Shown here piece by piece: positions 1-64,000 of a stretch of DNA of 64,000 nt. The notes beneath the pieces are model-generated. The model searched no databases and was not told the DNA's origin. It was given only the letters and a program-made list of their open reading frames with translations. The DNA is from Lichtheimia corymbifera B2541 (Eukaryota; Mucoromycota; Mucoromycetes; Mucorales; Lichtheimiaceae): the NCBI GenBank assembly GCA_000697475.1, contig JNEU01000916.1, positions 1 to 64,000 on the forward strand. Direction: 5' to 3'. Within the stretch, counting starts at the first letter, position 1. The number at the start of each line of letters is the position of its first letter. The position numbers and the translations under genes were made by a program.

Positions 1-266
1 AACAGCTTATGCTGTTAGGATCATGGCAATCATTCTTTGATGGTATACATGAAACATGATTAGTATAAGCTACATTCGCTATTCGCATTCCCATTCCCAT
101 TCGCAGTATCCAGTAATAGCAATAGTGTAGCGAAGCAGTATTAGTATTGGTTATTGTTTATTATATCATATACATAAATATCAGTATTATTGTAAGGCTA
201 AATACCCGCTCGATTCTTCGATTCTTGCAAATAATCGCAGCTCGATTATATCGATTTTCAACACCC

Positions 267-292
267 AATCGAATCGAATCGAATCGAATCGA
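267..292. repeat. GAATC pentanucleotide microsatellite
   Basis: Five consecutive AATCG/GAATC units are followed by further CGATT-rich sequence. It lies just beyond the stop codon of the small gene at 332-694. The surrounding 1-330 bases also contain short ATTCGC/ATTCCC runs and no gene that I can support. Confidence 0.85.
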
Positions 293-331
293 ACCGCGAT
301 TTTTTCGATTATGCGATTATGTTGAGGACCC

Positions 332-694
332 CTATTCGATGGCAATTGTCTTGTTTTCATCTTTAGCAAGGGTGACAATCGTGACATTATTGGCGAAGGA
401 CGTCAACTTAAAACGTTTTCGGGCCCACGATACAAACTTCGAACCACGTTGGCGATTATATCGAGTGCCCTTTTGAAGTATAATAAGAGTTAATAGATAA
501 TGGTAAAAAACTAGCAATGTGAATCATACCTCTAGCACACCCTTAATGTCGTTGTACATCTCCTGATTGATAAAAATCTTTCCACGTCGTTCAGGGGTTG
601 CCGACTCCCTGTACTCCTCGAGCAGCTCGTTGAATCGTGTTCGGGATAACCATGTGCATTGGTACTCGCTCTCAGAACCTTGGGTGGTGCTCAT
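332..694 (-). CDS. Small two-exon protein (100 aa), free-standing N-terminal domain
   Basis: Two exons, complement(332..469, 530..694), joined in phase 0 across a 60-bp intron with a GTATGA donor and CAAAAG acceptor. The start is ATG 694 (MSTTQGSESEY), because a TATA-like box lies about 60 bp upstream at 752-760; an upstream in-frame codon would overlap that box. Exon 1 has a charged helix-like stretch (FNELLEEYRES) and QEMYNDIKG. Exon 2 has FVSWARKRFKL followed by a short tail and a stop. From memory, this pattern resembles the N-terminal domain that precedes integrase-type zinc-binding domains in mobile-element-derived proteins of Mucorales, but nothing integrase-like follows here. It is either a solo domain gene or a truncated relic with an intact promoter. 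The intron is convincing; the family assignment is weak. Confidence 0.5.
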
Positions 695-751
695 GGTGGA
701 AGTAGGATGATTAAGAAATGCAAACAATGAGACGAATATCAAGCTGCTGTG

Positions 752-760
752 TATTTATAT
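752..760 (-). promoter_or_regulatory. TATA box of the 332-694 gene
   Basis: TATAAATAC on the minus strand, 58-66 bp before the proposed start codon. Similar boxes precede the other small genes in this window. Confidence 0.45.
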
Positions 761-1121
761 TCTAATACCTCCCGTAGATACCCGATTATCCATGGCTGCG
801 ATCATTAATCCACCCAATTCAGCAATACATTGTCATCATCTCTAGCCATATATAGTAAGTGTAATAGCTGGTATACTAGCCCTATGCTCAATTCCCACGA
901 TATCACATGCCTGCGATAACTATATCTCTTTGTCAGCAAATGATGGCTAATACAGCTCGTGCGAACATATAGGTACTTTATTACCGATAAGAGCACAACT
1001 ACGAAGCCGAGGCATACTTTGACAATCACACTTAGATGGGTATATGCACTAGTATCTAGTATATACATACTCTAATCTTTGTCTATTACTCGATCCCCAT
1101 ACTAACCCCGAGATGATGCAT

Positions 1122-1227
1122 AGCTAATAGGTGGATTTTGGTGATCATATCTACATTCACGAAGCGGCCATATCGCTTAACATTATACACGGCTAATAGG
1201 AGCGATTTGGTGATCATAGGTGTATAT
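1122..1227. repeat. Imperfect ~70-bp direct repeat
   Basis: The string GCTAATAGG followed by a GATTTTGGTGATCAT-like segment occurs at about 1122 and again at about 1192. The rest of 761-1227 contains no gene I can support; an 87-codon minus-strand open frame there has no homologue or promoter that I can see. Confidence 0.5.
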
Positions 1228-1362
1228 CCCGAAATGACCCGGGTCATTTCGGGAATGTCTGTGTAGGCTGAAATGACCCGGGTCATATTGGGATCCGGTT
1301 TTGACCCGGGTCATTTTGGGTTATTTCCAGAAATGACCCACATCCCGAAATGACCCACAACA
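1228..1362. mobile_element. Array of palindromic GGGTCATTTCG motifs, probable solo transposon end
   Basis: About six copies of GGGTCATTTCG or its complement are packed into 135 bp, including perfect palindromes around GAAATGACCCGGGTCATTTC (centres about 1240 and 1280). The right border reads as TGTTGTGGGTCATTTCGGG on the minus strand. That closely parallels the TGTTGTAGGGCATTACGGG terminus of the complete foldback element at 26251-26879. No matching opposite terminus is visible in this region, so I read it as one isolated terminal repeat of a related, diverged family. Confidence 0.55.
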
Positions 1363-1386
1363 TCGTAGGCGTGGTGGCATCATATA

Positions 1387-2935
1387 ATGGCAATCAATCA
1401 TCTTAAATACACCATGCGAGGAAGATATCCTATGGATGAAGCCAACGACATGGTGATTCGATCATTCAACTATATACGATCGCTTACACTGATGCGCTCC
1501 AAATCATCACTGCGAGATGTCTTTGAAAAGTATCTCTTTTCAAGCTTAGCAAAATTGGCAATATATCGTATGTATCCACATGGGATAGACAGACATGTAT
1601 ACTTACTGTGAAATGATAGCTACAGCATTCAACACATTCAAAGAAGGCATCTTGGTATTGGGATGGATCGGCACCCAACTTACGGATCCCATCCTCTATT
1701 TTCATGCACATCGCCCCTATCAACAGTACGGATATGCAGTTACATTGCAACAGATCTTGGAAATGTGCCCCAATTTTGATATCACTGTATTGCCATACAA
1801 CAATCGACATGTCTTGCATCAAGAAGACGTACCCAAAGCTACAAGAGCTGAAGCTTTATGCAGTGACAGGAACGGTAGATAGCCAGCACATGATGATGAT
1901 TCGGAAACACCTTCCTGGATTGAAGTTTTGGATATGGTAATCGAAGGCAGCTCAAGGCCATTAACGTTGGGTGATTCATGGGTGTCCGCCATACGTTATC
2001 TGGGATACGGCATTCGCCCGCACACATATTACAGAGGACTGGATTTGACGCGATGGGAACGACAACAGGGCTTGATCTGGCTTTCAATCACAGAAACCAA
2101 GGACTCGTTTTCACTTGACCATGTTGCACCGCTCATCATTGGTCATCATGCGACGTTGCAGGTCTTGCTGCTCACCTCGAAATTGGATACAAGGCAGACG
2201 CATACCACAATAGAGGCAATGCATCATTATCGGGATATTGAATTCGAGCAGCTCACGATGTTGACGATGAATTGCCAAACTTCCTTGTCAACATGTCATC
2301 GTATTGTGATTTTATCAGCTGGGTCATCGAGCGTGCTCCCCATTTACACACTGTGACATTAGACGGATATACAATGAGCGATCTACCTTTGAAAGCGTTA
2401 TCGAAATGCATGCCACTGCGCAACATGGACTTTGCCATACAAAACACCAATCGGCCTAGCAACTACGATACACTGGTGGCAGATTTTCTAAACGGTCACG
2501 TGGACTACATGGCTGATAAAGGAGGATCACGTTTGGAATTCATCACGGTCAGGATTCAAGAAGCGCACCCTACTCTCATTGCTGCCATACGAGAATTGAA
2601 ATGCTTGACCTCTTTTCATTTATTTACTACCAATCTTGCAAAAAGGCCATTTATGCAGTTGCTTAGTTCACTATGCGAAAGATGTCAAAACCTGAGAATA
2701 TTGCGTATCGTGCACGATGGTGAAATTCCCAACCGTGTCCTTTACTATATTGGGGGGTTATCGAATCTAAGGAGTCTTACAATTAGCGGTCGTATGGGGG
2801 ATGTGCAAGCTGGCGCTTTTAAGCTTACAACGTTGCCGCCATTTGAAGAAGCTATCCATCGATGTGCCGATTGACCCTGATATACGATCCATGCTCCTTT
2901 CAAGTAATCCAGGGTTAGAAATAGCAAGGAAGTGA
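1387..2935 (+). pseudogene. 5'-truncated F-box/LRR family pseudogene
   Basis: This is the leucine-rich half of a family member. The first recognisable segment (VIRSFNYIRSLTL...SSLAKLAIYR) aligns with the region just before the family intron, and a 52-bp phase-1 intron with GTATGT and ATAG borders sits at 1568-1619. After that the LRR reading frame moves at about 1830 (PKLQELKLYAV), about 2270 (ISWVIERAPHLHTVTL) and about 2830 (LKKLSIDVPIDPDIRSM), ending at a stop at 2933-2935. The N-terminal TPR and F-box portions are missing. The truncated end lies within 25 bp of the palindromic transposon end at 1362, so that element or an associated rearrangement probably removed it. At least three frameshifts make it non-functional. 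Confidence 0.75.
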
Positions 2936-2989
2936 ACGTCATGATAGTGTCCACATAGTTGTAATAAATCTCCATTCCAGCTGTACTTT

Positions 2990-3212
2990 GAATTGTACGC
3001 CACCAAAACCATCTTGGTACCAATTAGGTGGAGCTGTATGATAGCATACTGCATATGAATGACAGTTACACTGGAACTCTAGATCACCTGTTAGTCTTCT
3101 CGTTCTGTTTCTTAGCTCCTTTACACAGACATGGACTTCCGGACCTCTCCCACTATTATGGCAGAGCGGGTTGAATATGAACAAAGACCGCTTTTACGAT
3201 GCTATCTTTCAC
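2990..3212 (+). repeat. Left half of the dispersed repeat interrupted by the Tc1/mariner element
   Basis: This segment (TGATAGCATAC..., GTCTTCTCG..., GAACAAAGACCGC...) aligns in order with 8335-8530 and partly with 9570-9660. The alignment breaks exactly at the TA target site of the transposon and resumes at 4834, so the repeat was present before the transposon arrived. Confidence 0.7.
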
Positions 3213-3214
3213 TA

Positions 3215-3421
3215 CAGCTACTCACAAAATTGTTCAAGTGTTTTGCATTTCTGCATAAATCACGCCATTGCTCAATCCCCCACATATATAATATTGCCAT
3301 GTTTCATACCATATGATAGCCTACTTTTTTGCTATAATAGGAAACTCACGTGATCTGTGCCACGAAGAAATTAATGCAGCAACCGGGATTTGAAAATGAT
3401 CGGTACACTTGAACAATTTTG
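3215..3421 (+). repeat. Left terminal inverted repeat of the Tc1/mariner element
   Basis: It pairs with 4624-4831. The 16-bp box CAAAATTGTTCAAGTG is present near the outer end and, inverted, at the inner end. The known IR-DR class of Tc1 elements carries two direct copies of the transposase-binding box per arm; here the two copies face each other. Confidence 0.9.
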
Positions 3422-3442
3422 GAGCTACATTGACAGCTTTAT

Positions 3443-4468
3443 TTAATACTTCGTATGACCCCCCTTTGCTTTGTAACAAGCCTCAATACGACGTGGCATA
3501 CTTTCTATAAGCTTCTCGCAATACTCCTTAGTCATCTGCTTGTTCCAAACATGGGCAATTCGATCCCAGAGCTCATTGCAGGACTTAGGGGGCTCATCGT
3601 ACTCAAGTAGCTTGCGTTTGAGCTCAGCCCACATATGCTCAATAGGATTAAGGTCCGGAGAATATGATGGCCATGGGAGAACCTCAACATTATTGTCCTG
3701 GAACCATTGGGTGGCCTTGCGGGACTTATGCTTGGGGTCATTGTCTTGCTGAAATATGATGTCATTTATATCAACACCATAATACTCCAATGTTTCCTTG
3801 AATTCATCATTCAAAATGTTGCAATAAAGGTCGGAATCCATGCGTCCTTGAATTCTAGTGATGTATCCAGGGCCAAACCAACTGAAACAGCCCCACAGCA
3901 TGACATTACCGCCCCTATGCTTGTATACATGCATGATATTGCGCCGACGCAACTTGCCATCAGGGTCAATCCAGGTCCAATGGGCTCCATCACAGCCGAT
4001 ACGGTTCACCTTGGTCTCGTCACTGAAAACAACGCGTTTCCAATCCTCCACAGTCCAAGAACGATAAGCTTCTGCGAACCTGAAACGTGCATGTCGACGC
4101 GATCTGGTTAATGGCAGCAATTTCGGCTTCTTCATTGACTTGTAATTGAGTTTGGCCATTGCACGACGAATCGTTTGAGCGCTTGGAGTGGCCTTGTTAG
4201 GGTGAATAGCCTTGAGTTGACGGCTTGCGTCGGCAGCACTTTTATATTCACCAGTCAAGATCTTGCGAATGACAACACGAATGTCGTTGCTTGACATTAT
4301 GCTCTTGCGACCAGCTCCATTAGGCTCAATGTCGACATTAGCCTCTTCGCGAATAGCACGAATAGCTCCAAACGAGACACCAGTAAGCTTGTTGATATTA
4401 CGATAGGTTGCACCGCTCGCTAGAAGTTGTTTCACATCATCTTTCTTCTGCTGACTGATTTTACGCAT
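3443..4468 (-). CDS. Tc1/mariner transposase, DD34E
   Basis: A 341-residue protein, the usual length for Tc1-like transposases, which cut and paste the element at TA dinucleotides in the nucleus. Residues 1-45 form the first helix-turn-helix. A GAGRKS segment at 51-56 stands where the GRPR-like hook lies, and a second DNA-binding helix set spans about 60-115. The catalytic triad is visible: D150 in VFSDETKV, D242 in FQQDNDPKH and E277 in LNPIEHMW, with 34 residues between the last two (DD34E, the Tc1 group signature). No stop or frameshift interrupts the frame. The start is ATG 4468, about 155 bp inside the right inverted repeat. The frame is intact, so the protein may still be active; transcription and activity cannot be judged from sequence. 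Confidence 0.96.
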   Translation of the reverse strand: MRKISQQKKDDVKQLLASGATYRNINKLTGVSFGAIRAIREEANVDIEPNGAGRKSIMSSNDIRVVIRKILTGEYKSAADASRQLKAIHPNKATPSAQTIRRAMAKLNYKSMKKPKLLPLTRSRRHARFRFAEAYRSWTVEDWKRVVFSDETKVNRIGCDGAHWTWIDPDGKLRRRNIMHVYKHRGGNVMLWGCFSWFGPGYITRIQGRMDSDLYCNILNDEFKETLEYYGVDINDIIFQQDNDPKHKSRKATQWFQDNNVEVLPWPSYSPDLNPIEHMWAELKRKLLEYDEPPKSCNELWDRIAHVWNKQMTKEYCEKLIESMPRRIEACYKAKGGHTKY

Positions 4469-4623
4469 GCTGATAAACCCGTATAATAAAAGTTCAAGGA
4501 AAAACGATGAATCCTCGCAACGAACGTTAAAAGTTCTTTATTAGTGGCTTGTCTACAGGATATTAAGCAAGAAGTGAGATCTGAGCAGTAGATCCTTCGA
4601 TACATCATAATGCCAAGTACGCT

Positions 4624-4831
4624 CAAAATTGTTCAAGTGTACCGATCATTTTCAAATCCCGGTTGCTGCATTAAATTCATCGTGGCACAGATCACGTGAG
4701 TTTCCTATTATAGCAAAAAAGTAGGGCTATCATATGGTATAAAACATGGCAACATTATATATGTGGGGGATTGAGCAATGGCGTGATTTATGCAGAAATG
4801 CAAAACACTTGAACAATTTTGTGAGTAGCTG
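4624..4831 (-). repeat. Right terminal inverted repeat of the Tc1/mariner element
   Basis: Reverse complement of 3215-3421 with scattered mismatches. It carries the same pair of inverted 16-bp boxes, at its inner edge (about 4624) and its outer edge (about 4807). Confidence 0.9.
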
Positions 4832-4833
4832 TA

Positions 4834-5345
4834 TACAATACGGAAACATAAACCTGCGGCAAACACAAAACTTTACAATGAAGCATGGGGTGCTTACTAC
4901 AACCACTTTGATCAGCATGGCGGAAAGGATGACGTGTCAAAGTTTCAAGGTCCATTCGTGCAATCTCAATTTAGTGATTCTGATGTCGGCCAAAAAGTTT
5001 CAGAAGGTCGAGCTGGTTTTCATTCAGCCGGTAGTGAAATCACTGAATTTGAGATTGCAGACTTTGATGCTGAACTTTGACAGATTATACTTTCAGTCAT
5101 GCTGATCAACTTTGGTCTAGTAACCACCCTATGCTAGATTGTAACGCTTTGCGTTAGATCCATGTTTATCTTTCGTTTCCTTATAGTAACACATGCTATC
5201 ATAACAGTGATCTTTCCTCATGATCACCACGCTCCGAATCCATAGTGAGACAGGTACCGACTGGTGCGTTCCAGATTGAAAGGGACGCAGTCAGAACTAG
5301 AAGATCAAATAATCATAGGGAGGTACTATGTAACCTATAGTTTTG
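4834..5345. repeat. Right half of the interrupted repeat plus linker shared with 7870-8225
   Basis: 4834-4950 continues the repeat broken by the transposon (AATACGGAAAC..., AACACAAAACTTTACAATG...). 4930-5345 aligns with 7870-8225 through TGAGATTGCA, GTAGTAACCACC-like, CGTTTCC, ATAGTGAGACAGGTAC and TACTATGTAAC. No coding potential is visible; open frames here are translations of repeats. Confidence 0.65.
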
Positions 5346-6065
5346 AAATGAATAGAATTCATCACCATGTCGTAGCGGACCATCTCACCAGGTTTCAAGC
5401 TATAAAAACCGAAAACCAAGAAACTGCCTATTAAATCAAATTTCATGATTCCGGCGCATACCCCATCTCCGACCGCCTTATAGTGTTGATCCTATTGAAG
5501 ACTGACATTCAAAATGTGTGAATGAAACATGGGGTCTTTATGAAGACCAAATTGATGAGTATGCTGAGGAGCATCGTGTGACAAAGTATGATCATGGCAC
5601 CATGTGATCACAGCTTTAGCGAGCGCCGGACATGCTTATTTTGCTCTATCGGCCCCCGCATTAAGTTTGCCATAATGAAACGTAATGTTTTGAAATGAAT
5701 GGAATTGTTCAGTATGCCTTAGCGGACCATCTCACCAAGTTTCAAGGTATAAAAATGGAACCCCAAGAAACTGCCTATTAAATCGATTTTCATAAATCCG
5801 GCGCATACCCATCTCCGACCGCCTTATAGTGTTGACCCTATTGAAGACTGACATTCAAAATGTGTGAATGAAACATGGGGTCTTTATGAAGACCAAATTG
5901 ATGAGCATGCTGAGGAGCATCGTGTGACAAAGTATGATCATGGCACCATGTGATCCCAGCGTTAGCGAGCGCCGGACATGCTTATTTCGCTCTATCGGCG
6001 CCCGCATTAAGTTTGACACAATGAAACGTATTGTTTTGAAATGAATGGGATTCATCAGCATGCTG
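5341..6065. repeat. Tandem ~346-bp repeats, left block
   Basis: TTTTGAAATGAATRGAATT recurs at 5341, 5688 and 6032, a period of about 346 bp. Each unit carries GCGGACCATCTCACC, CAAGAAACTGCCTATTAAA, CCGGCGCATACCC and GAAACATGGGGTCTTTATG in the same order. Units are noticeably diverged from one another. The third unit breaks off where the alternating inverted array begins. Confidence 0.8.
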
Positions 6066-6084
6066 TAGCGGGCGTACTACAGCG

Positions 6085-7960
6085 CATTTGCATGATACTT
6101 CTTAATGAACAAACACCCGTCTCCATATAGCATCATCATCACAACACATGGCAAACATAAAGATGGCCATCACTAAAAATTCTACAATGGAACGTGGGGT
6201 CTACAATCGACCAAAGGTGCTTGTTGGGGCCAAGCGCACCTTGTGTGCAAGTTTCACGATCAAGGTCGCCAGTCCGAAAATTCGCGATGTCACCGCCAGC
6301 CAAAAATATTTTGGTCGACCTCTTGAATTTTTTTCGACCAGGCTGGTGGTGACATTGGGTGTTTTTGAGATTGGGGACCACGATCATGAAACTTCTACAC
6401 AAGGTGCGCTACACCCCGCCGAGCACCTTTGTTCGATTGAAGACCCCATGTTCCATTGTAAAGTTTAGAGATACATGCACTTTATGTTTTGCATATACTA
6501 TGAGCATGATACTGTATGATAAGTGGTGTTTGTTCATTGTCAAGTAGGTCGACACTGATAGAACAGAAGGAGCGCAGGGGTGTGATTGTGTCGCAGAGCT
6601 TATTTGCAGGATACATCATAATGAACAAACACCACTCTCTATATAGCATCATGGTAACAGCATTTGCAAAACATAAAGATGCACATAACTAAAAACTCTG
6701 CAATGAAACGTGGGGTCTACAATCGAACAAAGGTGCTTGTTGGGGCCAAGCGCACCTTGTGTACAAGTTTCATGACTGTCGTGGCCAATCTCAAAAACAC
6801 CCAATGTCACCACTAGCCAAAGTGGATCTGGTCGACCTCCAATTTTTTTTCGACGAGTCTGGTGGTGACATTGGGTGATTTTGAGATTGGCCACGACGAT
6901 CATGAAACTTCTACACAAGGTGCGCGTGGCCCCAACAAGCAACTTTGGTCGATTGTAGACCCCACGTTTCATTGTAAAATTTTTAGTTATGGCCATCTTT
7001 GTGTTTTACATATGCTGTGACCATGGTGCTATATGGAGAGTAGTGTTTGTTCGTTATGAAGTATCCTGCAAATGAGCTGTATGACACAATCATGCACCGG
7101 CGCACCTTCCGCTCTATTAGTGTCCACCTAGATGACAATGAACACACACCACTTATCATATAGCATCATGCTTTTAGTATATGTAAAAACATGAGGTGCC
7201 TGTATCTCTAAACTTTACAATGAAACATGGGGTGTTCAATCGAACAAAGTTGCTCGGCGGAGTGTAGCGCATCTTGTGGCGAAGTTTCATGATTGTCGTG
7301 GCCAATCTCAAAATCACCCAATGTCACCACCATCCTCGTCGAAAAAAATTGGAGGTCGGCCAGATCCACTTTGGCTAGTGGTGACATTGGGTGTTTTTGA
7401 GATTGGCCACGACAGTCATGAAACTTGTACACAAGGTGCGCTTGGCCCCAACAAGCACCTTTGTTCGATTGTAGACCCTACGTTTCATTGAAGAATTTTT
7501 AGTTATGTGCATCTTTATTCTTTACATATGCTGTTACATGATGGTATATAGAGAGTGGTGTTTGTTCATTATGATGTATCCTGCAAATGACCTATGTGAC
7601 ACAGTCGTGCTCCTGCGCACCTTTCGCTCTATCAGGGTGAAGCTGCTTCACAATGAACAAACACCACTTGTCATATAGGATCATGCTTTTCCACATAAGT
7701 AAAAACAGAAACATGCCCATAACTAAAGATTCTACAATGAAACGTGGGGTCTTCAATCGAACAAAGTTGCTTGTCTTGGCCAAGCGCACCTTGTGTAGAA
7801 GTTTCATGATCGTCATGGCCAATCTCAAAATCACCCAATGTCACCACCACCCTCGTCGAAAAAAATCTCAAGAGGTCGACCTGGTTTGGAGGTAGGCAAA
7901 TGGTGAAATCATTAAATTTGAGATTGCACACCAGGATACTGAAATGTTGGCACAAGGTAC
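6085..7960. repeat. Alternating inverted array of ~255-bp monomers
   Basis: Seven or so copies of one ~255-bp sequence alternate strictly in orientation. Symmetry axes with GGTCGACC-like, oligo(A/T)-rich centres fall near 6335, 6837, 7355 and 7865. The complementary axes, around the TGGTGTTTGTTCATT/AATGAACAAACACCA junctions, fall near 6580, 7100 and 7610. Hallmarks of the monomer are CAATGAAACGTGGGGTC, CGAACAAAGGTGCTTG, GCGCACCTTGTG and AATCTCAAAAACACCCAATG. Every open frame here is a repeat translation. The array could be foldback elements inserted end to end or an inverted-dimer satellite. Confidence 0.85.
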
Positions 7961-7966
7961 TTTGGT

Positions 7967-8600
7967 GCCGCTGATCACCTTTATTCTAGCCACCACCCCG
8001 TGCGTAATTCTAAAGTTTTGTATCTGCTCCTCTTTTACGTTTCCCTATTGCGTATTAAAAGATGCCATCATAAAACTAGTCTTTATCCATGGTCAAGGCA
8101 CTCCGGATAAATAGTGAGACAGGTACGGAAGGTCGCATTGCAGGTTGAAAGTGACCAAATAAGAACCGGAAGGCCAAAGGACCATGTCGATATACTATGT
8201 AACAGGTATTTTCATAGTACATGCGATCAGGTACCTCCACCAAATTGATACTAACATGACTTTGCCATGACACACCCAATGCAGCTGATCACACTATTCG
8301 CCTCCACGATTCACGTAACGTATTGGTATCCATTTGGTAGAGGTACATAATAGCATGTCCTAAGAAAATGGCTATCACAGAGAGTATCCCTCTGATCCTT
8401 TGGTCTTCTGACTGCCATTTAGTCGCTTTCATACAGGACCACGGCCGTCCGCACCTGTCTCAATAGCCATGCAGAACGCGTTGATCATGAACAAACGTCA
8501 CTTTACGACGGTATTTCAGTATATAATAGGGAAACGTTAACGTGGGTTCAAACACACAAATGTACAATGCGCCATGGTGTTGGGCACCTGAAAAAGGTGA
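7967..8600. repeat. Large imperfect palindrome
   Basis: The segment from ATCACCTTTATTC at 7967 to TAGTGAGACAGGTACGG near 8130 is matched in reverse complement by 8440-8600 (CACCTGTCTCAATAG, AATAGGGAAACG, GGCACCTGAAAAAGGTGAT), with an axis near 8285. The right arm is the intact counterpart of the repeat split by the Tc1/mariner insertion. Confidence 0.6.
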
Positions 8601-8689
8601 TAAGCAGCACAAAAAGTCTCCTTTTGGTCAAGGTACCATGTCATGGCACGTTTATGGACCGCTGAACATGCGTATTTTACTCTATCGAC

Positions 8690-9260
8690 GCCCGCATTAA
8701 ATTTGACACAATCAAACCCATTGTTTCGAAATGAATGGAATTCATCCGCCTGCTGTAGCGGACCATCCCATAAAGTTTCAAGCTATAAAAATGGGATCCC
8801 AAGAAACTGCCTATTAAATCGAAATTGATGAATCCGGCGCACACCCCATCTCCGACCGCCTTATAGTATTGACCCTATTGAACACTGGCATTCAAAATCT
8901 GTGAATGAAACATGGGGTCTTTATGAGGACCAAATTGATGAGCATGCTGAGGAGCATGTTGTTAGAAAGTGTGATCATGGTACCATGTGATTGCACGTTT
9001 ATGGAGCGCCGGACATGCTTATTTCGCCATTCCGGGGCTCGCGTTAAGTTTGCCATAATGAAACGTATTGTTTTCAAATGAATAGAATTCATCAGCATGC
9101 TGTAGTGGACCACCTCACCAAGTTTCAAGCTATAAAAGGGGAATCCTAAGAAACTGCCTATTAAACCAGAATACATGAATCTGGCGCATACCCCGTCTCC
9201 GAGCGGCATATAGTGTTGACGACAGTGGACACTCGCATTCAAAATTTGTAACTATACAAC
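8690..9260. repeat. Tandem ~346-bp repeats, right block
   Basis: The same unit as at 5341-6065. AAATGAATRGAATTCATC recurs at about 8730 and 9075, again about 346 bp apart and in the same orientation as the left block. The two tandem blocks therefore bracket the alternating inverted array. Confidence 0.75.
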
Positions 9261-10191
9261 AGCCGTTATCGTAGAGCACGCTATCATTGAGCTCCATTGA
9301 ATTGTTATCAACATGGTCTCTACTGCAGCCAATGCTACTGCTCAAGATATCTGTCGCCGCAATTCACTCCTTTACTCTTAGCTGATCGTACTAGGATAGA
9401 GCTAAAAAAGGACTATCATAGTCCATACAAGGTAAGCACTTTTCTCTTGTGACAGAGGTTTCCCTTTCGAGACCATATCGTGGTCAGATCAACTTGGTCT
9501 GATGCAAATGAATTGTGGGGACGGATACGTTGAGCAGTGGCATTAGCTGTAGCATACCGAGACGAGGGTGCTATCAATTTGGTGCATGTGCATGATAGCA
9601 TACCCTATGAAAATGGTTGTCACATAGTATCTCCGTATGACCCTTTGGTCTCGTTTACCAGGTTATGGTTGATCCCCAAACTACGCACCAACCAATGTGG
9701 TCAAATATTTCAACATACATGTAATGTATACAGCCATTCCATCACCAACACCCATTTATTTTATAAGAGGACACGAATCATGCCCTCGCTCAGTTAGAGG
9801 AACATTCTATTGTGCAATAAACAACATACACCAGTATCATCATCATCACCCTCTTGGATCCAGGTACATACGGAAGGTGGCATTGCTGTACTAATAATGG
9901 GTACGTTGTATGCATACATTTCGCAACATGGATCTTTAATCAATGAGCTGTGACGTTGTATGCAATGCCTTGTTGAGACAGTTGCACCAAAGTACATATG
10001 CAACGAGCCCCTATATCCAGCTGCGTTTTCCATCTACCCTATCTTACATTGCATCATAGATTGCAAGAGGTGTCAAAGGCTTTACATACAATGCATATGC
10101 TAGTAATAGTAATAACCGCTCAATCATTCTTATAGATGCAACTTTTTAATGCGTATCATGAATGCTAAGGGAATTTACTACAATGATACCC
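9261..10191. other. Gene-free tract with repeat remnants
   Basis: 9570-9660 resembles the 3040-3100 and 8340-8410 repeat segments (TGATAGCATACC, CCTTTGGTCTCG). From about 10028 (TTTCCATCTACC) the sequence is duplicated at 15597, the left boundary of the gene-pair duplication. I see no supportable gene. Confidence 0.5.
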
Positions 10192-12223
10192 TCAGGGTCG
10201 CTGTTCAATGTGGGGCACGTGCTGCTGTATCAATTCCAGGATATGGTCCTTGATGGGCATACTGTGGATAAAGTGTTTGAGGCTGCGCATAGCCACGAGA
10301 TTGACAAGATCGCTTTCAGATAGGGATGATCCATGGAGATGTAGAGATTTCAATGTGGGATGATTCTTGATAGCAAAGACCGAGCCATCAGGTACAGGTG
10401 AATAACCGCAATTCAATTCGAGGTATTCGAGTGAAGGACATCCTCTTCCAATCATAGTAAGAAGGGGGACATAATCTGCTGTTGCGCGAATACCCGCTGT
10501 GGTGATAACAAGCTTTTCAAGTCGGCATAAAGCAGCAAGTGCTGTACTCCAAGGAAACAGGGTAGAATAATAGTCAAAGGCAAGCTTGAGCTCCTTCAAG
10601 GGTGAATTCGTTCCAAGGCGTTCATGGTATTGCAATAATTGACCAAATGGTGTGGCGGTAGGTGCAACATGGTCTGCTTCAAGTCGTTCCAAATTGGGTA
10701 ATGCTCTGATAGCCTCGAAGATAGGATGCTCGTGTACATCATGGAAATCAACATGAACATGGCGAAGATGAGGTGATGATCGACGAATGATAAATGTGGC
10801 CAGGTCAATAAGGGCGTCATTGGGAGCAATGATTTCGAGTGTGTGCAAACGATCGAATCGCACAGAGGGATCATCCATAAAAGGCTTGCCATCACGCATG
10901 CCATTAATACCGCCAACGAGTACAATATGGTCCAATGTATGACGGTGTTCAAGTAGTTGTGGGATCAAGCCATCGGTATTTTCCGGTTCGGCATCTGTAT
11001 CATATCCAAATGCAAACTTTTGAAGGCCATGCAGATGCTGATCATAATCATTGTGGTTAAAAGGGAATATACCACCGCATCGCAGCACCTTGAGGTTTGG
11101 GCAATGTCGATGGATCGTGGTAAGATATTGTGCACTGGGAATAGGGAATATATCAAGGAACGCCAATGATGGTAGATGAGAAATGATATTGGTGATGGTG
11201 TTGGCTGGCAAGGCATTCTCCCAAATGGACAAGCAGAAATGTGTGATATTGGGATATTGACGTGAAAGGAGATCCACCTCAGAAGTACTAATGCTGACAG
11301 AAACAAGGTTGGGGCAGATTTGGAGGATTCGATTCAAACGGATGCCTGGCGATGTCATCGTTCCCTCATTGTAAAGACTAAAACGGGTCAAGTTGCCACC
11401 AATGGATTGAAGGATGACAAGCAGATTGTGATCATTACTTCCAAAGTCTATGGTAGATAAAGGTAAATACCACTGCCACATGCATGTTTTTTTCCTCCTT
11501 ACATTGAATGTGGAATTCAGTCAGCTGCGGGAAACGGCAGTTCATGGAGGCCAAAGCGTTATCATCATGGGTGCCACTTGCTAGGCCGATTTCAAATGAA
11601 AGTGATTTCACGTGCTGCGAGAACTTTTGCAGTTCGGATGATGAGAAAGGTTGACTACTTCGTGCACGATACATGCCAAAGCTCAAGTTGTTGCGCTGCA
11701 AGAAGAGCTGTCGCCATGTGCGAGAAATATAAAGGTAGGGGCACGGTGTATTGGCATCCAACTTGTAATTGTCCAACACCAAGGGCAATAGCTCTGATAC
11801 AACAAGATCCGAAGGGAGTTGGCTGATGAAATCTACCCGCTTGTTTGCAGCAGTCAATGCACTAGCATGCTGTCCTTGAAGGGTTGTGTAACCATCATCC
11901 GATGATTGTACACTGGTAAGACCTTTCTCATAGATTGCTGCTGCTTCTTGATGTCGTCCTTGCTGCTGATAGATATCGCCTGCTTTCAGGTAGCCATTGG
12001 AAGAGGTCGGGCAAATAGATCTCATAACGGCGGCATCGCGTAAAGCGAGATCAAAGTGGGCCCCATTAGCTAATGCCGTTGAACGCCGATTGAGATTCTC
12101 CATCAATTGAGATCCAAGCTGGGTGATTGCTTCCGTTGTTGTTGAAATGGTCGTGTCTGTTTGTTGAAGAGAAGGATGGATTGCTGGAAAAGGAGGAATG
12201 TTTTCATTGTTGAGTGGGTTCAT
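10192..12223 (-). CDS. TPR/F-box/LRR protein A1
   Basis: Two exons, complement(10192..11447, 11503..12223), give 658 aa. The 55-bp intron (GTAAGG donor, CATAG acceptor, phase 1) lies at the F-box/LRR boundary as in its paralogues; without splicing the frame breaks. Residues 1-40 are Ser/Thr-rich, about 45-105 are two TPR-like helical hairpins (FDLALRDAAV, GDIYQQQGRHQEAAAIYEKGL), about 130-178 are an F-box (VDFISQLPSDLVVSELL, then LYISRTWRQ), and about 240-650 are irregular leucine-rich repeats (PNLVSVSIS, LPSLAFLDI, CPNLKVLRCGG). This is the domain order of yeast Dia2 and Pof3, receptors of SCF ubiquitin ligases; the substrate is unknown. It is divergently paired with B1 over a 482-bp intergenic region and duplicated as A2. 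The start is supported by the conserved MNPLNNEN and a TATA box at 12292-12300. Confidence 0.88.
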
Positions 12224-12705
12224 TGTGTGGAGTGGTATTAGTAAAGAGAAAAAGGAGTAGGAAATTACAAGCTGGCGACACGCATCAAATACATTTTATA
12301 CATAAATCAACACCCCCACCACGTTTGAATGACTGTACGGATTAAAGAAAAACACACATGCCACGTTCACGTAAAAGTAATACTGGTCATGGAAAAGAAA
12401 AGGATGATGGGTTAGCATAATTGTGCAACCTCACTTGCCATATTGGATTCTCGGCATGCATGCCAACAGCTTGATAGGCTTTATTGCAGCGTTCAATATA
12501 TGATCATTTATGTATTTCCATCCATTTGAATATATTCTGGGATGGTTTTTGGGTGGTCTTACTATGTGGTCTTGCCGTGTGTGAGGAACATGCAATGATA
12601 AAAGGATTGGGATGAATGGCAGGTATGGTTACACAGCACGAGGATAAAGCGTTTCAGCTCAGCTTCTCAGTCAGCTTTCTTTTATTAACACATACCAACT
12701 GCACA
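12224..12705. promoter_or_regulatory. Shared divergent promoter region of A1 and B1
   Basis: 482 bp between two diverging start codons. TATAAAATG on the minus strand (12292-12300) serves A1, and an ATAAAAGGAT box near 12600 could serve B1. An inverted CCAAT (TATTGGATTC near 12460) and TTTATTGCAGCGTTCAATA are conserved in the corresponding spacer at 17800-18238, more strongly than one expects for unconstrained DNA after duplication. Confidence 0.6.
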
Positions 12706-14820
12706 ATGTCTGAATCGCAATGGAAAACCGTGGGTCGCCAACACAGGATTAGAGTCGACCATCGTGGACACGCGAGCCTCATTGCCGAGTCTACATGCGC
12801 TATTGGAATCACCATTCACCAATTGCTACAACAACTCGACGATCGCGCTAAAAGTTTGACAGCCTGTGCTCAGTTCGACTTGGCCCTTAAAGACGCTGCT
12901 CTCATGAGAGAAATGGCACCTCGATCAAGCTTAGGCTATTTGCGTGCATGCGATGTATATTCCAGTCAAGGGAGACAGCGGGAAGTCATTGACATGTGCA
13001 AACGAGGATTATTTGCTATTTCGTACGATGATCCTGATTTTCAGCAATTGCGAGTGATCAAGAATGAAGCCCAAACGATCAGCGATCAACGCGTGGACTT
13101 TCTGAGCAAGCTACCAATTGATGTTCTGACCTGCAATCTTATGCCGAGGATCATGGATTCTATCATGCCATTCGATTCAAAAATTCCATCCCCATTGCTT
13201 TATGTTTCCCGAGCATGGCATCAGTGTATTCTACAAGCAAACAACGGGCTATCATTTTATGCAAATATAGACAACAATGGGACGCTCAAGGAAGGACACG
13301 ATCATCTTTTACGTTATGCACCCTTTGTGACAGAATTGGATGTGAATGGGGTTTGTCATTTATTGGAGCATTCGACAGGACCATCACTTTCAAATCTTTT
13401 TACGCGAGGATCCTTTACAAAACTTACAACATTGAATATCCAAGGTATGTATTTTTAAAAGGGGTAAAGGAAAGAGGAATTGAAATGGCTCAAAAGAAGT
13501 CATGTAGTGGATGCGAGATCAATGATCATCATGGCTACACGATTCAAACCTGCATTGGAACTAGTGGGCAGTCGACTCAAACACCTCTCCATCACCAAGA
13601 ACCCACATTATTCAGCTTCACGTGGATACAGCGTCATTCTCAGCGACATTATCCGATGCTGTGACAAGCTCGTATCTTTGACAGTTGATCAATTTCTAGT
13701 GGAGACAGCATCGTCATCATCAAAAATGGAATGTACAGAGATGCGGCATTTGACGATCTTGCAGGCATCACCTCGCTTATCATCCCAAACGGAATTGACT
13801 ACCATGCTGATGGGATTCCCGTTCTTGACTCGCCTTGCTATCAATCCATCAGTTGCGTCTACCATACTTGCAAAGATTTATCATTATTGTCCTCTGCTTG
13901 AACAACTTGTATATTGGGATAGTGATCAGTCTCATGATGGTACAACGACGACGACGTTTAGGGGCAACAGCATATGCGTGGCAAACCAACAAATGAATTT
14001 GACCATGGAAAGCATCGCCTTATGTTTGATGCAACAAGCGGCGTCTCTCGACATATTCGAATACCAGGGCATGTTTAATTCGAATGATCGCTTGGCTTTG
14101 ACGATGTTGCCTGACTTGGGTTCATTCCCAAAACTACGCGCTATCAGCTTCCGCCATGTCAATGCCTCTTGTATTCCTTTTTTACTATGGGTGATCCAGC
14201 GTGCTCCTCACCTTCGCTTTATCAAACTACATCATCCAGTCATGGATTCTTTGGTAATCGATGCCATCATGCGACTCCAGCATGTCCACACCTTGAATAT
14301 CACCACACAAGATGGCACAACACTTTTACCTTTAACGAAGCACCATGTTCGCATCGGCAGCCGATCCACCCTACGCCACATTCAGGTGTCAACTACCGGT
14401 ACCATGTGCACTGCACTTTGGTTTCAAAGAATTGCAAATCTGCCGAATCTTGCGTCCTTTGAGCTTTATGTCCCCAAGGGTATTCTGTCTACCTTTGCAC
14501 CGTTCTTTCAAGAGATGGCGCGAGTATGTGAGAAATTGAAATGGCTAAAGTTGGTAGTGGATAAAGCACAGGGTAGGGTAGCCGCCCCTATGCCTTCCGT
14601 TGCAAGCCCTGTTATCGGAGCTTTGACATTATTTCACAACCTCAGTGATCTCACTCTGTATGCATGCATGATTTCCGATACCAGCTTGATGTTATTGTCC
14701 AAGATGCGCAACTTACGTCGTCTGAAGCTGTGCACCAGTTTCCCTATTGATCCCCTCACCATTGGGCACCTTCGAAGCGCCGTCCATGAAGTAGTTATTG
14801 AGCAGTATCCACCAGAATAA
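12706..14820 (+). CDS. TPR/F-box/LRR protein B1
   Basis: Exons 12706..13444 and 13508..14820 give 683 aa. The 63-bp intron (GTATGT, TGTAG, phase 1) contains a stop, so splicing is required. I chose ATG 12706 (MSESQW) because the paralogue B2 starts at the matching MPESRW; a longer in-frame extension to 12616 is not conserved. TPR-like hairpins span about 45-105 (AQFDLALKDAALM, DVYSSQGRQREVIDMC), the F-box about 128-175 (VDFLSKLPIDVLTCNL, LLYVSRAWHQ), and LRRs follow (AASLDIFEYQG, APHLRFIKLHHP, LPNLASFELYV). It is expected to be a substrate receptor of an SCF ubiquitin ligase, inferred from architecture only. An AATAAA polyadenylation-like signal overlaps the stop codon. B1 and A1 are only distantly similar to each other, while B1 and B2 are close. 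Confidence 0.88.
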
Positions 14821-15768
14821 AATCATTGCTATTGGTATCTAAAATCACAACATGCTATTGTTTGTCCATGTGCTATTTATGTCCTTATCATTATAACCAC
14901 CCATGGTCCAAATGACACATCGTCTACTGAAATAAAGACCAGATACCCCAATAATGAATGAAGCAACATAGTAAATGATCGAAGAGCTTACTATATGATA
15001 CCTTAAAACGAGAGGTATCGAGGGAGAAACATATATCGCCATTACCCTCACTTCAGTTATCTCATGGCATTCACCTTGCTCGGTCACAAGTAAATGCCAA
15101 GCATGCATGACAAGCGTTTCCGTAAGTAGTGAACTTTCAAGGTGTGCACAATTGCGCTTATCCAATAACAAAGTACACCGATGTCATCATAGGATTTTAT
15201 GTTGAACATCTTTATTTTCAAAGACTACATTAAAACAGCTAGTGAGACAGCAGTTTGTGTCGTCGCAGTGAGCTATTACCATACTCACCCTGCCTTCATC
15301 CACGTGTACATATAGATGGCCAGGTTTCTGCATATGCAATAACGTGCGCCTTAAACAGTCAATCCGTGAAAACTCAACATCAGCTCAACGGATATCGCCA
15401 CCCACACAAAAAAGTAGTACTAATACAGCCATTACCGTGATAGACACCATTTGAATACGACAAGTGAGTGATGCTTGAACATGCAACAAAAAAGCGTTGG
15501 TAGAGTCTTCGGTATCATATTACTACTATCCCACGTATCAACAGGCACAATACATGATTGGCAGGATCCTTAGTTACCCCTTAAAAACTACAACAGTTTC
15601 CATCTATCCAATCTTACATTGCAGCATATATTGCAAAAGGTGTCAGTGGCTTCATATACAATTTCCCTTGTAGTCATAACCACTAAAATCATTCATCGGT
15701 CCAATTATAAATCCAGCTTTTTTTAATCCGTATCATGAATGTTAAAGTAATTCACTACAATGGTATCC
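14821..15768. other. Spacer between duplicated gene pairs
   Basis: No supportable gene. The first ~120 bp after B1 weakly resembles the region after B2, and the last ~170 bp (from 15597) matches the region downstream of A1. A TCCACGTGTACATATAGATGG string near 15298 recurs at 21243 and, less exactly, at 59889, always with an E-box-like CACGTG next to a TATA-like run; its meaning is unclear. Confidence 0.45.
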
Positions 15769-17799
15769 TCAGCGTCGCTGTTCAATGTGGGGCACGTGTT
15801 GCCGTATCAATTCCAGCATATGGTCCCTGATGGGTGTACTATGGATAAAATGCTTGAGGCTGCGCATTGCCAAGAGATTGACAAGATCGCCTTCAGGGAT
15901 GGATGATCCATGGAGATGTAGGCATTTCAGGGTGGGATGATGCTTGATAACAAAAACAGAGCAATCAGGTATGGGTGAATAGCCGCAATTCAATTCGAGA
16001 TATTCGAGAGAAGGACATCCTCTTCCAATCATGCCAAGAAGCGGTATATAATCCGTTGGTGCCCGGATACTCGATGTGACAATAACAAGCTTTTCAAGTC
16101 GGCGTAAACCAGGAATTGCTTTTCCCCAATCAATCAGGGTCGAATAATAGTCAAAGCGAATTTTGAGTTCCTTCAAGGGTGAATTGATGCCAAGACGTGC
16201 ATGGTGTCGCAGTAATTGTCCAAAGGGTGTCGAAGAAGGTGCTACATGGTCTGCTTCAAGCCGTTGTAAATTGGGTAATGCTTTGATGGCATCGAAGATA
16301 GGATGGTCGCGTATGCCATGGAAATCAACATGAACATGGCGAAGATGAGGTGATGATCGACGAATGATAAATGTGGCCAAATCAATAAGGGCGTCGTTGG
16401 CAGCAATGATTTCGAGTGTGTGCAAGCGATCAAATCGCACAGAAGGATCATTCATAATAGCCCTGCCATCCTCCATATCACTGATACCGCCAACGAGTAC
16501 AATATGATCCAATGTAAGACGGTGTTGAAACAGTTGTGGGATCAAGCTATCGGTATTGTCAGGTTCAGCACCTGTATCATATCCAAATGCAAACTTTTGA
16601 AGACCATTAAGATGCTGATCATAATCTTCGTGATCGAATGGGAATATACCACCGCATCGCAGCACCTTGAGGTTTGGACAATGGCGATGGATCGTGGCAA
16701 GATATTGTGCATTGGGTATAGGCGATATATCAAGGAACACCAGTGACGGAAGATGAGAAATGACATTGGTGAGCGTACTGGTTGGTAATTCCTTCTCGCA
16801 AATGGACAAGTAGAAATGCGTGATATTGGTATGTTGTGATGAAAGGAGATCCACCTCGGAAGTATCCATGCTGAGAGAGACAAGGTTGGGGCAGATTTGC
16901 AAGATGCGACTCAAATGGATGCCTGGTGAAATCATCATTCCCTCATTGTAAAGGTTGAAATGGGTCAAGTTGCCTCCAAGAGATTGAAGAATAAAAAGCA
17001 GATCGTCATCGTCGCTCTCAAAGTCTATGTAGATAAAGGTAAATACCAAGAAAACATGCATGTTTTTTCGCTCCTTACATTCAATATGGAATCGAGTCAG
17101 GTTGGGGAAACCGCAGTTCATGAAAGCTATAGCGTTATCATCGTGGGTAGGGCTTGCTAGGCCGATTTCAAAAGAGAGTGACTTTACGTGCTGAGAGAAT
17201 TTGTGTAGTTCACATGTCAAGAAAGGTTGAAGGCTTCGTGCACGGTAAATGTGAAACTCCAGGTTGTTGCAATGCAAGATACGTTCGCGCCATGTACGGC
17301 AGACATACAAGTAAGGGCATGGTTCGTGTGGTGATAGCTTGTAATTGGAAAGGAGCAAAGGCAAGATCTCTGTGACCACCATATCCAATGGCAGTTTACT
17401 GATAAAATCGACACGTTTGTTGGCTGCAGTGGATGCGTCGGCATGCTTCATTTGGAGGGTGGTGTAACAGGGATCAGATGATGGCACTATATCAAGGCCT
17501 TTTTGATAGATAGCTGCTGCCTCTTTAGATCGTCCTTGTAGCTGATATATCATGCCTGCATTCAAGTATCCAGAAGAAGCTGTTGGGTTGATTGTTTGCA
17601 TCACCTCGGCATCTCGCAGAGCAAGATCAAGGTGGCCGCCATGGGTTAATGCCGTTGAACGCCGATTGAGATTGTCCATCAATTGAGATCCAAGCTGGGT
17701 GATTGCTTCCGTTGTTGTAGAAATGGTGGCGTCTGTTTGTTGAAGAGAAGGATGGATTGCTGGAAAAGGAGGAATGTTTTCGTTGTTGAGTGGGTTCAT
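15769..17799 (-). CDS. TPR/F-box/LRR protein A2
   Basis: Paralogue of A1 with the same 1256-bp and 721-bp exons, complement(15769..17024, 17079..17799), 658 aa when spliced. The intron (17025-17078) has GTAAGG and CATAG borders but is 54 bp and free of in-frame stops, so an unspliced transcript would also encode a full-length 676-aa protein with 18 extra residues at the F-box/LRR boundary. The start is at MNPLNNEN; an in-frame extension to 17874 crosses the TATA box at 17853-17862. TPR region about 45-105, F-box about 130-178 (VDFISKLPLDMVVTEIL, LYVCRTWRER), then LRRs to the end. The predicted role is SCF substrate recognition. Differences from A1 are concentrated in scattered LRR and TPR positions. 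Confidence 0.88.
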   Translation of the reverse strand: MNPLNNENIPPFPAIHPSLQQTDATISTTTEAITQLGSQLMDNLNRRSTALTHGGHLDLALRDAEVMQTINPTASSGYLNAGMIYQLQGRSKEAAAIYQKGLDIVPSSDPCYTTLQMKHADASTAANKRVDFISKLPLDMVVTEILPLLLSNYKLSPHEPCPYLYVCRTWRERILHCNNLEFHIYRARSLQPFLTCELHKFSQHVKSLSFEIGLASPTHDDNAIAFMNCGFPNLTRFHIECKERKNMHVFLVFTFIYIDFESDDDDLLFILQSLGGNLTHFNLYNEGMMISPGIHLSRILQICPNLVSLSMDTSEVDLLSSQHTNITHFYLSICEKELPTSTLTNVISHLPSLVFLDISPIPNAQYLATIHRHCPNLKVLRCGGIFPFDHEDYDQHLNGLQKFAFGYDTGAEPDNTDSLIPQLFQHRLTLDHIVLVGGISDMEDGRAIMNDPSVRFDRLHTLEIIAANDALIDLATFIIRRSSPHLRHVHVDFHGIRDHPIFDAIKALPNLQRLEADHVAPSSTPFGQLLRHHARLGINSPLKELKIRFDYYSTLIDWGKAIPGLRRLEKLVIVTSSIRAPTDYIPLLGMIGRGCPSLEYLELNCGYSPIPDCSVFVIKHHPTLKCLHLHGSSIPEGDLVNLLAMRSLKHFIHSTPIRDHMLELIRQHVPHIEQRR

Positions 17800-18238
17800 T
17801 GTGTGGAGTGGTATTAGTAAAGAGAAAAAGGAGAAAATTACACGCATCCAATGCTTTTTATACGCCGCTGGCATAAATCAACACCCCACACCCAATTCAT
17901 GTGACTGTACGGATTAAATAAAACACACATACCACATCGAGATAAAAGTAATATTGAAAGGATGATGGATTGGCATAATTGTGCAACCGCACTTTTCATA
18001 TTGGATTCTTGGTATGCATGCCCACAGCTTGATAGGTTTTATTGCAGCGTTCAATACATGATCATTTATGTCTTTCTATACATTTGAATATGTCTTAAAA
18101 GGTGTTCATGTGGGTCATTTGCTATCATAAAAGGATCGGGAATGAATGGTTGGCATGGTTACACAGGACCGGGATAAAGCGTTTCAGCTCAACTCCTGAG
18201 TCAGCTTTCCTTTGTAATATACACACACCCACTACACA
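17800..18238. promoter_or_regulatory. Shared divergent promoter region of A2 and B2
   Basis: 439 bp between two diverging start codons, homologous to 12224-12705. TATAAAAAGC on the minus strand (17853-17862) lies 54-63 bp before A2, and an ATAAAAGGAT box near 18127 lies before B2. The inverted CCAAT and GCATGCC..CACAGCTTGATAGG segments are retained. Confidence 0.6.
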
Positions 18239-20371
18239 ATGCCTGAATCGAGATGGGAGAACTTGTGCCGTCAACACAGCAATACAGTCGACCATCGTGG
18301 GCACGCGAGCCTCATCGCTGAGTCCACATGTGCTATTGGAATCACCATTCACCGATTGCTACAACAACTCAACGATCGCGCCAAGAGCTTGACAGCCTGT
18401 GTGCAGTACGACTTGGCCCTTAACGATGCAGCAATAATGAGACAAATGGCTCCTCGATCATGCTTAGGCTATTTGCGTGCATGTAATGTATATTCCAGTC
18501 AAGGGAGGCAGCGGGCAGTCATTGACATGTGCAATCAAGGATTGGCTGCTGTTACGGCTAATGATGACCCAGCTGATTATCATCTATTACAATTGATCAA
18601 GAATGAAGCCAAGGACATTATGAGCAGGCGTGTGGATTTTGTTGACAAGTTGCCGTTTGATATTGTTGCCTGTAATCTTTTGCCGAGGATCATGGATTCT
18701 ATCATGCCATTCCATTCAAACAGGCGATCCCCCTTGTTTTATGTATCTCATGCATGGCATCAGCGTATTCTCCAAGCAACGGATGGACTGGCATTTTATG
18801 CAAGGACATCCAACAATCAAGTGTTGAAGGAAGGGCACCATCATCTTTTACGTTTTTCACCCTTTGTGACAAGTTTGGACGTGGATGGCAAAGTACCTAG
18901 GCTTGGTGATTTCCGGGCACATCAAGGAGGAGGACCCTCTCTTTGTGATTTATTCACGCGTGGAACATTTACAAAGCTCACAACATTGAATATCCAAGGT
19001 ATGTATGTAGCTGGATGTGGGGTAACTCAATGACTCAAAAGACGATACACAGTGGATGGTGGATCAGTCATCATCTCTCCCATAAGGCTGAAATGTGCAT
19101 TGGCAATGTTGGGCAATCAACTCAAACATCTCTCCATCACCAGGAACAAGGATTATTCAAGATCAAATGGATTCAGTATCATTCTTGGCGACGTGATCCG
19201 TTACTGTGGCAACCTTGTGTCCTTGACAATTGAAGATATCTTGGTTGAAAGACGATCGCTATCATTGACGACCATGGCGTGTAGGAAGGAAATGCGACAT
19301 TTGAGCCTATTTCAAGCAACACCTCGCATAACATCCCAGCAGGAATTGATCACGATGCTGGCGCTATTCCCATTATTGACATTTTTGGCCATCAATCCAG
19401 CACTGGATCAGCCCACTACCATACTGTCACAGATTTATCAACATTGTCCTTTGCTGGAACACCTTATTTACTGGGATAATTATCATCTCTATCGCGATTG
19501 TGCAACAACAGCAGCAAGCAGCAGCAAAAGGCTATGCGTGGGAAATTTTCGATCCGCTTTGACCATGAAAAATATTGCCTTGTGTATGATCCAACGAGCA
19601 GCTTCTCTCGACGCATTCGAATACCAGGGCACGTTTAATCCGGATGATCGCTTCGCCTTGACGATGTTGCCTGAATTCAGTTCATTCCCAAAACTACGCT
19701 CTATCGACTTTAGCAATCTCAATGCCCCTTGTACTTCGTTTTTGGTATGGGTGATCCAGCATGCTCCTCACCTTCATTCTCTCACGCTACACCATCCAGC
19801 CATGGATTCTTTTCTGATCGACGCCATGATCCAGCTTGAACATGTACACACACTCAATCTCAAAACACACGATGCCGGATCGCTTTTGCCTTTTATGAAG
19901 CATCATGTTCGTCTTGGCAACCGATCTGCACTACGCCACCTTCAAGTGTCAACCACCAACACAATGTGCAACGCGCTTTGGTTTCGAGAAATCGCCAACC
20001 TGCAGAACCTGGAGTCCTTTGAGCTTTGTATCCCCAAGCGTATCCTGGATACGTTTGCACCTTTTTTTCAACAAATGGCCCAAGGATGTAAAAAGTTGAA
20101 ATCGCTGAAGCTGGTAGCAGATGAATGCTATGTTGGATCCTCCATGCCTACTATCGAAACATCCGTGATCGAAGCATTGACGTCCTTTCATAACCTCAGC
20201 CGGCTCACATTACATGCATCTATTATTTCTGATGTCAGCTTGGGATTATTGACAAAGATGAATCGTTTACGACGTCTCGAGTTATCCATCAATCGGTTTA
20301 TTGACCCCATTACTATGCATCGTCTAAAAAGTGCCTTCCCTAATGTAGTCATTGGATCACGGCGTCTATAA
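18239..20371 (+). CDS. TPR/F-box/LRR protein B2
   Basis: Exons 18239..18998 and 19053..20371 give 692 aa. The 54-bp intron (GTATGT, ACAG, phase 1) contains a TGA near its 3' part, so it must be removed. Paralogue of B1 throughout: TPR-like hairpins about 45-108 (VQYDLALNDAAIM, NVYSSQGRQRAVIDMC), F-box about 130-178 (VDFVDKLPFDIVACNLL, FYVSHAWHQR), LRRs thereafter (LRSIDFSNLNAP, APHLHSLTLHHP, LQNLESFELCI). B2 has a longer loop before the intron (HQGGGPSLCDL) than B1. A polyadenylation-like AATAAAAT overlaps the stop. The function is inferred as in A1. Confidence 0.88.
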
Positions 20372-21180
20372 TAAAATAGAATGCGTGTGGGCTATTTATC
20401 TTTGAAATCATTATCATTCATGATACGTAAATATATAGATCTAGAGATAACATGAATGAAGCCATTTCAGGAAATGTCAATCCTCCAGCAGGGTATGACA
20501 ACATGTTGCCAATTTAAAGCACCACCATCATATACAAGGTAGCAAGTGAAGGTGCCACAATGACGATACCATTACACAAGAACGCCACCACCAACATTCA
20601 CATACACACATACTCCATCCATCACCTCATGTTCATCCAACATCTATTCCTGTAAATCCCATATCCATAAATATCCATTTTGAAAACGTATATAAGACAT
20701 GTTGTAGTTTTATTTCAGCGTATCGTTGTCGTCATATCTCAACCGTATCTTCCACCTTGACGACATTCACTCATTGGGCCTTAGGTGATAAACATTCAAA
20801 TGGTGCACAATGGCGCTCAAGGAGCTTGTGGAACAATGTGCCACCAAACAAAGCTGCAGGTTGGCTCTTTGTTATGATATCCCCCATCACAATGACGCAA
20901 AGGGAAATTGCCTTTATATAATCAGCATAGGATGGAGTTATGCAAGTAGTTGCATTATATATACTGCTCCCTTGTCCCACAATAAGACCACATCGTATCG
21001 AGCAAATAGATGTTTAATCCGGATACCAATCAGGAAGGCAGGGTAATAGGCCAGAATTGCACTTGCTTGTTTTTTAACCCTCAAGTGTGGTCATTCCCAC
21101 TCTAATCCGTCCAAAAACATTAATGATGGTGCAGAATATTTTTATGCTGACTCCCATTTTATTTTCAAAAACGATAACAC
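20372..21180. other. Gene-free spacer with first copy of the 3-kb tandem anchor
   Basis: No supportable gene. GGAACAATGTGCCACCAAACAAAGCTGC (quoted here as positions 20830-20857) starts a motif that recurs near 22850, 26195 and 29218 and marks the edges of a diverged ~2-3.3-kb tandem unit. Confidence 0.5.
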
Positions 21181-22200
21181 TACGCTAATCTACAGCTAGC
21201 GAAATACCAATGTGTATCATCCAAACAACCACTTGCCATATCCTCCACGTGTATATATAGATGCTCTCCATGGATACGCAGTATGAAGCAGCTTGTTCAT
21301 ATAATCCACCATCATAGATGGCCATCCAAGCCGTGACACCACCCATTTACGCCGCGAGAAAAAGACAGCGGAACACGTCAAGAGATGCTTGAAAAGAAAA
21401 TGGATAATGATGAGAATCGTAAAACCAAATATCCATTCTTTGGGCCTTACCATGTGTTTTTTTCTCCTGCATGATATCCTACCCACCAGCAACGTGCACA
21501 ATTTTGAAAAGACATGTTTCTGCTGGTAACTCGTTTATATCCCATAACCTTGTTTCCTTTGGACAAGTATAAACAACAAGCTCGATGACCAGTAAGGAAT
21601 GAAGACTGAAGACGAAACTGAAAGGCAGTTGTCGATTGAGGAATGTTGACAAGGAGTTAAAAAAAAGCAAAGCTTTGGAGAAGGCGACAAGAGTGCACTG
21701 TTGTAAGCATTTGCTGGAATAATCAAAGCAGCTTGTGTTAACTTGGCGGACTGACTTGACGCAGAAAAATTATGCCGCTGGTCTGGTGGGCGGGTCGGAA
21801 CTTGACTTGCCATGGCAACTACAAGGTAGCTCAGAAAAGGAAGGAAGCCCATACCCATGCAACGGCATCTAACTATACGTTAGAGTGTGATCTCACACCT
21901 TTTGGACGTGCAATCGGGTGTTCACCTTGTTGACCCAATGTCAATGGAGGAGGGGGGGACCACAATGCCAACAGAGGATCTTGGCGTACACGATCGCGTA
22001 ACAACTCGACTCCACTCATAGTGTCGAACCCGCTTTGGTTTAATAAAGTCGTGCTTGTTGCGTCTCTTGCTGAGATTCGTATGTGCCGTGTTTGACAATG
22101 GAGTGCCGATCTGGAGCAGAAATGGAGGTGCATCGTGTAAAGTTGGAGAAAAGAAAGCTGGCTTGTAAGAGCTGACCACGGCATTTTTTTTACCATGTCT
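21181..22200 (-). repeat. Copy X of a decayed repeated locus
   Basis: Homologous on the minus strand to copies Y (about 23900-25080) and Z (about 27100-28100). Shared segments include CGATCGTGTACGCCAAGATCC (X, near 21990; near-identical in Z), TGCTCCAGAT, ACTTTATT..GGTTCG and CATGCAACG. Several open frames of 90-107 codons occur, one with a hydrophobic stretch (FGFTILIIIHFLF), but the frame is not conserved among the three copies, so I do not call a gene. Confidence 0.5.
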
Positions 22201-23900
22201 CAGCTGATCCGCAAGTGTTGGAATCGCATGAATTCATGTGGAAAGCATCAATCTGTTTTACGACGCCTTTGGAAAAATGTGATACGGTCGGACACTGTAT
22301 CCGTTACGAGAGTAAGCAAGTAGCGCAAGGGTTCGTTTTCCGTATACTAAGAAATACATGTGGATGTCCCTTTAGACAAGGCTATCTCTGATAAACCAAT
22401 TTGCAAGATTGATGAGTCTAAATTTCAAAAGCAAGAAGACCCAAATGATCAGAACGCCATATTCAACCCGTTTGGTTAAAGTAACCAGCCAGATTTCCTC
22501 AAAATCAAGTGGCATAAGCGAGGTGCGAAATAAGTGAATTTGGTGCCTAGACAGAAAAACAATAAAGTTATGGATGTGCAGCTGCACTTGATTATATATT
22601 ACATAATAAAAAGTGAGTAGCTTTCGGATGGCCCTCGTATATATCAAACGTGTTCTATCAATTTTGTCTCACCCCAATAAACAAAGTTACATTTGCGTTC
22701 CCTAATGTATATACTTGTGTCCCTATCCAGAAGCCACTGTCATCCACCGATCCCTCACGTTAATGGGTTGTGTCTCGAGCATTCAGGATGAAGTTGTAGA
22801 ATAGTAGCACATGAAGGGAAATGATGATGATGATGATGATGATACCTGTGTCCCACCAAACAAACCTGCAGGACGCTTTCTTTACCGTGTCATCATCTCC
22901 TTTAACGCATTATCTGACACCTTGCACATAATGAGCATGAATGGATCAAGCGGTTTAGCGCGAGAGCATCTACGTTTTATTGTAGAATATGGTTTCGAGG
23001 ATATTCCAGGATCGAAGCGATATGATGAGTTGGATGTCTTCGTGTAAGAAACAAGCAGTAAACATCGACAACACCCCTATCACAGCTTTCATACATAGAG
23101 TTGATGCATATCATCCATCATCTAAGCTGAAAATGAAAGAATATGGGATTGCAGGTAACATTTTTGCATCGTCCAATCATGATATGCTTTTTCGAGGTTC
23201 ACATGCATCACATGCTGCAATCATCATTTAGCACCATATTCCATCTTTGTTTTCCGATCGGTGTTCATGGACCAAATAGCCTATGTTAAAACTCATAAAG
23301 ATAAATCTCCATCACACAACCCAAGTGCGTTGGATGGTCATCCCTGTTTAAGATGACGAGACATTGCTAATACAATATATGGCCTAAAACATGTGCAATC
23401 AAGGTGGGATCTTTCTCATAGTGAACGTATTTATTTTTATGGGCTCTCAGTATTAGTAAACGTTGGGCTACATATAAGAGTGACCGAGAAGAAAGGGTAT
23501 TGATGGACCGGATGCATATGGACATTGGCCAATCAAACGCTGTGTTACATGATGCACCCCTTTTTTGTTGCGCATCCTCCACCACAACCATCCGCCTCCA
23601 ACTGGTGTTTTCCATTACGGCCGACATTTTAAGTCAAAGGATATCATCCACCTTCTTTTTCCATCAGAGCGATTGTAATATTGCATCATCACCTAATAAT
23701 CCGTTTCCTCATTTGAATGCTGATCATTTTTATTTTCCATGAACAACAAATTATACTACTATATACACCTAGCGTACCGACAATCCCCATCATCCACCAG
23801 GATTCCTCTTACCATGTCAGTCACCATACAAAGGTCCCTCTGGATTCTGTAAACCCGGGCCTGCCAATCCTTGTCCCGTCTTGAATAAACATATCCAGAA
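22201..23900. other. Unassigned tract with anchor copy and GAT microsatellite
   Basis: A (GAT)7-8 run lies at about 22821-22843, just before the second anchor (CACCAAACAAACCTGCAGG near 22852). The plus-strand frame 22811-23047 (LAREHLRFIVEYGFEDIPGSK) looks codon-like and ends at a possible GTAAGA donor, but no convincing continuation or start was found. Confidence 0.3.
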
Positions 23901-25080
23901 AGACCACTGTCGTCATCGGCTAAATTTGCATCCTCCACCTAACGTATGTTCCTTGAATCTTCAATGCATGATGCAGCACACGAAAAAAGATCCGCGCCCA
24001 ACACCAACACCACAATAAAAGCAAAGACATCTTGAAAGCGGATGATATATATGCAAAGGTTTGCTTGAGAAAAAAGGTACCATCATCCTCAGGTGGCCTG
24101 GGCACTGCAACAATCATTTCCAACATGAGCTTGCTTTGAGAATTGCCTGATCCAAGATCTTGAACAGCATAAAATCAGTAACCATAACTGCCAGCATTTT
24201 CCCACTGATGAAATACCATGTACCAATATCCTTTGTCCTTGTCAAAGTGCACCTATGCAAGAAATCTCGGTTACTTTCACATCATGTTTACTTTTATCCA
24301 ATGGCCATGTTGGTTACCTTTCAAGGGGACATCATGACCTCGTTCAATACCAAGACCTTGAGCGAAATAAGATGGATAAGCAACCGCACCCGGTTTCTGT
24401 AAAGCAAGTGTCCAGGTGATTAGGTTTGTGTGCAGAGGATGATGAAAACACGTACCAATCATTCGATTGTGCCATAACCGAGAAACGAGTGCTGAAATCC
24501 CAATAGATTGCCGGATGAAAGATGAGGAATGATAATGACCAGTAGTAAAAGTAAAGCTTCAAAGAATTGCCAGTACATATACAGTAAACAGTCGCTGGAG
24601 TAAGGAGGAGCTTGTTGACTTTCAGAGTTTGGCGGCATATTGAAGTCTAACACAGGCGCATTAAAACATAAGAAATAAACCGCAAAACCATACGTGATAG
24701 CATAGACTTACATGTACGTGCTTGACGCGTAAACTGGTACTCACTTTGGTCGGCAATGTTGAACGGGGTCGATCGTAACGGTGAATCTCACGGCACACGA
24801 TTCCAAGTTCAAGGTCCACGATTGCTGCCGAACCACTTTAGCTGAATAAAGTTGTAATTGAGCGTATTGTTGAGATTCGTTTGTGTCGTGGTTGTCGATG
24901 GAGAGCTCATCTGGAGCAAGGGTGGGTTGCATCGCTTGAAGGTGATGAAGGAAAAGCTGACTTGCAAGAAGCCGACGCTGAAATTGAGATGAATGTTCCC
25001 GAAACGGCTGTGTTTGATCCAAACACAAACATTAATGCATCCATTGCCAACACTGCCTTGGCGTATTTCAAGAGATCTAC
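23901..25080 (-). repeat. Copy Y of the decayed repeated locus
   Basis: On the minus strand it shares CTTGCTCCAGATGA, ACAACCACGACACAAACGAA and TTTATTCAGCTAAA with copy Z and more weakly with X. Possible splice signals (GTGAGT near 24743, TTACAG near 24397) and a hydrophobic stretch (LKLYFYYWSLSFLIF) suggest it was once a spliced membrane-protein gene. Indels between copies that are not multiples of three argue that it no longer is. Confidence 0.4.
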
Positions 25081-25616
25081 TCTTCCCCTGGAATGATAAA
25101 AATTAAGCACACTGCCACCTACATAATATCCCCATTCAAAGGATGCCACATCATTTATCATCCTCCCACACCATCCTTGATGCGTCACACACCTCCATTT
25201 CACCCATACCAGGAACGCGTATCATAGGTCGATAATGGAAAAAGAACTAGGTCTCAACAAAAGATACCCTTGCTGTAAGAGAACTCGACACATCAGCATA
25301 CTTCACCCCCTGCATGTTGTTTAGTGCTGATCCCTCCAGCAGCCGGATATACCCGTTTATGTGCAGATATGGATGTTCATCCATTTTTCATCACTCAGGA
25401 ATAGCATTAAAGTGGATGAAAGTGGAGTTTCCGTAAGGTTTACGCTCTTTTTGAAGGGAAAAAGTTAAAGAGTCATCTAGTGGAAACGTTGGTGCATAGG
25501 TATCCTTTAGAGGTAGATTAACCACGGGCGTACCCTTAATGGCATCTATTAGAGAAGGGCGTATTCTTGCATCTTTCATGCGTAAAGGGAATCACCCTCC
25601 CCATGTTGAGAGTAAC

Positions 25617-25678
25617 GCCGAATGATTCAAGGATACATAAATAGCTGCCTGTAGGGCGTCTGTAAAGATATCATCAAC
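25617..25678 (+). promoter_or_regulatory. Core promoter block of secreted protein 1
   Basis: CGCCGAATGATTCA, a CATAAATAGC box (25636-25645), GCTGCCTGTAG and TGTAAAGATATCA are shared almost base for base with 28650-28711 upstream of secreted protein 2. Confidence 0.6.
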
Positions 25679-26001
25679 ATGAAGTCTTCTTTTCTTGGCG
25701 CTGTTCTTTTTGCAATTGGGATCATCAACAATGTCTCAGCTGTTGAATACATCAGTATAGACACATTCTTCAAGTACTCAAAAGGATGTAAAGACGCTGG
25801 ATTGGAAAAATGCACTACCGTCGCATATTGTGCTGTCGGCGAGGGTAAGCACGCCATACAGTATCTTCATCCTGATTTTTATTCACATGGATATATATTT
25901 GTTTAGAGAACGTTGATGGTAGACTTCAACCCGCTTGCGAAATCGATGGCACAAGATACGAACTGGAAGACAACCAACGCGCTTACGAGGACTATATCTA
26001 G
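25679..26001 (+). CDS. Small secreted cysteine protein 1
   Basis: Exons 25679..25844 and 25907..26001 give 86 aa; the 62-bp intron (GTAAGC, TTTAG, phase 1) is at the same place in all three family members. Residues 1-20 are a signal peptide (MKSSFLGAVLFAIG, cleavage after VSA likely). The mature part has C-x7-C-x5-C (GCKDAGLEKC, TTVAYC) before the intron and a fourth cysteine in QPACEID after it. The protein is about 66 residues when mature and acidic near the end (YELEDNQRAYEDYI). It is probably exported and disulfide-bonded. I do not recognise the family and assign no activity. It lies within the 3-kb tandem unit together with copy Y. Confidence 0.8.
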
Positions 26002-26250
26002 TAGGATCATTAAAAGCAATATCATCGATGTAAACATGGTGCCTGATATAAGGCAATTTTAACCCTCAATAAACAATTTCTCAATCCAACGATCAACTTC
26101 ATCCTGGTAATGGTGCCATTTAAGTTGGGCACTTAGCATTCAAAACCCCATTATTGGATAATGGCGTATAAAGAGAAATGATGATTGTTTGTGGAACAAT
26201 GTGTTACCAAACAAAGCTGCACGTCGTTACCCTTATTATGATACAATCTC

Positions 26251-26879
26251 TGTTGTAGGGCATTACGGGACCAGTGCATTACGCGTAATGCCCTAGTGCA
26301 TTTTGAGAATTCCGTAATGCACTAGGGCATTTCGGTCCTCAGTGCAGATACTGCATTTTTCCAATAAACGGCAAGTTATGAATATGAAGAAGTCGTTGGC
26401 ATTTTAGTGAGATGGTTGTTGAGTGCTTTTGATATAGCGTGGTGAATGATTTCAACTTGGCATCGGCTCTTTTTTTTTGCAATGGCAGCTACTTTTCTTT
26501 CATTATCCACCACTTTCTTGCTTGATAAACAAATTGCGACGTTGCTGGTCTTCAGCCATACTACGATGCGTATTGTACACACGACAGTTGGTTTTTTTAA
26601 TAAAAGGGAAGCACCAGGAAAAATAATATAGGTTATGGTTGCTGCCATTGCAAAAGAAAAGAGCTGATGCCAGGTAGAAATCCCTCACCACGCCATGTCA
26701 AAAACACTGGTCGCTATCTCACTATGTTACCAACGCCTCTTCATATTCATAGCCTGCAAGTTTATTGAAAAAATGCAGTATCTGCATTGAGGACCGAAAT
26801 GCCCTAGTGCATTATGGAATTCTCAAAATGCACTAGGGCATTACGCGTAATGCACTGATTCCCGTAATGCCCTACAACA
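26251..26879. mobile_element. 629-bp foldback (MITE-like) element with palindromic subterminal motifs
   Basis: The arms 26251-26493 and 26636-26879 are inverted copies of about 243 bp at roughly 85 percent identity around a ~140-bp loop. Termini are TGTTGTAGGGCATTACGGG, flanked by a TCTC duplication (26247-26250 and 26880-26883). The outer 100 bp of each arm contains repeated GGGCATTACG/AGTGCATTNNG motifs in both orientations, including GCATTACGCGTAATGC. The only open frames are arm translations, so it is non-autonomous. It inserted into the third anchor copy of the tandem unit. Confidence 0.85.
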
Positions 26880-26960
26880 TCTCCACCAAGACACAGTAGC
26901 GTTAATGGACAATCATCATCCTGAATGAGTTTTTTCGCCATTGGGTGCCATTTCTAGAAA

Positions 26961-27020
26961 CCTCCACCACCATCATCATCCACCATCATCATCCACCATC
27001 ACCATCACCATCACCATCAC

Positions 27021-27053
<33 letters not shown>

Positions 27054-27054
27054 A
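26961..27054. repeat. CAT/CAC trinucleotide microsatellite
   Basis: A 90-bp run built of CAT, CAC and CCACCATCATCAT units, ending in about ten uninterrupted CAT units. Confidence 0.9.
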
Positions 27055-27099
27055 CAAGTTTATGCTGACTATCTTCATTTTTACACCACTACGCTAATA

Positions 27100-28100
27100 C
27101 AGCTAGCTAGAAATGATCTACAACCTATATCCCAAGAGACCTTACCATATCCGTTGTTCCTTTATCCACATACGTAGGTGCACAGGCTGCTTGATATATA
27201 TCCGTAAATTCTCTCATTCAAACGTACTTACCCCACTATGGTGGAAAAAGGATCACCACTCATAGAGAAACGTGATAAAGCCATTCAAACAACGTCGCGG
27301 CAAAAGACAGAAGAACACGGAAAGAAATGCTTGTAAAGGTGCTTTTTGAAGGTGCATGATGGTGAAGCTTGAGAAACCAGCAATCGTCTCTTGGCGTTTC
27401 CTATATGCCTACTGTTTCCTATGTATGATGTGAGAAGCCATGGAGATTTGTTTGTATCTCGTAACGTTGTTACGTACCTTTGGGTAGAGATAGCAAGCAA
27501 AGCAATGACCTGTCGCCAAGCGACGAATACCGAAACCGATGTCAGTTGAGGAATGCCGGATGTCAACAAGGTGTAAAAGTAAAAGTTTTAGCGAGAGGCT
27601 ACAAGTATGTTGTTGTGGTAAGCAGTTGGTGGAATAAAAGCAGCTTGCTGACGCTGGATGCCTGGAGCAGAAAATTTATGTGGGACTTGAATTGCCATGA
27701 CGACAAGGTAGCCCAAGAAAGGAAGGAAGCCATATCCATGCAACGAGAAAACAACGCGCTATAGTAAGGTTCCGTACTACTACCCATAACAGCTTAACTT
27801 CTGAACGCGTAAACTGATTCTCGACTTGGGTCTCCATTGTCAGTGGGGCGATGGTGCAATTGTAACAGAGGATCTTGGTGTACACGATCGCGTCAAGGCC
27901 ACCAATAGTACCGAACCAGTTTAGCTGAATAAAGTCTTTTGTTGAGCTTATTGTGGACATTCGTTTGTGTTGTGGTTGTCAATGGAGAGTTCATCTGGAG
28001 CAAGTGTTGATCGCATCGCGAAAAGGCAGACCTACAAGGCGCTGCCGCTGAATGAAACAGCTGTGTTTGATCCAAATCAAAACATAAATGCATCCATTAC
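27100..28100 (-). repeat. Copy Z of the decayed repeated locus
   Basis: Counterpart of X and Y. The minus strand reads GCGATCGTGTACACCAAGAT and TCCTCTGTTACAATTGC where X has a close match. The surrounding frames (DFIQLNWFGTIGG, ETQVENQFTRSEVK) look protein-like in Z but are closed by stops or shifted in X and Y. It precedes secreted protein 2 as Y precedes secreted protein 1. Confidence 0.45.
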
Positions 28101-28649
28101 CAGCGCTGCCTTTAGCCTCTTCCCCTGGAATAATAAACAACTAAGCACACTGATACCATCCCTTGCCGCATCATGTATCATCATCCCACGCCATCATGGG
28201 TCACACAGCTCCATGCTTCATTCATTTTACCCCCACAACAACAAAGCGTACTATAGTAATTTCTTTGACAATGGGAAAAGAACTAGTGGTACCCTTGACG
28301 GCACCACATTGCATGCAAAGTAGTCAGTGAGAACTCGACATCCTTTACTCCCCCTGCATATTGTTTACTGTGTGCCAAGATGGGCGTTGATCATCCATCT
28401 TTGATCACTCAGGAAGTGCATTAAAGTAAACACAAGTGGATGTCAATGCTGGAATTTCCCGTACCCTTAAGCACTCCTCGAAGGAGTAAGATAATGGACC
28501 ATCTGGCAGTGGAAACGTTCGTGCCTAGGTAGCCATTAGCTATGGATACACCATGGAATCATATCTATGAGAGAAAGACGTGTATGATACTCCTTAGGCG
28601 CATTTTCTGCATCGCATGCATAAGAGAATCATTCCATACGAAAGAAACG

Positions 28650-28711
28650 CCGAATGATTCATGAATATATAAAATAGCTGCCTGTAGAGCGTTTGTAAAG
28701 ATATCAACAAC
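28650..28711 (+). promoter_or_regulatory. Core promoter block of secreted protein 2
   Basis: TATATAAAAT at 28666-28675, followed by AGCTGCCTGTAGAGCG and TGTAAAGATATCAACA just before ATG 28712; the counterpart of 25617-25678. Confidence 0.65.
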
Positions 28712-29023
28712 ATGAAGTCTTTTTTTTTCTTGGCACTGTTCTCAATTGCAATTGGGATCATCAACACTGTCTCAGCCGTTGAATACGTAGATCTAGTCAC
28801 ATACGTGGACTACGCAGAAAATTGTTTAAATGCTGGTCTCAAAGATTGCAAGACCGTTGGATACTGCACTATCGTCAAGGGTAAGCTGGTCATGCCTTGA
28901 TTTCGATTCCTTACCTATTCACGTGGATGTCTTCCTTTAGACTACGTCGGTGGTCAACTTGAAGAGCTTTACCGGGTGGATGAGACAAAGTACAAGCATG
29001 AGCCTGACCGTGGTTTTCATTAG
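28712..29023 (+). CDS. Small secreted cysteine protein 2
   Basis: Exons 28712..28880 and 28941..29023 give 83 aa, with a 60-bp phase-1 intron (GTAAGC, CTTTAG). The signal peptide (MKSFFFLALFSIAIG, cleavage after VSA) and the C-x7-C-x5-C block (NCLNAGLKDC, KTVGYC) match protein 1. The second exon (GGQLEELYRVDETKYKHEP) lacks the fourth cysteine found in proteins 1 and 3, leaving an odd number of cysteines in the mature protein. That could mean altered folding, dimerisation or relaxed constraint. The function is unknown. Confidence 0.78.
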
Positions 29024-29823
29024 AGATAACTGAAAGCCACACCGCGGCCTGTGTGCAGAATGTTCTATCACATACAACTCTCCACATTGGCAATAAAGCA
29101 GACTTGCTCAATCCATGGCTCAACTATATCATGGTACTCGGTGCCGTTCTCAAAGTGGATGGGTGGCCACGATTACCTTGTGTATTTAGCAGTTACATCA
29201 GTATTGCTTGCGGGACAATGTAGCACCAAACAAAGCTGCAAGCCGCCACTCTACATCATTCTGCATGATTAAAATTTTTCGTTATCAGTGCCATTTCTAG
29301 AAACCTCTACCACTATCGACAAAGTTATACGCTAGACGGTTTCTCCAAATACCCATGGGGGATCAGCAGTTGAGTGTGTATTTTAGATACAACAGCATTG
29401 GAGCAGCCTCTTTTATTTTCAATAACATGAAAATCCTTCATATCTTCCACACATTCACAAACATGAATCCTATTAATCATGGAACGATTTTGTGATGGAT
29501 AATGTATGAAATTGATGATGCTTCACTATTTCTACTCAAGGCATTTGGAAGAAACGGTGCCACAATCTTTATACCAACAAATCTATAAGCATTTCTTATA
29601 TACCTCGCCGCTTAGATGAACATCACACTGAAAGAAAATAATTTTATTTGAATGCTATACTATGTATCAGGCATTTAATATACACGCAAAGTCAATAAGG
29701 GTAAGAGGCAGAGGATCATCACCATGGTCAGGCCTGGTTACACAATCTAGAGAGGGGAGAGTGTGGGGCTCGGAATATTTACAGGCGCCATCCTTACTTC
29801 CGACACGCGTGTTTATTTCACCC
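29024..29823. other. Spacer with last anchor copy and C1 upstream region
   Basis: The anchor motif ACCAAACAAAGCTGCAAG is at about 29226. GGAATATTTACAGGC near 29774 is shared with the region upstream of C2 (36085). No other gene is supported. Confidence 0.45.
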
Positions 29824-31870
29824 ATGAAAGACAGCACAGCTTGCTCCGATCTATTACAAGACCCAACAACAATCCCTCTCCACGAATGTAAGAACGCCCA
29901 GCAGATTGAAGCAGCCACCGACATTATACAACAGAGTGCATCTCAACTGTACCATGCTCTGAATGATCGTGCAAAGCTACTAGTCAACAGTGGTCAGTTT
30001 GAAGCCGCCTTACGCGATGCTGTTGCTATGCAGAAAATACGACCCACAGCAGCTCTTGGTTATCTTTGTGAAGGTGATGTTTACTGTCAGCAAGGCCGTT
30101 CTGAAGCTGCTATGGCCATCTACGACAAGGGACTTGAAGCAGTACCTGCATCCGATCCACACTATCGCGACCTACAACAACAACGACAACCACGCAGATC
30201 AAAAAAGACCATCAGCAACAACAAGCGTATCGACTTTATCAGTGAATTGCCTATAGACGTGGTCTCGACCTATATCATACCAAGGTTCATGCCAGTCTTG
30301 TTATCCACGGGATGTTGTCCTTATCTCCAGGTATCCCATACGTGGCAGCAACGTATTCTCCAACATGCTGAGGATTTGAGCGTTGAGGTGGATTATGAGC
30401 TTGATTCATTCCGTGAAGGCCATTACCAGCTTTTCCGAATTGCTCCCTATGTCAAGTCATTGGATATCATTGTCAGGATGCAAAAGAATCTGGTGGATCT
30501 TTTTACACGAGCCAAGTTTTCTTCCTTGAAAAAGTTAAAGCTAGGCAGTAAGTATTTGTGTGAGTGGATCAAAGAGAGAATTGGAAAACTCATGGGATTT
30601 ATATATAGGTGAATTGTCAGAACCTCAATTGAAAGGGTTGGCTATGGTGGCGGATACATTGACACATTTGGAAGTTGGTTTCAATTCATCACTCCGTTTA
30701 CTTGATATCTTGCGAACCTGTCCCAATTTGACCTTTTTGAAAACCAAAGGCGTGGACGTGGTGATGCCATCATCATCATCATCTTTGCAATACCCTCGAT
30801 TGACCCATCTTGGATTACACAGCTGGTCCCCAGTGTACGTTGATATGGAGAACCTCTTGGGCCTATTTCCTAAATTGGTGTGGTTCGAGATTACCCCTAT
30901 GCCAGAAGGTTCCAGTGTCTTGCATGTTTTGCCACAACAATGTCCCAGTCTAAGAACGCTATCGTATGGCCGTGAGATTGAGGAAAAGGAAGCCAAACGG
31001 ATTATTCATGTCAAAGGAAGAGGGATCACGGTGGCTCGTTTGGGAGAAGGCGACATGGTTGTTCAAGACGATTTGATAAAGTTCCTCAGCCAGCATCATC
31101 AAACATTGAAGGAATTGGATTTGGACATTCAAGTTTTTAATCCGGAAGATTACACCATCCCTTGGGATTTGGCGGATGGCAAGTTGATCCATTATGGAAC
31201 GGTGGTGCCCATGTCTTTTCCAGTCTTGCAAACGCTTCGCGTAGCCGACGAGGATTATTATACATTACCTTGTCTTCAATGGATCTTGGAAAATGCACCT
31301 CAACTTGAATCTATCAGCATTCCGGAACCACTCTTCATCAGGGATACAGCACGAGGATTGAAAAAACTCAAGCATCTCAAGAAACTACATGTGAATGACG
31401 CGTCAGGATTGGTGGATGGTCGTGTTATTGGACCCCTCTTGCAACACCACGCCGCTTTGGGAGATCGCTCAACCCTCGAACACATCCAAGTCAACTTTGA
31501 TACATATCAACTCTCGGACGTTGCATGGTTACCTTTTGTGTGCGGTTTGAAAAAGCTCAAAAAGCTGGATTTGTTTGCGGATTACATGATGGGTGATTGT
31601 ATACCTTTCTTGAAGAAACTTGGTAAAGGATGTCCGTCATTGGATGAATTGATGCTTGGCTATGGCGGTGCAAATTTCGAAGGCGGTCTCATCACTGCTC
31701 TTGGTACACATCCAAATCTCAGGTCTCTCTACATTGGTGCCCATGCTCTATCCGAACACGAGCTACGTTGTCTTGCCAACTTTCCTAAATTAGAACGTGT
31801 TTATCTTTACTTGCCTCCATCCGATTCCCTAAGGGATTACCTACCGAAACGCATCCAGCTTATTTATTGA
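29824..31870 (+). CDS. TPR/F-box/LRR protein C1
   Basis: Exons 29824..30547 and 30609..31870 give 661 aa, with a 61-bp phase-1 intron (GTAAGT, ATATAG). The start is ATG 29824 (MKDSTACSDLL); the 54-codon upstream extension is not conserved in C2. TPR hairpins lie at about 45-105 (GQFEAALRDAVAMQ, DVYCQQGRSEAAMAIYDKGL), the F-box at about 137-185 (IDFISELPIDVVSTYII, LQVSHTWQQR), and LRRs fill exon 2 (LTHLEVGFNSSL, PRLTHLGLHSW, LKKLKKLDLFAD). The exon-2 repeats are more regular than in A or B. It is expected to be an SCF ubiquitin-ligase receptor on architecture grounds. It is an intact member whose duplicate C2, 6.3 kb downstream, has decayed. Confidence 0.87.
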
Positions 31871-33459
31871 TAGCATTAGACTTTTGTATTACTACGCCAT
31901 ATTTAATAAACAAATGATATGGAGCATCGTGCAAAGAAAGAGAGTAACATCATATGTAGCATCCCAAAAGCACTTTTATAAAACCACAACCATGAACAAG
32001 TAGTGAGATGGTGGCAGCATTCTAGTTGACAATTGCAAATGATTGTGCATTTATGTTGAACAAGTATCCCGGGATACTATTTGTATCAAGGCATGCTGTA
32101 CCTTTTTCATAAGGAGCTTCATGAAAGCATGTACTATGTACGCTACCATCGCAAAATGACACCTTTCAATAATAATGCATGTACACCTGGACGTTCGCTT
32201 CAGTACAACGTTTTATAATAAAAGGGTAGCCATGGTAACCACACGCTGATTAGATAATAGTAATAATCATACGCATTTGATAATACATGGGTCCCTTTCA
32301 ATGACAAAAAGCATCATCCATCGTGTTACACGTGTTCCAACTTTTGGTATGGAATCCCACTCGTGTGCAGTGCCAACGTCGACAGATCATCCAGCCAGGT
32401 GGGATAAAGTTTTACAAGGAGATCATGCTGCAAGGTATTTTATCCACTGATCATCATCGCACGTCATGTAGCTCAAACATAAATTCAATAATAGCTATTT
32501 TGGGCAATGTAGTATAAATGCTACTGCCATCATCCCAAGTCGATTAAAAGTTCATCCGCCAAATATTCTATGGTAACAGGGTCCCTCCATCAATAGGCAA
32601 GTGGGTTGGATTTTCAACATCAAAAAGAACTGCGCAGGATTATTACGATAATCAATGCTTTTATTTCTATTCCTCTTGTATGATTAACTTTGGCAGTTAC
32701 ATATAAACGTGGTTGAGCATGAAGGATATGGATGGCCATTATGATCGACCAATCAATGTCGTTGTGTGCTGGCCCTGGCTGCATGGATGGTGCATGAGTC
32801 CTTGTTTCTCCTTCCGCCACCACCACCACCACTACCACTCTGCTCATTCTGCTTCCTACCCGTTTCCCCATCACGATCCAACAATCCAACAACAAATGTG
32901 CAACTCCTTCAAACGGCATCTGATCGTACACGATTACGTTTCAGCGCTTTGATCGCAATGCATCGTAGTCCGGAATTCCCAAACCCCTGTTGGCCACTTG
33001 CATGCTTTCAAGATACAACACCAACCAGCTATTATGCTATGATCAGGACAGCACGCTATTCGATCTGATGGGTGCTGGATCTTATCTTAACGCTACTTGG
33101 TGGTCCAGGAGCAACAATGGGCTTTGATGGATCAATCAACTATGTTAACGCGGTGTCGTACACGGCGACCATTGCGTGGATGGATTACATCTTGCGGTTG
33201 GAATGACATGGATACATTGTATTCAAGAGAAACAATCGATTTGCTTCCTATAGCACGGTATCAATGGTAGCGTTATATATACTTTATAAAATAAAGCGAT
33301 ATTTCTAGAAACGTATACACCATTCACCAATCCTCTATAATAAACGTACATCATATTTTATGACCATTGAAATGACAGCGCATAAAGCGACTTAATTGTG
33401 TATTTATTGAACGTAAGGGATCCGAGCATGGGTTGCCAAGGGTGCCATTATATGTATGA
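31871..33459. other. Unassigned tract with a diverged duplicated segment
   Basis: 32090-32320 aligns with 34310-34530 in plus orientation. Both can be read as a related peptide (HKELHESMYYVRYHRKM here, AKELHECLYVCHHHKTA there), but each has stops and neither has a start, so I treat them as relics of one gene. A proline-rich frame near 32810 comes from a CCACCACCAC microsatellite. Confidence 0.35.
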
Positions 33460-33609
33460 TTAGCAAACGCCACACACCCTGCATGGGCACCGGTCGTCGT
33501 AGCAGTCGTCAAGACAATCGTAGAGACTATAGGAACCATAGGGGCTGGCGTTGGTGGATGAGATCAATAGGAGAGCCATGGTAGCAACGATAAGAGTAAC
33601 AGCACGCAT
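33460..33609 (-). CDS. Cysteine-rich secreted microprotein, 49 aa
   Basis: A single-exon frame of 50 codons. Residues 1-21 form a signal peptide (MRAVTLIVATMALLLISS, cleavage after TNA). The mature 28 residues carry six cysteines spaced C-x3-C-x4-C-x-C-x2-C-x2-C, with tyrosine and aspartate at the start (SPYGSYSLYDC). A TATAAATAGG box lies at 33702-33711, about 93 bp before the ATG, the same spacing class as other small genes here. The dense cysteine pattern after a clean signal peptide is unlikely by chance in AT-rich DNA. The family is not recognised. It could be an antimicrobial-like, metal-binding or signalling peptide; nothing in the sequence decides which. Confidence 0.68.
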   Translation of the reverse strand: MRAVTLIVATMALLLISSTNASPYGSYSLYDCLDDCYDDRCPCRVCGVC

Positions 33610-33701
33610 AGTGATAATTGCTTGAGGTAATACTGCGCCAGTAAAAGAGGAAGAGAAAGGGCTTGATGAGATGATGGAAAATGTGTCAGACCATTCGCCA
33701 T

Positions 33702-33711
33702 CCTATTTATA
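33702..33711 (-). promoter_or_regulatory. TATA box of the 49-aa secreted peptide
   Basis: TATAAATAGG on the minus strand, 93-102 bp upstream of ATG 33609. Confidence 0.5.
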
Positions 33712-36101
33712 TTAAAGTCAAACGCGTAAAAAGCATCAGCCTACTCTGTGCAAAGGCGTTTTGTTGCGAACATGCGTAATGTCTGCTCCATCAATCAAAG
33801 AAAGCAGTATACAAATGTACATGCAGCTACACGATGATAGGCAAAATGGTTGGCATTTTGTTGTATATCGCCGAGAAAACTACCCCTACTGCCCATGTGG
33901 TTATGTTTTGCCTTTGCAGATACATCTATTCTAAGAGCTCATACATGACGTATCATGAAGATTATAGACATCGCTATATCCACCACCATCACCGTTGATC
34001 ATCTTTGGGATATGTAAACAAATATACATACATACACATGCATCTCTTCCCAAATACCAGGACCAAGCCCGTACATTTTTAAAATCCATTTCAGGAATGA
34101 GATAGCTCCAGCATTTCGTACGATGCATATTTCGTTGTTGCGCCTTGTATAGGATGCAAATGATAACTCCATCCATCCTTAGACAGTTTGGTCTTCACAA
34201 CAACCATGATCCTTGTCAACGTAACGGCAGATGCGCTCCAAGCGGCACATTTTTTATCCATAGCTGCATAAAAAGGTCAGGTCCCTGATTTACCATACCC
34301 TACATCACAGCAGTACTTGTATGATGGGCGTACTGCATCCTTTGCAAAGGAACTTCATGAATGTTTGTATGTATGCCATCATCACAAAACGGCACGTTTC
34401 AATTATGTTTATACACCACTGCTTTATTATAAAACTCGTGCGTATTTGTTATTCCTCACGTCAATCGAATGTGCTACTCCTATGATGCATGCCCCTTTTT
34501 AATGACAGAAAAGAACGCCATCCATCGTGTTACACCGGTTACGTTCGTGTAAAAGGGTCCATGTTACAAGCTTACAGAATCCCCAAAGCAGGAATAAGGA
34601 ACCCCACGCTAGCAGAAATGTCATATGGAACGCACTCGAACACTCAGCAGACATATACAGTCAGCGTAATAATGTTGATGATGAGGCATCGATTGTTATG
34701 ACACCGGGGTCTACAGCTAATTGGTCCTGCACTATGTAAACAACAAATATGCATATATTCCAAGAACCAAACTAGTACTTACATACAGCAGTCCCTGATG
34801 CGTGCCTGGTATCGTATAGCAATTCTATGCATATGTTCCAGAAGCACATGGAAATTTCCATCATCCTTCTTGCATGTAGATGGAAAAGCCTCGGAATTGA
34901 TCACTAAAAAAAGCCCATCCAATGCAGCGAAAAGTGTGTTTGTAAACATGTGACTATTACACCATCTTGCGTTTATTTACACAAATCTTAATAGCCACCT
35001 GAACTCTCTACGCATATTATTCATTTTTGTCCATTATCGCCGGCCGTGAATGTATGACATGCTGATCACATGGACATTGACATTGCACTTTATGAGCCAT
35101 ACGAGTAATGATTCAAAACACAAGGGTAATGCGTGCACTTTTAGGTAAAGTGAAGAAGAAAAATAGAATGATGGGGGTCACTTGCATCCACTTTGGACCT
35201 GTAAACTATCATTGCGCAAGCCCCGCCCAAAGGCTACTCCACCCCATACGTCTGCTATTATGCATAAGCACCTTGCGTAGGCCACAACAACTGTACACAG
35301 GCTCCAGTTTACCGATCACTTATCTCCAGGATTGCGCCACTCACAATTGAGATGCCTTTTACCAAGGTGTCGAGTTGTCAGGGATACTCTGAGATGCCCT
35401 ATGAATGAGAAGAAAAAATTGCCAAGATACCATATATCGTAACCGGTACATAAGATGGGATTGTTGTTGACGATGATGCCTATTTCCTAGAGAGCAAGCG
35501 AAGGTCTAATCTTATTCTCATTCACCATGAGAATAATGAATGGATTCAACCATCCAAAAGTCGTCATGGTGATCCCCCCTCACAGGATATACTTTTAAAT
35601 ATCAAGTTATGGATCGGCTGGCTATTGCAAGGATTTATGGGATGAAGCTTGACGAATATATAAACCCACTTTTTCACAATTCAACATGGTTATGTGTCAT
35701 TGGGATGAGGATGTTTGGTATAAAAGAGTACCTATAATAGCTGCATGGGCATTGAAAGGTTTTGATCGAATGGGTAGGTAGGTCTCAGAAGGATCGCCCA
35801 TTCACCGTATTTGGAAGCAGAGCTGCATAATTCTTAATCTATGCAGGTTCATCGCATCCGTCAATACACATCTATCAGCAGCTCAGTCATCACACCGACA
35901 TCGTAAGCATATAGGATTAAGATCCACCAAGCATCCATCCCTCTAACAAAATACAGTATCCGTAAATAATTCAAAAACACACATGGAATGGGACAAAGCC
36001 AGGGCCATAAGGTATAGCAATCATCATCTGCAAGGCATGGTTACACCAGCATGTTTATTTAGAGAGAGAAAGTTCGGGAAAATATTTACAGGCCGCGGCC
36101 C
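33712..36101. other. Unassigned intergenic tract
   Basis: It holds the second copy (34310-34530) of the relic described at 32090-32320. About 35350-35400 weakly resembles 62640-62690 (TACCAAGG..GTTGTCAGGGATAC). No promoter-start-frame combination convinced me of a gene. Confidence 0.35.
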
Positions 36102-38177
36102 TTGTTTCCGATCCACATTCACACACGCCACACGCGCCCACATGAAAACAGCACAGCTTGCTCCGATCTATTACAAGACCCAACAACAATCCGTCTCCAC
36201 GAATGCAACAGCAGCCAGCAGATTGAGGCTGCCACCGACATTATACAACAGAGCTCATCCCAGTTGTTCCATGCTCTCCATGATCGAGCAAAGCTATTAG
36301 CCAACAGTGGTCAGTTTGAAGCCGCCTTACGCGATGCTGTTGCTATGCAGAAAATACGACCCACGGCAGCCCTTGGTCATCTTTGTGAAGGCAATGTTTA
36401 TTGTCAACAGGGTCGTTCTGAAGCTGCTACGACCATCTACGATAAGGCACTTGAAGCAGTACCTGCATCCGACCCACACTATAACGACCTGCAGCAGCAA
36501 CGCATGACAGCAAAAACAATGAGCAACAAGCGGATCGACTTTATTAGCCAATTGCCTATAGACGTGGTGTCGACCTATATCATACCAAGGTTTATGCCCA
36601 CTTTATTATCATCCACGGGGTATTGTCCTTACCTCCATGTATCCCATACTTGGCAGCAACGTCTACTCCAGTATACTGACGATTTGAAATTTGATGTGGA
36701 TTATGAGCTTCGTACATTCCGCCAAGGCCATGAACAGCTTGTTCGATGTGCGCCCTATGTCAAGTCATTGGATATCATTGTCAGGAAACAAAAGCATCTG
36801 GTGGATCTTTTTACACGAGCCAAGTTTTCATCCTTGAAAAAGTTAAAGCTTGATAGTAAGTATATGCGTGAGTGGATCAAAGAGAGAATTGAAAAACTCA
36901 TGGGGTTTATATAGGTGAAACGTCAGAGCCTCAATTGAAAGCATTGGCCATGGTGGCGGATACATTGACACATTTGGATATTGGCTACAATTCATCGCTC
37001 CATTTACGCGACATCTTGCGAACCTGCCCCAATTTGACTTTTTTGAAGGTCAAGGACGTGGACATTTTCATGCCACCATCTTCATCATTGCAACAGTATC
37101 CTCACTTGACGCATCTTGGATTACACAGCTGGGTGCCAGAGAACGTGAAAAAGAATTACCTGGTCCGTATCTTGAAGCTATTTCCCAATCTGCGGTCGTT
37201 TGAAGTTTATCCTATGCCCGAGGATTCAAGCATCTTGCCTCTTTTATCACAACAATGCCCACATCTAAGAACGATATCCTATGGCCGTGAGATGCAAACT
37301 GGTTTTGATGTCCCAATGGTGGATGGCAAGGAAAAAGGGATCATGGTGGCTGGTATTGGCGAAGGAGAGACGTTGGATCAAGACGAATTGATAAAGTTCC
37401 TTTTTCAACATCACAAGTCGTTAAAGGTGTTGGATATGAGTCTGGATATTGCCGCCTATGGTCACAGCGCTTGGGATTTTATGAATGGCAAGTTGGTGGC
37501 GATCAAACATGACAGCAGGGTGGTGCCCCTATCATTGCCAAACTTGCATACGGTGTGTATAACAGTGGAAGAGTATTCAGCAGTGCCTTGTCTTCAATGG
37601 GTCTTGGAGAATGCGCCCCTTCTTGGGACGGTCAGTGTTCCGGAATCGATCTTGATCAGGGATACCGTACGACGATTGAAACAACTGAATCACCTTGCAA
37701 CATTCCATGTCAGGGAGGCGTCAGGCGTAGTGGATGATGGTGTTATTGGACCGCTCTTGGAACATCATGCTGCTGTGGGAGACCGTTCAACACTCAAACA
37801 CATTGAAATCAACTTTGCTACCTCTCAAATCTCCAATATTGCATGGCTACCTTTGGTGTGCGATTTGAAATGGCTCAAAAAGCTAGAACTGTCGGCGGAT
37901 TACTTTTCGGATGATTGGAGACCGTTTTTAAGCAACCTCAGTAAAGGATGTCCTGCTTTGGAGGAGTTGATGCTCGGCCATCCCATGACCAATTTCTATG
38001 AGGGTCTCATTACTGCGCTTGATATTGAAGACTTTATATATCAGTGCCACCTTTTTACCAGAACATGAGCTACGCCAGCTTGTCAACTTTCCTAGACTGC
38101 AACGTGTTTATTTTTACTTTCCTGTACCCAATTCCATAGCTAATTATCTACGTCAACGTATGGAGGTTATTTATTAA
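36102..38177 (+). pseudogene. TPR/F-box/LRR copy C2, start lost and 3' frameshift
   Basis: Duplicate of C1 with the same exon layout (donor 36856, acceptor 36914, 59-bp phase-1 intron). The ATG equivalent to C1's start, at 36142, is followed by a 1-bp deletion (ATGAAAACAGC against ATGAAAGACAGC), so it now opens the wrong frame; no in-frame ATG lies upstream, and the first one inside is at 36345, within the TPR. In exon 2 a deletion near 38015-38050 shifts the frame to a stop at 38066-38068. The former C-terminus (LVNFPRLQRVYFYF) continues out of frame to 38177. TPR, F-box and most LRRs are otherwise open, so the decay is recent. A shorter product from 36345 cannot be excluded. Confidence 0.8.
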
Positions 38178-38255
38178 AAGGATCATGATTTAAATCAAAT
38201 TGAAGGATTGGATATGGGCTTATATAGAGTGTAAAGAAGAAAGGATGCTGTTTAT

Positions 38256-39376
38256 TTATAGATACAAATCAGAGGGTAAGCGGTGCTTGGTGTTAACAAC
38301 CACCTCCATGTCTGGTCTTTTTGCCTTGACGCGTCTCATTTCCAAATGTTGGGTCATCTTATGGTAGTGAACCTCAATACACTTTACTTGAGTCAATGTT
38401 TCAATGGCATCCCAAAACCTGCCTTCGGTACGATCCTTATCCTCAATGACAAATGCAAAGTGGTTTAGATTTTCAAGTGGTTTTAATGCATGGACTGCAT
38501 GCGGTGATGGCGTAGGTCGCGTAAAGTGCTTGAGGCATGATAAACGGTGGCATCCATTGGCAAGTTGGTCAATAAATGTTTCCATTTCGGAGGCATCCCA
38601 ATCCGAATAAGAAATGATCAAACGTTCAAGCTGAGTCAAATGACAAATACCTTCAAACAATATCTCGCCGTACTCCATTTTGTCAGTGTGGATGATAAGC
38701 TCGTTTAAAAAGTATGTTATGTTTGACCGAGCAGAGTAGCGATGGAAATAGCGTGTGATTAATGTCGTATGTTGGAGTTTGTTGTGGGGCCAAAAATCCA
38801 TCTTTAGCTTTTTCAGTTTGGCTGGTATGAAATCAAGCAGATTGAGATGATGGTCAATGGTGCCGCATGTTATCTCCAATTCCTCAAGCAGGGGAGCGTT
38901 ACGTGGTATCCACGATCCGGATCCACCGAGTAAAAGTGTCTTCAGACGAGGATATGTAATGCTGAACACGTCATGAGCATCCACCACTTTAGCCACTCGA
39001 GTGTTGTATGATGCTGATTCAATAAAGAAAAAATGTCCTTGCTAGTGACGTTTGGTGTTGTAGAACCGCATATATCAAGGTGGGTGATCCCCTCGTGTCG
39101 TTCGCCTCGATTAGAAGTCTTTATAGTAACACCAGAGCTAGTGATCATAAGGGAAAGGTACGTTAAAGATGGAAAAGAGTCCGTGACAAGGAGTACGCAC
39201 TGCATATTGGCACTATTATAAAGTTCAAGCTTTTGGAGTGCAGGAAAGCTCTTGCAAATCTGTGCCACCTCATCATACGCAACATGGCCTGAGACATGGG
39301 GGATGGATAATGCTGTGAGAGTGGGCCATGTGCCTGGACAGCCTGTGTAACAAGATGGATGATGTTCTTTGCACAT
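38256..39376 (-). pseudogene. F-box/LRR relic, LRR half only, one frameshift
   Basis: Two overlapping minus-strand frames, 39376-38942 and 38996-38256, read as one LRR region with a 1-bp shift near 38990. Repeats include PTLTALSIPHVSG, PALQKLELYNS, PSLTYLSLMI, PRLKTLLLGGSG, TQLERLIISYSD and LENLNHFAFVI, ending KRPDMEVVVNT. The TPR, F-box and conserved intron region are missing, as in 1387-2935, so the relic starts within former exon 2. It faces C2 tail to tail. Confidence 0.75.
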
Positions 39377-40643
39377 GCAAAATTCAATCCAATGAGTTAT
39401 GGATACTTAGATGGGAGTAATAGTTTAGCTTGACGAACAGGATACCAAACGCGTCTTCCTTTGAGTCATGACATCAAAATTCATCCACGTAACATCATCA
39501 ACGTATAATAACAAATGCTGTATTATATGTGCTGATACCATCAAAGAGATGTACAAACAAGCATGAGTCACATTTATTGCTATAAAGGCATATGTATCGG
39601 TGATGGTGATGATTACATATGTAACAGCCTGCATCCTTTTGTGTCAGCTGAATAGACCCACGTGAGTGGCGGGGGTGGTCAATCAAGTTTATCTACGGGG
39701 CCAGTCCTTGTCGCGTTCACCCAGCGTATTCTTTTCCTTTCGTTACCACTAGGCGACCAAGCTCGGTTTCCTTTATTACACGCGCACGTTGAAATACACG
39801 TTTACGATACTACCTAGTAGCATTGTAACATTCGACAATGGAGTAACAGCAGCATCGTACGTCCTCCCGCCTTTAAGGTACTTGCTCTTGCTTTGCTTCA
39901 ACTTTTTTATAACGCATGCAACTTGAGTTCACTCTAAACCCAAACGGCAACCCTGACGCATTCAATGACTTTACATTAGGACACCTTGGAGATCGTTGGG
40001 TCTTGGAATTGACTGCCTTTTGGTGTGGTGACGTCGTTGTACCTATGTGAGTATTGCCGTGGGATCGGATTGCTAGGCTTGATGATGATGCTCATTTTCG
40101 CTCTGTGTCTTATGCATGCATGACACACTTTTGGACCAACGTCAGCGGAGATGCTTATCAGGTTGTCTATACAGCACAAACTGGAGCAACAAGGGCGGAT
40201 GGATCAACACAAGGAGTATCGATTATGGGGTTGCATGCTGCTTACGATAAGGGGTAGCGAATTTCCCAGAAGCAGCAGAATCAACGTGCCAACCAGTAGC
40301 TTTGCATACTTTCACAGGCAACATCATTAAGGAGCCATGACCCCAAGGACACGATGCATCGAACGCCCCCCCCCATTTACAATCTGTAAAGCAAGAAGAA
40401 CCTAGTGCAGCTATTTATCACTCAAGATGTATCAGTATAAAAGGTTATCCAAAATGATTTTGATGATGCCATGGTACAATGGATGGGAATGGGGAAAGCA
40501 GTTACAGCTGACTACTTGGGGATACCGTGATGTTAGTACGGAAGAGGCGAGGAGAAATAAAAGCTGGGATATGATATCGAAAAAGGAAAAGGAGGGTTTG
40601 ACATGAAGGGCGTTATTGCAACACCAACGTCGTTCTACCACCA
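39377..40643. other. Unassigned tract, possible short exons near 39.9-40.3 kb
   Basis: Plus-strand frames at about 39916-40050 (LNPNGNPDAFNDFTLG, GDRWVLELTAFWCGD) and 40054-40257 (CMTHFWTNVSGDAYQVVY) look protein-like and could be exons separated by a GTGAGT donor, but no acceptor at a sensible distance joins them in frame. I do not call a gene. Confidence 0.3.
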
Positions 40644-40904
40644 ATGTATCTATACTCCTTGGCATGTCTTTTACAGCTCCCACAGCTAAAACAACTCACC
40701 CTTGCTGTGGATCACGATATCACAGCTGATTTTTGGGAACCTCTGCTCGTTTTTCCGCAGCTACAGTGTTTGACCGTATACCCTGAACAACATGCGCTAG
40801 TCTCCCTTGACCGCGACCGTTTCAAAAAAGAAAGACCGGATCTCAAAATAGTGCTTCTCAAACACTTTGAAAGCCTTTCAACCTCGGCGGGTTCTTTATT
40901 GTGA
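40644..40904 (+). pseudogene. C-terminal fragment of an F-box/LRR gene
   Basis: The open frame reads LPQLKQLTLAVDHD, FPQLQCLTVYPEQ and KERPDLKIVLLKH before a stop. This is the end of the leucine-rich region; compare KRPDMEVVVNT at the end of the 38256 relic and LKSAFPNVVIG at the end of B2. No 5' part is adjacent. About 165 bp downstream, 41069-41106 resembles 38 bp of the C1 TPR coding sequence (GGTGAAGG..GTTTACTG), possibly another scrap. Confidence 0.6.
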
Positions 40905-41470
40905 ATATCATCATCCTGTAGCATGTTTATCCATAAGCTTAGGAAAATAAATCCTCCATTGAATAATACAAGCTATCGTGAAAAGCTCATGATTATGCAC
41001 CATGGAAAGGATAATAAAGTGAAACGAGGTTAATATACCAAGAAATGAGAGGTGCCTGACAAATGATTAGCATTGGTGAAGGCGTTTACTGCAAGCAGGG
41101 CTGCCATATGAGCTTGCGCCTACATAAATAAGACGCTGATGGATTGCATCGCCATACACCTTGGTACTAAAAGAAAATGTGGGATGGACTTTGTTGGGAC
41201 ATGCATGCACGACATGTATAAAATAAAAACAAAACATTCCACTGCTTAATCCCTATTCTGACGACAGTAAAAGCAAGGTAAAGATAAATTACAGCAATCT
41301 TCTTACTTACCCACACACCTGGATGTAGCATGCAAAACCCAAAGTGCCTTTGAGGAGGATGATGAAAGATGAAACTGTCGACAACGCGTTATTAGCAGAG
41401 AGGGAGCAACACCTTGATGAAGGTTTGGATACCATGTCTTCAAAGCGAAATAAGAAAACTCAAGGCAAGA
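40905..41470. other. No gene seen
   Basis: Apart from the TPR-like scrap at about 41069-41106, nothing supportable was found. Confidence 0.4.
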
Positions 41471-41481
41471 AAGTTCTGAAG

Positions 41482-41713
41482 GACAACCCATCCTTGCAGA
41501 TTCGACACCAAGGTCCAAGGCCATTGTGCAAAGGGCCAAGCTGTGGTGCATGTTTACTTTATTCGTTTTCCTGAGGTCCATGATATCAAAATTTGTGATG
41601 CCTACGTTATCGTGGATTATGTATACAGTGAGTATGTATGCTGGGCTTCACTTAAAAAAGATGGTGGACACGAGTCTGCTAAAGAGTGGGTCAAAGAACT
41701 CACAGGTATGTTC
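41482..41713 (+). CDS. Candidate orphan exon
   Basis: From a possible TTGCAG acceptor to a GTATGT donor (near 41714), one frame is open and codon-like: GQAVVHVYFIRFPEVHD, AYVIVDYVYSEYVCWASL, GGHESAKEWVKELT. I could not identify the preceding or following exon with confidence, nor the family. It may be part of a gene relic. Confidence 0.3.
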
Positions 41714-43164
41714 ATGGATTAAATATATGGATGATGTTAACGTGCACGACATGGATAAAGCGGAACTAGAAAGAATTGGAGGACGTACACACACGATGAT
41801 TTATTTTCACAAGATGACAACAATCTCTATCTACTCAAGCTAGTGCTGTGTATGCCTTGACACCGCCGTCGCCCATGATGTTACTGGCATATATATCATC
41901 ATCACCCAGCATGGCTTGGTATCCCCATGGACTCCCAAGCCTCGTCAGTACTTACCTCATGGCTGTGAAATCTGCACCAAAAAGGGTTGAATATAAAATC
42001 CGTAACAATCAGCTGCAGTTTGACAGAGGATAAAGCCTTGCATCATGCATGTGGCAATCAGGTCCTGTGCTTGTCATGCACCTCGTGCATGGAATAGTAA
42101 CACCTCCTTGATCCAGTAGTCATCCGATGCTGAGACATAAGGAGTTACGAAAACGTCCAGGATGATGTGGGTGAAAGGGCGTGCCGATTTTGTCAAGTTG
42201 ATGAAGAAGGTCTTGATAAAGTAGAAGCACCAGGAAGAGTGCTTGGATTACTTGAAAGGAACCTCGAGGCCTGAAGGCACAAGACCACCTCCAACATGCT
42301 AGACCAAGAGCCACCATCCCCGTGCATTCGACAGCATGGATACAAACAACTACGTAGCTGAACGTTATCCCATCCGACGTCTCGATATCTTGATACACAA
42401 GCTGTTGGAAGAGATCAATGTCGCGAATTGCAGTATGAGCTGGATACGCTGCACAATATATATCCAAGAGCAGTTGCTGTAGAAAACATGACTGGTCGTA
42501 ACAAGAGAGTGACAACACGCGGAACTGGCAGACGGTGCAAGCCTGATTCAAAGCGGCCAAGGAAATAGATTCGTGGTGTCCTCGTTCCAGATGCAGGGTC
42601 AATCGTGCTCTGTAAGTCAAACAATGTGCGTGTGTTAATTCCCTGTGCTCAATGAAAGTTATCTTTACCTAGGTGAAAAGACGACGTGCACGTGTATGCA
42701 GTATGTTGAGAAAAAGCCGTTGCCTGACAAGAACATTTTTCTGGTGAGCTTTTATCACCGCATCAACATCAAGCCACCGAAAAACTTTCTCTGGTTCCCA
42801 TGATATCGTGCCTGAAGCTGCAACCATCATCCCTCTCTGTACATGAAGATGCAACAAAGTTATCTGTTGACTTGACACGTGTGCTGCAAAGGAAAAAAGG
42901 CACCAGATGGGTAAATAAATTATATGTGTCAGGAGGTTGATCATAGGCATTATGATGGTGCTTTCTTCCACTTTCAAATAATAGACTTGGACGGCCATAA
43001 ATAGTGCATTCATGCAGCTAGTTTATTTTATGCAGCGGATCCATATAAGCATGTGCGGGTGACGGGAATTTTTCTCCGAGGGATTCATTAAATGCTTACA
43101 TAATGAGTGTAGTCTCCCTTTTTTTATTGACCAAGTGCCACAAAAGGATCTTACATAATCACCG
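41714..43164. other. Unassigned tract with competing frames
   Basis: A 166-codon minus frame (42120-42620) overlaps a plus frame (42362-42568) that ends in a lysine/arginine-rich tail (GRNKRVTTRGTGRRCK) and includes NIYPRAVAVENM. A short match to this plus frame (HPRAVAAD) occurs near 59855. Neither has a convincing start or intron structure. Confidence 0.3.
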
Positions 43165-43720
43165 GAATAGTGGCCCTACATCTTTGCGATAAACTTTCGT
43201 TTTCCCCCAGTCTCCCATAATCATCATCCCATATTTCGAACCCCCTCTGAAATTCAAGATTCTTATAATGAAGCGTCGCACCTTTATTAGAACAAAGTTG
43301 TTGGGCATGCTTGAAAGCATCATGTGACCAACTTTCGGGTTTCAGATCGGCAATCCCTGGGTGCATGCTACTTAATCATCAAATCTCTCTAATGTTGCGG
43401 CGCGCCGCATTCAAATTGCTATAATGAAACCTACGGTTTTCAAATGAATAGAGTTGATCAGCATGTCCTGGCGGACCTTGTGACCAAGTTACAAGTCTGA
43501 AAGGGATAATCCCAAGAAAATACATACTATACGCCATCTCATAAATCCGGCGCGTACCCCATTTTTCTCCGTTCATAGTGTCACCCACAAAATACCCTCC
43601 CATTCAACATTTGCATAATGAATGATAGGTTCTTTATTATAATAAAGTTGATCAGCATGTCCGAAAGCACATTGTATAAAAGTCCCAGGTCCAAGTTTGA
43701 CGATCCCATGATAATCGATG
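43165..43720. repeat. Distant copy of the ~346-bp repeat
   Basis: TATAATGAAACCTACGG, TTTTCAAATGAATAGAG, GCGGACCTTGTGACCAAG, CCCAAGAAAATAC, AAATCCGGCGCGTACCCC and AAGTTGATCAGCATG occur in the order seen at 5341-6065 and 8690-9260, 34 kb away. It shows that this repeat is dispersed and not purely local. Confidence 0.7.
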
Positions 43721-43812
43721 TAATTTATAGGGTCCATGGATTTGTCTGATACCTCAACCTATTAATTTCCTGTTTATTGCCCTTTCCTCCCATGCTCAAC
43801 TATTGCCTCCAT

Positions 43813-44040
43813 TCAAGTACACCAATCACCACTCGCGAACAATCGTGCTCGTTCGATCCACCATGTCACGCCTACAATCCTCTTGAAACAAATGTCTTTG
43901 ACTGAATGGGCGAAGTCATGGCGAGTGCACCAACTACACACCCTCCCTTCTGAAACACTCCTCTGCCACAAACAGACGTAACAGCAGTTTCCATGGGCAT
44001 GGTGGCCACCTGCAGCAACTTGTCTTGCAGCCTTTTTCAC
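43813..44040 (-). CDS. Hypothetical protein with paired CxxC motifs
   Basis: A 75-codon frame with NCCYVCLWQRSVSEGRVCSW, then CTRHDF, a C-x2-C...C-x2-C-x3-H pattern that could bind zinc. It has no in-frame intron evidence or promoter I recognise and may be one exon of a larger, possibly mobile-element-derived gene. Confidence 0.3.
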   Translation of the reverse strand: MKKAARQVAAGGHHAHGNCCYVCLWQRSVSEGRVCSWCTRHDFAHSVKDICFKRIVGVTWWIERARLFASGDWCT

Positions 44041-45666
44041 GTGGACAGCAAATAGTCATCATATAGAAGCAGCTTTATTTACATGTAGCGACAACTTGTT
44101 TTGAATATATACGGATTCCTTATACATATGACTATGGATGGGTACATGGGATGGAAGGATTTGAGTATGTACAACACATGGAAAAAGAGAGTGTATGCGT
44201 CGTCGTAAACCGTTGGCTTTCACATTGGAGAGTGGTTTCAATATATCCTCTTTCGAATGATGTTGGATTAAAGCGAATACAACATTAGTTTCCTTTAGAT
44301 CTTCCTTATTTTGTAAGTGGGCCTGGAGTTGTAAGCATTTGATGGATTGTATCATATATCACGCGTTTAACCTTTTCTTGTGATGAGGTCCATTGGTATA
44401 AGGCCGCATGTGAGACGGGATGGTTGCCAAAATTATTTGACTCTGCCCTTTTCGTGACCACTTCTTGGCGACTGGAACCTACATTCTACACCACCTCGGA
44501 GTAGTTTATGCATTGCAACAAGCTATTATCACCTGACCTGACCTAGGATACCATGTATTCCCCGCCTCCGCATAAAATTTGTAACTGGATGCTCCGAGTC
44601 AACAAAGCGGCTTCTTTTATTCCAACAACGACTCTTTTCTATACTTGACTACCTACTCTAAAGCTTTACTTTTTACTACTTGTCGACAGTCCTGGTTTGC
44701 CATCTGCCAACAGAATTGGTGTATATTCAGCATCGTCTCCTTGGTTACGCGCCATCTCTACAGGGCACCAACTCCTGGAGACTCATCGCGTGCTTGCACT
44801 CGGTTCAGCTTCCTGTTTTCACCACACCAAACGCCTTCCACACTTGAATGACACCTCCACTGAACAACGATGGTCAACAATCTAACCTTGCTCAAGATCT
44901 CGGAGCCTGTCGTGTGCCGTTTCTCTAGTCCAAAGGTACGCAACAAGGCTATGGGATATGCGTGAGCGTGTTACTGTCAGCAATCAAAGGCTTCTTACAA
45001 ACACATGCACTTTGCCCCGGATACAAGGCTTCGGTTCGTGGTACAGGAGGTGGACAATCTTGCTATTTGCGCAACCAATCATTATTTGCTTCAGGCTTCT
45101 CATGATCGTCTTGGTCATCATCTACAGGTAATTCTCCAAGCATCACTCTCCCACTTGAACTGCCTGCTTACGATGTTATCTGGTGGTGGCGACCCTTTTG
45201 TGAAATGCGTTAGGTTTGGACGATGGATATTTGGGAGATGCTTGTTCAAAGTGGATACGGCTTGGTAGGGCATTTGTATACATGTTGGATCAAGTTACAA
45301 AGGAAATTAGTAAGAGCACTTGGAAGGGTGGTATCGTTTAGCTGGCTATATAGTATAGATAGTGCAGTGTAATGGTTAAGCAAATAAAGTAAACTATATT
45401 TACCTTGAAAAAGAGATAATGGAATTCTTCAAGCGGATGATGGTATGACTGGTGTTGTACCTGGTAATACCACTGTTGGCCGTAAGGGATTCGGCTCAGG
45501 GGTGATGCATACAGTACTTTAGGGAGCATCTATAAGGAGAGCCACTGAGACCATTTTATGTTTGTGGCCCGAAACTCCTCCCAACATCAAGGAGTAACCT
45601 GTACGCCAGTGTATATAAAAAGACGAGGCACATATTATTGTAACGCTATCATCTCTTCCAACTACA
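44041..45666. other. Unassigned tract
   Basis: Short plus-strand frames near 44645-44900 and 45005-45268 look partly codon-like and lie beside GTACGC/GTAATT candidate donors, but no consistent gene model emerged. Confidence 0.3.
45611..45620 (+). promoter_or_regulatory. TATA box of the 45667 gene
   Basis: GTATATAAAA lies 47-56 bp before ATG 45667. Confidence 0.6.
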
Positions 45667-45954
45667 ATGCGTTTCTCATCTTCTCTTGCTCTACTTGCTG
45701 CGATGTTTATGCTCGGTGTAACTGCTGCCGGTGATACGACGTCAGCCCCTGCTGCTAACGGTCCTGTCCTCAGTCCCGACGTGCAAAAAAAGGTTGATGT
45801 CTACGTGGAGAGATGGGGTGAAGACGCCCAAGATATTGTAACGAGAAGCAAAGATATGTGCAAGGAAGCTAAAGCTGACACGTTCGACGGCTGTGTCATT
45901 TATGCGATCTACGCACATGCAGACGACCTTGGCCTTCCACCTCTACAGCTATAA
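45667..45954 (+). CDS. Small secreted protein, 95 aa, intronless
   Basis: The signal peptide covers residues 1-21 (MRFSSSLALLAAMFMLGVTA). The mature part begins with an alanine/threonine/serine-rich linker (GDTTSAPAANG), then an amphipathic, charged region (VQKKVDVYVERWGEDAQDIV) with two cysteines (MCKEAK and FDGCVIY) that could pair. The C-terminus is YAHADDLGLPPLQL. A strong TATA box and an AATAAA-like signal near 46006 frame the gene. It is unrelated to the C-x7-C-x5-C family. The function is unknown; export to wall or medium is inferred from the leader. Confidence 0.75.
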   Translation: MRFSSSLALLAAMFMLGVTAAGDTTSAPAANGPVLSPDVQKKVDVYVERWGEDAQDIVTRSKDMCKEAKADTFDGCVIYAIYAHADDLGLPPLQL

Positions 45955-46204
45955 ACGCGTCTCAGCTAATAACCAGAAAGCAATGCCTATACTCGTTTTA
46001 CTTTAAAATAAACCGATTTATGAACCATGTACGCTGTGTGTCACTTATGGGAATAGGATGACGCGTCTTTGAAAAGTATAAAACATTTCATTAATCAACT
46101 CAAGTTGGTGTGCATGACTATTCTGTATCTTGTTACTAGGCCTCAGTCAGCGTATTTGCAACCTTCACTGCCGTCAGGGTCTAAAGAAACAACAATAGCT
46201 ACCG

Positions 46205-46369
46205 TTAATACACACCATCATCATCACACTCCATTGAATCTGCCCTACATGTCTGCCAAATACAATCCGGTGCACTGCAATACTCTTTGGGAAGAATATA
46301 GCAAGAAAATCCATGGATGGAGACTGCGTTGGCCATGATAGCAATGACAAAGAGAAAAACGGATTTCAT
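46205..46369 (-). CDS. Small secreted cysteine-rich protein, 54 aa or longer
   Basis: ATG 46369 opens a signal peptide (MKSVFLFVIAIMANAVSIHG) followed by five cysteines (SCYILPKEYCSAPDC, QTCRADSMEC). The frame ends at TAA soon after DDDGVY. A TTTCTTTAG acceptor lies 35 bp beyond a possible GTGTGT donor and would join in frame to a short tail with a sixth cysteine (DGSEGCKYAD), but a 35-bp intron would be unusually short, so I give the unspliced model. No TATA box is obvious. Confidence 0.5.
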   Translation of the reverse strand: MKSVFLFVIAIMANAVSIHGFSCYILPKEYCSAPDCIWQTCRADSMECDDDGVY

Positions 46370-47113
46370 TTTGGAACAAGTCATAGATAACTTTGAAGGG
46401 GGCTGTTTGTACATCCCATGAATGTACGTACCCTATTGCATGCAGAAACAAGTCATGGCGTTTATGGCGATGACGTGCAGCACACCCACATCCCATGCAT
46501 ATGGAAGAAAGTAGAATCCATATACCGTAGCCTTTGGTAAACAATGATCGACAGCTCACATATGTATGCATGTTTACGTTCTGATGGTTTAGCCAACGTT
46601 TGCAAGCAACATGATCTCGTCCCTCTCTCTACAGGGTGATGTATGGTAGCCTCATTTTCGGATGAACATACCATTGTAGTCGATTCCATGATGCCTATGT
46701 GAAGCAAGCTACAGCTACCCCTGCATGTAAAGTAGACTTATGTATGTGGCGAAGAAAAAAAAGGAAACGTAATGGCCCCTATCCATGAATGCATAACAAA
46801 CATGCGGAGCTTGTGCAACCTTTATGATATATGTATGTGTTGGCAGTCAACCTCCTATATGCCTAAACGTATATCGGTGTTTAGGTCATCTTAAAACGAA
46901 CCTCATGCATCTATTCATTCTATGAGACATTTTCATCATCATTTGTCAGTAATAGCGTCATCCAGCACCAAGGGGGCTGGAAGGAATACAGGATGTATAC
47001 CTCCCTATTTCAGGCATCATGGATGAACCATTTACCATTTGGCATGTTTATCACCGCTTGGATACTTTCATATCGGTCTCCCTAAATGGTGAACCCTCTC
47101 CCTCTCTAGTGAT
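46370..47113. other. No gene seen
   Basis: Only short frames without promoter or homologue were found. Confidence 0.4.
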
Positions 47114-47184
47114 GCCATATATACATTGTGGAGCGAATGAGCATTAGGTCTTTCTTTTTTCATTTTCATCTTCATGGCCTTATC

Positions 47185-47334
47185 ATGAAACCCATCATTG
47201 TGATTGCCTTTGTCTTCAGTACTGCTTCTTGCAAAGAAATGACGTTGGGTGAGAAATTAAAACATTGCAAGCCCATTCCCATCGAGGACTGTGCCAAAGA
47301 TCCAGTTTGCAGAATTCATGAACCTAAGTACTGA
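47185..47334 (+). CDS. Small secreted cysteine protein, 49 aa
   Basis: ATG 47185 follows a TATATATAC-type box at about 47114. Signal peptide MKPIIVIAFVFSTASC, then C-x7-C-x5-C (HCKPIPIEDC, AKDPVC), the same cysteine spacing as the 25679/28712/60719 family, though the rest does not align. An in-frame upstream ATG at 47128 lies closer to the TATA box and would hide the signal peptide, so I prefer the shorter form. A weak GTACTG donor and CTTAG acceptor (about 47329-47384) could extend the protein; I consider that less likely. Confidence 0.5.
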   Translation: MKPIIVIAFVFSTASCKEMTLGEKLKHCKPIPIEDCAKDPVCRIHEPKY

Positions 47335-47542
47335 GATAACTGTCACGCTCGTGCACATACACTGATATTATTTTGTGCTTAGATATCAAAAACTCAGGCA
47401 TGACCCAACGTTGATTTCAATAACGCACTTTTACAATCAAAAGGTCGTCCTGCTCCAAAATAAGTACAGTCTATAGAGGCAACAGTCCATTGTTTAAAAG
47501 CAAAGCACTGTTTTATTTCCATAGCTCTGAGCGCAATACAGG

Positions 47543-47983
47543 CTAAACGATTGCATACATGAAAAGAAACAAGGAGATACTGATGATGGAATAGACAGCC
47601 TTTAGGATGCATGCATCACTTGTGGGACCATGAGTGCTTGAGGGTGTTGCAGTGGTAGAAGTAGTTGTATGGGCTGTTTCAGTAGCTGTTGTAGGTGATG
47701 TCGTCGTCATAAAGGTACCACTGATAGATGGCTCACTTGAAGGAGGTGGAGAACCTTGGGTTGTTGTTGTTGTTGTTGTTGTCGTTGGTGTGGGTGGAAT
47801 CACTGGGACTTGAAGCTGGTTCAATGACGAGGATGGAACACCCAAGGGTGCTGATAATAACGCTCCTTGAACGAGTGGATCGTATGCATCACCATCATGG
47901 GTGTCACCTTGCGCAAGCATCATCGCTGCAAACACAAGCAAAGTACACAAAAGGTACCCGTTAAGATATCCAATAAGCAACAT
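47543..47983 (-). CDS. Mucin-like, probably GPI-anchored wall protein, 146 aa
   Basis: The N-terminal hydrophobic leader spans about 1-25 (MLLIGYLNGYLLCTLLVFAA). A central Ser/Thr/Pro-rich region contains a run of nine threonines (encoded by TTG repeats on the plus strand) and clusters such as TTTSTTATPSSTHG, expected to be heavily O-glycosylated. The last ~20 residues are hydrophobic (LKAVYSIISISLFLFMYAIV) after SDAC, the layout of a GPI-attachment signal. The protein is predicted to sit in the cell wall or outer plasma-membrane face. The threonine tract is a slippage-prone repeat, so length may vary between isolates. Confidence 0.65.
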   Translation of the reverse strand: MLLIGYLNGYLLCTLLVFAAMMLAQGDTHDGDAYDPLVQGALLSAPLGVPSSSLNQLQVPVIPPTPTTTTTTTTTQGSPPPSSEPSISGTFMTTTSPTTATETAHTTTSTTATPSSTHGPTSDACILKAVYSIISISLFLFMYAIV

Positions 47984-49830
47984 GAGGAAGAGAGATGGCT
48001 ATAATGCTGTGAATCAGAATACGCTACCAGCTTTATTTCATAAAACGGTCATATTTATCATATTGATGTCATTGAACTATATAGGTGGTGGTTGTTTGTG
48101 ATAAATGATATCAACTTGACATAATGCTGAAATTGTGTTCCATGTTGTACTCTTAAAGTAGTTGGGATGGTGGTGGCTGTCATAAGATAGGTAGCTGAAA
48201 TAACGTTGCTGCTTATCGCCAGTGATAGATCCGAGCATGTCTTGCAGGAAGAAATAAAAGCAATGGTACACGGAGGTAAAGGGTGGGGAAAGAGGGATTG
48301 CAGTGATAGACAAGGTAGTCATGTGTTGTTGCCTTTGATTGATGAACAGATACGTTGCGTTGTTGAAGGTCATCGTAGTGTTAAGGCAACCAAGGTGCGG
48401 TACGAGGACTAAAAGGTCCCTCCATTTTGCTCGTTATCGTAGTTTGCTGATCGATGTGCCATGATTGCCTCTGCTTGCATTTGTTCCGCGTTGTTCTTGC
48501 GTATGCGTCGTTGTTCGAGTAGGTGGATAACGTTGATCAGAAAATGATGGTCAAAAAAAGTGGTTGGTTGTAAAACACTGGATGATCCATGTGATGATGC
48601 TCGTAATATTGGCGATGTGTAGCTGGCATGGTGATTTTGCTCATTCCCATCAATATAATTGCTGCCCTTGTTTCCATAATCCTGATAACCCATTTCATAT
48701 TCAATCGAAACGCGTCGACCATGGTGGTAAAGAAATCATGCATAGATCGGATATAGAAAGGCCATTGGGAGTACGCTCAATGATGTATCTTGGAGGATTA
48801 CGTCGATGCGTCTCTGAAAAAGCAAAATTCAGTCAAATAAATGTGATCCAAGCTATCATCCATGATGCCTTGTTTACATACCTTTAACGGCCATACCATA
48901 AGCTGCTTCATAAGCGTACAATCAAATAAACCAGGAATATCCTATCGCTGTTCGAGATCATGCATCTGCTTTGCAAAAAGCGATCTAGGATACAAAAACC
49001 ATCATGAGATGTTATTTCCATGAACTTACAATATCCTTACCTGGATTCTTCATACTACATCCACATTATAGCCCAAGAACTCTATTGCATGGTTGTAGGT
49101 GTGCTGTATGGGTCATCATCCTTGTGGAAACAGCCTTCATCTCGTCTGTACATGCATGTATTCATCAGTGGTTGTCTCCATTGTCCTGGTAGCATTCTTG
49201 AACTAGTTTTACAGGGCAGTAGTCGTTCAACAATCCAAGGCTGCGCACTGGCAGCCAAGCTCATTGCTTCCGATCGGCATGCTTTTTGTTGACAATGGGT
49301 TGCATGTGTTGCTGAACACGCCATGGCGGTGGGTCAATGAGGCTGACTTTGACATTGAATGGCCAGTAGATGGAGAAGCGTGGACTCAAGTCATGCTGAC
49401 TGTGCGTGTGGGTGGGTGTGTCTTGAGAAAGGCGAGGAGTGAGACGTGCGGCCAAGGTTTTTTCCGGCAGCATCTGTGTTACCTCTACCCTTATTATCCC
49501 CAAACAAATAATCCGTTATCCCTTTAGCCCCCACAATCAACCACACATCACATAGCACCTGTACAATGCATACCATGTGATATTAATAAAGAATGCTGAA
49601 GGCGATGGTTTCTATCGATTGTTGCCTGCATGCAATAAACTAATCATCCTGTTGCCATTGCTCAATGAGTATACCGCTGAAGGCTTCACAGCATCCCAGA
49701 GTTACACAATCTCTACCATATGGCATCGCCATCTCGTCATTGTTTATGCAAGTTCAACCTTGTTATTTTATTGTATCTATCATATACAACGATGTAAATC
49801 CAATAACCGTGATATAAAGCAACGCTTTCA
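47984..49830. other. Unassigned tract
   Basis: The minus frame 48409-48693 (LLEQRRIRKNNAEQMQAEAI) looks like the coding end of a regulatory-type protein rich in Asn, His and Ser, but I found no upstream exon. The minus frame 49261-49503 is similarly ambiguous. Confidence 0.3.
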
Positions 49831-51865
49831 CTATGATAGTAATGAGAATGCTAGGCGATCTGATGGTGAAAATGGCATGTAGTTGACGATAGGAATGTTC
49901 TTCTTTAGAGTTTCGAGTGTAAGGTCATCCATGAGCGTCAAGAGGTCGAGGCATTGCAAATTAGGCATGGACAAAATAGCAATGATATCATGATTGGAAA
50001 TGGATTCTGCCACGATTGCCAAATGTTTGATCCGAGGATGAGCACCAAAGAGAACAAGGCTTTTTTCAGGGAGACCAACAGCACCACAATTCAATTCAAG
50101 GTGCTCTAATGCCAAGCACCCTTGTGCAAGTACATCCATCATGGCAACATAGTTTCTAGGAAACGACATGGATTTGATGCGTATCTCCAGATGTCGCAAA
50201 TTGACTAGTTGAGCAATCGCACGTAACCATGGACACGGAGGCATATCAGGATACAGCAGCATTCGAATCTCTTGGAGGGAAGAGTGATCACCCAAGTTGA
50301 CGTGATGCTGGATCAAGTAATAAAGCGCATTCGAATAGGGTGCTATGCATCTTGGAGAAAGCGATTTCAAATATTTCAACTCGGTCATGGCAACGAATGC
50401 CTGATGATGATCATCCCCTGATTGAATAAACATCTTGATGGCTGTCAAGTGTGGTGCAAGGCGAATAATGGATGCTGCCAATTTTAACAGTGCGTCGTGT
50501 CTGGCATCAATTTCCAAATAGGTAAGGCGCTCAAAAACGAATCCACGACGCCAGTTCACAGGTTCTTTGATGCGACCTCTCAAGATGACTTTTTCAAGCG
50601 ATTTCCAATGACGTGAAAGAATCGATATCAAATCATCAGGATTCAATTCGATTTCGCTTTGACCAATAGAGACTTTTTGTAAACCTGGAAGATCCTTGTA
50701 GGTTCTATCACCACTGTCGTCACCATACGCTAGCAGTTTCATGTTGGGGCAATAATGATGCAAGGTTGGTAATAGGCGAGAGCTAGGTACGGATCCCACA
50801 TTCAATGATGACAAGGATGGGAGGTGTCCAACAATATTGAGCATGCTCTTTTCTGTAATGGCATGGCGAGAAAGTGCACGCAGATAAAGGTCCTTCAAAT
50901 TGGGATACGGATGGGTCAGCGTATTCGCCATGGTGCCGGCAAAGAATGCTGCGTCAAGAGAAACCAATTGGGAACAGTGATCCAACACAAAGCGCAAGTC
51001 AATTGGATCCTCCAAGCTCACAATCAGCTTTAACCATGTCAATGTGCCACCCACAGTCGTGAGACAGGTGTTCAACACGCTTCGATCACCTCGATCTACA
51101 TATATCCCATGAATACATACATAATTCATTTGAAAAAGAAAAAAAAACATACGTACGATGCAAGATGAGTTTGACAAGATTTGGATAACTGGCTTTTAAC
51201 AAGACATGTGCAGGATCATATTCTGTGCCATACTTGTTATGAGGAATAACCAGGGATTTGATATGGGATGCAAACTTGATGACTTGAATGGAATCGGAAA
51301 CATCCTCGTGTATTATAAAAGTTAATGGGTTGCTTGCCAAAAGACGCTGTTGCCATGCATGTGATACATAAAGATAAGGACATGGCTTGTCGGCATCAAG
51401 TCGATTATTTTCAAAGAGGCGTGGTGTGATGCTGGTAGTGACGATATCGGGTGGTAATTGGGTGATGAAATCCACGCATTTGGTATCAGCATGCATCGCC
51501 TCAGCGCGTCTCTTTTCCAAGTTGGTGTAACCATGATCCGAAGGTGTTACTGTTTCAAGTCCTTTGTCATACATGCCGACTGCTGCTCGCTGATTGCCTT
51601 GTTGCTCATAAATGGCCCCTGTTCGCAAATACCCAACAGACGATCTCGGTGCCAACACTCGCATAGTGGCTGCATCGCTTAATGCAAGATGGAATTGACC
51701 TCCTCTCGCCAATGTCGCTGAACGCTCATTGAGCTTCTCCACCAATCGAGATGCAAGCTCAACGATCTCAATCGTTACGTCTGAAATACGACTATCGTCT
51801 TTGCCGTGGAAACAAGAGGTTGCTGGTACCGAATACAAATCAACAGGAGAATACATTTCGACCAT
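49831..51865 (-). CDS. TPR/F-box/LRR protein D
   Basis: Exons complement(49831..51095, 51157..51865) give 657 aa. The 61-bp intron uses GTACGT and GTAG borders in phase 1; the alternative GTATGT donor four bases further in does not restore the frame. The start is MVEMYSPVDLY. The TPR region lies at about 45-105 (GQFHLALSDAATM, AIYEQQGNQRAAVGMYDKGL), the F-box at about 130-178 (VDFITQLPPDIVTTSIT, LYVSHAWQQR), and LRRs occupy exon 2 (LPSLSSLNVGSVP, CPNMKLLAYGDD, LVNLRHLEIRI, MPNLQCLDLL). It is closest in layout to A1/A2. Its first ~90 coding bases and promoter are duplicated as a dead fragment at 54155-54390. The predicted role is SCF substrate recognition. Confidence 0.87.
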
Positions 51866-52020
51866 GTATGAAGGAAAGGGGCGAGGAAAAAAAAAGATGC
51901 GGTATTACCAGCCGGTTGATGCACGATGACCATGTCGGCAGCCTTGAATGAAACATTTATGCACCACACCCTCATTTTGAATAGATCCACAATCATCATA
52001 TTATTACTATTGATAATAAA

Positions 52021-53610
52021 CTAATCATCATCACTAACGTACTCTCCGTCTTGATACTTTGGTTTATACGTTGCGCTCAATGGGCCAACTACTTGACAAC
52101 GTTGCCGGTATTGATGCACATTACGAGTTTGTACACGTTGGACTTGATCCCAATCGACAGTTTCTCCATTTTCAAAGACGCCTTGTAATGTGCTGCGATA
52201 GAGCGATGCACGAGCTGTGCCAAGATCACGACCACTCAAGGATGGCTGGTCTCGTTTTTTGGTACACAGCAAGCCCATGTTGACGTACATCTATTATCAT
52301 CCCTTTTGTTACATTATGGATAATCACGATGGGTGGAGACACACACTTACAAGCACAAAGGTAAGGGCAATGAGAGGGCGTGACACTTTAGCATCCTTAT
52401 ACAATGTCAATCTGTTTCCACTTCTTGCATGGTAAAACACCTTGGCAATGACATCCCCCAATGCACCACTCTGCAAGATGGCTCCTGATGACGAATAATC
52501 CTTGCGGGCAAATCTTGTGAGGAAGAGGGGTTGTTTATGTTAATAATAAGTGCATTGGCTGGGTGTACATAATATGTACATACCTCATTGCATCCATCAT
52601 GTATTTCAATTGCCTTTTTCTGCTCTTTTTACAATTTTCTGGAAGTGTCGTTCCATCAAATGCATAGGACTGCATGACATCCTTGATAGCACGGGATACT
52701 TTGGCACGCCAGTTAGCTGCGGTTTTGATAATCTTGCACAAAAAAAGGCCGTCAAAAAGTCACGCCTTCCTTTTCTTTCCATCATCACCCACATACCTTA
52801 ACGCGAACCCCACGCATGATTCGAATCGGCTTTTCTTCAGGAACATGTAACACACGTTTGCATATACGCTTAAGACTGGTGCTATGCCTCGACACAGACG
52901 GGTAGGCATCTTCAAGGATCACATATTCCCGTAATGAATCGCTAAAGGCTCCATCCATGTCATTGACATCAAAGATGAAGACACCGCTGTTGGACAAAAA
53001 TTGATTACTATAACAGCATCATAAACAAAGTCTTACTTACTCTTCCTCATCTTGCTGAAAACTGGGTATGCTGATAGTAATCCTATAAAAGATATCAATG
53101 TCAACACGTGTTATTAAGCAAACGTACCCATATACCTACCTTTCATACGACATGTCATGCTCCAAGTCCTCTTGATCCTCCTCCTCCTCATCATCATCAT
53201 CATTATCAATATCCCTTGTGTCATTTCAAGATTAATCCATGTCTTTGATCGTATTGTTACATCATATACATACTCTGTGTATTCACTTTCGTCATCAGAG
53301 CTGTTTTCCGGCATATCACAGCTTTCATAATCACTTGTATCAAGACCTAATGTTGTATGCGTCAAATGTTTGTTACACAAAACGATGGTTGAATGAGGTT
53401 GAGAGCGTACTTACTCTCTGATGTTGCTTGTGAAAGGGAAGGTGATTGTAATGAAAAAAAACTCGTCCACTGGTTCTGATTGCTTTGGAATAGACTCATC
53501 AGCACCAGATAGTGCTGCCATAGATGCATCAGGACCACCACCACCATCAGCAGCAGGAGGATCAATAGATTCATCACGCCGTATCGCTTTGACACTGCCA
53601 TCAGTGGTAT
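52021..53610 (-). pseudogene. Unrecognised multi-exon gene, copy 1 (possibly damaged)
   Basis: Eight exons can be joined in frame from the 3' end: 52021-52290, 52351-52513, 52584-52732, 52797-52986, 53041-53082, 53140-53214 and 53274-53346. All have GTATGT/GTAAGT-type donors. The eighth, 53415-53610, has its frame broken near a run of eight T's (about 53455), and the acceptor used by copy 2 is changed here. Recognisable stretches are an acidic block (DDESEYTEY, then an Asp/Glu run), a basic segment (WRAKVSRAIKDVMQSYAFDG, KKSRKRQLKYMMDAM), GAILQSGALGDVIAKVFYH, and a C-terminal block (GTARASLYRSTLQGVFENGE). Further upstream, 53691-53969 includes AYQCLGCQ and a His/Cys cluster that may be a zinc-binding N-terminus. 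No family is recognised. Acidic plus basic segments suggest a nuclear protein. Confidence 0.55.
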
Positions 53611-54154
53611 CTAGAAACCTTTTTCAGCCAACCATGGAAAAGACATTAGCTTTGACATACCATGCGATAAACTGCGTTTGTGCATTTTGACTATGATAAA
53701 GGTGAAAAAGAAAGGTGCCAAAAAAGAAAACGAGGATGATCACAACCTATGTTTATTTGCATTGTTACACACATAGGATGGCATTTCCCAAGATTTCCAT
53801 GCTCACTTTTTTGCATATCCTTTTTTAACTGATCCCTTTGACAACCAAGGCATTGGTAAGCTATACCATTTACGGAAAAGACTTTTTTACTTTTATCCAC
53901 ACTCTCCTCGCGTACCCCCACAGCTTGCATATCGGTCAAGCCTTCCTCATAACAACGCGTCACTGCCAATAGCTAGCCCCGATGTGGTTCATAACCCAAA
54001 GCATATCCTTGCTAAAAAGACGAGATCCACTGGTTTGGAAAACCCAGACAGGTAGGTCATGGTGCTGATCCACAATATGCTTGCAATAAATGTAGGGATG
54101 GTGATGATAATGATGGCCATCCAAAATGGCTTACAGTAAAAGTGATATTGAAGA

Positions 54155-54390
54155 TGATGACTATCGTCTTTGCATGAAAATAAGAGGTTGTTGGTAGCGA
54201 ATACAAATAAAGGGGATCAATTTAGACCATGTATGAAGGAAAGGGATGGGGTATTACTTGCTGCTATCTGCATGATCGTCATGCTGGCTTTGAATGAACC
54301 ATTTATGCACCACTAAGCTCTCTCTTTTTTCTTTACATCATCACTTTGAATAGATCCATAATCATCAAGCTAATATTATTGATAATAAAG
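54155..54390 (-). pseudogene. Dead duplicate of the 5' end of F-box gene D
   Basis: Aligns with 51780-52020: AACCATTTATGCACCAC-like, ATACAAAT..ACCATGTATGAAGGAAAGGG and CGACTATCGTCTTTGC-like segments occur in order. The copy of D's start codon is followed at codon 3 by a stop (ATGGTCTAA against ATGGTCGAA), and homology ends about 90 bp into the coding region. Confidence 0.75.
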
Positions 54391-56003
54391 CTAATTGTCA
54401 TCGCTATCTGAAACGTACTCTCCATCTTGATACTTTGGCTGGTAACTTGCGCTCAATGGGCCAGACGGAAAAGGACAAGCTACTTGACAACCTTGCAGCT
54501 TTTCATGCACATGCTGAGTTTGGACACGTTGCACTTGATCCCAATCGACTGTCTCTCCATTCTCAAAGACACCTTGTAATGCGCTGCGGTAGAGCGATGC
54601 ACGAGCGGTGCCAATACCTGGGCCGCTCCAGGACGGTAGATCGTGTTTTTTGGTACACAGAAAGCTCATCTGGACGTACATCTATAATCATCTCTTTTGT
54701 TAAATGATGGATCATGTAGGGGGCAACACACATACTTACAAACACAAAGGTAAGGGCAATAACAGGCCTAGGCACTTTGCCATCCAAGGCATCATCATCC
54801 AATGTGAATCCGATTCCACTTCTCTCATGGTAAAACACCGTGGCAATGACATCCCCCAATGCACCACTTTGCAAGATAGCTCCTGATGACAAGTAATCCT
54901 TCCGGGCAAATCTTGAGGAGGATGTTAATATACATATACTTGAATGCATTGGTTGGGAGTAATATGTACATACCTCGTTGCATCCATCATATACTTGAAT
55001 TGTCGTTTGCGGTTCTTTTTGCATATTTCATGAAGAGTCGTTGCATCAAATGTGTAGGACTGCATGACATCCTTGATAGCACGGGATAGTCTGGAACGCC
55101 AGTCAGCTGCGGATTTGGCAATCTTGCGCAAAAAAATGAGCGTCAAAAGGTTATTCCTTGCTTTTACTTGCACCCATCACTCATATACCTTATACTGGAC
55201 CACTCGTGTAATACGAATCCGCTGTCCTTGAGGAACATTGAACAGTCGTTTGCACAAAGATTGAAGGCTGTTGCATGCTTCACAGACGGGTAAACATCCA
55301 CGAGGACCATGTAATCCCGTAACGTATGCCAAAAGTCTCCATCCATGTCCTCAACACCAGGAACGAAGATACTGCTGTTGTGAGGTCTGGATCCAAACAT
55401 GGTTACTATCACAGCAGCATAAACACGTTGTATGTATCTTACTTACTCTTCCTCATCTTGCTGCAAGGTGGGTTCCATCTTGATAGTAGACCTATAAAAA
55501 TATAAATGTCAACACATATTATCAGCCAAAAGTACGAAAACTCAACTACCTACCTTTCATACGACGCCAAGTCCTCACGGTCCTCTTCCTCCTCATCATC
55601 ATCATCAATATCATCCCTGGTATATTTCCAAGATTAATCCTTGTCATTGACCACAAATATTTATACGGCATACATACTCCATGTATTCACTTTCGGTATC
55701 AGAGGTGATTTCCGGCAAATTGCAGCTTTGATCATCGCTTGCATCAAGACCTATTATTGTCATGGATCACATGTTTGTTAAACAAAGCGCCTGTTGAGTG
55801 AGGTGGGGCGTACTTACTCTGTGATGGTTCGCGTGAGGGAGACGGTGATCCTATTACAATAGGCGCATCTCGACATCCTGGTAGTGCTGCCATAGACCCA
55901 TTGGGATTGGAACCAACACCAGCAGCAGCAGGGAGAACAACAGGCCCATGACGTCGTAACACTTTGAACTTGCCATCCGTGGTATCTACAAGCCCTTCTT
56001 CAG
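54391..56003 (-). pseudogene. Unrecognised multi-exon gene, copy 2 (possibly damaged)
   Basis: Tandem paralogue of 52021-53610, offset about 2.37 kb. Exons: 54391-54681, 54740-54911, 54974-55122, 55189-55374, 55447-55491, 55554-55616, 55678-55750 and 55818-56003, all with good splice signals and matching phases except one. Exon 55189-55374 is 186 bp against 190 in copy 1, and the 4-bp difference shifts its second half (the sequence still reads LCKRLFNVPQGQRIRIT in the neighbouring frame). The eighth exon, broken in copy 1, is intact here (EEGLVDTTDGKFKVLRRHG, SPSPSREPSQ). Upstream, 56100-56350 holds a diverged version of the possible zinc-binding region (AYHCLGCQ). Confidence 0.55.
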
Positions 56004-57619
56004 CTAAACGATGCGAAAAAAAAAAAAAACAGATTCAACATACCATGAGATAAGCTGCGTTTGTGCATTTTGAAAGCGTGATGAATTGAAAAAGAAAGAT
56101 GTGAAAAAAGAAAATGAGAATGACCACAACCTATGTTTATTTGCATTATTACCCACACTCACAACGTCGGATGACTCTTTTTCCATGATTCCCATGCTCA
56201 CTTTTGTATATCATTTTCGATTGATCCCTTTCTTGACAACCCAGGCAGTGGTAAGCTACACATTTTACTGATGAGACTTTTTACTTTTGTCCACGGTCTC
56301 CTCGTGTATCCATACCTTGTGTATCGGTCAATCCTTCCTTATAACAATGCATCATAGCCGCCAGCCAGTACAAAGGTGTTGCCAATATGGTTCATCACCC
56401 AAAGTATATACGCTTGCAAAAAGGCAAGATCCATTAACTTTGAGAGCCCAGAGACGTAGACGGTGGCGATGATGACCCCAAATGGCGTACAATAAAGTGA
56501 CATTGGTGATGATGATGACCATGTTGATCCACAATCTTATACAATGTAGCTATGGTGATGGCCTGATGATGATGCATAAAGAATTGAAGATGTGGCAATG
56601 ATGATGATGAAGATGATCCAAAATGGCGTACCATAAAGGTGACATTGGTGATGATGATCCATGGTCGCTTATAAATGCAGCCATGGCGATGCGGTGAGGG
56701 GGTGATGGTGATCCACAAGCGCGTGCAAAAAAGGTGACATTTATGATGATGGTAATCCAAAATGGCTTGATTCAAATATTCGATTCCTCAACCGGGCCAA
56801 CCAATACAATTGAGATCCTTCGTCATAGCTGTCGTTTCCAAAGGTTTCGCTGAAGAAGTTGCAAGATCACGTGTTGAAGCATGCAGCATTCCTTGGTTGT
56901 CATAGAATGATAGATACCCTCCTATATAGTCCTCCTCAATAAACCATCCCAAACAATCACCCAAGCAAGGTTTACCTTAAGCTTATTGTTGAACTAGTGA
57001 ATGAGCTGGCTTTGAGGACTGTCGATATACATGGCGTGTTGCTGGTCAACCAGCCAAGTGCATGTGGTGCAGATTCCGCTTCTCCGATTAGCACAATGGG
57101 GCAGTCTGTCGGCATCTGATGATCTGAATCCACGTAACGAATTGCTCCATCTCGGTGTCGTGTGTTGTTCCATTCAGTTGTTGTGAAGGCATGGGGGTGG
57201 GGAGATCGCGTGAGCTGAGGCATTGGTGGTGGAGGAGGAAACACGGTCGGGGAAAAACAACGGGGGCTACCAATGCAGCATGCTGTGTAACAAAATGACA
57301 CGTTGTATAATGGCCATGAGTGTAATTCAATAAACTGGCCTTCTGTATATAAACAATCAACCATCATAGATGCAGTATAGGTCATTGTTTAAACAATGGC
57401 GATGGTGGCCAACACAATATATATGGGTAATTATTCCCTAGAAATGACGGTGGGATTGATCCGTTATCCGTTCTAAGGCGTACCCTTTGTTGATCTCAAT
57501 CAGGTGAAGTGTGCTTGCGTTTTCCTAATAAATTGCGTGTATGATGATTATCATGTTTACCCATTCTTTTTCCTTCCTTTTCTTCTCTGCTCTCACTCCT
57601 TGAAAAGGATCCAACAGCG
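56004..57619. other. Upstream region of copy 2, degenerate tandem repeats, unassigned tract
   Basis: 56455-56770 contains three to four diverged units built on ATGGCGTAC.ATAAAGGTGACATTGGTGATGATG; one unit occurs at 54100-54150 upstream of copy 1. A 137-codon minus frame at 56972-57385 (TTEWNNTRHRDGAIRYVDSD) is the longest here but has no supporting signal. Confidence 0.4.
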
Positions 57620-59409
57620 ATGTTTAGACGGATTCATTCTGGACGACACAACAACGCACCATCAGCTGTTCCCAGAACAAGAGCTTTAGGTGGTGCTCAG
57701 AATCATCAGACAGGTGTATGGCATGGGCGGTTACGGAGCTATGATCAGCGTGTGCGCACAAAGCGAGTGGACTTTGTTTCGAGACTTCCTTTGGAGCTGG
57801 TGTCTACCTTGATTTTACCATCTTCCTTGATACTTCCATTACGTCACACATTTGCCTATTTGCATGTATGCAGAACATGGCGACAACGTGTTTTGCAATC
57901 GGTTCAGCTTCATTACATCAGCGTTGGAAGAGTAACCTTTGGCGGCAAGCAAATCATGATCGCCTATGCTCCTTATATCACCTGCATTACGTTGGGACAT
58001 CCTTCAGAATTACCATTGTATTTCTTTTCACGTTCACAGTTTGCCTGCCTCCAATCATTGATTCTTACCTGTAAGCGCGATCCATATATGCAATCGATGA
58101 CAAGGCTAACATACATGCATCAATAGTGGTTTCTCAGAACGATATGCGTGCAGTGGTTCGATTGCTGCAGCCAATTACAGCGGTATTGAAGACTATCAAC
58201 CTCACCATTTCTCATGCGCTACCCAATGCCGCCATTGCGTTTAAGGATATCATGCCTAATGGTTCACGTTTGGAGGCATTTACATGCAACAAGATTGATA
58301 TGACTGGTTTTATCGCCCACGACCACGTTCACAAATACCCCAACCTCAAAAAATTGATCATCACATCCATCACGCACCCGCTGGAAGAAAAAGACATTAT
58401 TGGATTGCTTGAACGATTTCCATCATTGCAGCTTTTATCGTTACCACAATGTCAACATTCAACGCCACTCTCCCTCATGCCTCAATACTGTCCTTTTCTT
58501 GACTCGCTTATATACTCGGTGAAACAGAAAGCCTTTGAAGCAGAGTACCATCCACGTACAGACAACCAAGTCGGACTCCATAGTGTGTATCTGGATACTG
58601 GAGAAAATTTCCACATTGAAGACATCGCCTCTTTATTGGCAAGCCATTATGATACCTTGATCAGCATCAATATGATGGGCAAGATGAATCATCATCCAGG
58701 TGGCATCAGCAGCGCAATCCTTAGCCAACATGTACACTTTAAGCGACTCACCCGTTTGATGGTCTACCCTGGTGACGACGATGATGATATCGATAGTCGA
58801 AGTGCATTATCAGAATGGATCATTAAAGGTGCACCGAATGCCAAGGAGATCGAAGCACCTCGATGCAACATCAGCCATCCCGATGTCTATCATACCATGA
58901 CAAGAATGACAGACCTTGAATCACTCTCGTTTGCATTACCATCCACAGCCTTGATTGATGGCCTCGAATACCATGGCACGACTTTGAAACATCGGTCGAA
59001 ATTGCAAATATTGAGCGTCGATGTCCATTACAGCGGTGAGCAATGTCCACGTGTATGGAGAGCGGTAGCAGGTTTATCCAATCTACGTGAACTTTTCATG
59101 CAACTTCGTGGTGCTACTTTGGATGAAGAATTTGTTACCTTTATTGAAGCACTCGCGCGTGGATGTCCAGAACTGACACAATTGATCCTGGAATCACCAA
59201 CAGACTCTCCAACTGCAATCATTGCCAAGTTTCCTTTATATCCCAAGCTCGAAGAGCTCACTCTTGGTAGTCCAAATTTCTGGGATGCATGCTTGCTCGA
59301 CGTTTTAAAATGCCCATTTCTCCAAGCTCTTTATATGGATAGCACACAAATGACAGATCATGTGGCTATTGCTTTAGCTTACTTGACTGGTGATGCGTAC
59401 TTGGAATGA
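57620..59409 (+). CDS. F-box/LRR protein E, without the TPR region
   Basis: Exons 57620..58070 and 58127..59409 give 577 aa. The 56-bp intron has GTAAGC and CAATAG borders, phase 1, and a textbook GCTAAC branch site. The F-box starts at about residue 50 (VDFVSRLPLELVSTLIL, then LHVCRTWRQRVLQ), so the ~85 residues of TPR hairpins found in A-D are missing; the N-terminus is instead short and Arg/Gly/His-rich (FRRIHSGRHNN, HGRLRSYDQR). LRRs fill exon 2 (YPNLKKLIITSIT, FPSLQLLSLPQC, LSNLRELFMQLRG, CPELTQLILES). The frame is intact throughout. The absence of TPRs suggests different partners or looser regulation than in its relatives. Confidence 0.85.
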
Positions 59410-60718
59410 TTGACATGACTCAATTTATTGCTAAATAAATTTACTTTGCGGTCGTATACATCTAATCTCATGTTGGATAAAGGGCCATGATGGCATGGGA
59501 AAACATATAATATCAACAGGGTGGCTGTGAACGATCTTGGTGATGTGCTTTAGGGTGTTGGGATATCCAGGTCTTGTGGCATATGGCAAAAGAAGAATAT
59601 CTAATAGCTCATCATCATCAGCAATAAAGCAAGCAATACAAGCAGGGATATGTACCATTGTAGACATACACCAGGAATATCATGCGAATGATCACCCGGG
59701 AAAAGCTCTCCCTCATCATCATTCACCATGGTCGTTGTTGCTGGTTCGTGTGTTGCGTTGCTGGTATAAATGACATCCATGTCGATCCTCACGCTCCATG
59801 TGACATTGTTGTATCGTCAACCAGCATCAGCGATATCGCTTGATAGCATAACAGAACATGCATCCAAGAGCAGTAGCTGCTGATATTCCATCAATTCTCC
59901 ACGTGTATATAATCTCGTTCCACTTTGTTGTCGCATGGCTCCATTGCAAACGTTGAAGCGCCATTTCATCGTCTTGAGTTGGTTGGAAATCACGTGAGTG
60001 GGTAGCAGGAGAAAGGTTGCTGGTATTGATTCCAAAAAGTTGTCGATAGTGAATGCCAATGAACCCCTTTTGCTGCACAGCTTTCAAGTCGTTCCAGTTT
60101 CATCATCAAGACAGTAGTCGTTGCCGGCCTTGAACAGAATCTCGCTTCTGATCCCTCATGCAGGTGGTCAATCTCGCCATTGCTGAAGCAAGCTATTGCA
60201 AAACGGACACCACATTAGCACTGTAAACAAAGGCAGGTCGCCGTTTGCAGTCTACTAAATTGGTACTTACCTTTATTGCCACTCGTGATCGTGCATGCTG
60301 TCTGCTAATGACCTCCATGTGGAACTGGAATCGCGGTCCCCTTCGTGTTGTTGCTAAGTGGTCTGGGTACAAGGTCGTAAAGAAGACTGAAATTGCCAAT
60401 GCAAGAGCTGAATTCAAAATCAATTCCTCCCACCCAGCTTATTTCTCCTTATCTTATCCCTGGATCGAGATTGCAAGTTGCTGATACGGTAATGATGATC
60501 TTTTGACAATAATGACATTGACCCACAAGCCGGTAGATGATCCCTTACGTTCTTATGTACAAACCCAGCTGGACACATTAAAGCAAACAGATTCAGTATT
60601 TATTGTGGATTCAAGGTTCAATATCGTGAATTGCATTTATCCTATGGCCGAAGGCTGTGTACTATCAAATTGGTGTTGCCGCCTCTTATCTTGTAGCTCA
60701 ATATGGATATCCATCTTC
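59410..60718. other. Unassigned tract, possible plus-strand exons
   Basis: Plus-strand frames at 60245-60484 (RGPLRVVAKWSGYKVVKKTE) and 60503-60660 (VDDPLRSYVQTQLDTLKQTD) look coding and may belong to one gene, but their junction and ends are unclear. The minus strand carries a hydrophobic C-terminal-like frame near 59601-59665 (WYISLLVLLALLLMMMSY). Confidence 0.3.
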
Positions 60719-61013
60719 TCAATATCTTTTATACTTTGAACGATCAACCAGACAAGCCGGAAAGGTACCCCACTGCGTGTATGCTAAGAGAATACATAAA
60801 TGGAGGGTTAGTACATGAAAGGTCAATAAAGGTTTTTTTTATCTTACCGGTCTCTTTTGCACAGTACTCGACAGTATGGCAATTTTGCAAACCAGCGTCA
60901 ATACATTTTTTGTGGTATTGATCGTATATTTTGGCCTCAAGGTATTCAAAAGCGGAGACATAGTTGATGCTTGCAACAGCAATGAGGATGGTAGCGAAGA
61001 TAAAATACTTCAT
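60719..61013 (-). CDS. Small secreted cysteine protein 3
   Basis: Exons complement(60719..60783, 60848..61013) give 76 aa. The 63-bp phase-1 intron has GTAAGA and TCTTAG borders and a perfect TACTAAC branch site. The first exon has exactly the same length (166 bp) as in protein 1. Signal peptide MKYFIFATILIAVASINYVSA, then C-x7-C-x5-C (KCIDAGLQNC, HTVEYC) and, after the intron, a fourth cysteine in FPACLVD, matching QPACEID of protein 1. TATAAAAT on the minus strand at 61058-61065 is 45-52 bp before the ATG. It lies 32-35 kb from its two paralogues and on the opposite strand. Confidence 0.8.
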
Positions 61014-61057
61014 GTTGTTTATAGTATGGAATTTGAGACCACCGCCCTATAATGGTC

Positions 61058-61065
61058 ATTTTATA
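61058..61065 (-). promoter_or_regulatory. TATA box of secreted protein 3
   Basis: TATAAAAT, 45-52 bp upstream of the start codon. Confidence 0.6.
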
Positions 61066-62756
61066 TCGCTGAAAGGGACGATTTTTAGGGAGCTTCATCA
61101 TGCATGTCGATCATAAGCCCAATCAGGAGGAGAATGTATCCCTCGTCCTTACCACGAATACTTAGCTACACATACATAATACATCAATGTACTTTCCATT
61201 GGATTCCTTCAAAGATCAAGCTACAGGTTTCATATATTCATCTAGTGCACAATCGAAAGTGAGTTAATAGTGGGTGTCATGAAAATCCGTTTGGTTGTAG
61301 CTACCCTAAACGTGTTCACTATATGCATGGATGGGACAGTGGGAGTGGGCAACCGGCAACGTTGCACGAGTATATCGCACTGCCTCCATGATAAATCAAC
61401 AACCTATTACTGCCATGATATAACAAGTATCCAAAAGCATTATCAGTGGCAACTTGCACAACATAAATAATTACAAAGCCGTGTGAGGTGTACACCTGAC
61501 CATGCAAAATACTAGATGACGAATATGTACCTAACGTGGTATGTAAACAATAAACAAAGAGGCACTCAGTGCTGCACGATTGCTTTTTGCACGGAGGTTC
61601 CGCCTCTCCTTTGACAAAGGACGATGTATCCTGGCAAAGTTACCAAAAGCTTATTTTTAGCAGCTTCACGACCTCCTGAAAAAGAATAATGGTTTGCGTG
61701 AAGGAAGTGAATTTGGTGATGATGACGGTGCATGTAAATCATTATTCTCGAAAAGAGATTGTATTGGTAGTCATACAGCATAGTCCACGTGCAATTCCAT
61801 ATTGGTTGAAAGCATGCATACAACAATGGTGGTATCATACACGCCCACCAAAACATGCACTGTTGATAAAGGACCACTCATTGCTTACTTGTATTGGCAT
61901 TTGGCGGTATCTTGATCCCCGCAGTTTTGTTTCGTTTCGCAGTGTTACACATGCATTCATCTTTTTCTCCCTAAAGCATTGCAAAATAGTCAGATCACAT
62001 TTGGGCCAGTAAGTGATGTACGTATTCTCATCCTGCCTTTGCAGAGCTAAAACCTTGTTGGCACCGCACACAGCAAGGAGAACGACTTTAACGAAAGCTG
62101 ATTACATGTTGGTCACATGATAATACTTGGCATAGCCGTTACTGGATATCATTTCATGGCCTTGAATGAATGTTTCGGTGTTACTATCATTATGGTAAGC
62201 CCTCCATGCAAGGTGATTAATAGACACACAATGCCCCTCAAGAAATTGTACCGAAACGAAAAGAAAATTCTAAAAGATCCAAAGATAACCTTAAAAGCAT
62301 CCATCTTGGTGAAGCATGGCCGTGTAGTACGTAAATGATTTCAGGGGTCAAAAATCTCTATCTTTTACTATGCGTGGGGTAACAGATATAAGGGAGGATA
62401 TGAAGGTGCGGTCACGTGTCACTGTTATGGGAGCCCCGCCTGCCTGCATCTATTTCTTGTGCTCCAGTCAACCGCGCTTGGCCAACTCTATATTCCGCAA
62501 GGACAGGATAGGTAAATACAACCAACGTATACAAGCACGTACTGTACCGATCTTGCGTCTCCATCTCACTTTGCCATTGTAAACAAAAAGTTTTCCGCAA
62601 TGAGCCACCCACTTGAGATCCTCAACGCGATCGTTGTTACCAAGGCCACGCGTTGTCAGGGATACGCAGAGACACGCTACGTATAAGAGAAAGCCAGTTT
62701 CCAGTATGAATATATCATAAGCAATCAGTGAGTTCACAGGGACATTTTCTTTTCAG
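61066..62756. other. Unassigned tract
   Basis: The minus frame 62468-62737 (FLLYVACLCVSLTTRG, VEDLKWVAHCGKLFVYNGK) could be a secreted protein; a degraded version of its first part lies near 35355-35400. Other frames here lack support. Confidence 0.3.
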
Positions 62757-62921
62757 TGTGCCCAAGACCATATCTATTTCGAGCGAGCAAGTCAATATCT
62801 ACTTGAACGAACATCCAAAAATGACGTGCCTCCTTTTCCTGAAACTTCAATCCCAAAGGATGGTAATCAATCACGCCAACACTCTCTTTGTTGTTGTGAC
62901 CACCGGGAGCACCCTGAGTGA
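62757..62921 (+). CDS. Candidate terminal exon
   Basis: A strong TTTTCTTTTCAG acceptor opens a 54-codon frame (CAQDHIYFERASQYLLER, then a CCC cluster) ending at TGA. No upstream exon on the plus strand could be assigned, so this is only a candidate. Confidence 0.25.
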   Translation, partial: CAQDHIYFERASQYLLERTSKNDVPPFPETSIPKDGNQSRQHSLCCCDHREHPE

Positions 62922-63285
62922 TCCTATTATGGTTTGGATGAGGACAGCTATTATCATAGGCAATGCTTCATAAATAAATATCATTTTTTCTGACTCATAA
63001 TGCATTGCATCATCATCATCATTTAAAGGATTGCTCACGCGAGGGGTAGTATTCTGGATATGGATCAAAATGTCATAAAAGATCACATGTATCTTTATAC
63101 AAGCAATACATGAACATAGGATAGCTTAACCAACAGGCATCCAGATTGGCCCACAAATGGCGTAACACAAAACTATATCTCGATTCGACTCCCAAAATAA
63201 CGCGTCTGACACAAAAAAGACATTTAATAGTTTCTATTTATATCTTTTTGTAAGCTAGTAAAGTGACTATAGTGGGGTACTAATA

Positions 63286-64000
63286 ATGGCTGCAGTGTGT
63301 GGGATGAAGCATCCATCGTCATGGTGCCACAAGGCATCCTTAATTTCCAGCTCCTTTATTTTCTTCACATACTCCCAAATGCAAACACACGTCTCCAGCA
63401 ATATGCTCTCCTCAATAGACAATGACGATTCCAATTGTGACCAGCCCAATGTACTTGCATTGACAACACCCATCAAGAAGTCTGTGGATCTCGTTCGCGA
63501 TCTGCCATGGGAGATTGTAAAGTGTCACATTGTGCCAAGAATCTTTGGAGAAGGCCGTCCCATAGTCGGTTTCAATCAACCTTACTCGTACTTGGATGTG
63601 TGCAGCACTTGGACTAAACGAATCATATCGGCAGATGACAGCATACATTTCATCCTCAGCGTGGACCATCCTCTGTCAGAACATCATCGCACGCGCTTAA
63701 GAATGATGGCACCTGGTATCAAGTCGCTCACATTACCGGATTTAGGTGCTTGCAATATTCCTGAACTTTAAAAATGCGGCCAATTTCTCTCATTGACTAA
63801 GTTGACTATTGAAGGTAACTACTGGGGATGATGAGTGTGCATACATGGGTTACTAAATGCATGCTTAGTCACATGCTCTCAAGAAACGTTGCTGCAGTTA
63901 CTTGCAATCGCTACCAACTTGACTCATTTGGATATGACTTTTTATGAAAACCACCAAGCACCATTTGCTTTATTCGATGTACTTGATTGTTGCCCTCAGC
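63286..64000 (+). pseudogene. F-box/LRR protein F, start of gene, in-frame stop before the intron; cut by window end
   Basis: The F-box is clear (VDLVRDLPWEIVKCHIV, then LDVCSTWTKRI). Like E it has no TPR region; the likely start is ATG 63379 or 63286, downstream of a TTTATATC box near 63237. TAA at 63769-63771 interrupts the frame 14 codons before the conserved 54-bp phase-1 intron (63815-63868, GTAACT, CTTAG, TACTAAAT branch). After the stop the frame stays open and family-like (LSLTKLTIEG, then LLAIATNLTHLDMTF) to the end of the window. Either it is a fresh pseudogene or the stop is a sequencing error or unusual; the remainder lies outside. Confidence 0.65.

What the first reader, a model, noticed from the sequence alone, without database searches (positions are those of the whole stretch)
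1387..64000. Dense lineage-specific expansion of TPR/F-box/LRR genes
At least eleven members (A1, B1, A2, B2, C1, D, E, F, C2 and relics at 1387, 38256 and 40644) lie in 64 kb, on both strands and at every stage from intact to scrap. The TPR-F-box-LRR order is that of Dia2 (budding yeast) and Pof3 (fission yeast), normally single-copy SCF receptors. Massive duplication with LRR divergence is the pattern of recognition genes under changing selection.
Basis: partly seen in the sequence, partly recalled or inferred. Interest (0 to 1): 0.75.

Follow-up and report, generated by a model that had tools for sequence, protein, structure and literature searches.

The report
Exploded family of protein-destruction receptors
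This stretch of what is most likely a Lichtheimia mould genome holds a dozen whole and broken copies of a gene family with about 140 copies in that genome, whose proteins are predicted to pick out other proteins for destruction and whose likely recognition part shows strong signs of selection for change in at least one branch.

Summary
The window has 12 family loci: 6 with both exons open (A1, A2, B1, B2, E, D), one without TPR (G), two with broken frames (F, H), three LRR-only relics. The source is most likely a Lichtheimia corymbifera strain (A1's LRR exon is 98% identical to P0001). Genome-wide I count 142 loci, 115 within 10 kb of another against about 11 by chance. One intron at the F-box/LRR junction recurs in the 8 window genes whose junction I read. 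TPR and LRR are clear. Pfam finds no F-box in 40 of 40 relatives, but profile-profile comparison does (93-97%; shuffled maximum 3.7%), and five single-locus relatives of the same layout, picked for Pfam F-box hits, bridge the gap. TPR and F-box are more constrained than LRR (dN/dS 0.33, 0.36, 0.44). One four-gene clade shows strong positive selection in LRR; most others weak or none. Window pairs are purifying on average. In 8 of 77 genes the two exons have well-supported different nearest relatives. Best reading: a genus-level birth-and-death repertoire of likely SCF receptors. What they recognise is untested. Dia2/Pof3 is similar in layout only.

The parts
1387..2874 (+). Relic: probable tail of exon 1 (read by eye), then LRR exon in several frames (1620-1937, 1883-2353, 2242-2871)
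   Evidence: LRR profile hits E 2e-6, 5e-5, 4e-16; sequence 1300-1700 read
10192..12295 (-). A1: TPR-F-box exon, intron 11502-11448 (55 nt), LRR exon; ATG at 12223; spliced frame of 682 codons from ORF start
   Evidence: LRR exon 98% identical to P0001 of L. corymbifera
12616..14820 (+). B1: TPR-F-box exon, intron 13445-13507 (63 nt), LRR exon; 713 codons
15769..17877 (-). A2: TPR-F-box exon, intron 17078-17025 (54 nt, in frame, no stop), LRR exon
18146..20371 (+). B2: TPR-F-box exon (open from 18218), intron 18999-19052 (54 nt), LRR exon
29632..31870 (+). E: TPR-F-box exon, intron 30548-30608 (61 nt), LRR exon; 725 codons
36063..38174 (+). F: TPR-F-box exon, intron 36856-36914 (59 nt), LRR exon with a frame break near its end (frames 36893-38065 and 37989-38174)
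38256..39406 (-). Relic: LRR only, in two frames
   Evidence: profile E 6e-37 and 7e-23
40602..40901 (+). Relic: last piece of an LRR exon, weak
   Evidence: profile E 3e-4, 59 positions
49831..51904 (-). D: TPR-F-box exon, intron 51156-51096 (61 nt), LRR exon; 670 codons
57548..59409 (+). G: F-box without TPR, intron 58071-58126 (56 nt), LRR exon; 601 codons
63262..64000 (+). H: F-box without TPR, then LRR in two frames that run to C267:65159, beyond the window

Best explanation
These genes belong to a Lichtheimia family of about 140 largely clustered TPR-F-box-LRR loci in this genome, whose proteins are predicted to act as interchangeable substrate receptors of one SCF ubiquitin ligase. The divergent F-box would dock each protein on Skp1 (two Skp1 loci in this genome). 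The LRR horseshoe would bind a target and so mark it for ubiquitin tagging and proteasomal destruction. The short TPR block would act as a tether or regulatory handle. Shown: domain order, one conserved intron between the docking exon and the recognition exon in the genes read, clustering, decay, exon-level discordance between paralogues, lower dN/dS in TPR and F-box than in LRR, and positive selection in the LRR of one clade. Inferred: Skp1 binding, ubiquitylation, LRR as the target-binding face. Least certain: what is recognised; fast-changing foreign, selfish or rival-individual proteins fit best.
Against: No Pfam F-box in 40 of 40 relatives at E<=1. F-box region pLDDT only about 57-70 in the P0001 model; the listed matches of the exon-1 model are TPR folds. 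Positive selection is not general: of 6 LRR clades, 2 survive Bonferroni for 11 tests. It is not confined to LRR either: two exon-1 tests reached p 0.007 and 0.012 uncorrected, and exon 1 of the larger sets X and Z gave p 0.0024 and 8e-5, while their LRR gave 0.023 (X) and 0.0011 (Z). Paralogue exchange can inflate such tests. Of Y's 13 sites over 0.8, 10 lie outside the strand zone. No expression or binding data.
Confidence: 0.66

Rival explanations
1. Neutral birth-and-death: tandem arrays expand and decay by unequal exchange, and the copies mostly do little, as in the genomic-drift view of plant F-box genes.
For: Many broken copies: of 59 sampled loci (the five single-locus relatives included) 17 are broken or partial and 8 lie at stretch ends. 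Mean LRR dN/dS about 0.44 and 0.48-0.65 in the tested clades also fit relaxed constraint. Change is highest at exposed strand positions and in the following loops. The drift view is known to me from the title and abstract start of PMC3030570 (listing).
Against: 33 of 59 sampled loci keep both exons open although pairs differ at dS 0.3-1.1. TPR-F-box more constrained than LRR. Clade Y LRR exceeds omega 1 against simulated nulls. Several L. corymbifera 9682 counterparts are 96-100% identical over an exon.
Confidence: 0.22
2. Housekeeping Dia2/Pof3-type receptors (replisome, silencing) duplicated for dosage or stage-specific use.
For: Same TPR-F-box-LRR order as Dia2; Pof3 is named as Dia2's homologue (passages of PMC3405993).
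Against: About 140 loci; LRR identities of about 21-32% between window lineages. Five single-locus relatives with better F-boxes are more natural housekeeping candidates.
Confidence: 0.05
3. The central segment is not a working F-box; the proteins are TPR-LRR recognition proteins that no longer dock on Skp1.
For: 0 of 40 Pfam F-box matches; a stretch of about 7 residues in the segment has no partner in canonical F-boxes.
Against: Profile-profile 93-97% against shuffled maximum 3.7%; the Pro and Trp of the segment are invariant and its Leu nearly so; F-box dN/dS 0.36.
Confidence: 0.1

Closest known systems
Dia2 (S. cerevisiae) / Pof3 (S. pombe)
   Same: N-terminal TPR, F-box, C-terminal LRR (passages of PMC3405993).
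   Different: About 140 clustered loci; F-box below Pfam detection; orthology, NLS and replisome tethering not tested.
Expanded F-box families of Caenorhabditis
   Same: Tandem species-level expansion and loss; F-box end conserved, substrate end with dN/dS peaks (passages of PMC8665587).
   Different: Here a TPR block precedes the F-box, the substrate end is LRR, and one intron separates docking and recognition parts in the genes read.
Plant and animal FBXL proteins (TIR1, COI1, MAX2/D3, SKP2, FBXL17)
   Same: F-box followed by an LRR horseshoe; among the best matches of profile and model.
   Different: TPR block in front; no detectable Pfam F-box; large arrays.
31-member orphan F-box family of Choanephora cucurbitarum
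   Same: Species-specific F-box expansion in another zygomycete (passage of PMC5238444).
   Different: Its members contain PF12937; whether they carry TPR or LRR was not seen.
Unassigned 331- and 242-gene expansions of L. corymbifera
   Same: Largest expansions of that species, no function assigned (section 12 of PMC4133162).
   Different: Whether these genes are in those groups could not be checked (supplements not available).

Membership tests
F-box (SCF receptor) proteins | F-box by curated single-sequence profile | tested here: not met
   0 of 40 relatives match PF00646 or PF12937 at E<=1 (P0001, 39 others); none of 10 window pieces (B2's exon 1 was not among them)
F-box (SCF receptor) proteins | F-box by profile-profile homology or via intermediate relatives | tested here: met
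   hhalign 93-97%, 30 shuffles at most 3.7%; five bridging relatives, picked for PF12937 hits, over a Pfam F-box cut-off
F-box (SCF receptor) proteins | F-box fold in a confident model | tested here: inconclusive
   region pLDDT about 57-70; listed matches of the exon-1 model are TPR folds
F-box (SCF receptor) proteins | binding to Skp1 and ubiquitin ligase activity | not testable with these tools
   needs bench work; Skp1 domain present at two loci
FBXL (F-box plus LRR) | C-terminal LRR horseshoe after the F-box | tested here: met
Dia2/Pof3 | order TPR, F-box, LRR | tested here: met
   G and H lack the TPR block
Dia2/Pof3 | single-copy gene (as the finding states) | tested here: not met
   142 loci
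Dia2/Pof3 | orthology to Dia2 or Pof3 | not tested
   no Dia2/Pof3 sequence was compared; not filed as a member
Rapidly evolving, tandemly expanded F-box families | tandem clusters | tested here: met
   115 of 142 loci within 10 kb of another, random mean 10.9, maximum 24 in 200 draws
Rapidly evolving, tandemly expanded F-box families | positive selection on the substrate-binding part | tested here: inconclusive

The most novel reading that the evidence does not exclude
A mould carries an innate-immunity-like repertoire of about 140 SCF receptors in which a conserved docking exon (TPR-F-box) and a variable recognition exon (LRR) are recombined across a fixed intron, continually creating new specificities that destroy foreign proteins inside the cell: of mycoviruses, endobacteria, transposons or incompatible partner nuclei.
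Probability: 0.2. Interest if true: 0.85.

Novelty: new variant of a known kind. Interest (0 to 1): 0.52.

Why it matters
Large fast-evolving F-box families are known from nematodes and plants. A Pfam-invisible one of this size in a Mucorales mould could explain part of Lichtheimia's unassigned gene expansions and would offer a test bed for whether such repertoires serve intracellular recognition in fungi. The two-exon layout suggests how docking and recognition can be shuffled separately.

Full report
WHAT IS THERE. The window is bases 1-64000 of a 78,602-base contig in a 34.98-Mb, 432-contig genome. The source is unnamed. A1's LRR exon is 98% identical to P0001 of L. corymbifera JMRC:FSU:9682 and three LRR exons on contig C270 are 96.6-99.5% identical to proteins of the same strain, so I take it for L. 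corymbifera or a very close relative. Exon profiles built from 40 homologues find 12 family loci in the window: 6 with both exons open, one TPR-less with an open LRR, two with frame breaks, three LRR relics. The eight genes whose junction I read (all F-box-bearing loci but H) share one short intron (54-63 nt, GT...AG) at the same place, between the F-box part and the LRR part.

HOW MANY. The 147 hits of one exon-1 query plus five picked by eye merge to 142 loci on 46 contigs. 115 of them lie within 10 kb of another, against a mean of 10.9 and maximum of 24 in 200 random placements; 63 of 84 close neighbours share a strand. One contig, C270, carries 19 loci, all on one strand. Six more TPR-less loci appear with H as query. 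Some contigs repeat each other (C7 and C134; C5, C48 and C352), so distinct loci are about 140; the single-locus relatives are included. The search scores a capped list (150 of 161 candidates), so this is a lower bound. By protein search, 44 of 47 relatives are named and all 44 are Lichtheimia. The profile search, which scored only the 7,994 candidates sharing most words, returned 24 proteins: 21 of the family and three weak hits of 8-14% coverage. In the LRR tree this genome's genes interleave with L. ornata's, while clades Y (C270) and Z (C316) hold this genome's genes with at most one L. hyalospora sequence beside or among them.

MECHANISM. The layout says: dock (F-box), choose (LRR), tether (TPR). 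Skp1 is at two loci and cullins are present, so many receptors would share few cores. That is inference from family knowledge; no binding or activity was tested. The nearest precedent for the evolutionary pattern is Caenorhabditis (PMC8665587, passages); for the layout, Dia2 (PMC3405993, passages). Schwartze and colleagues (PMC4133162, section 12 read) report two unassigned expansions of 331 and 242 genes and a 56-gene group, 52 with a HET domain, in L. corymbifera; this family may lie in the former two, which I could not check.

VERDICT. A real, large, fast-turning family; F-box real by homology but divergent; recognition role plausible and untested; a new variant of the known theme of expanded F-box receptors.

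Noticed in passing
window 3443-4537 (-): Tc1/mariner-type transposase frame: PF13358 DDE_3 E 8e-15 and HTH_Tnp_Tc3_2 below its cut-off, beside the relic at 1387-2874.
   Followed up: partly
window 5340-6071: About two tandem copies of a 346-bp unit at 91% match.
   Followed up: no
G000 contigs C7/C134 and C5/C48/C352: Family hits with the same scores at constant offsets (C7/C134) or nearly so: duplicated contig ends or recent segmental duplications.
   Followed up: no
G000, whole genome: 141 matches to PF12937 (capped list), of which I saw five that coincide with family loci: a very large F-box complement overall.
   Followed up: partly
window, between family members: Few other recognisable genes: of nine further long frames tried besides the transposase, one gave a weak DUF6532 match below its cut-off (54566-55027) and eight gave nothing at E<=0.01.
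   Followed up: partly
L. corymbifera P0014 and L. hyalospora P0039: Database proteins of 1211 and 1129 aa that look like two family members end to end, perhaps gene-model errors in arrays.
   Followed up: no
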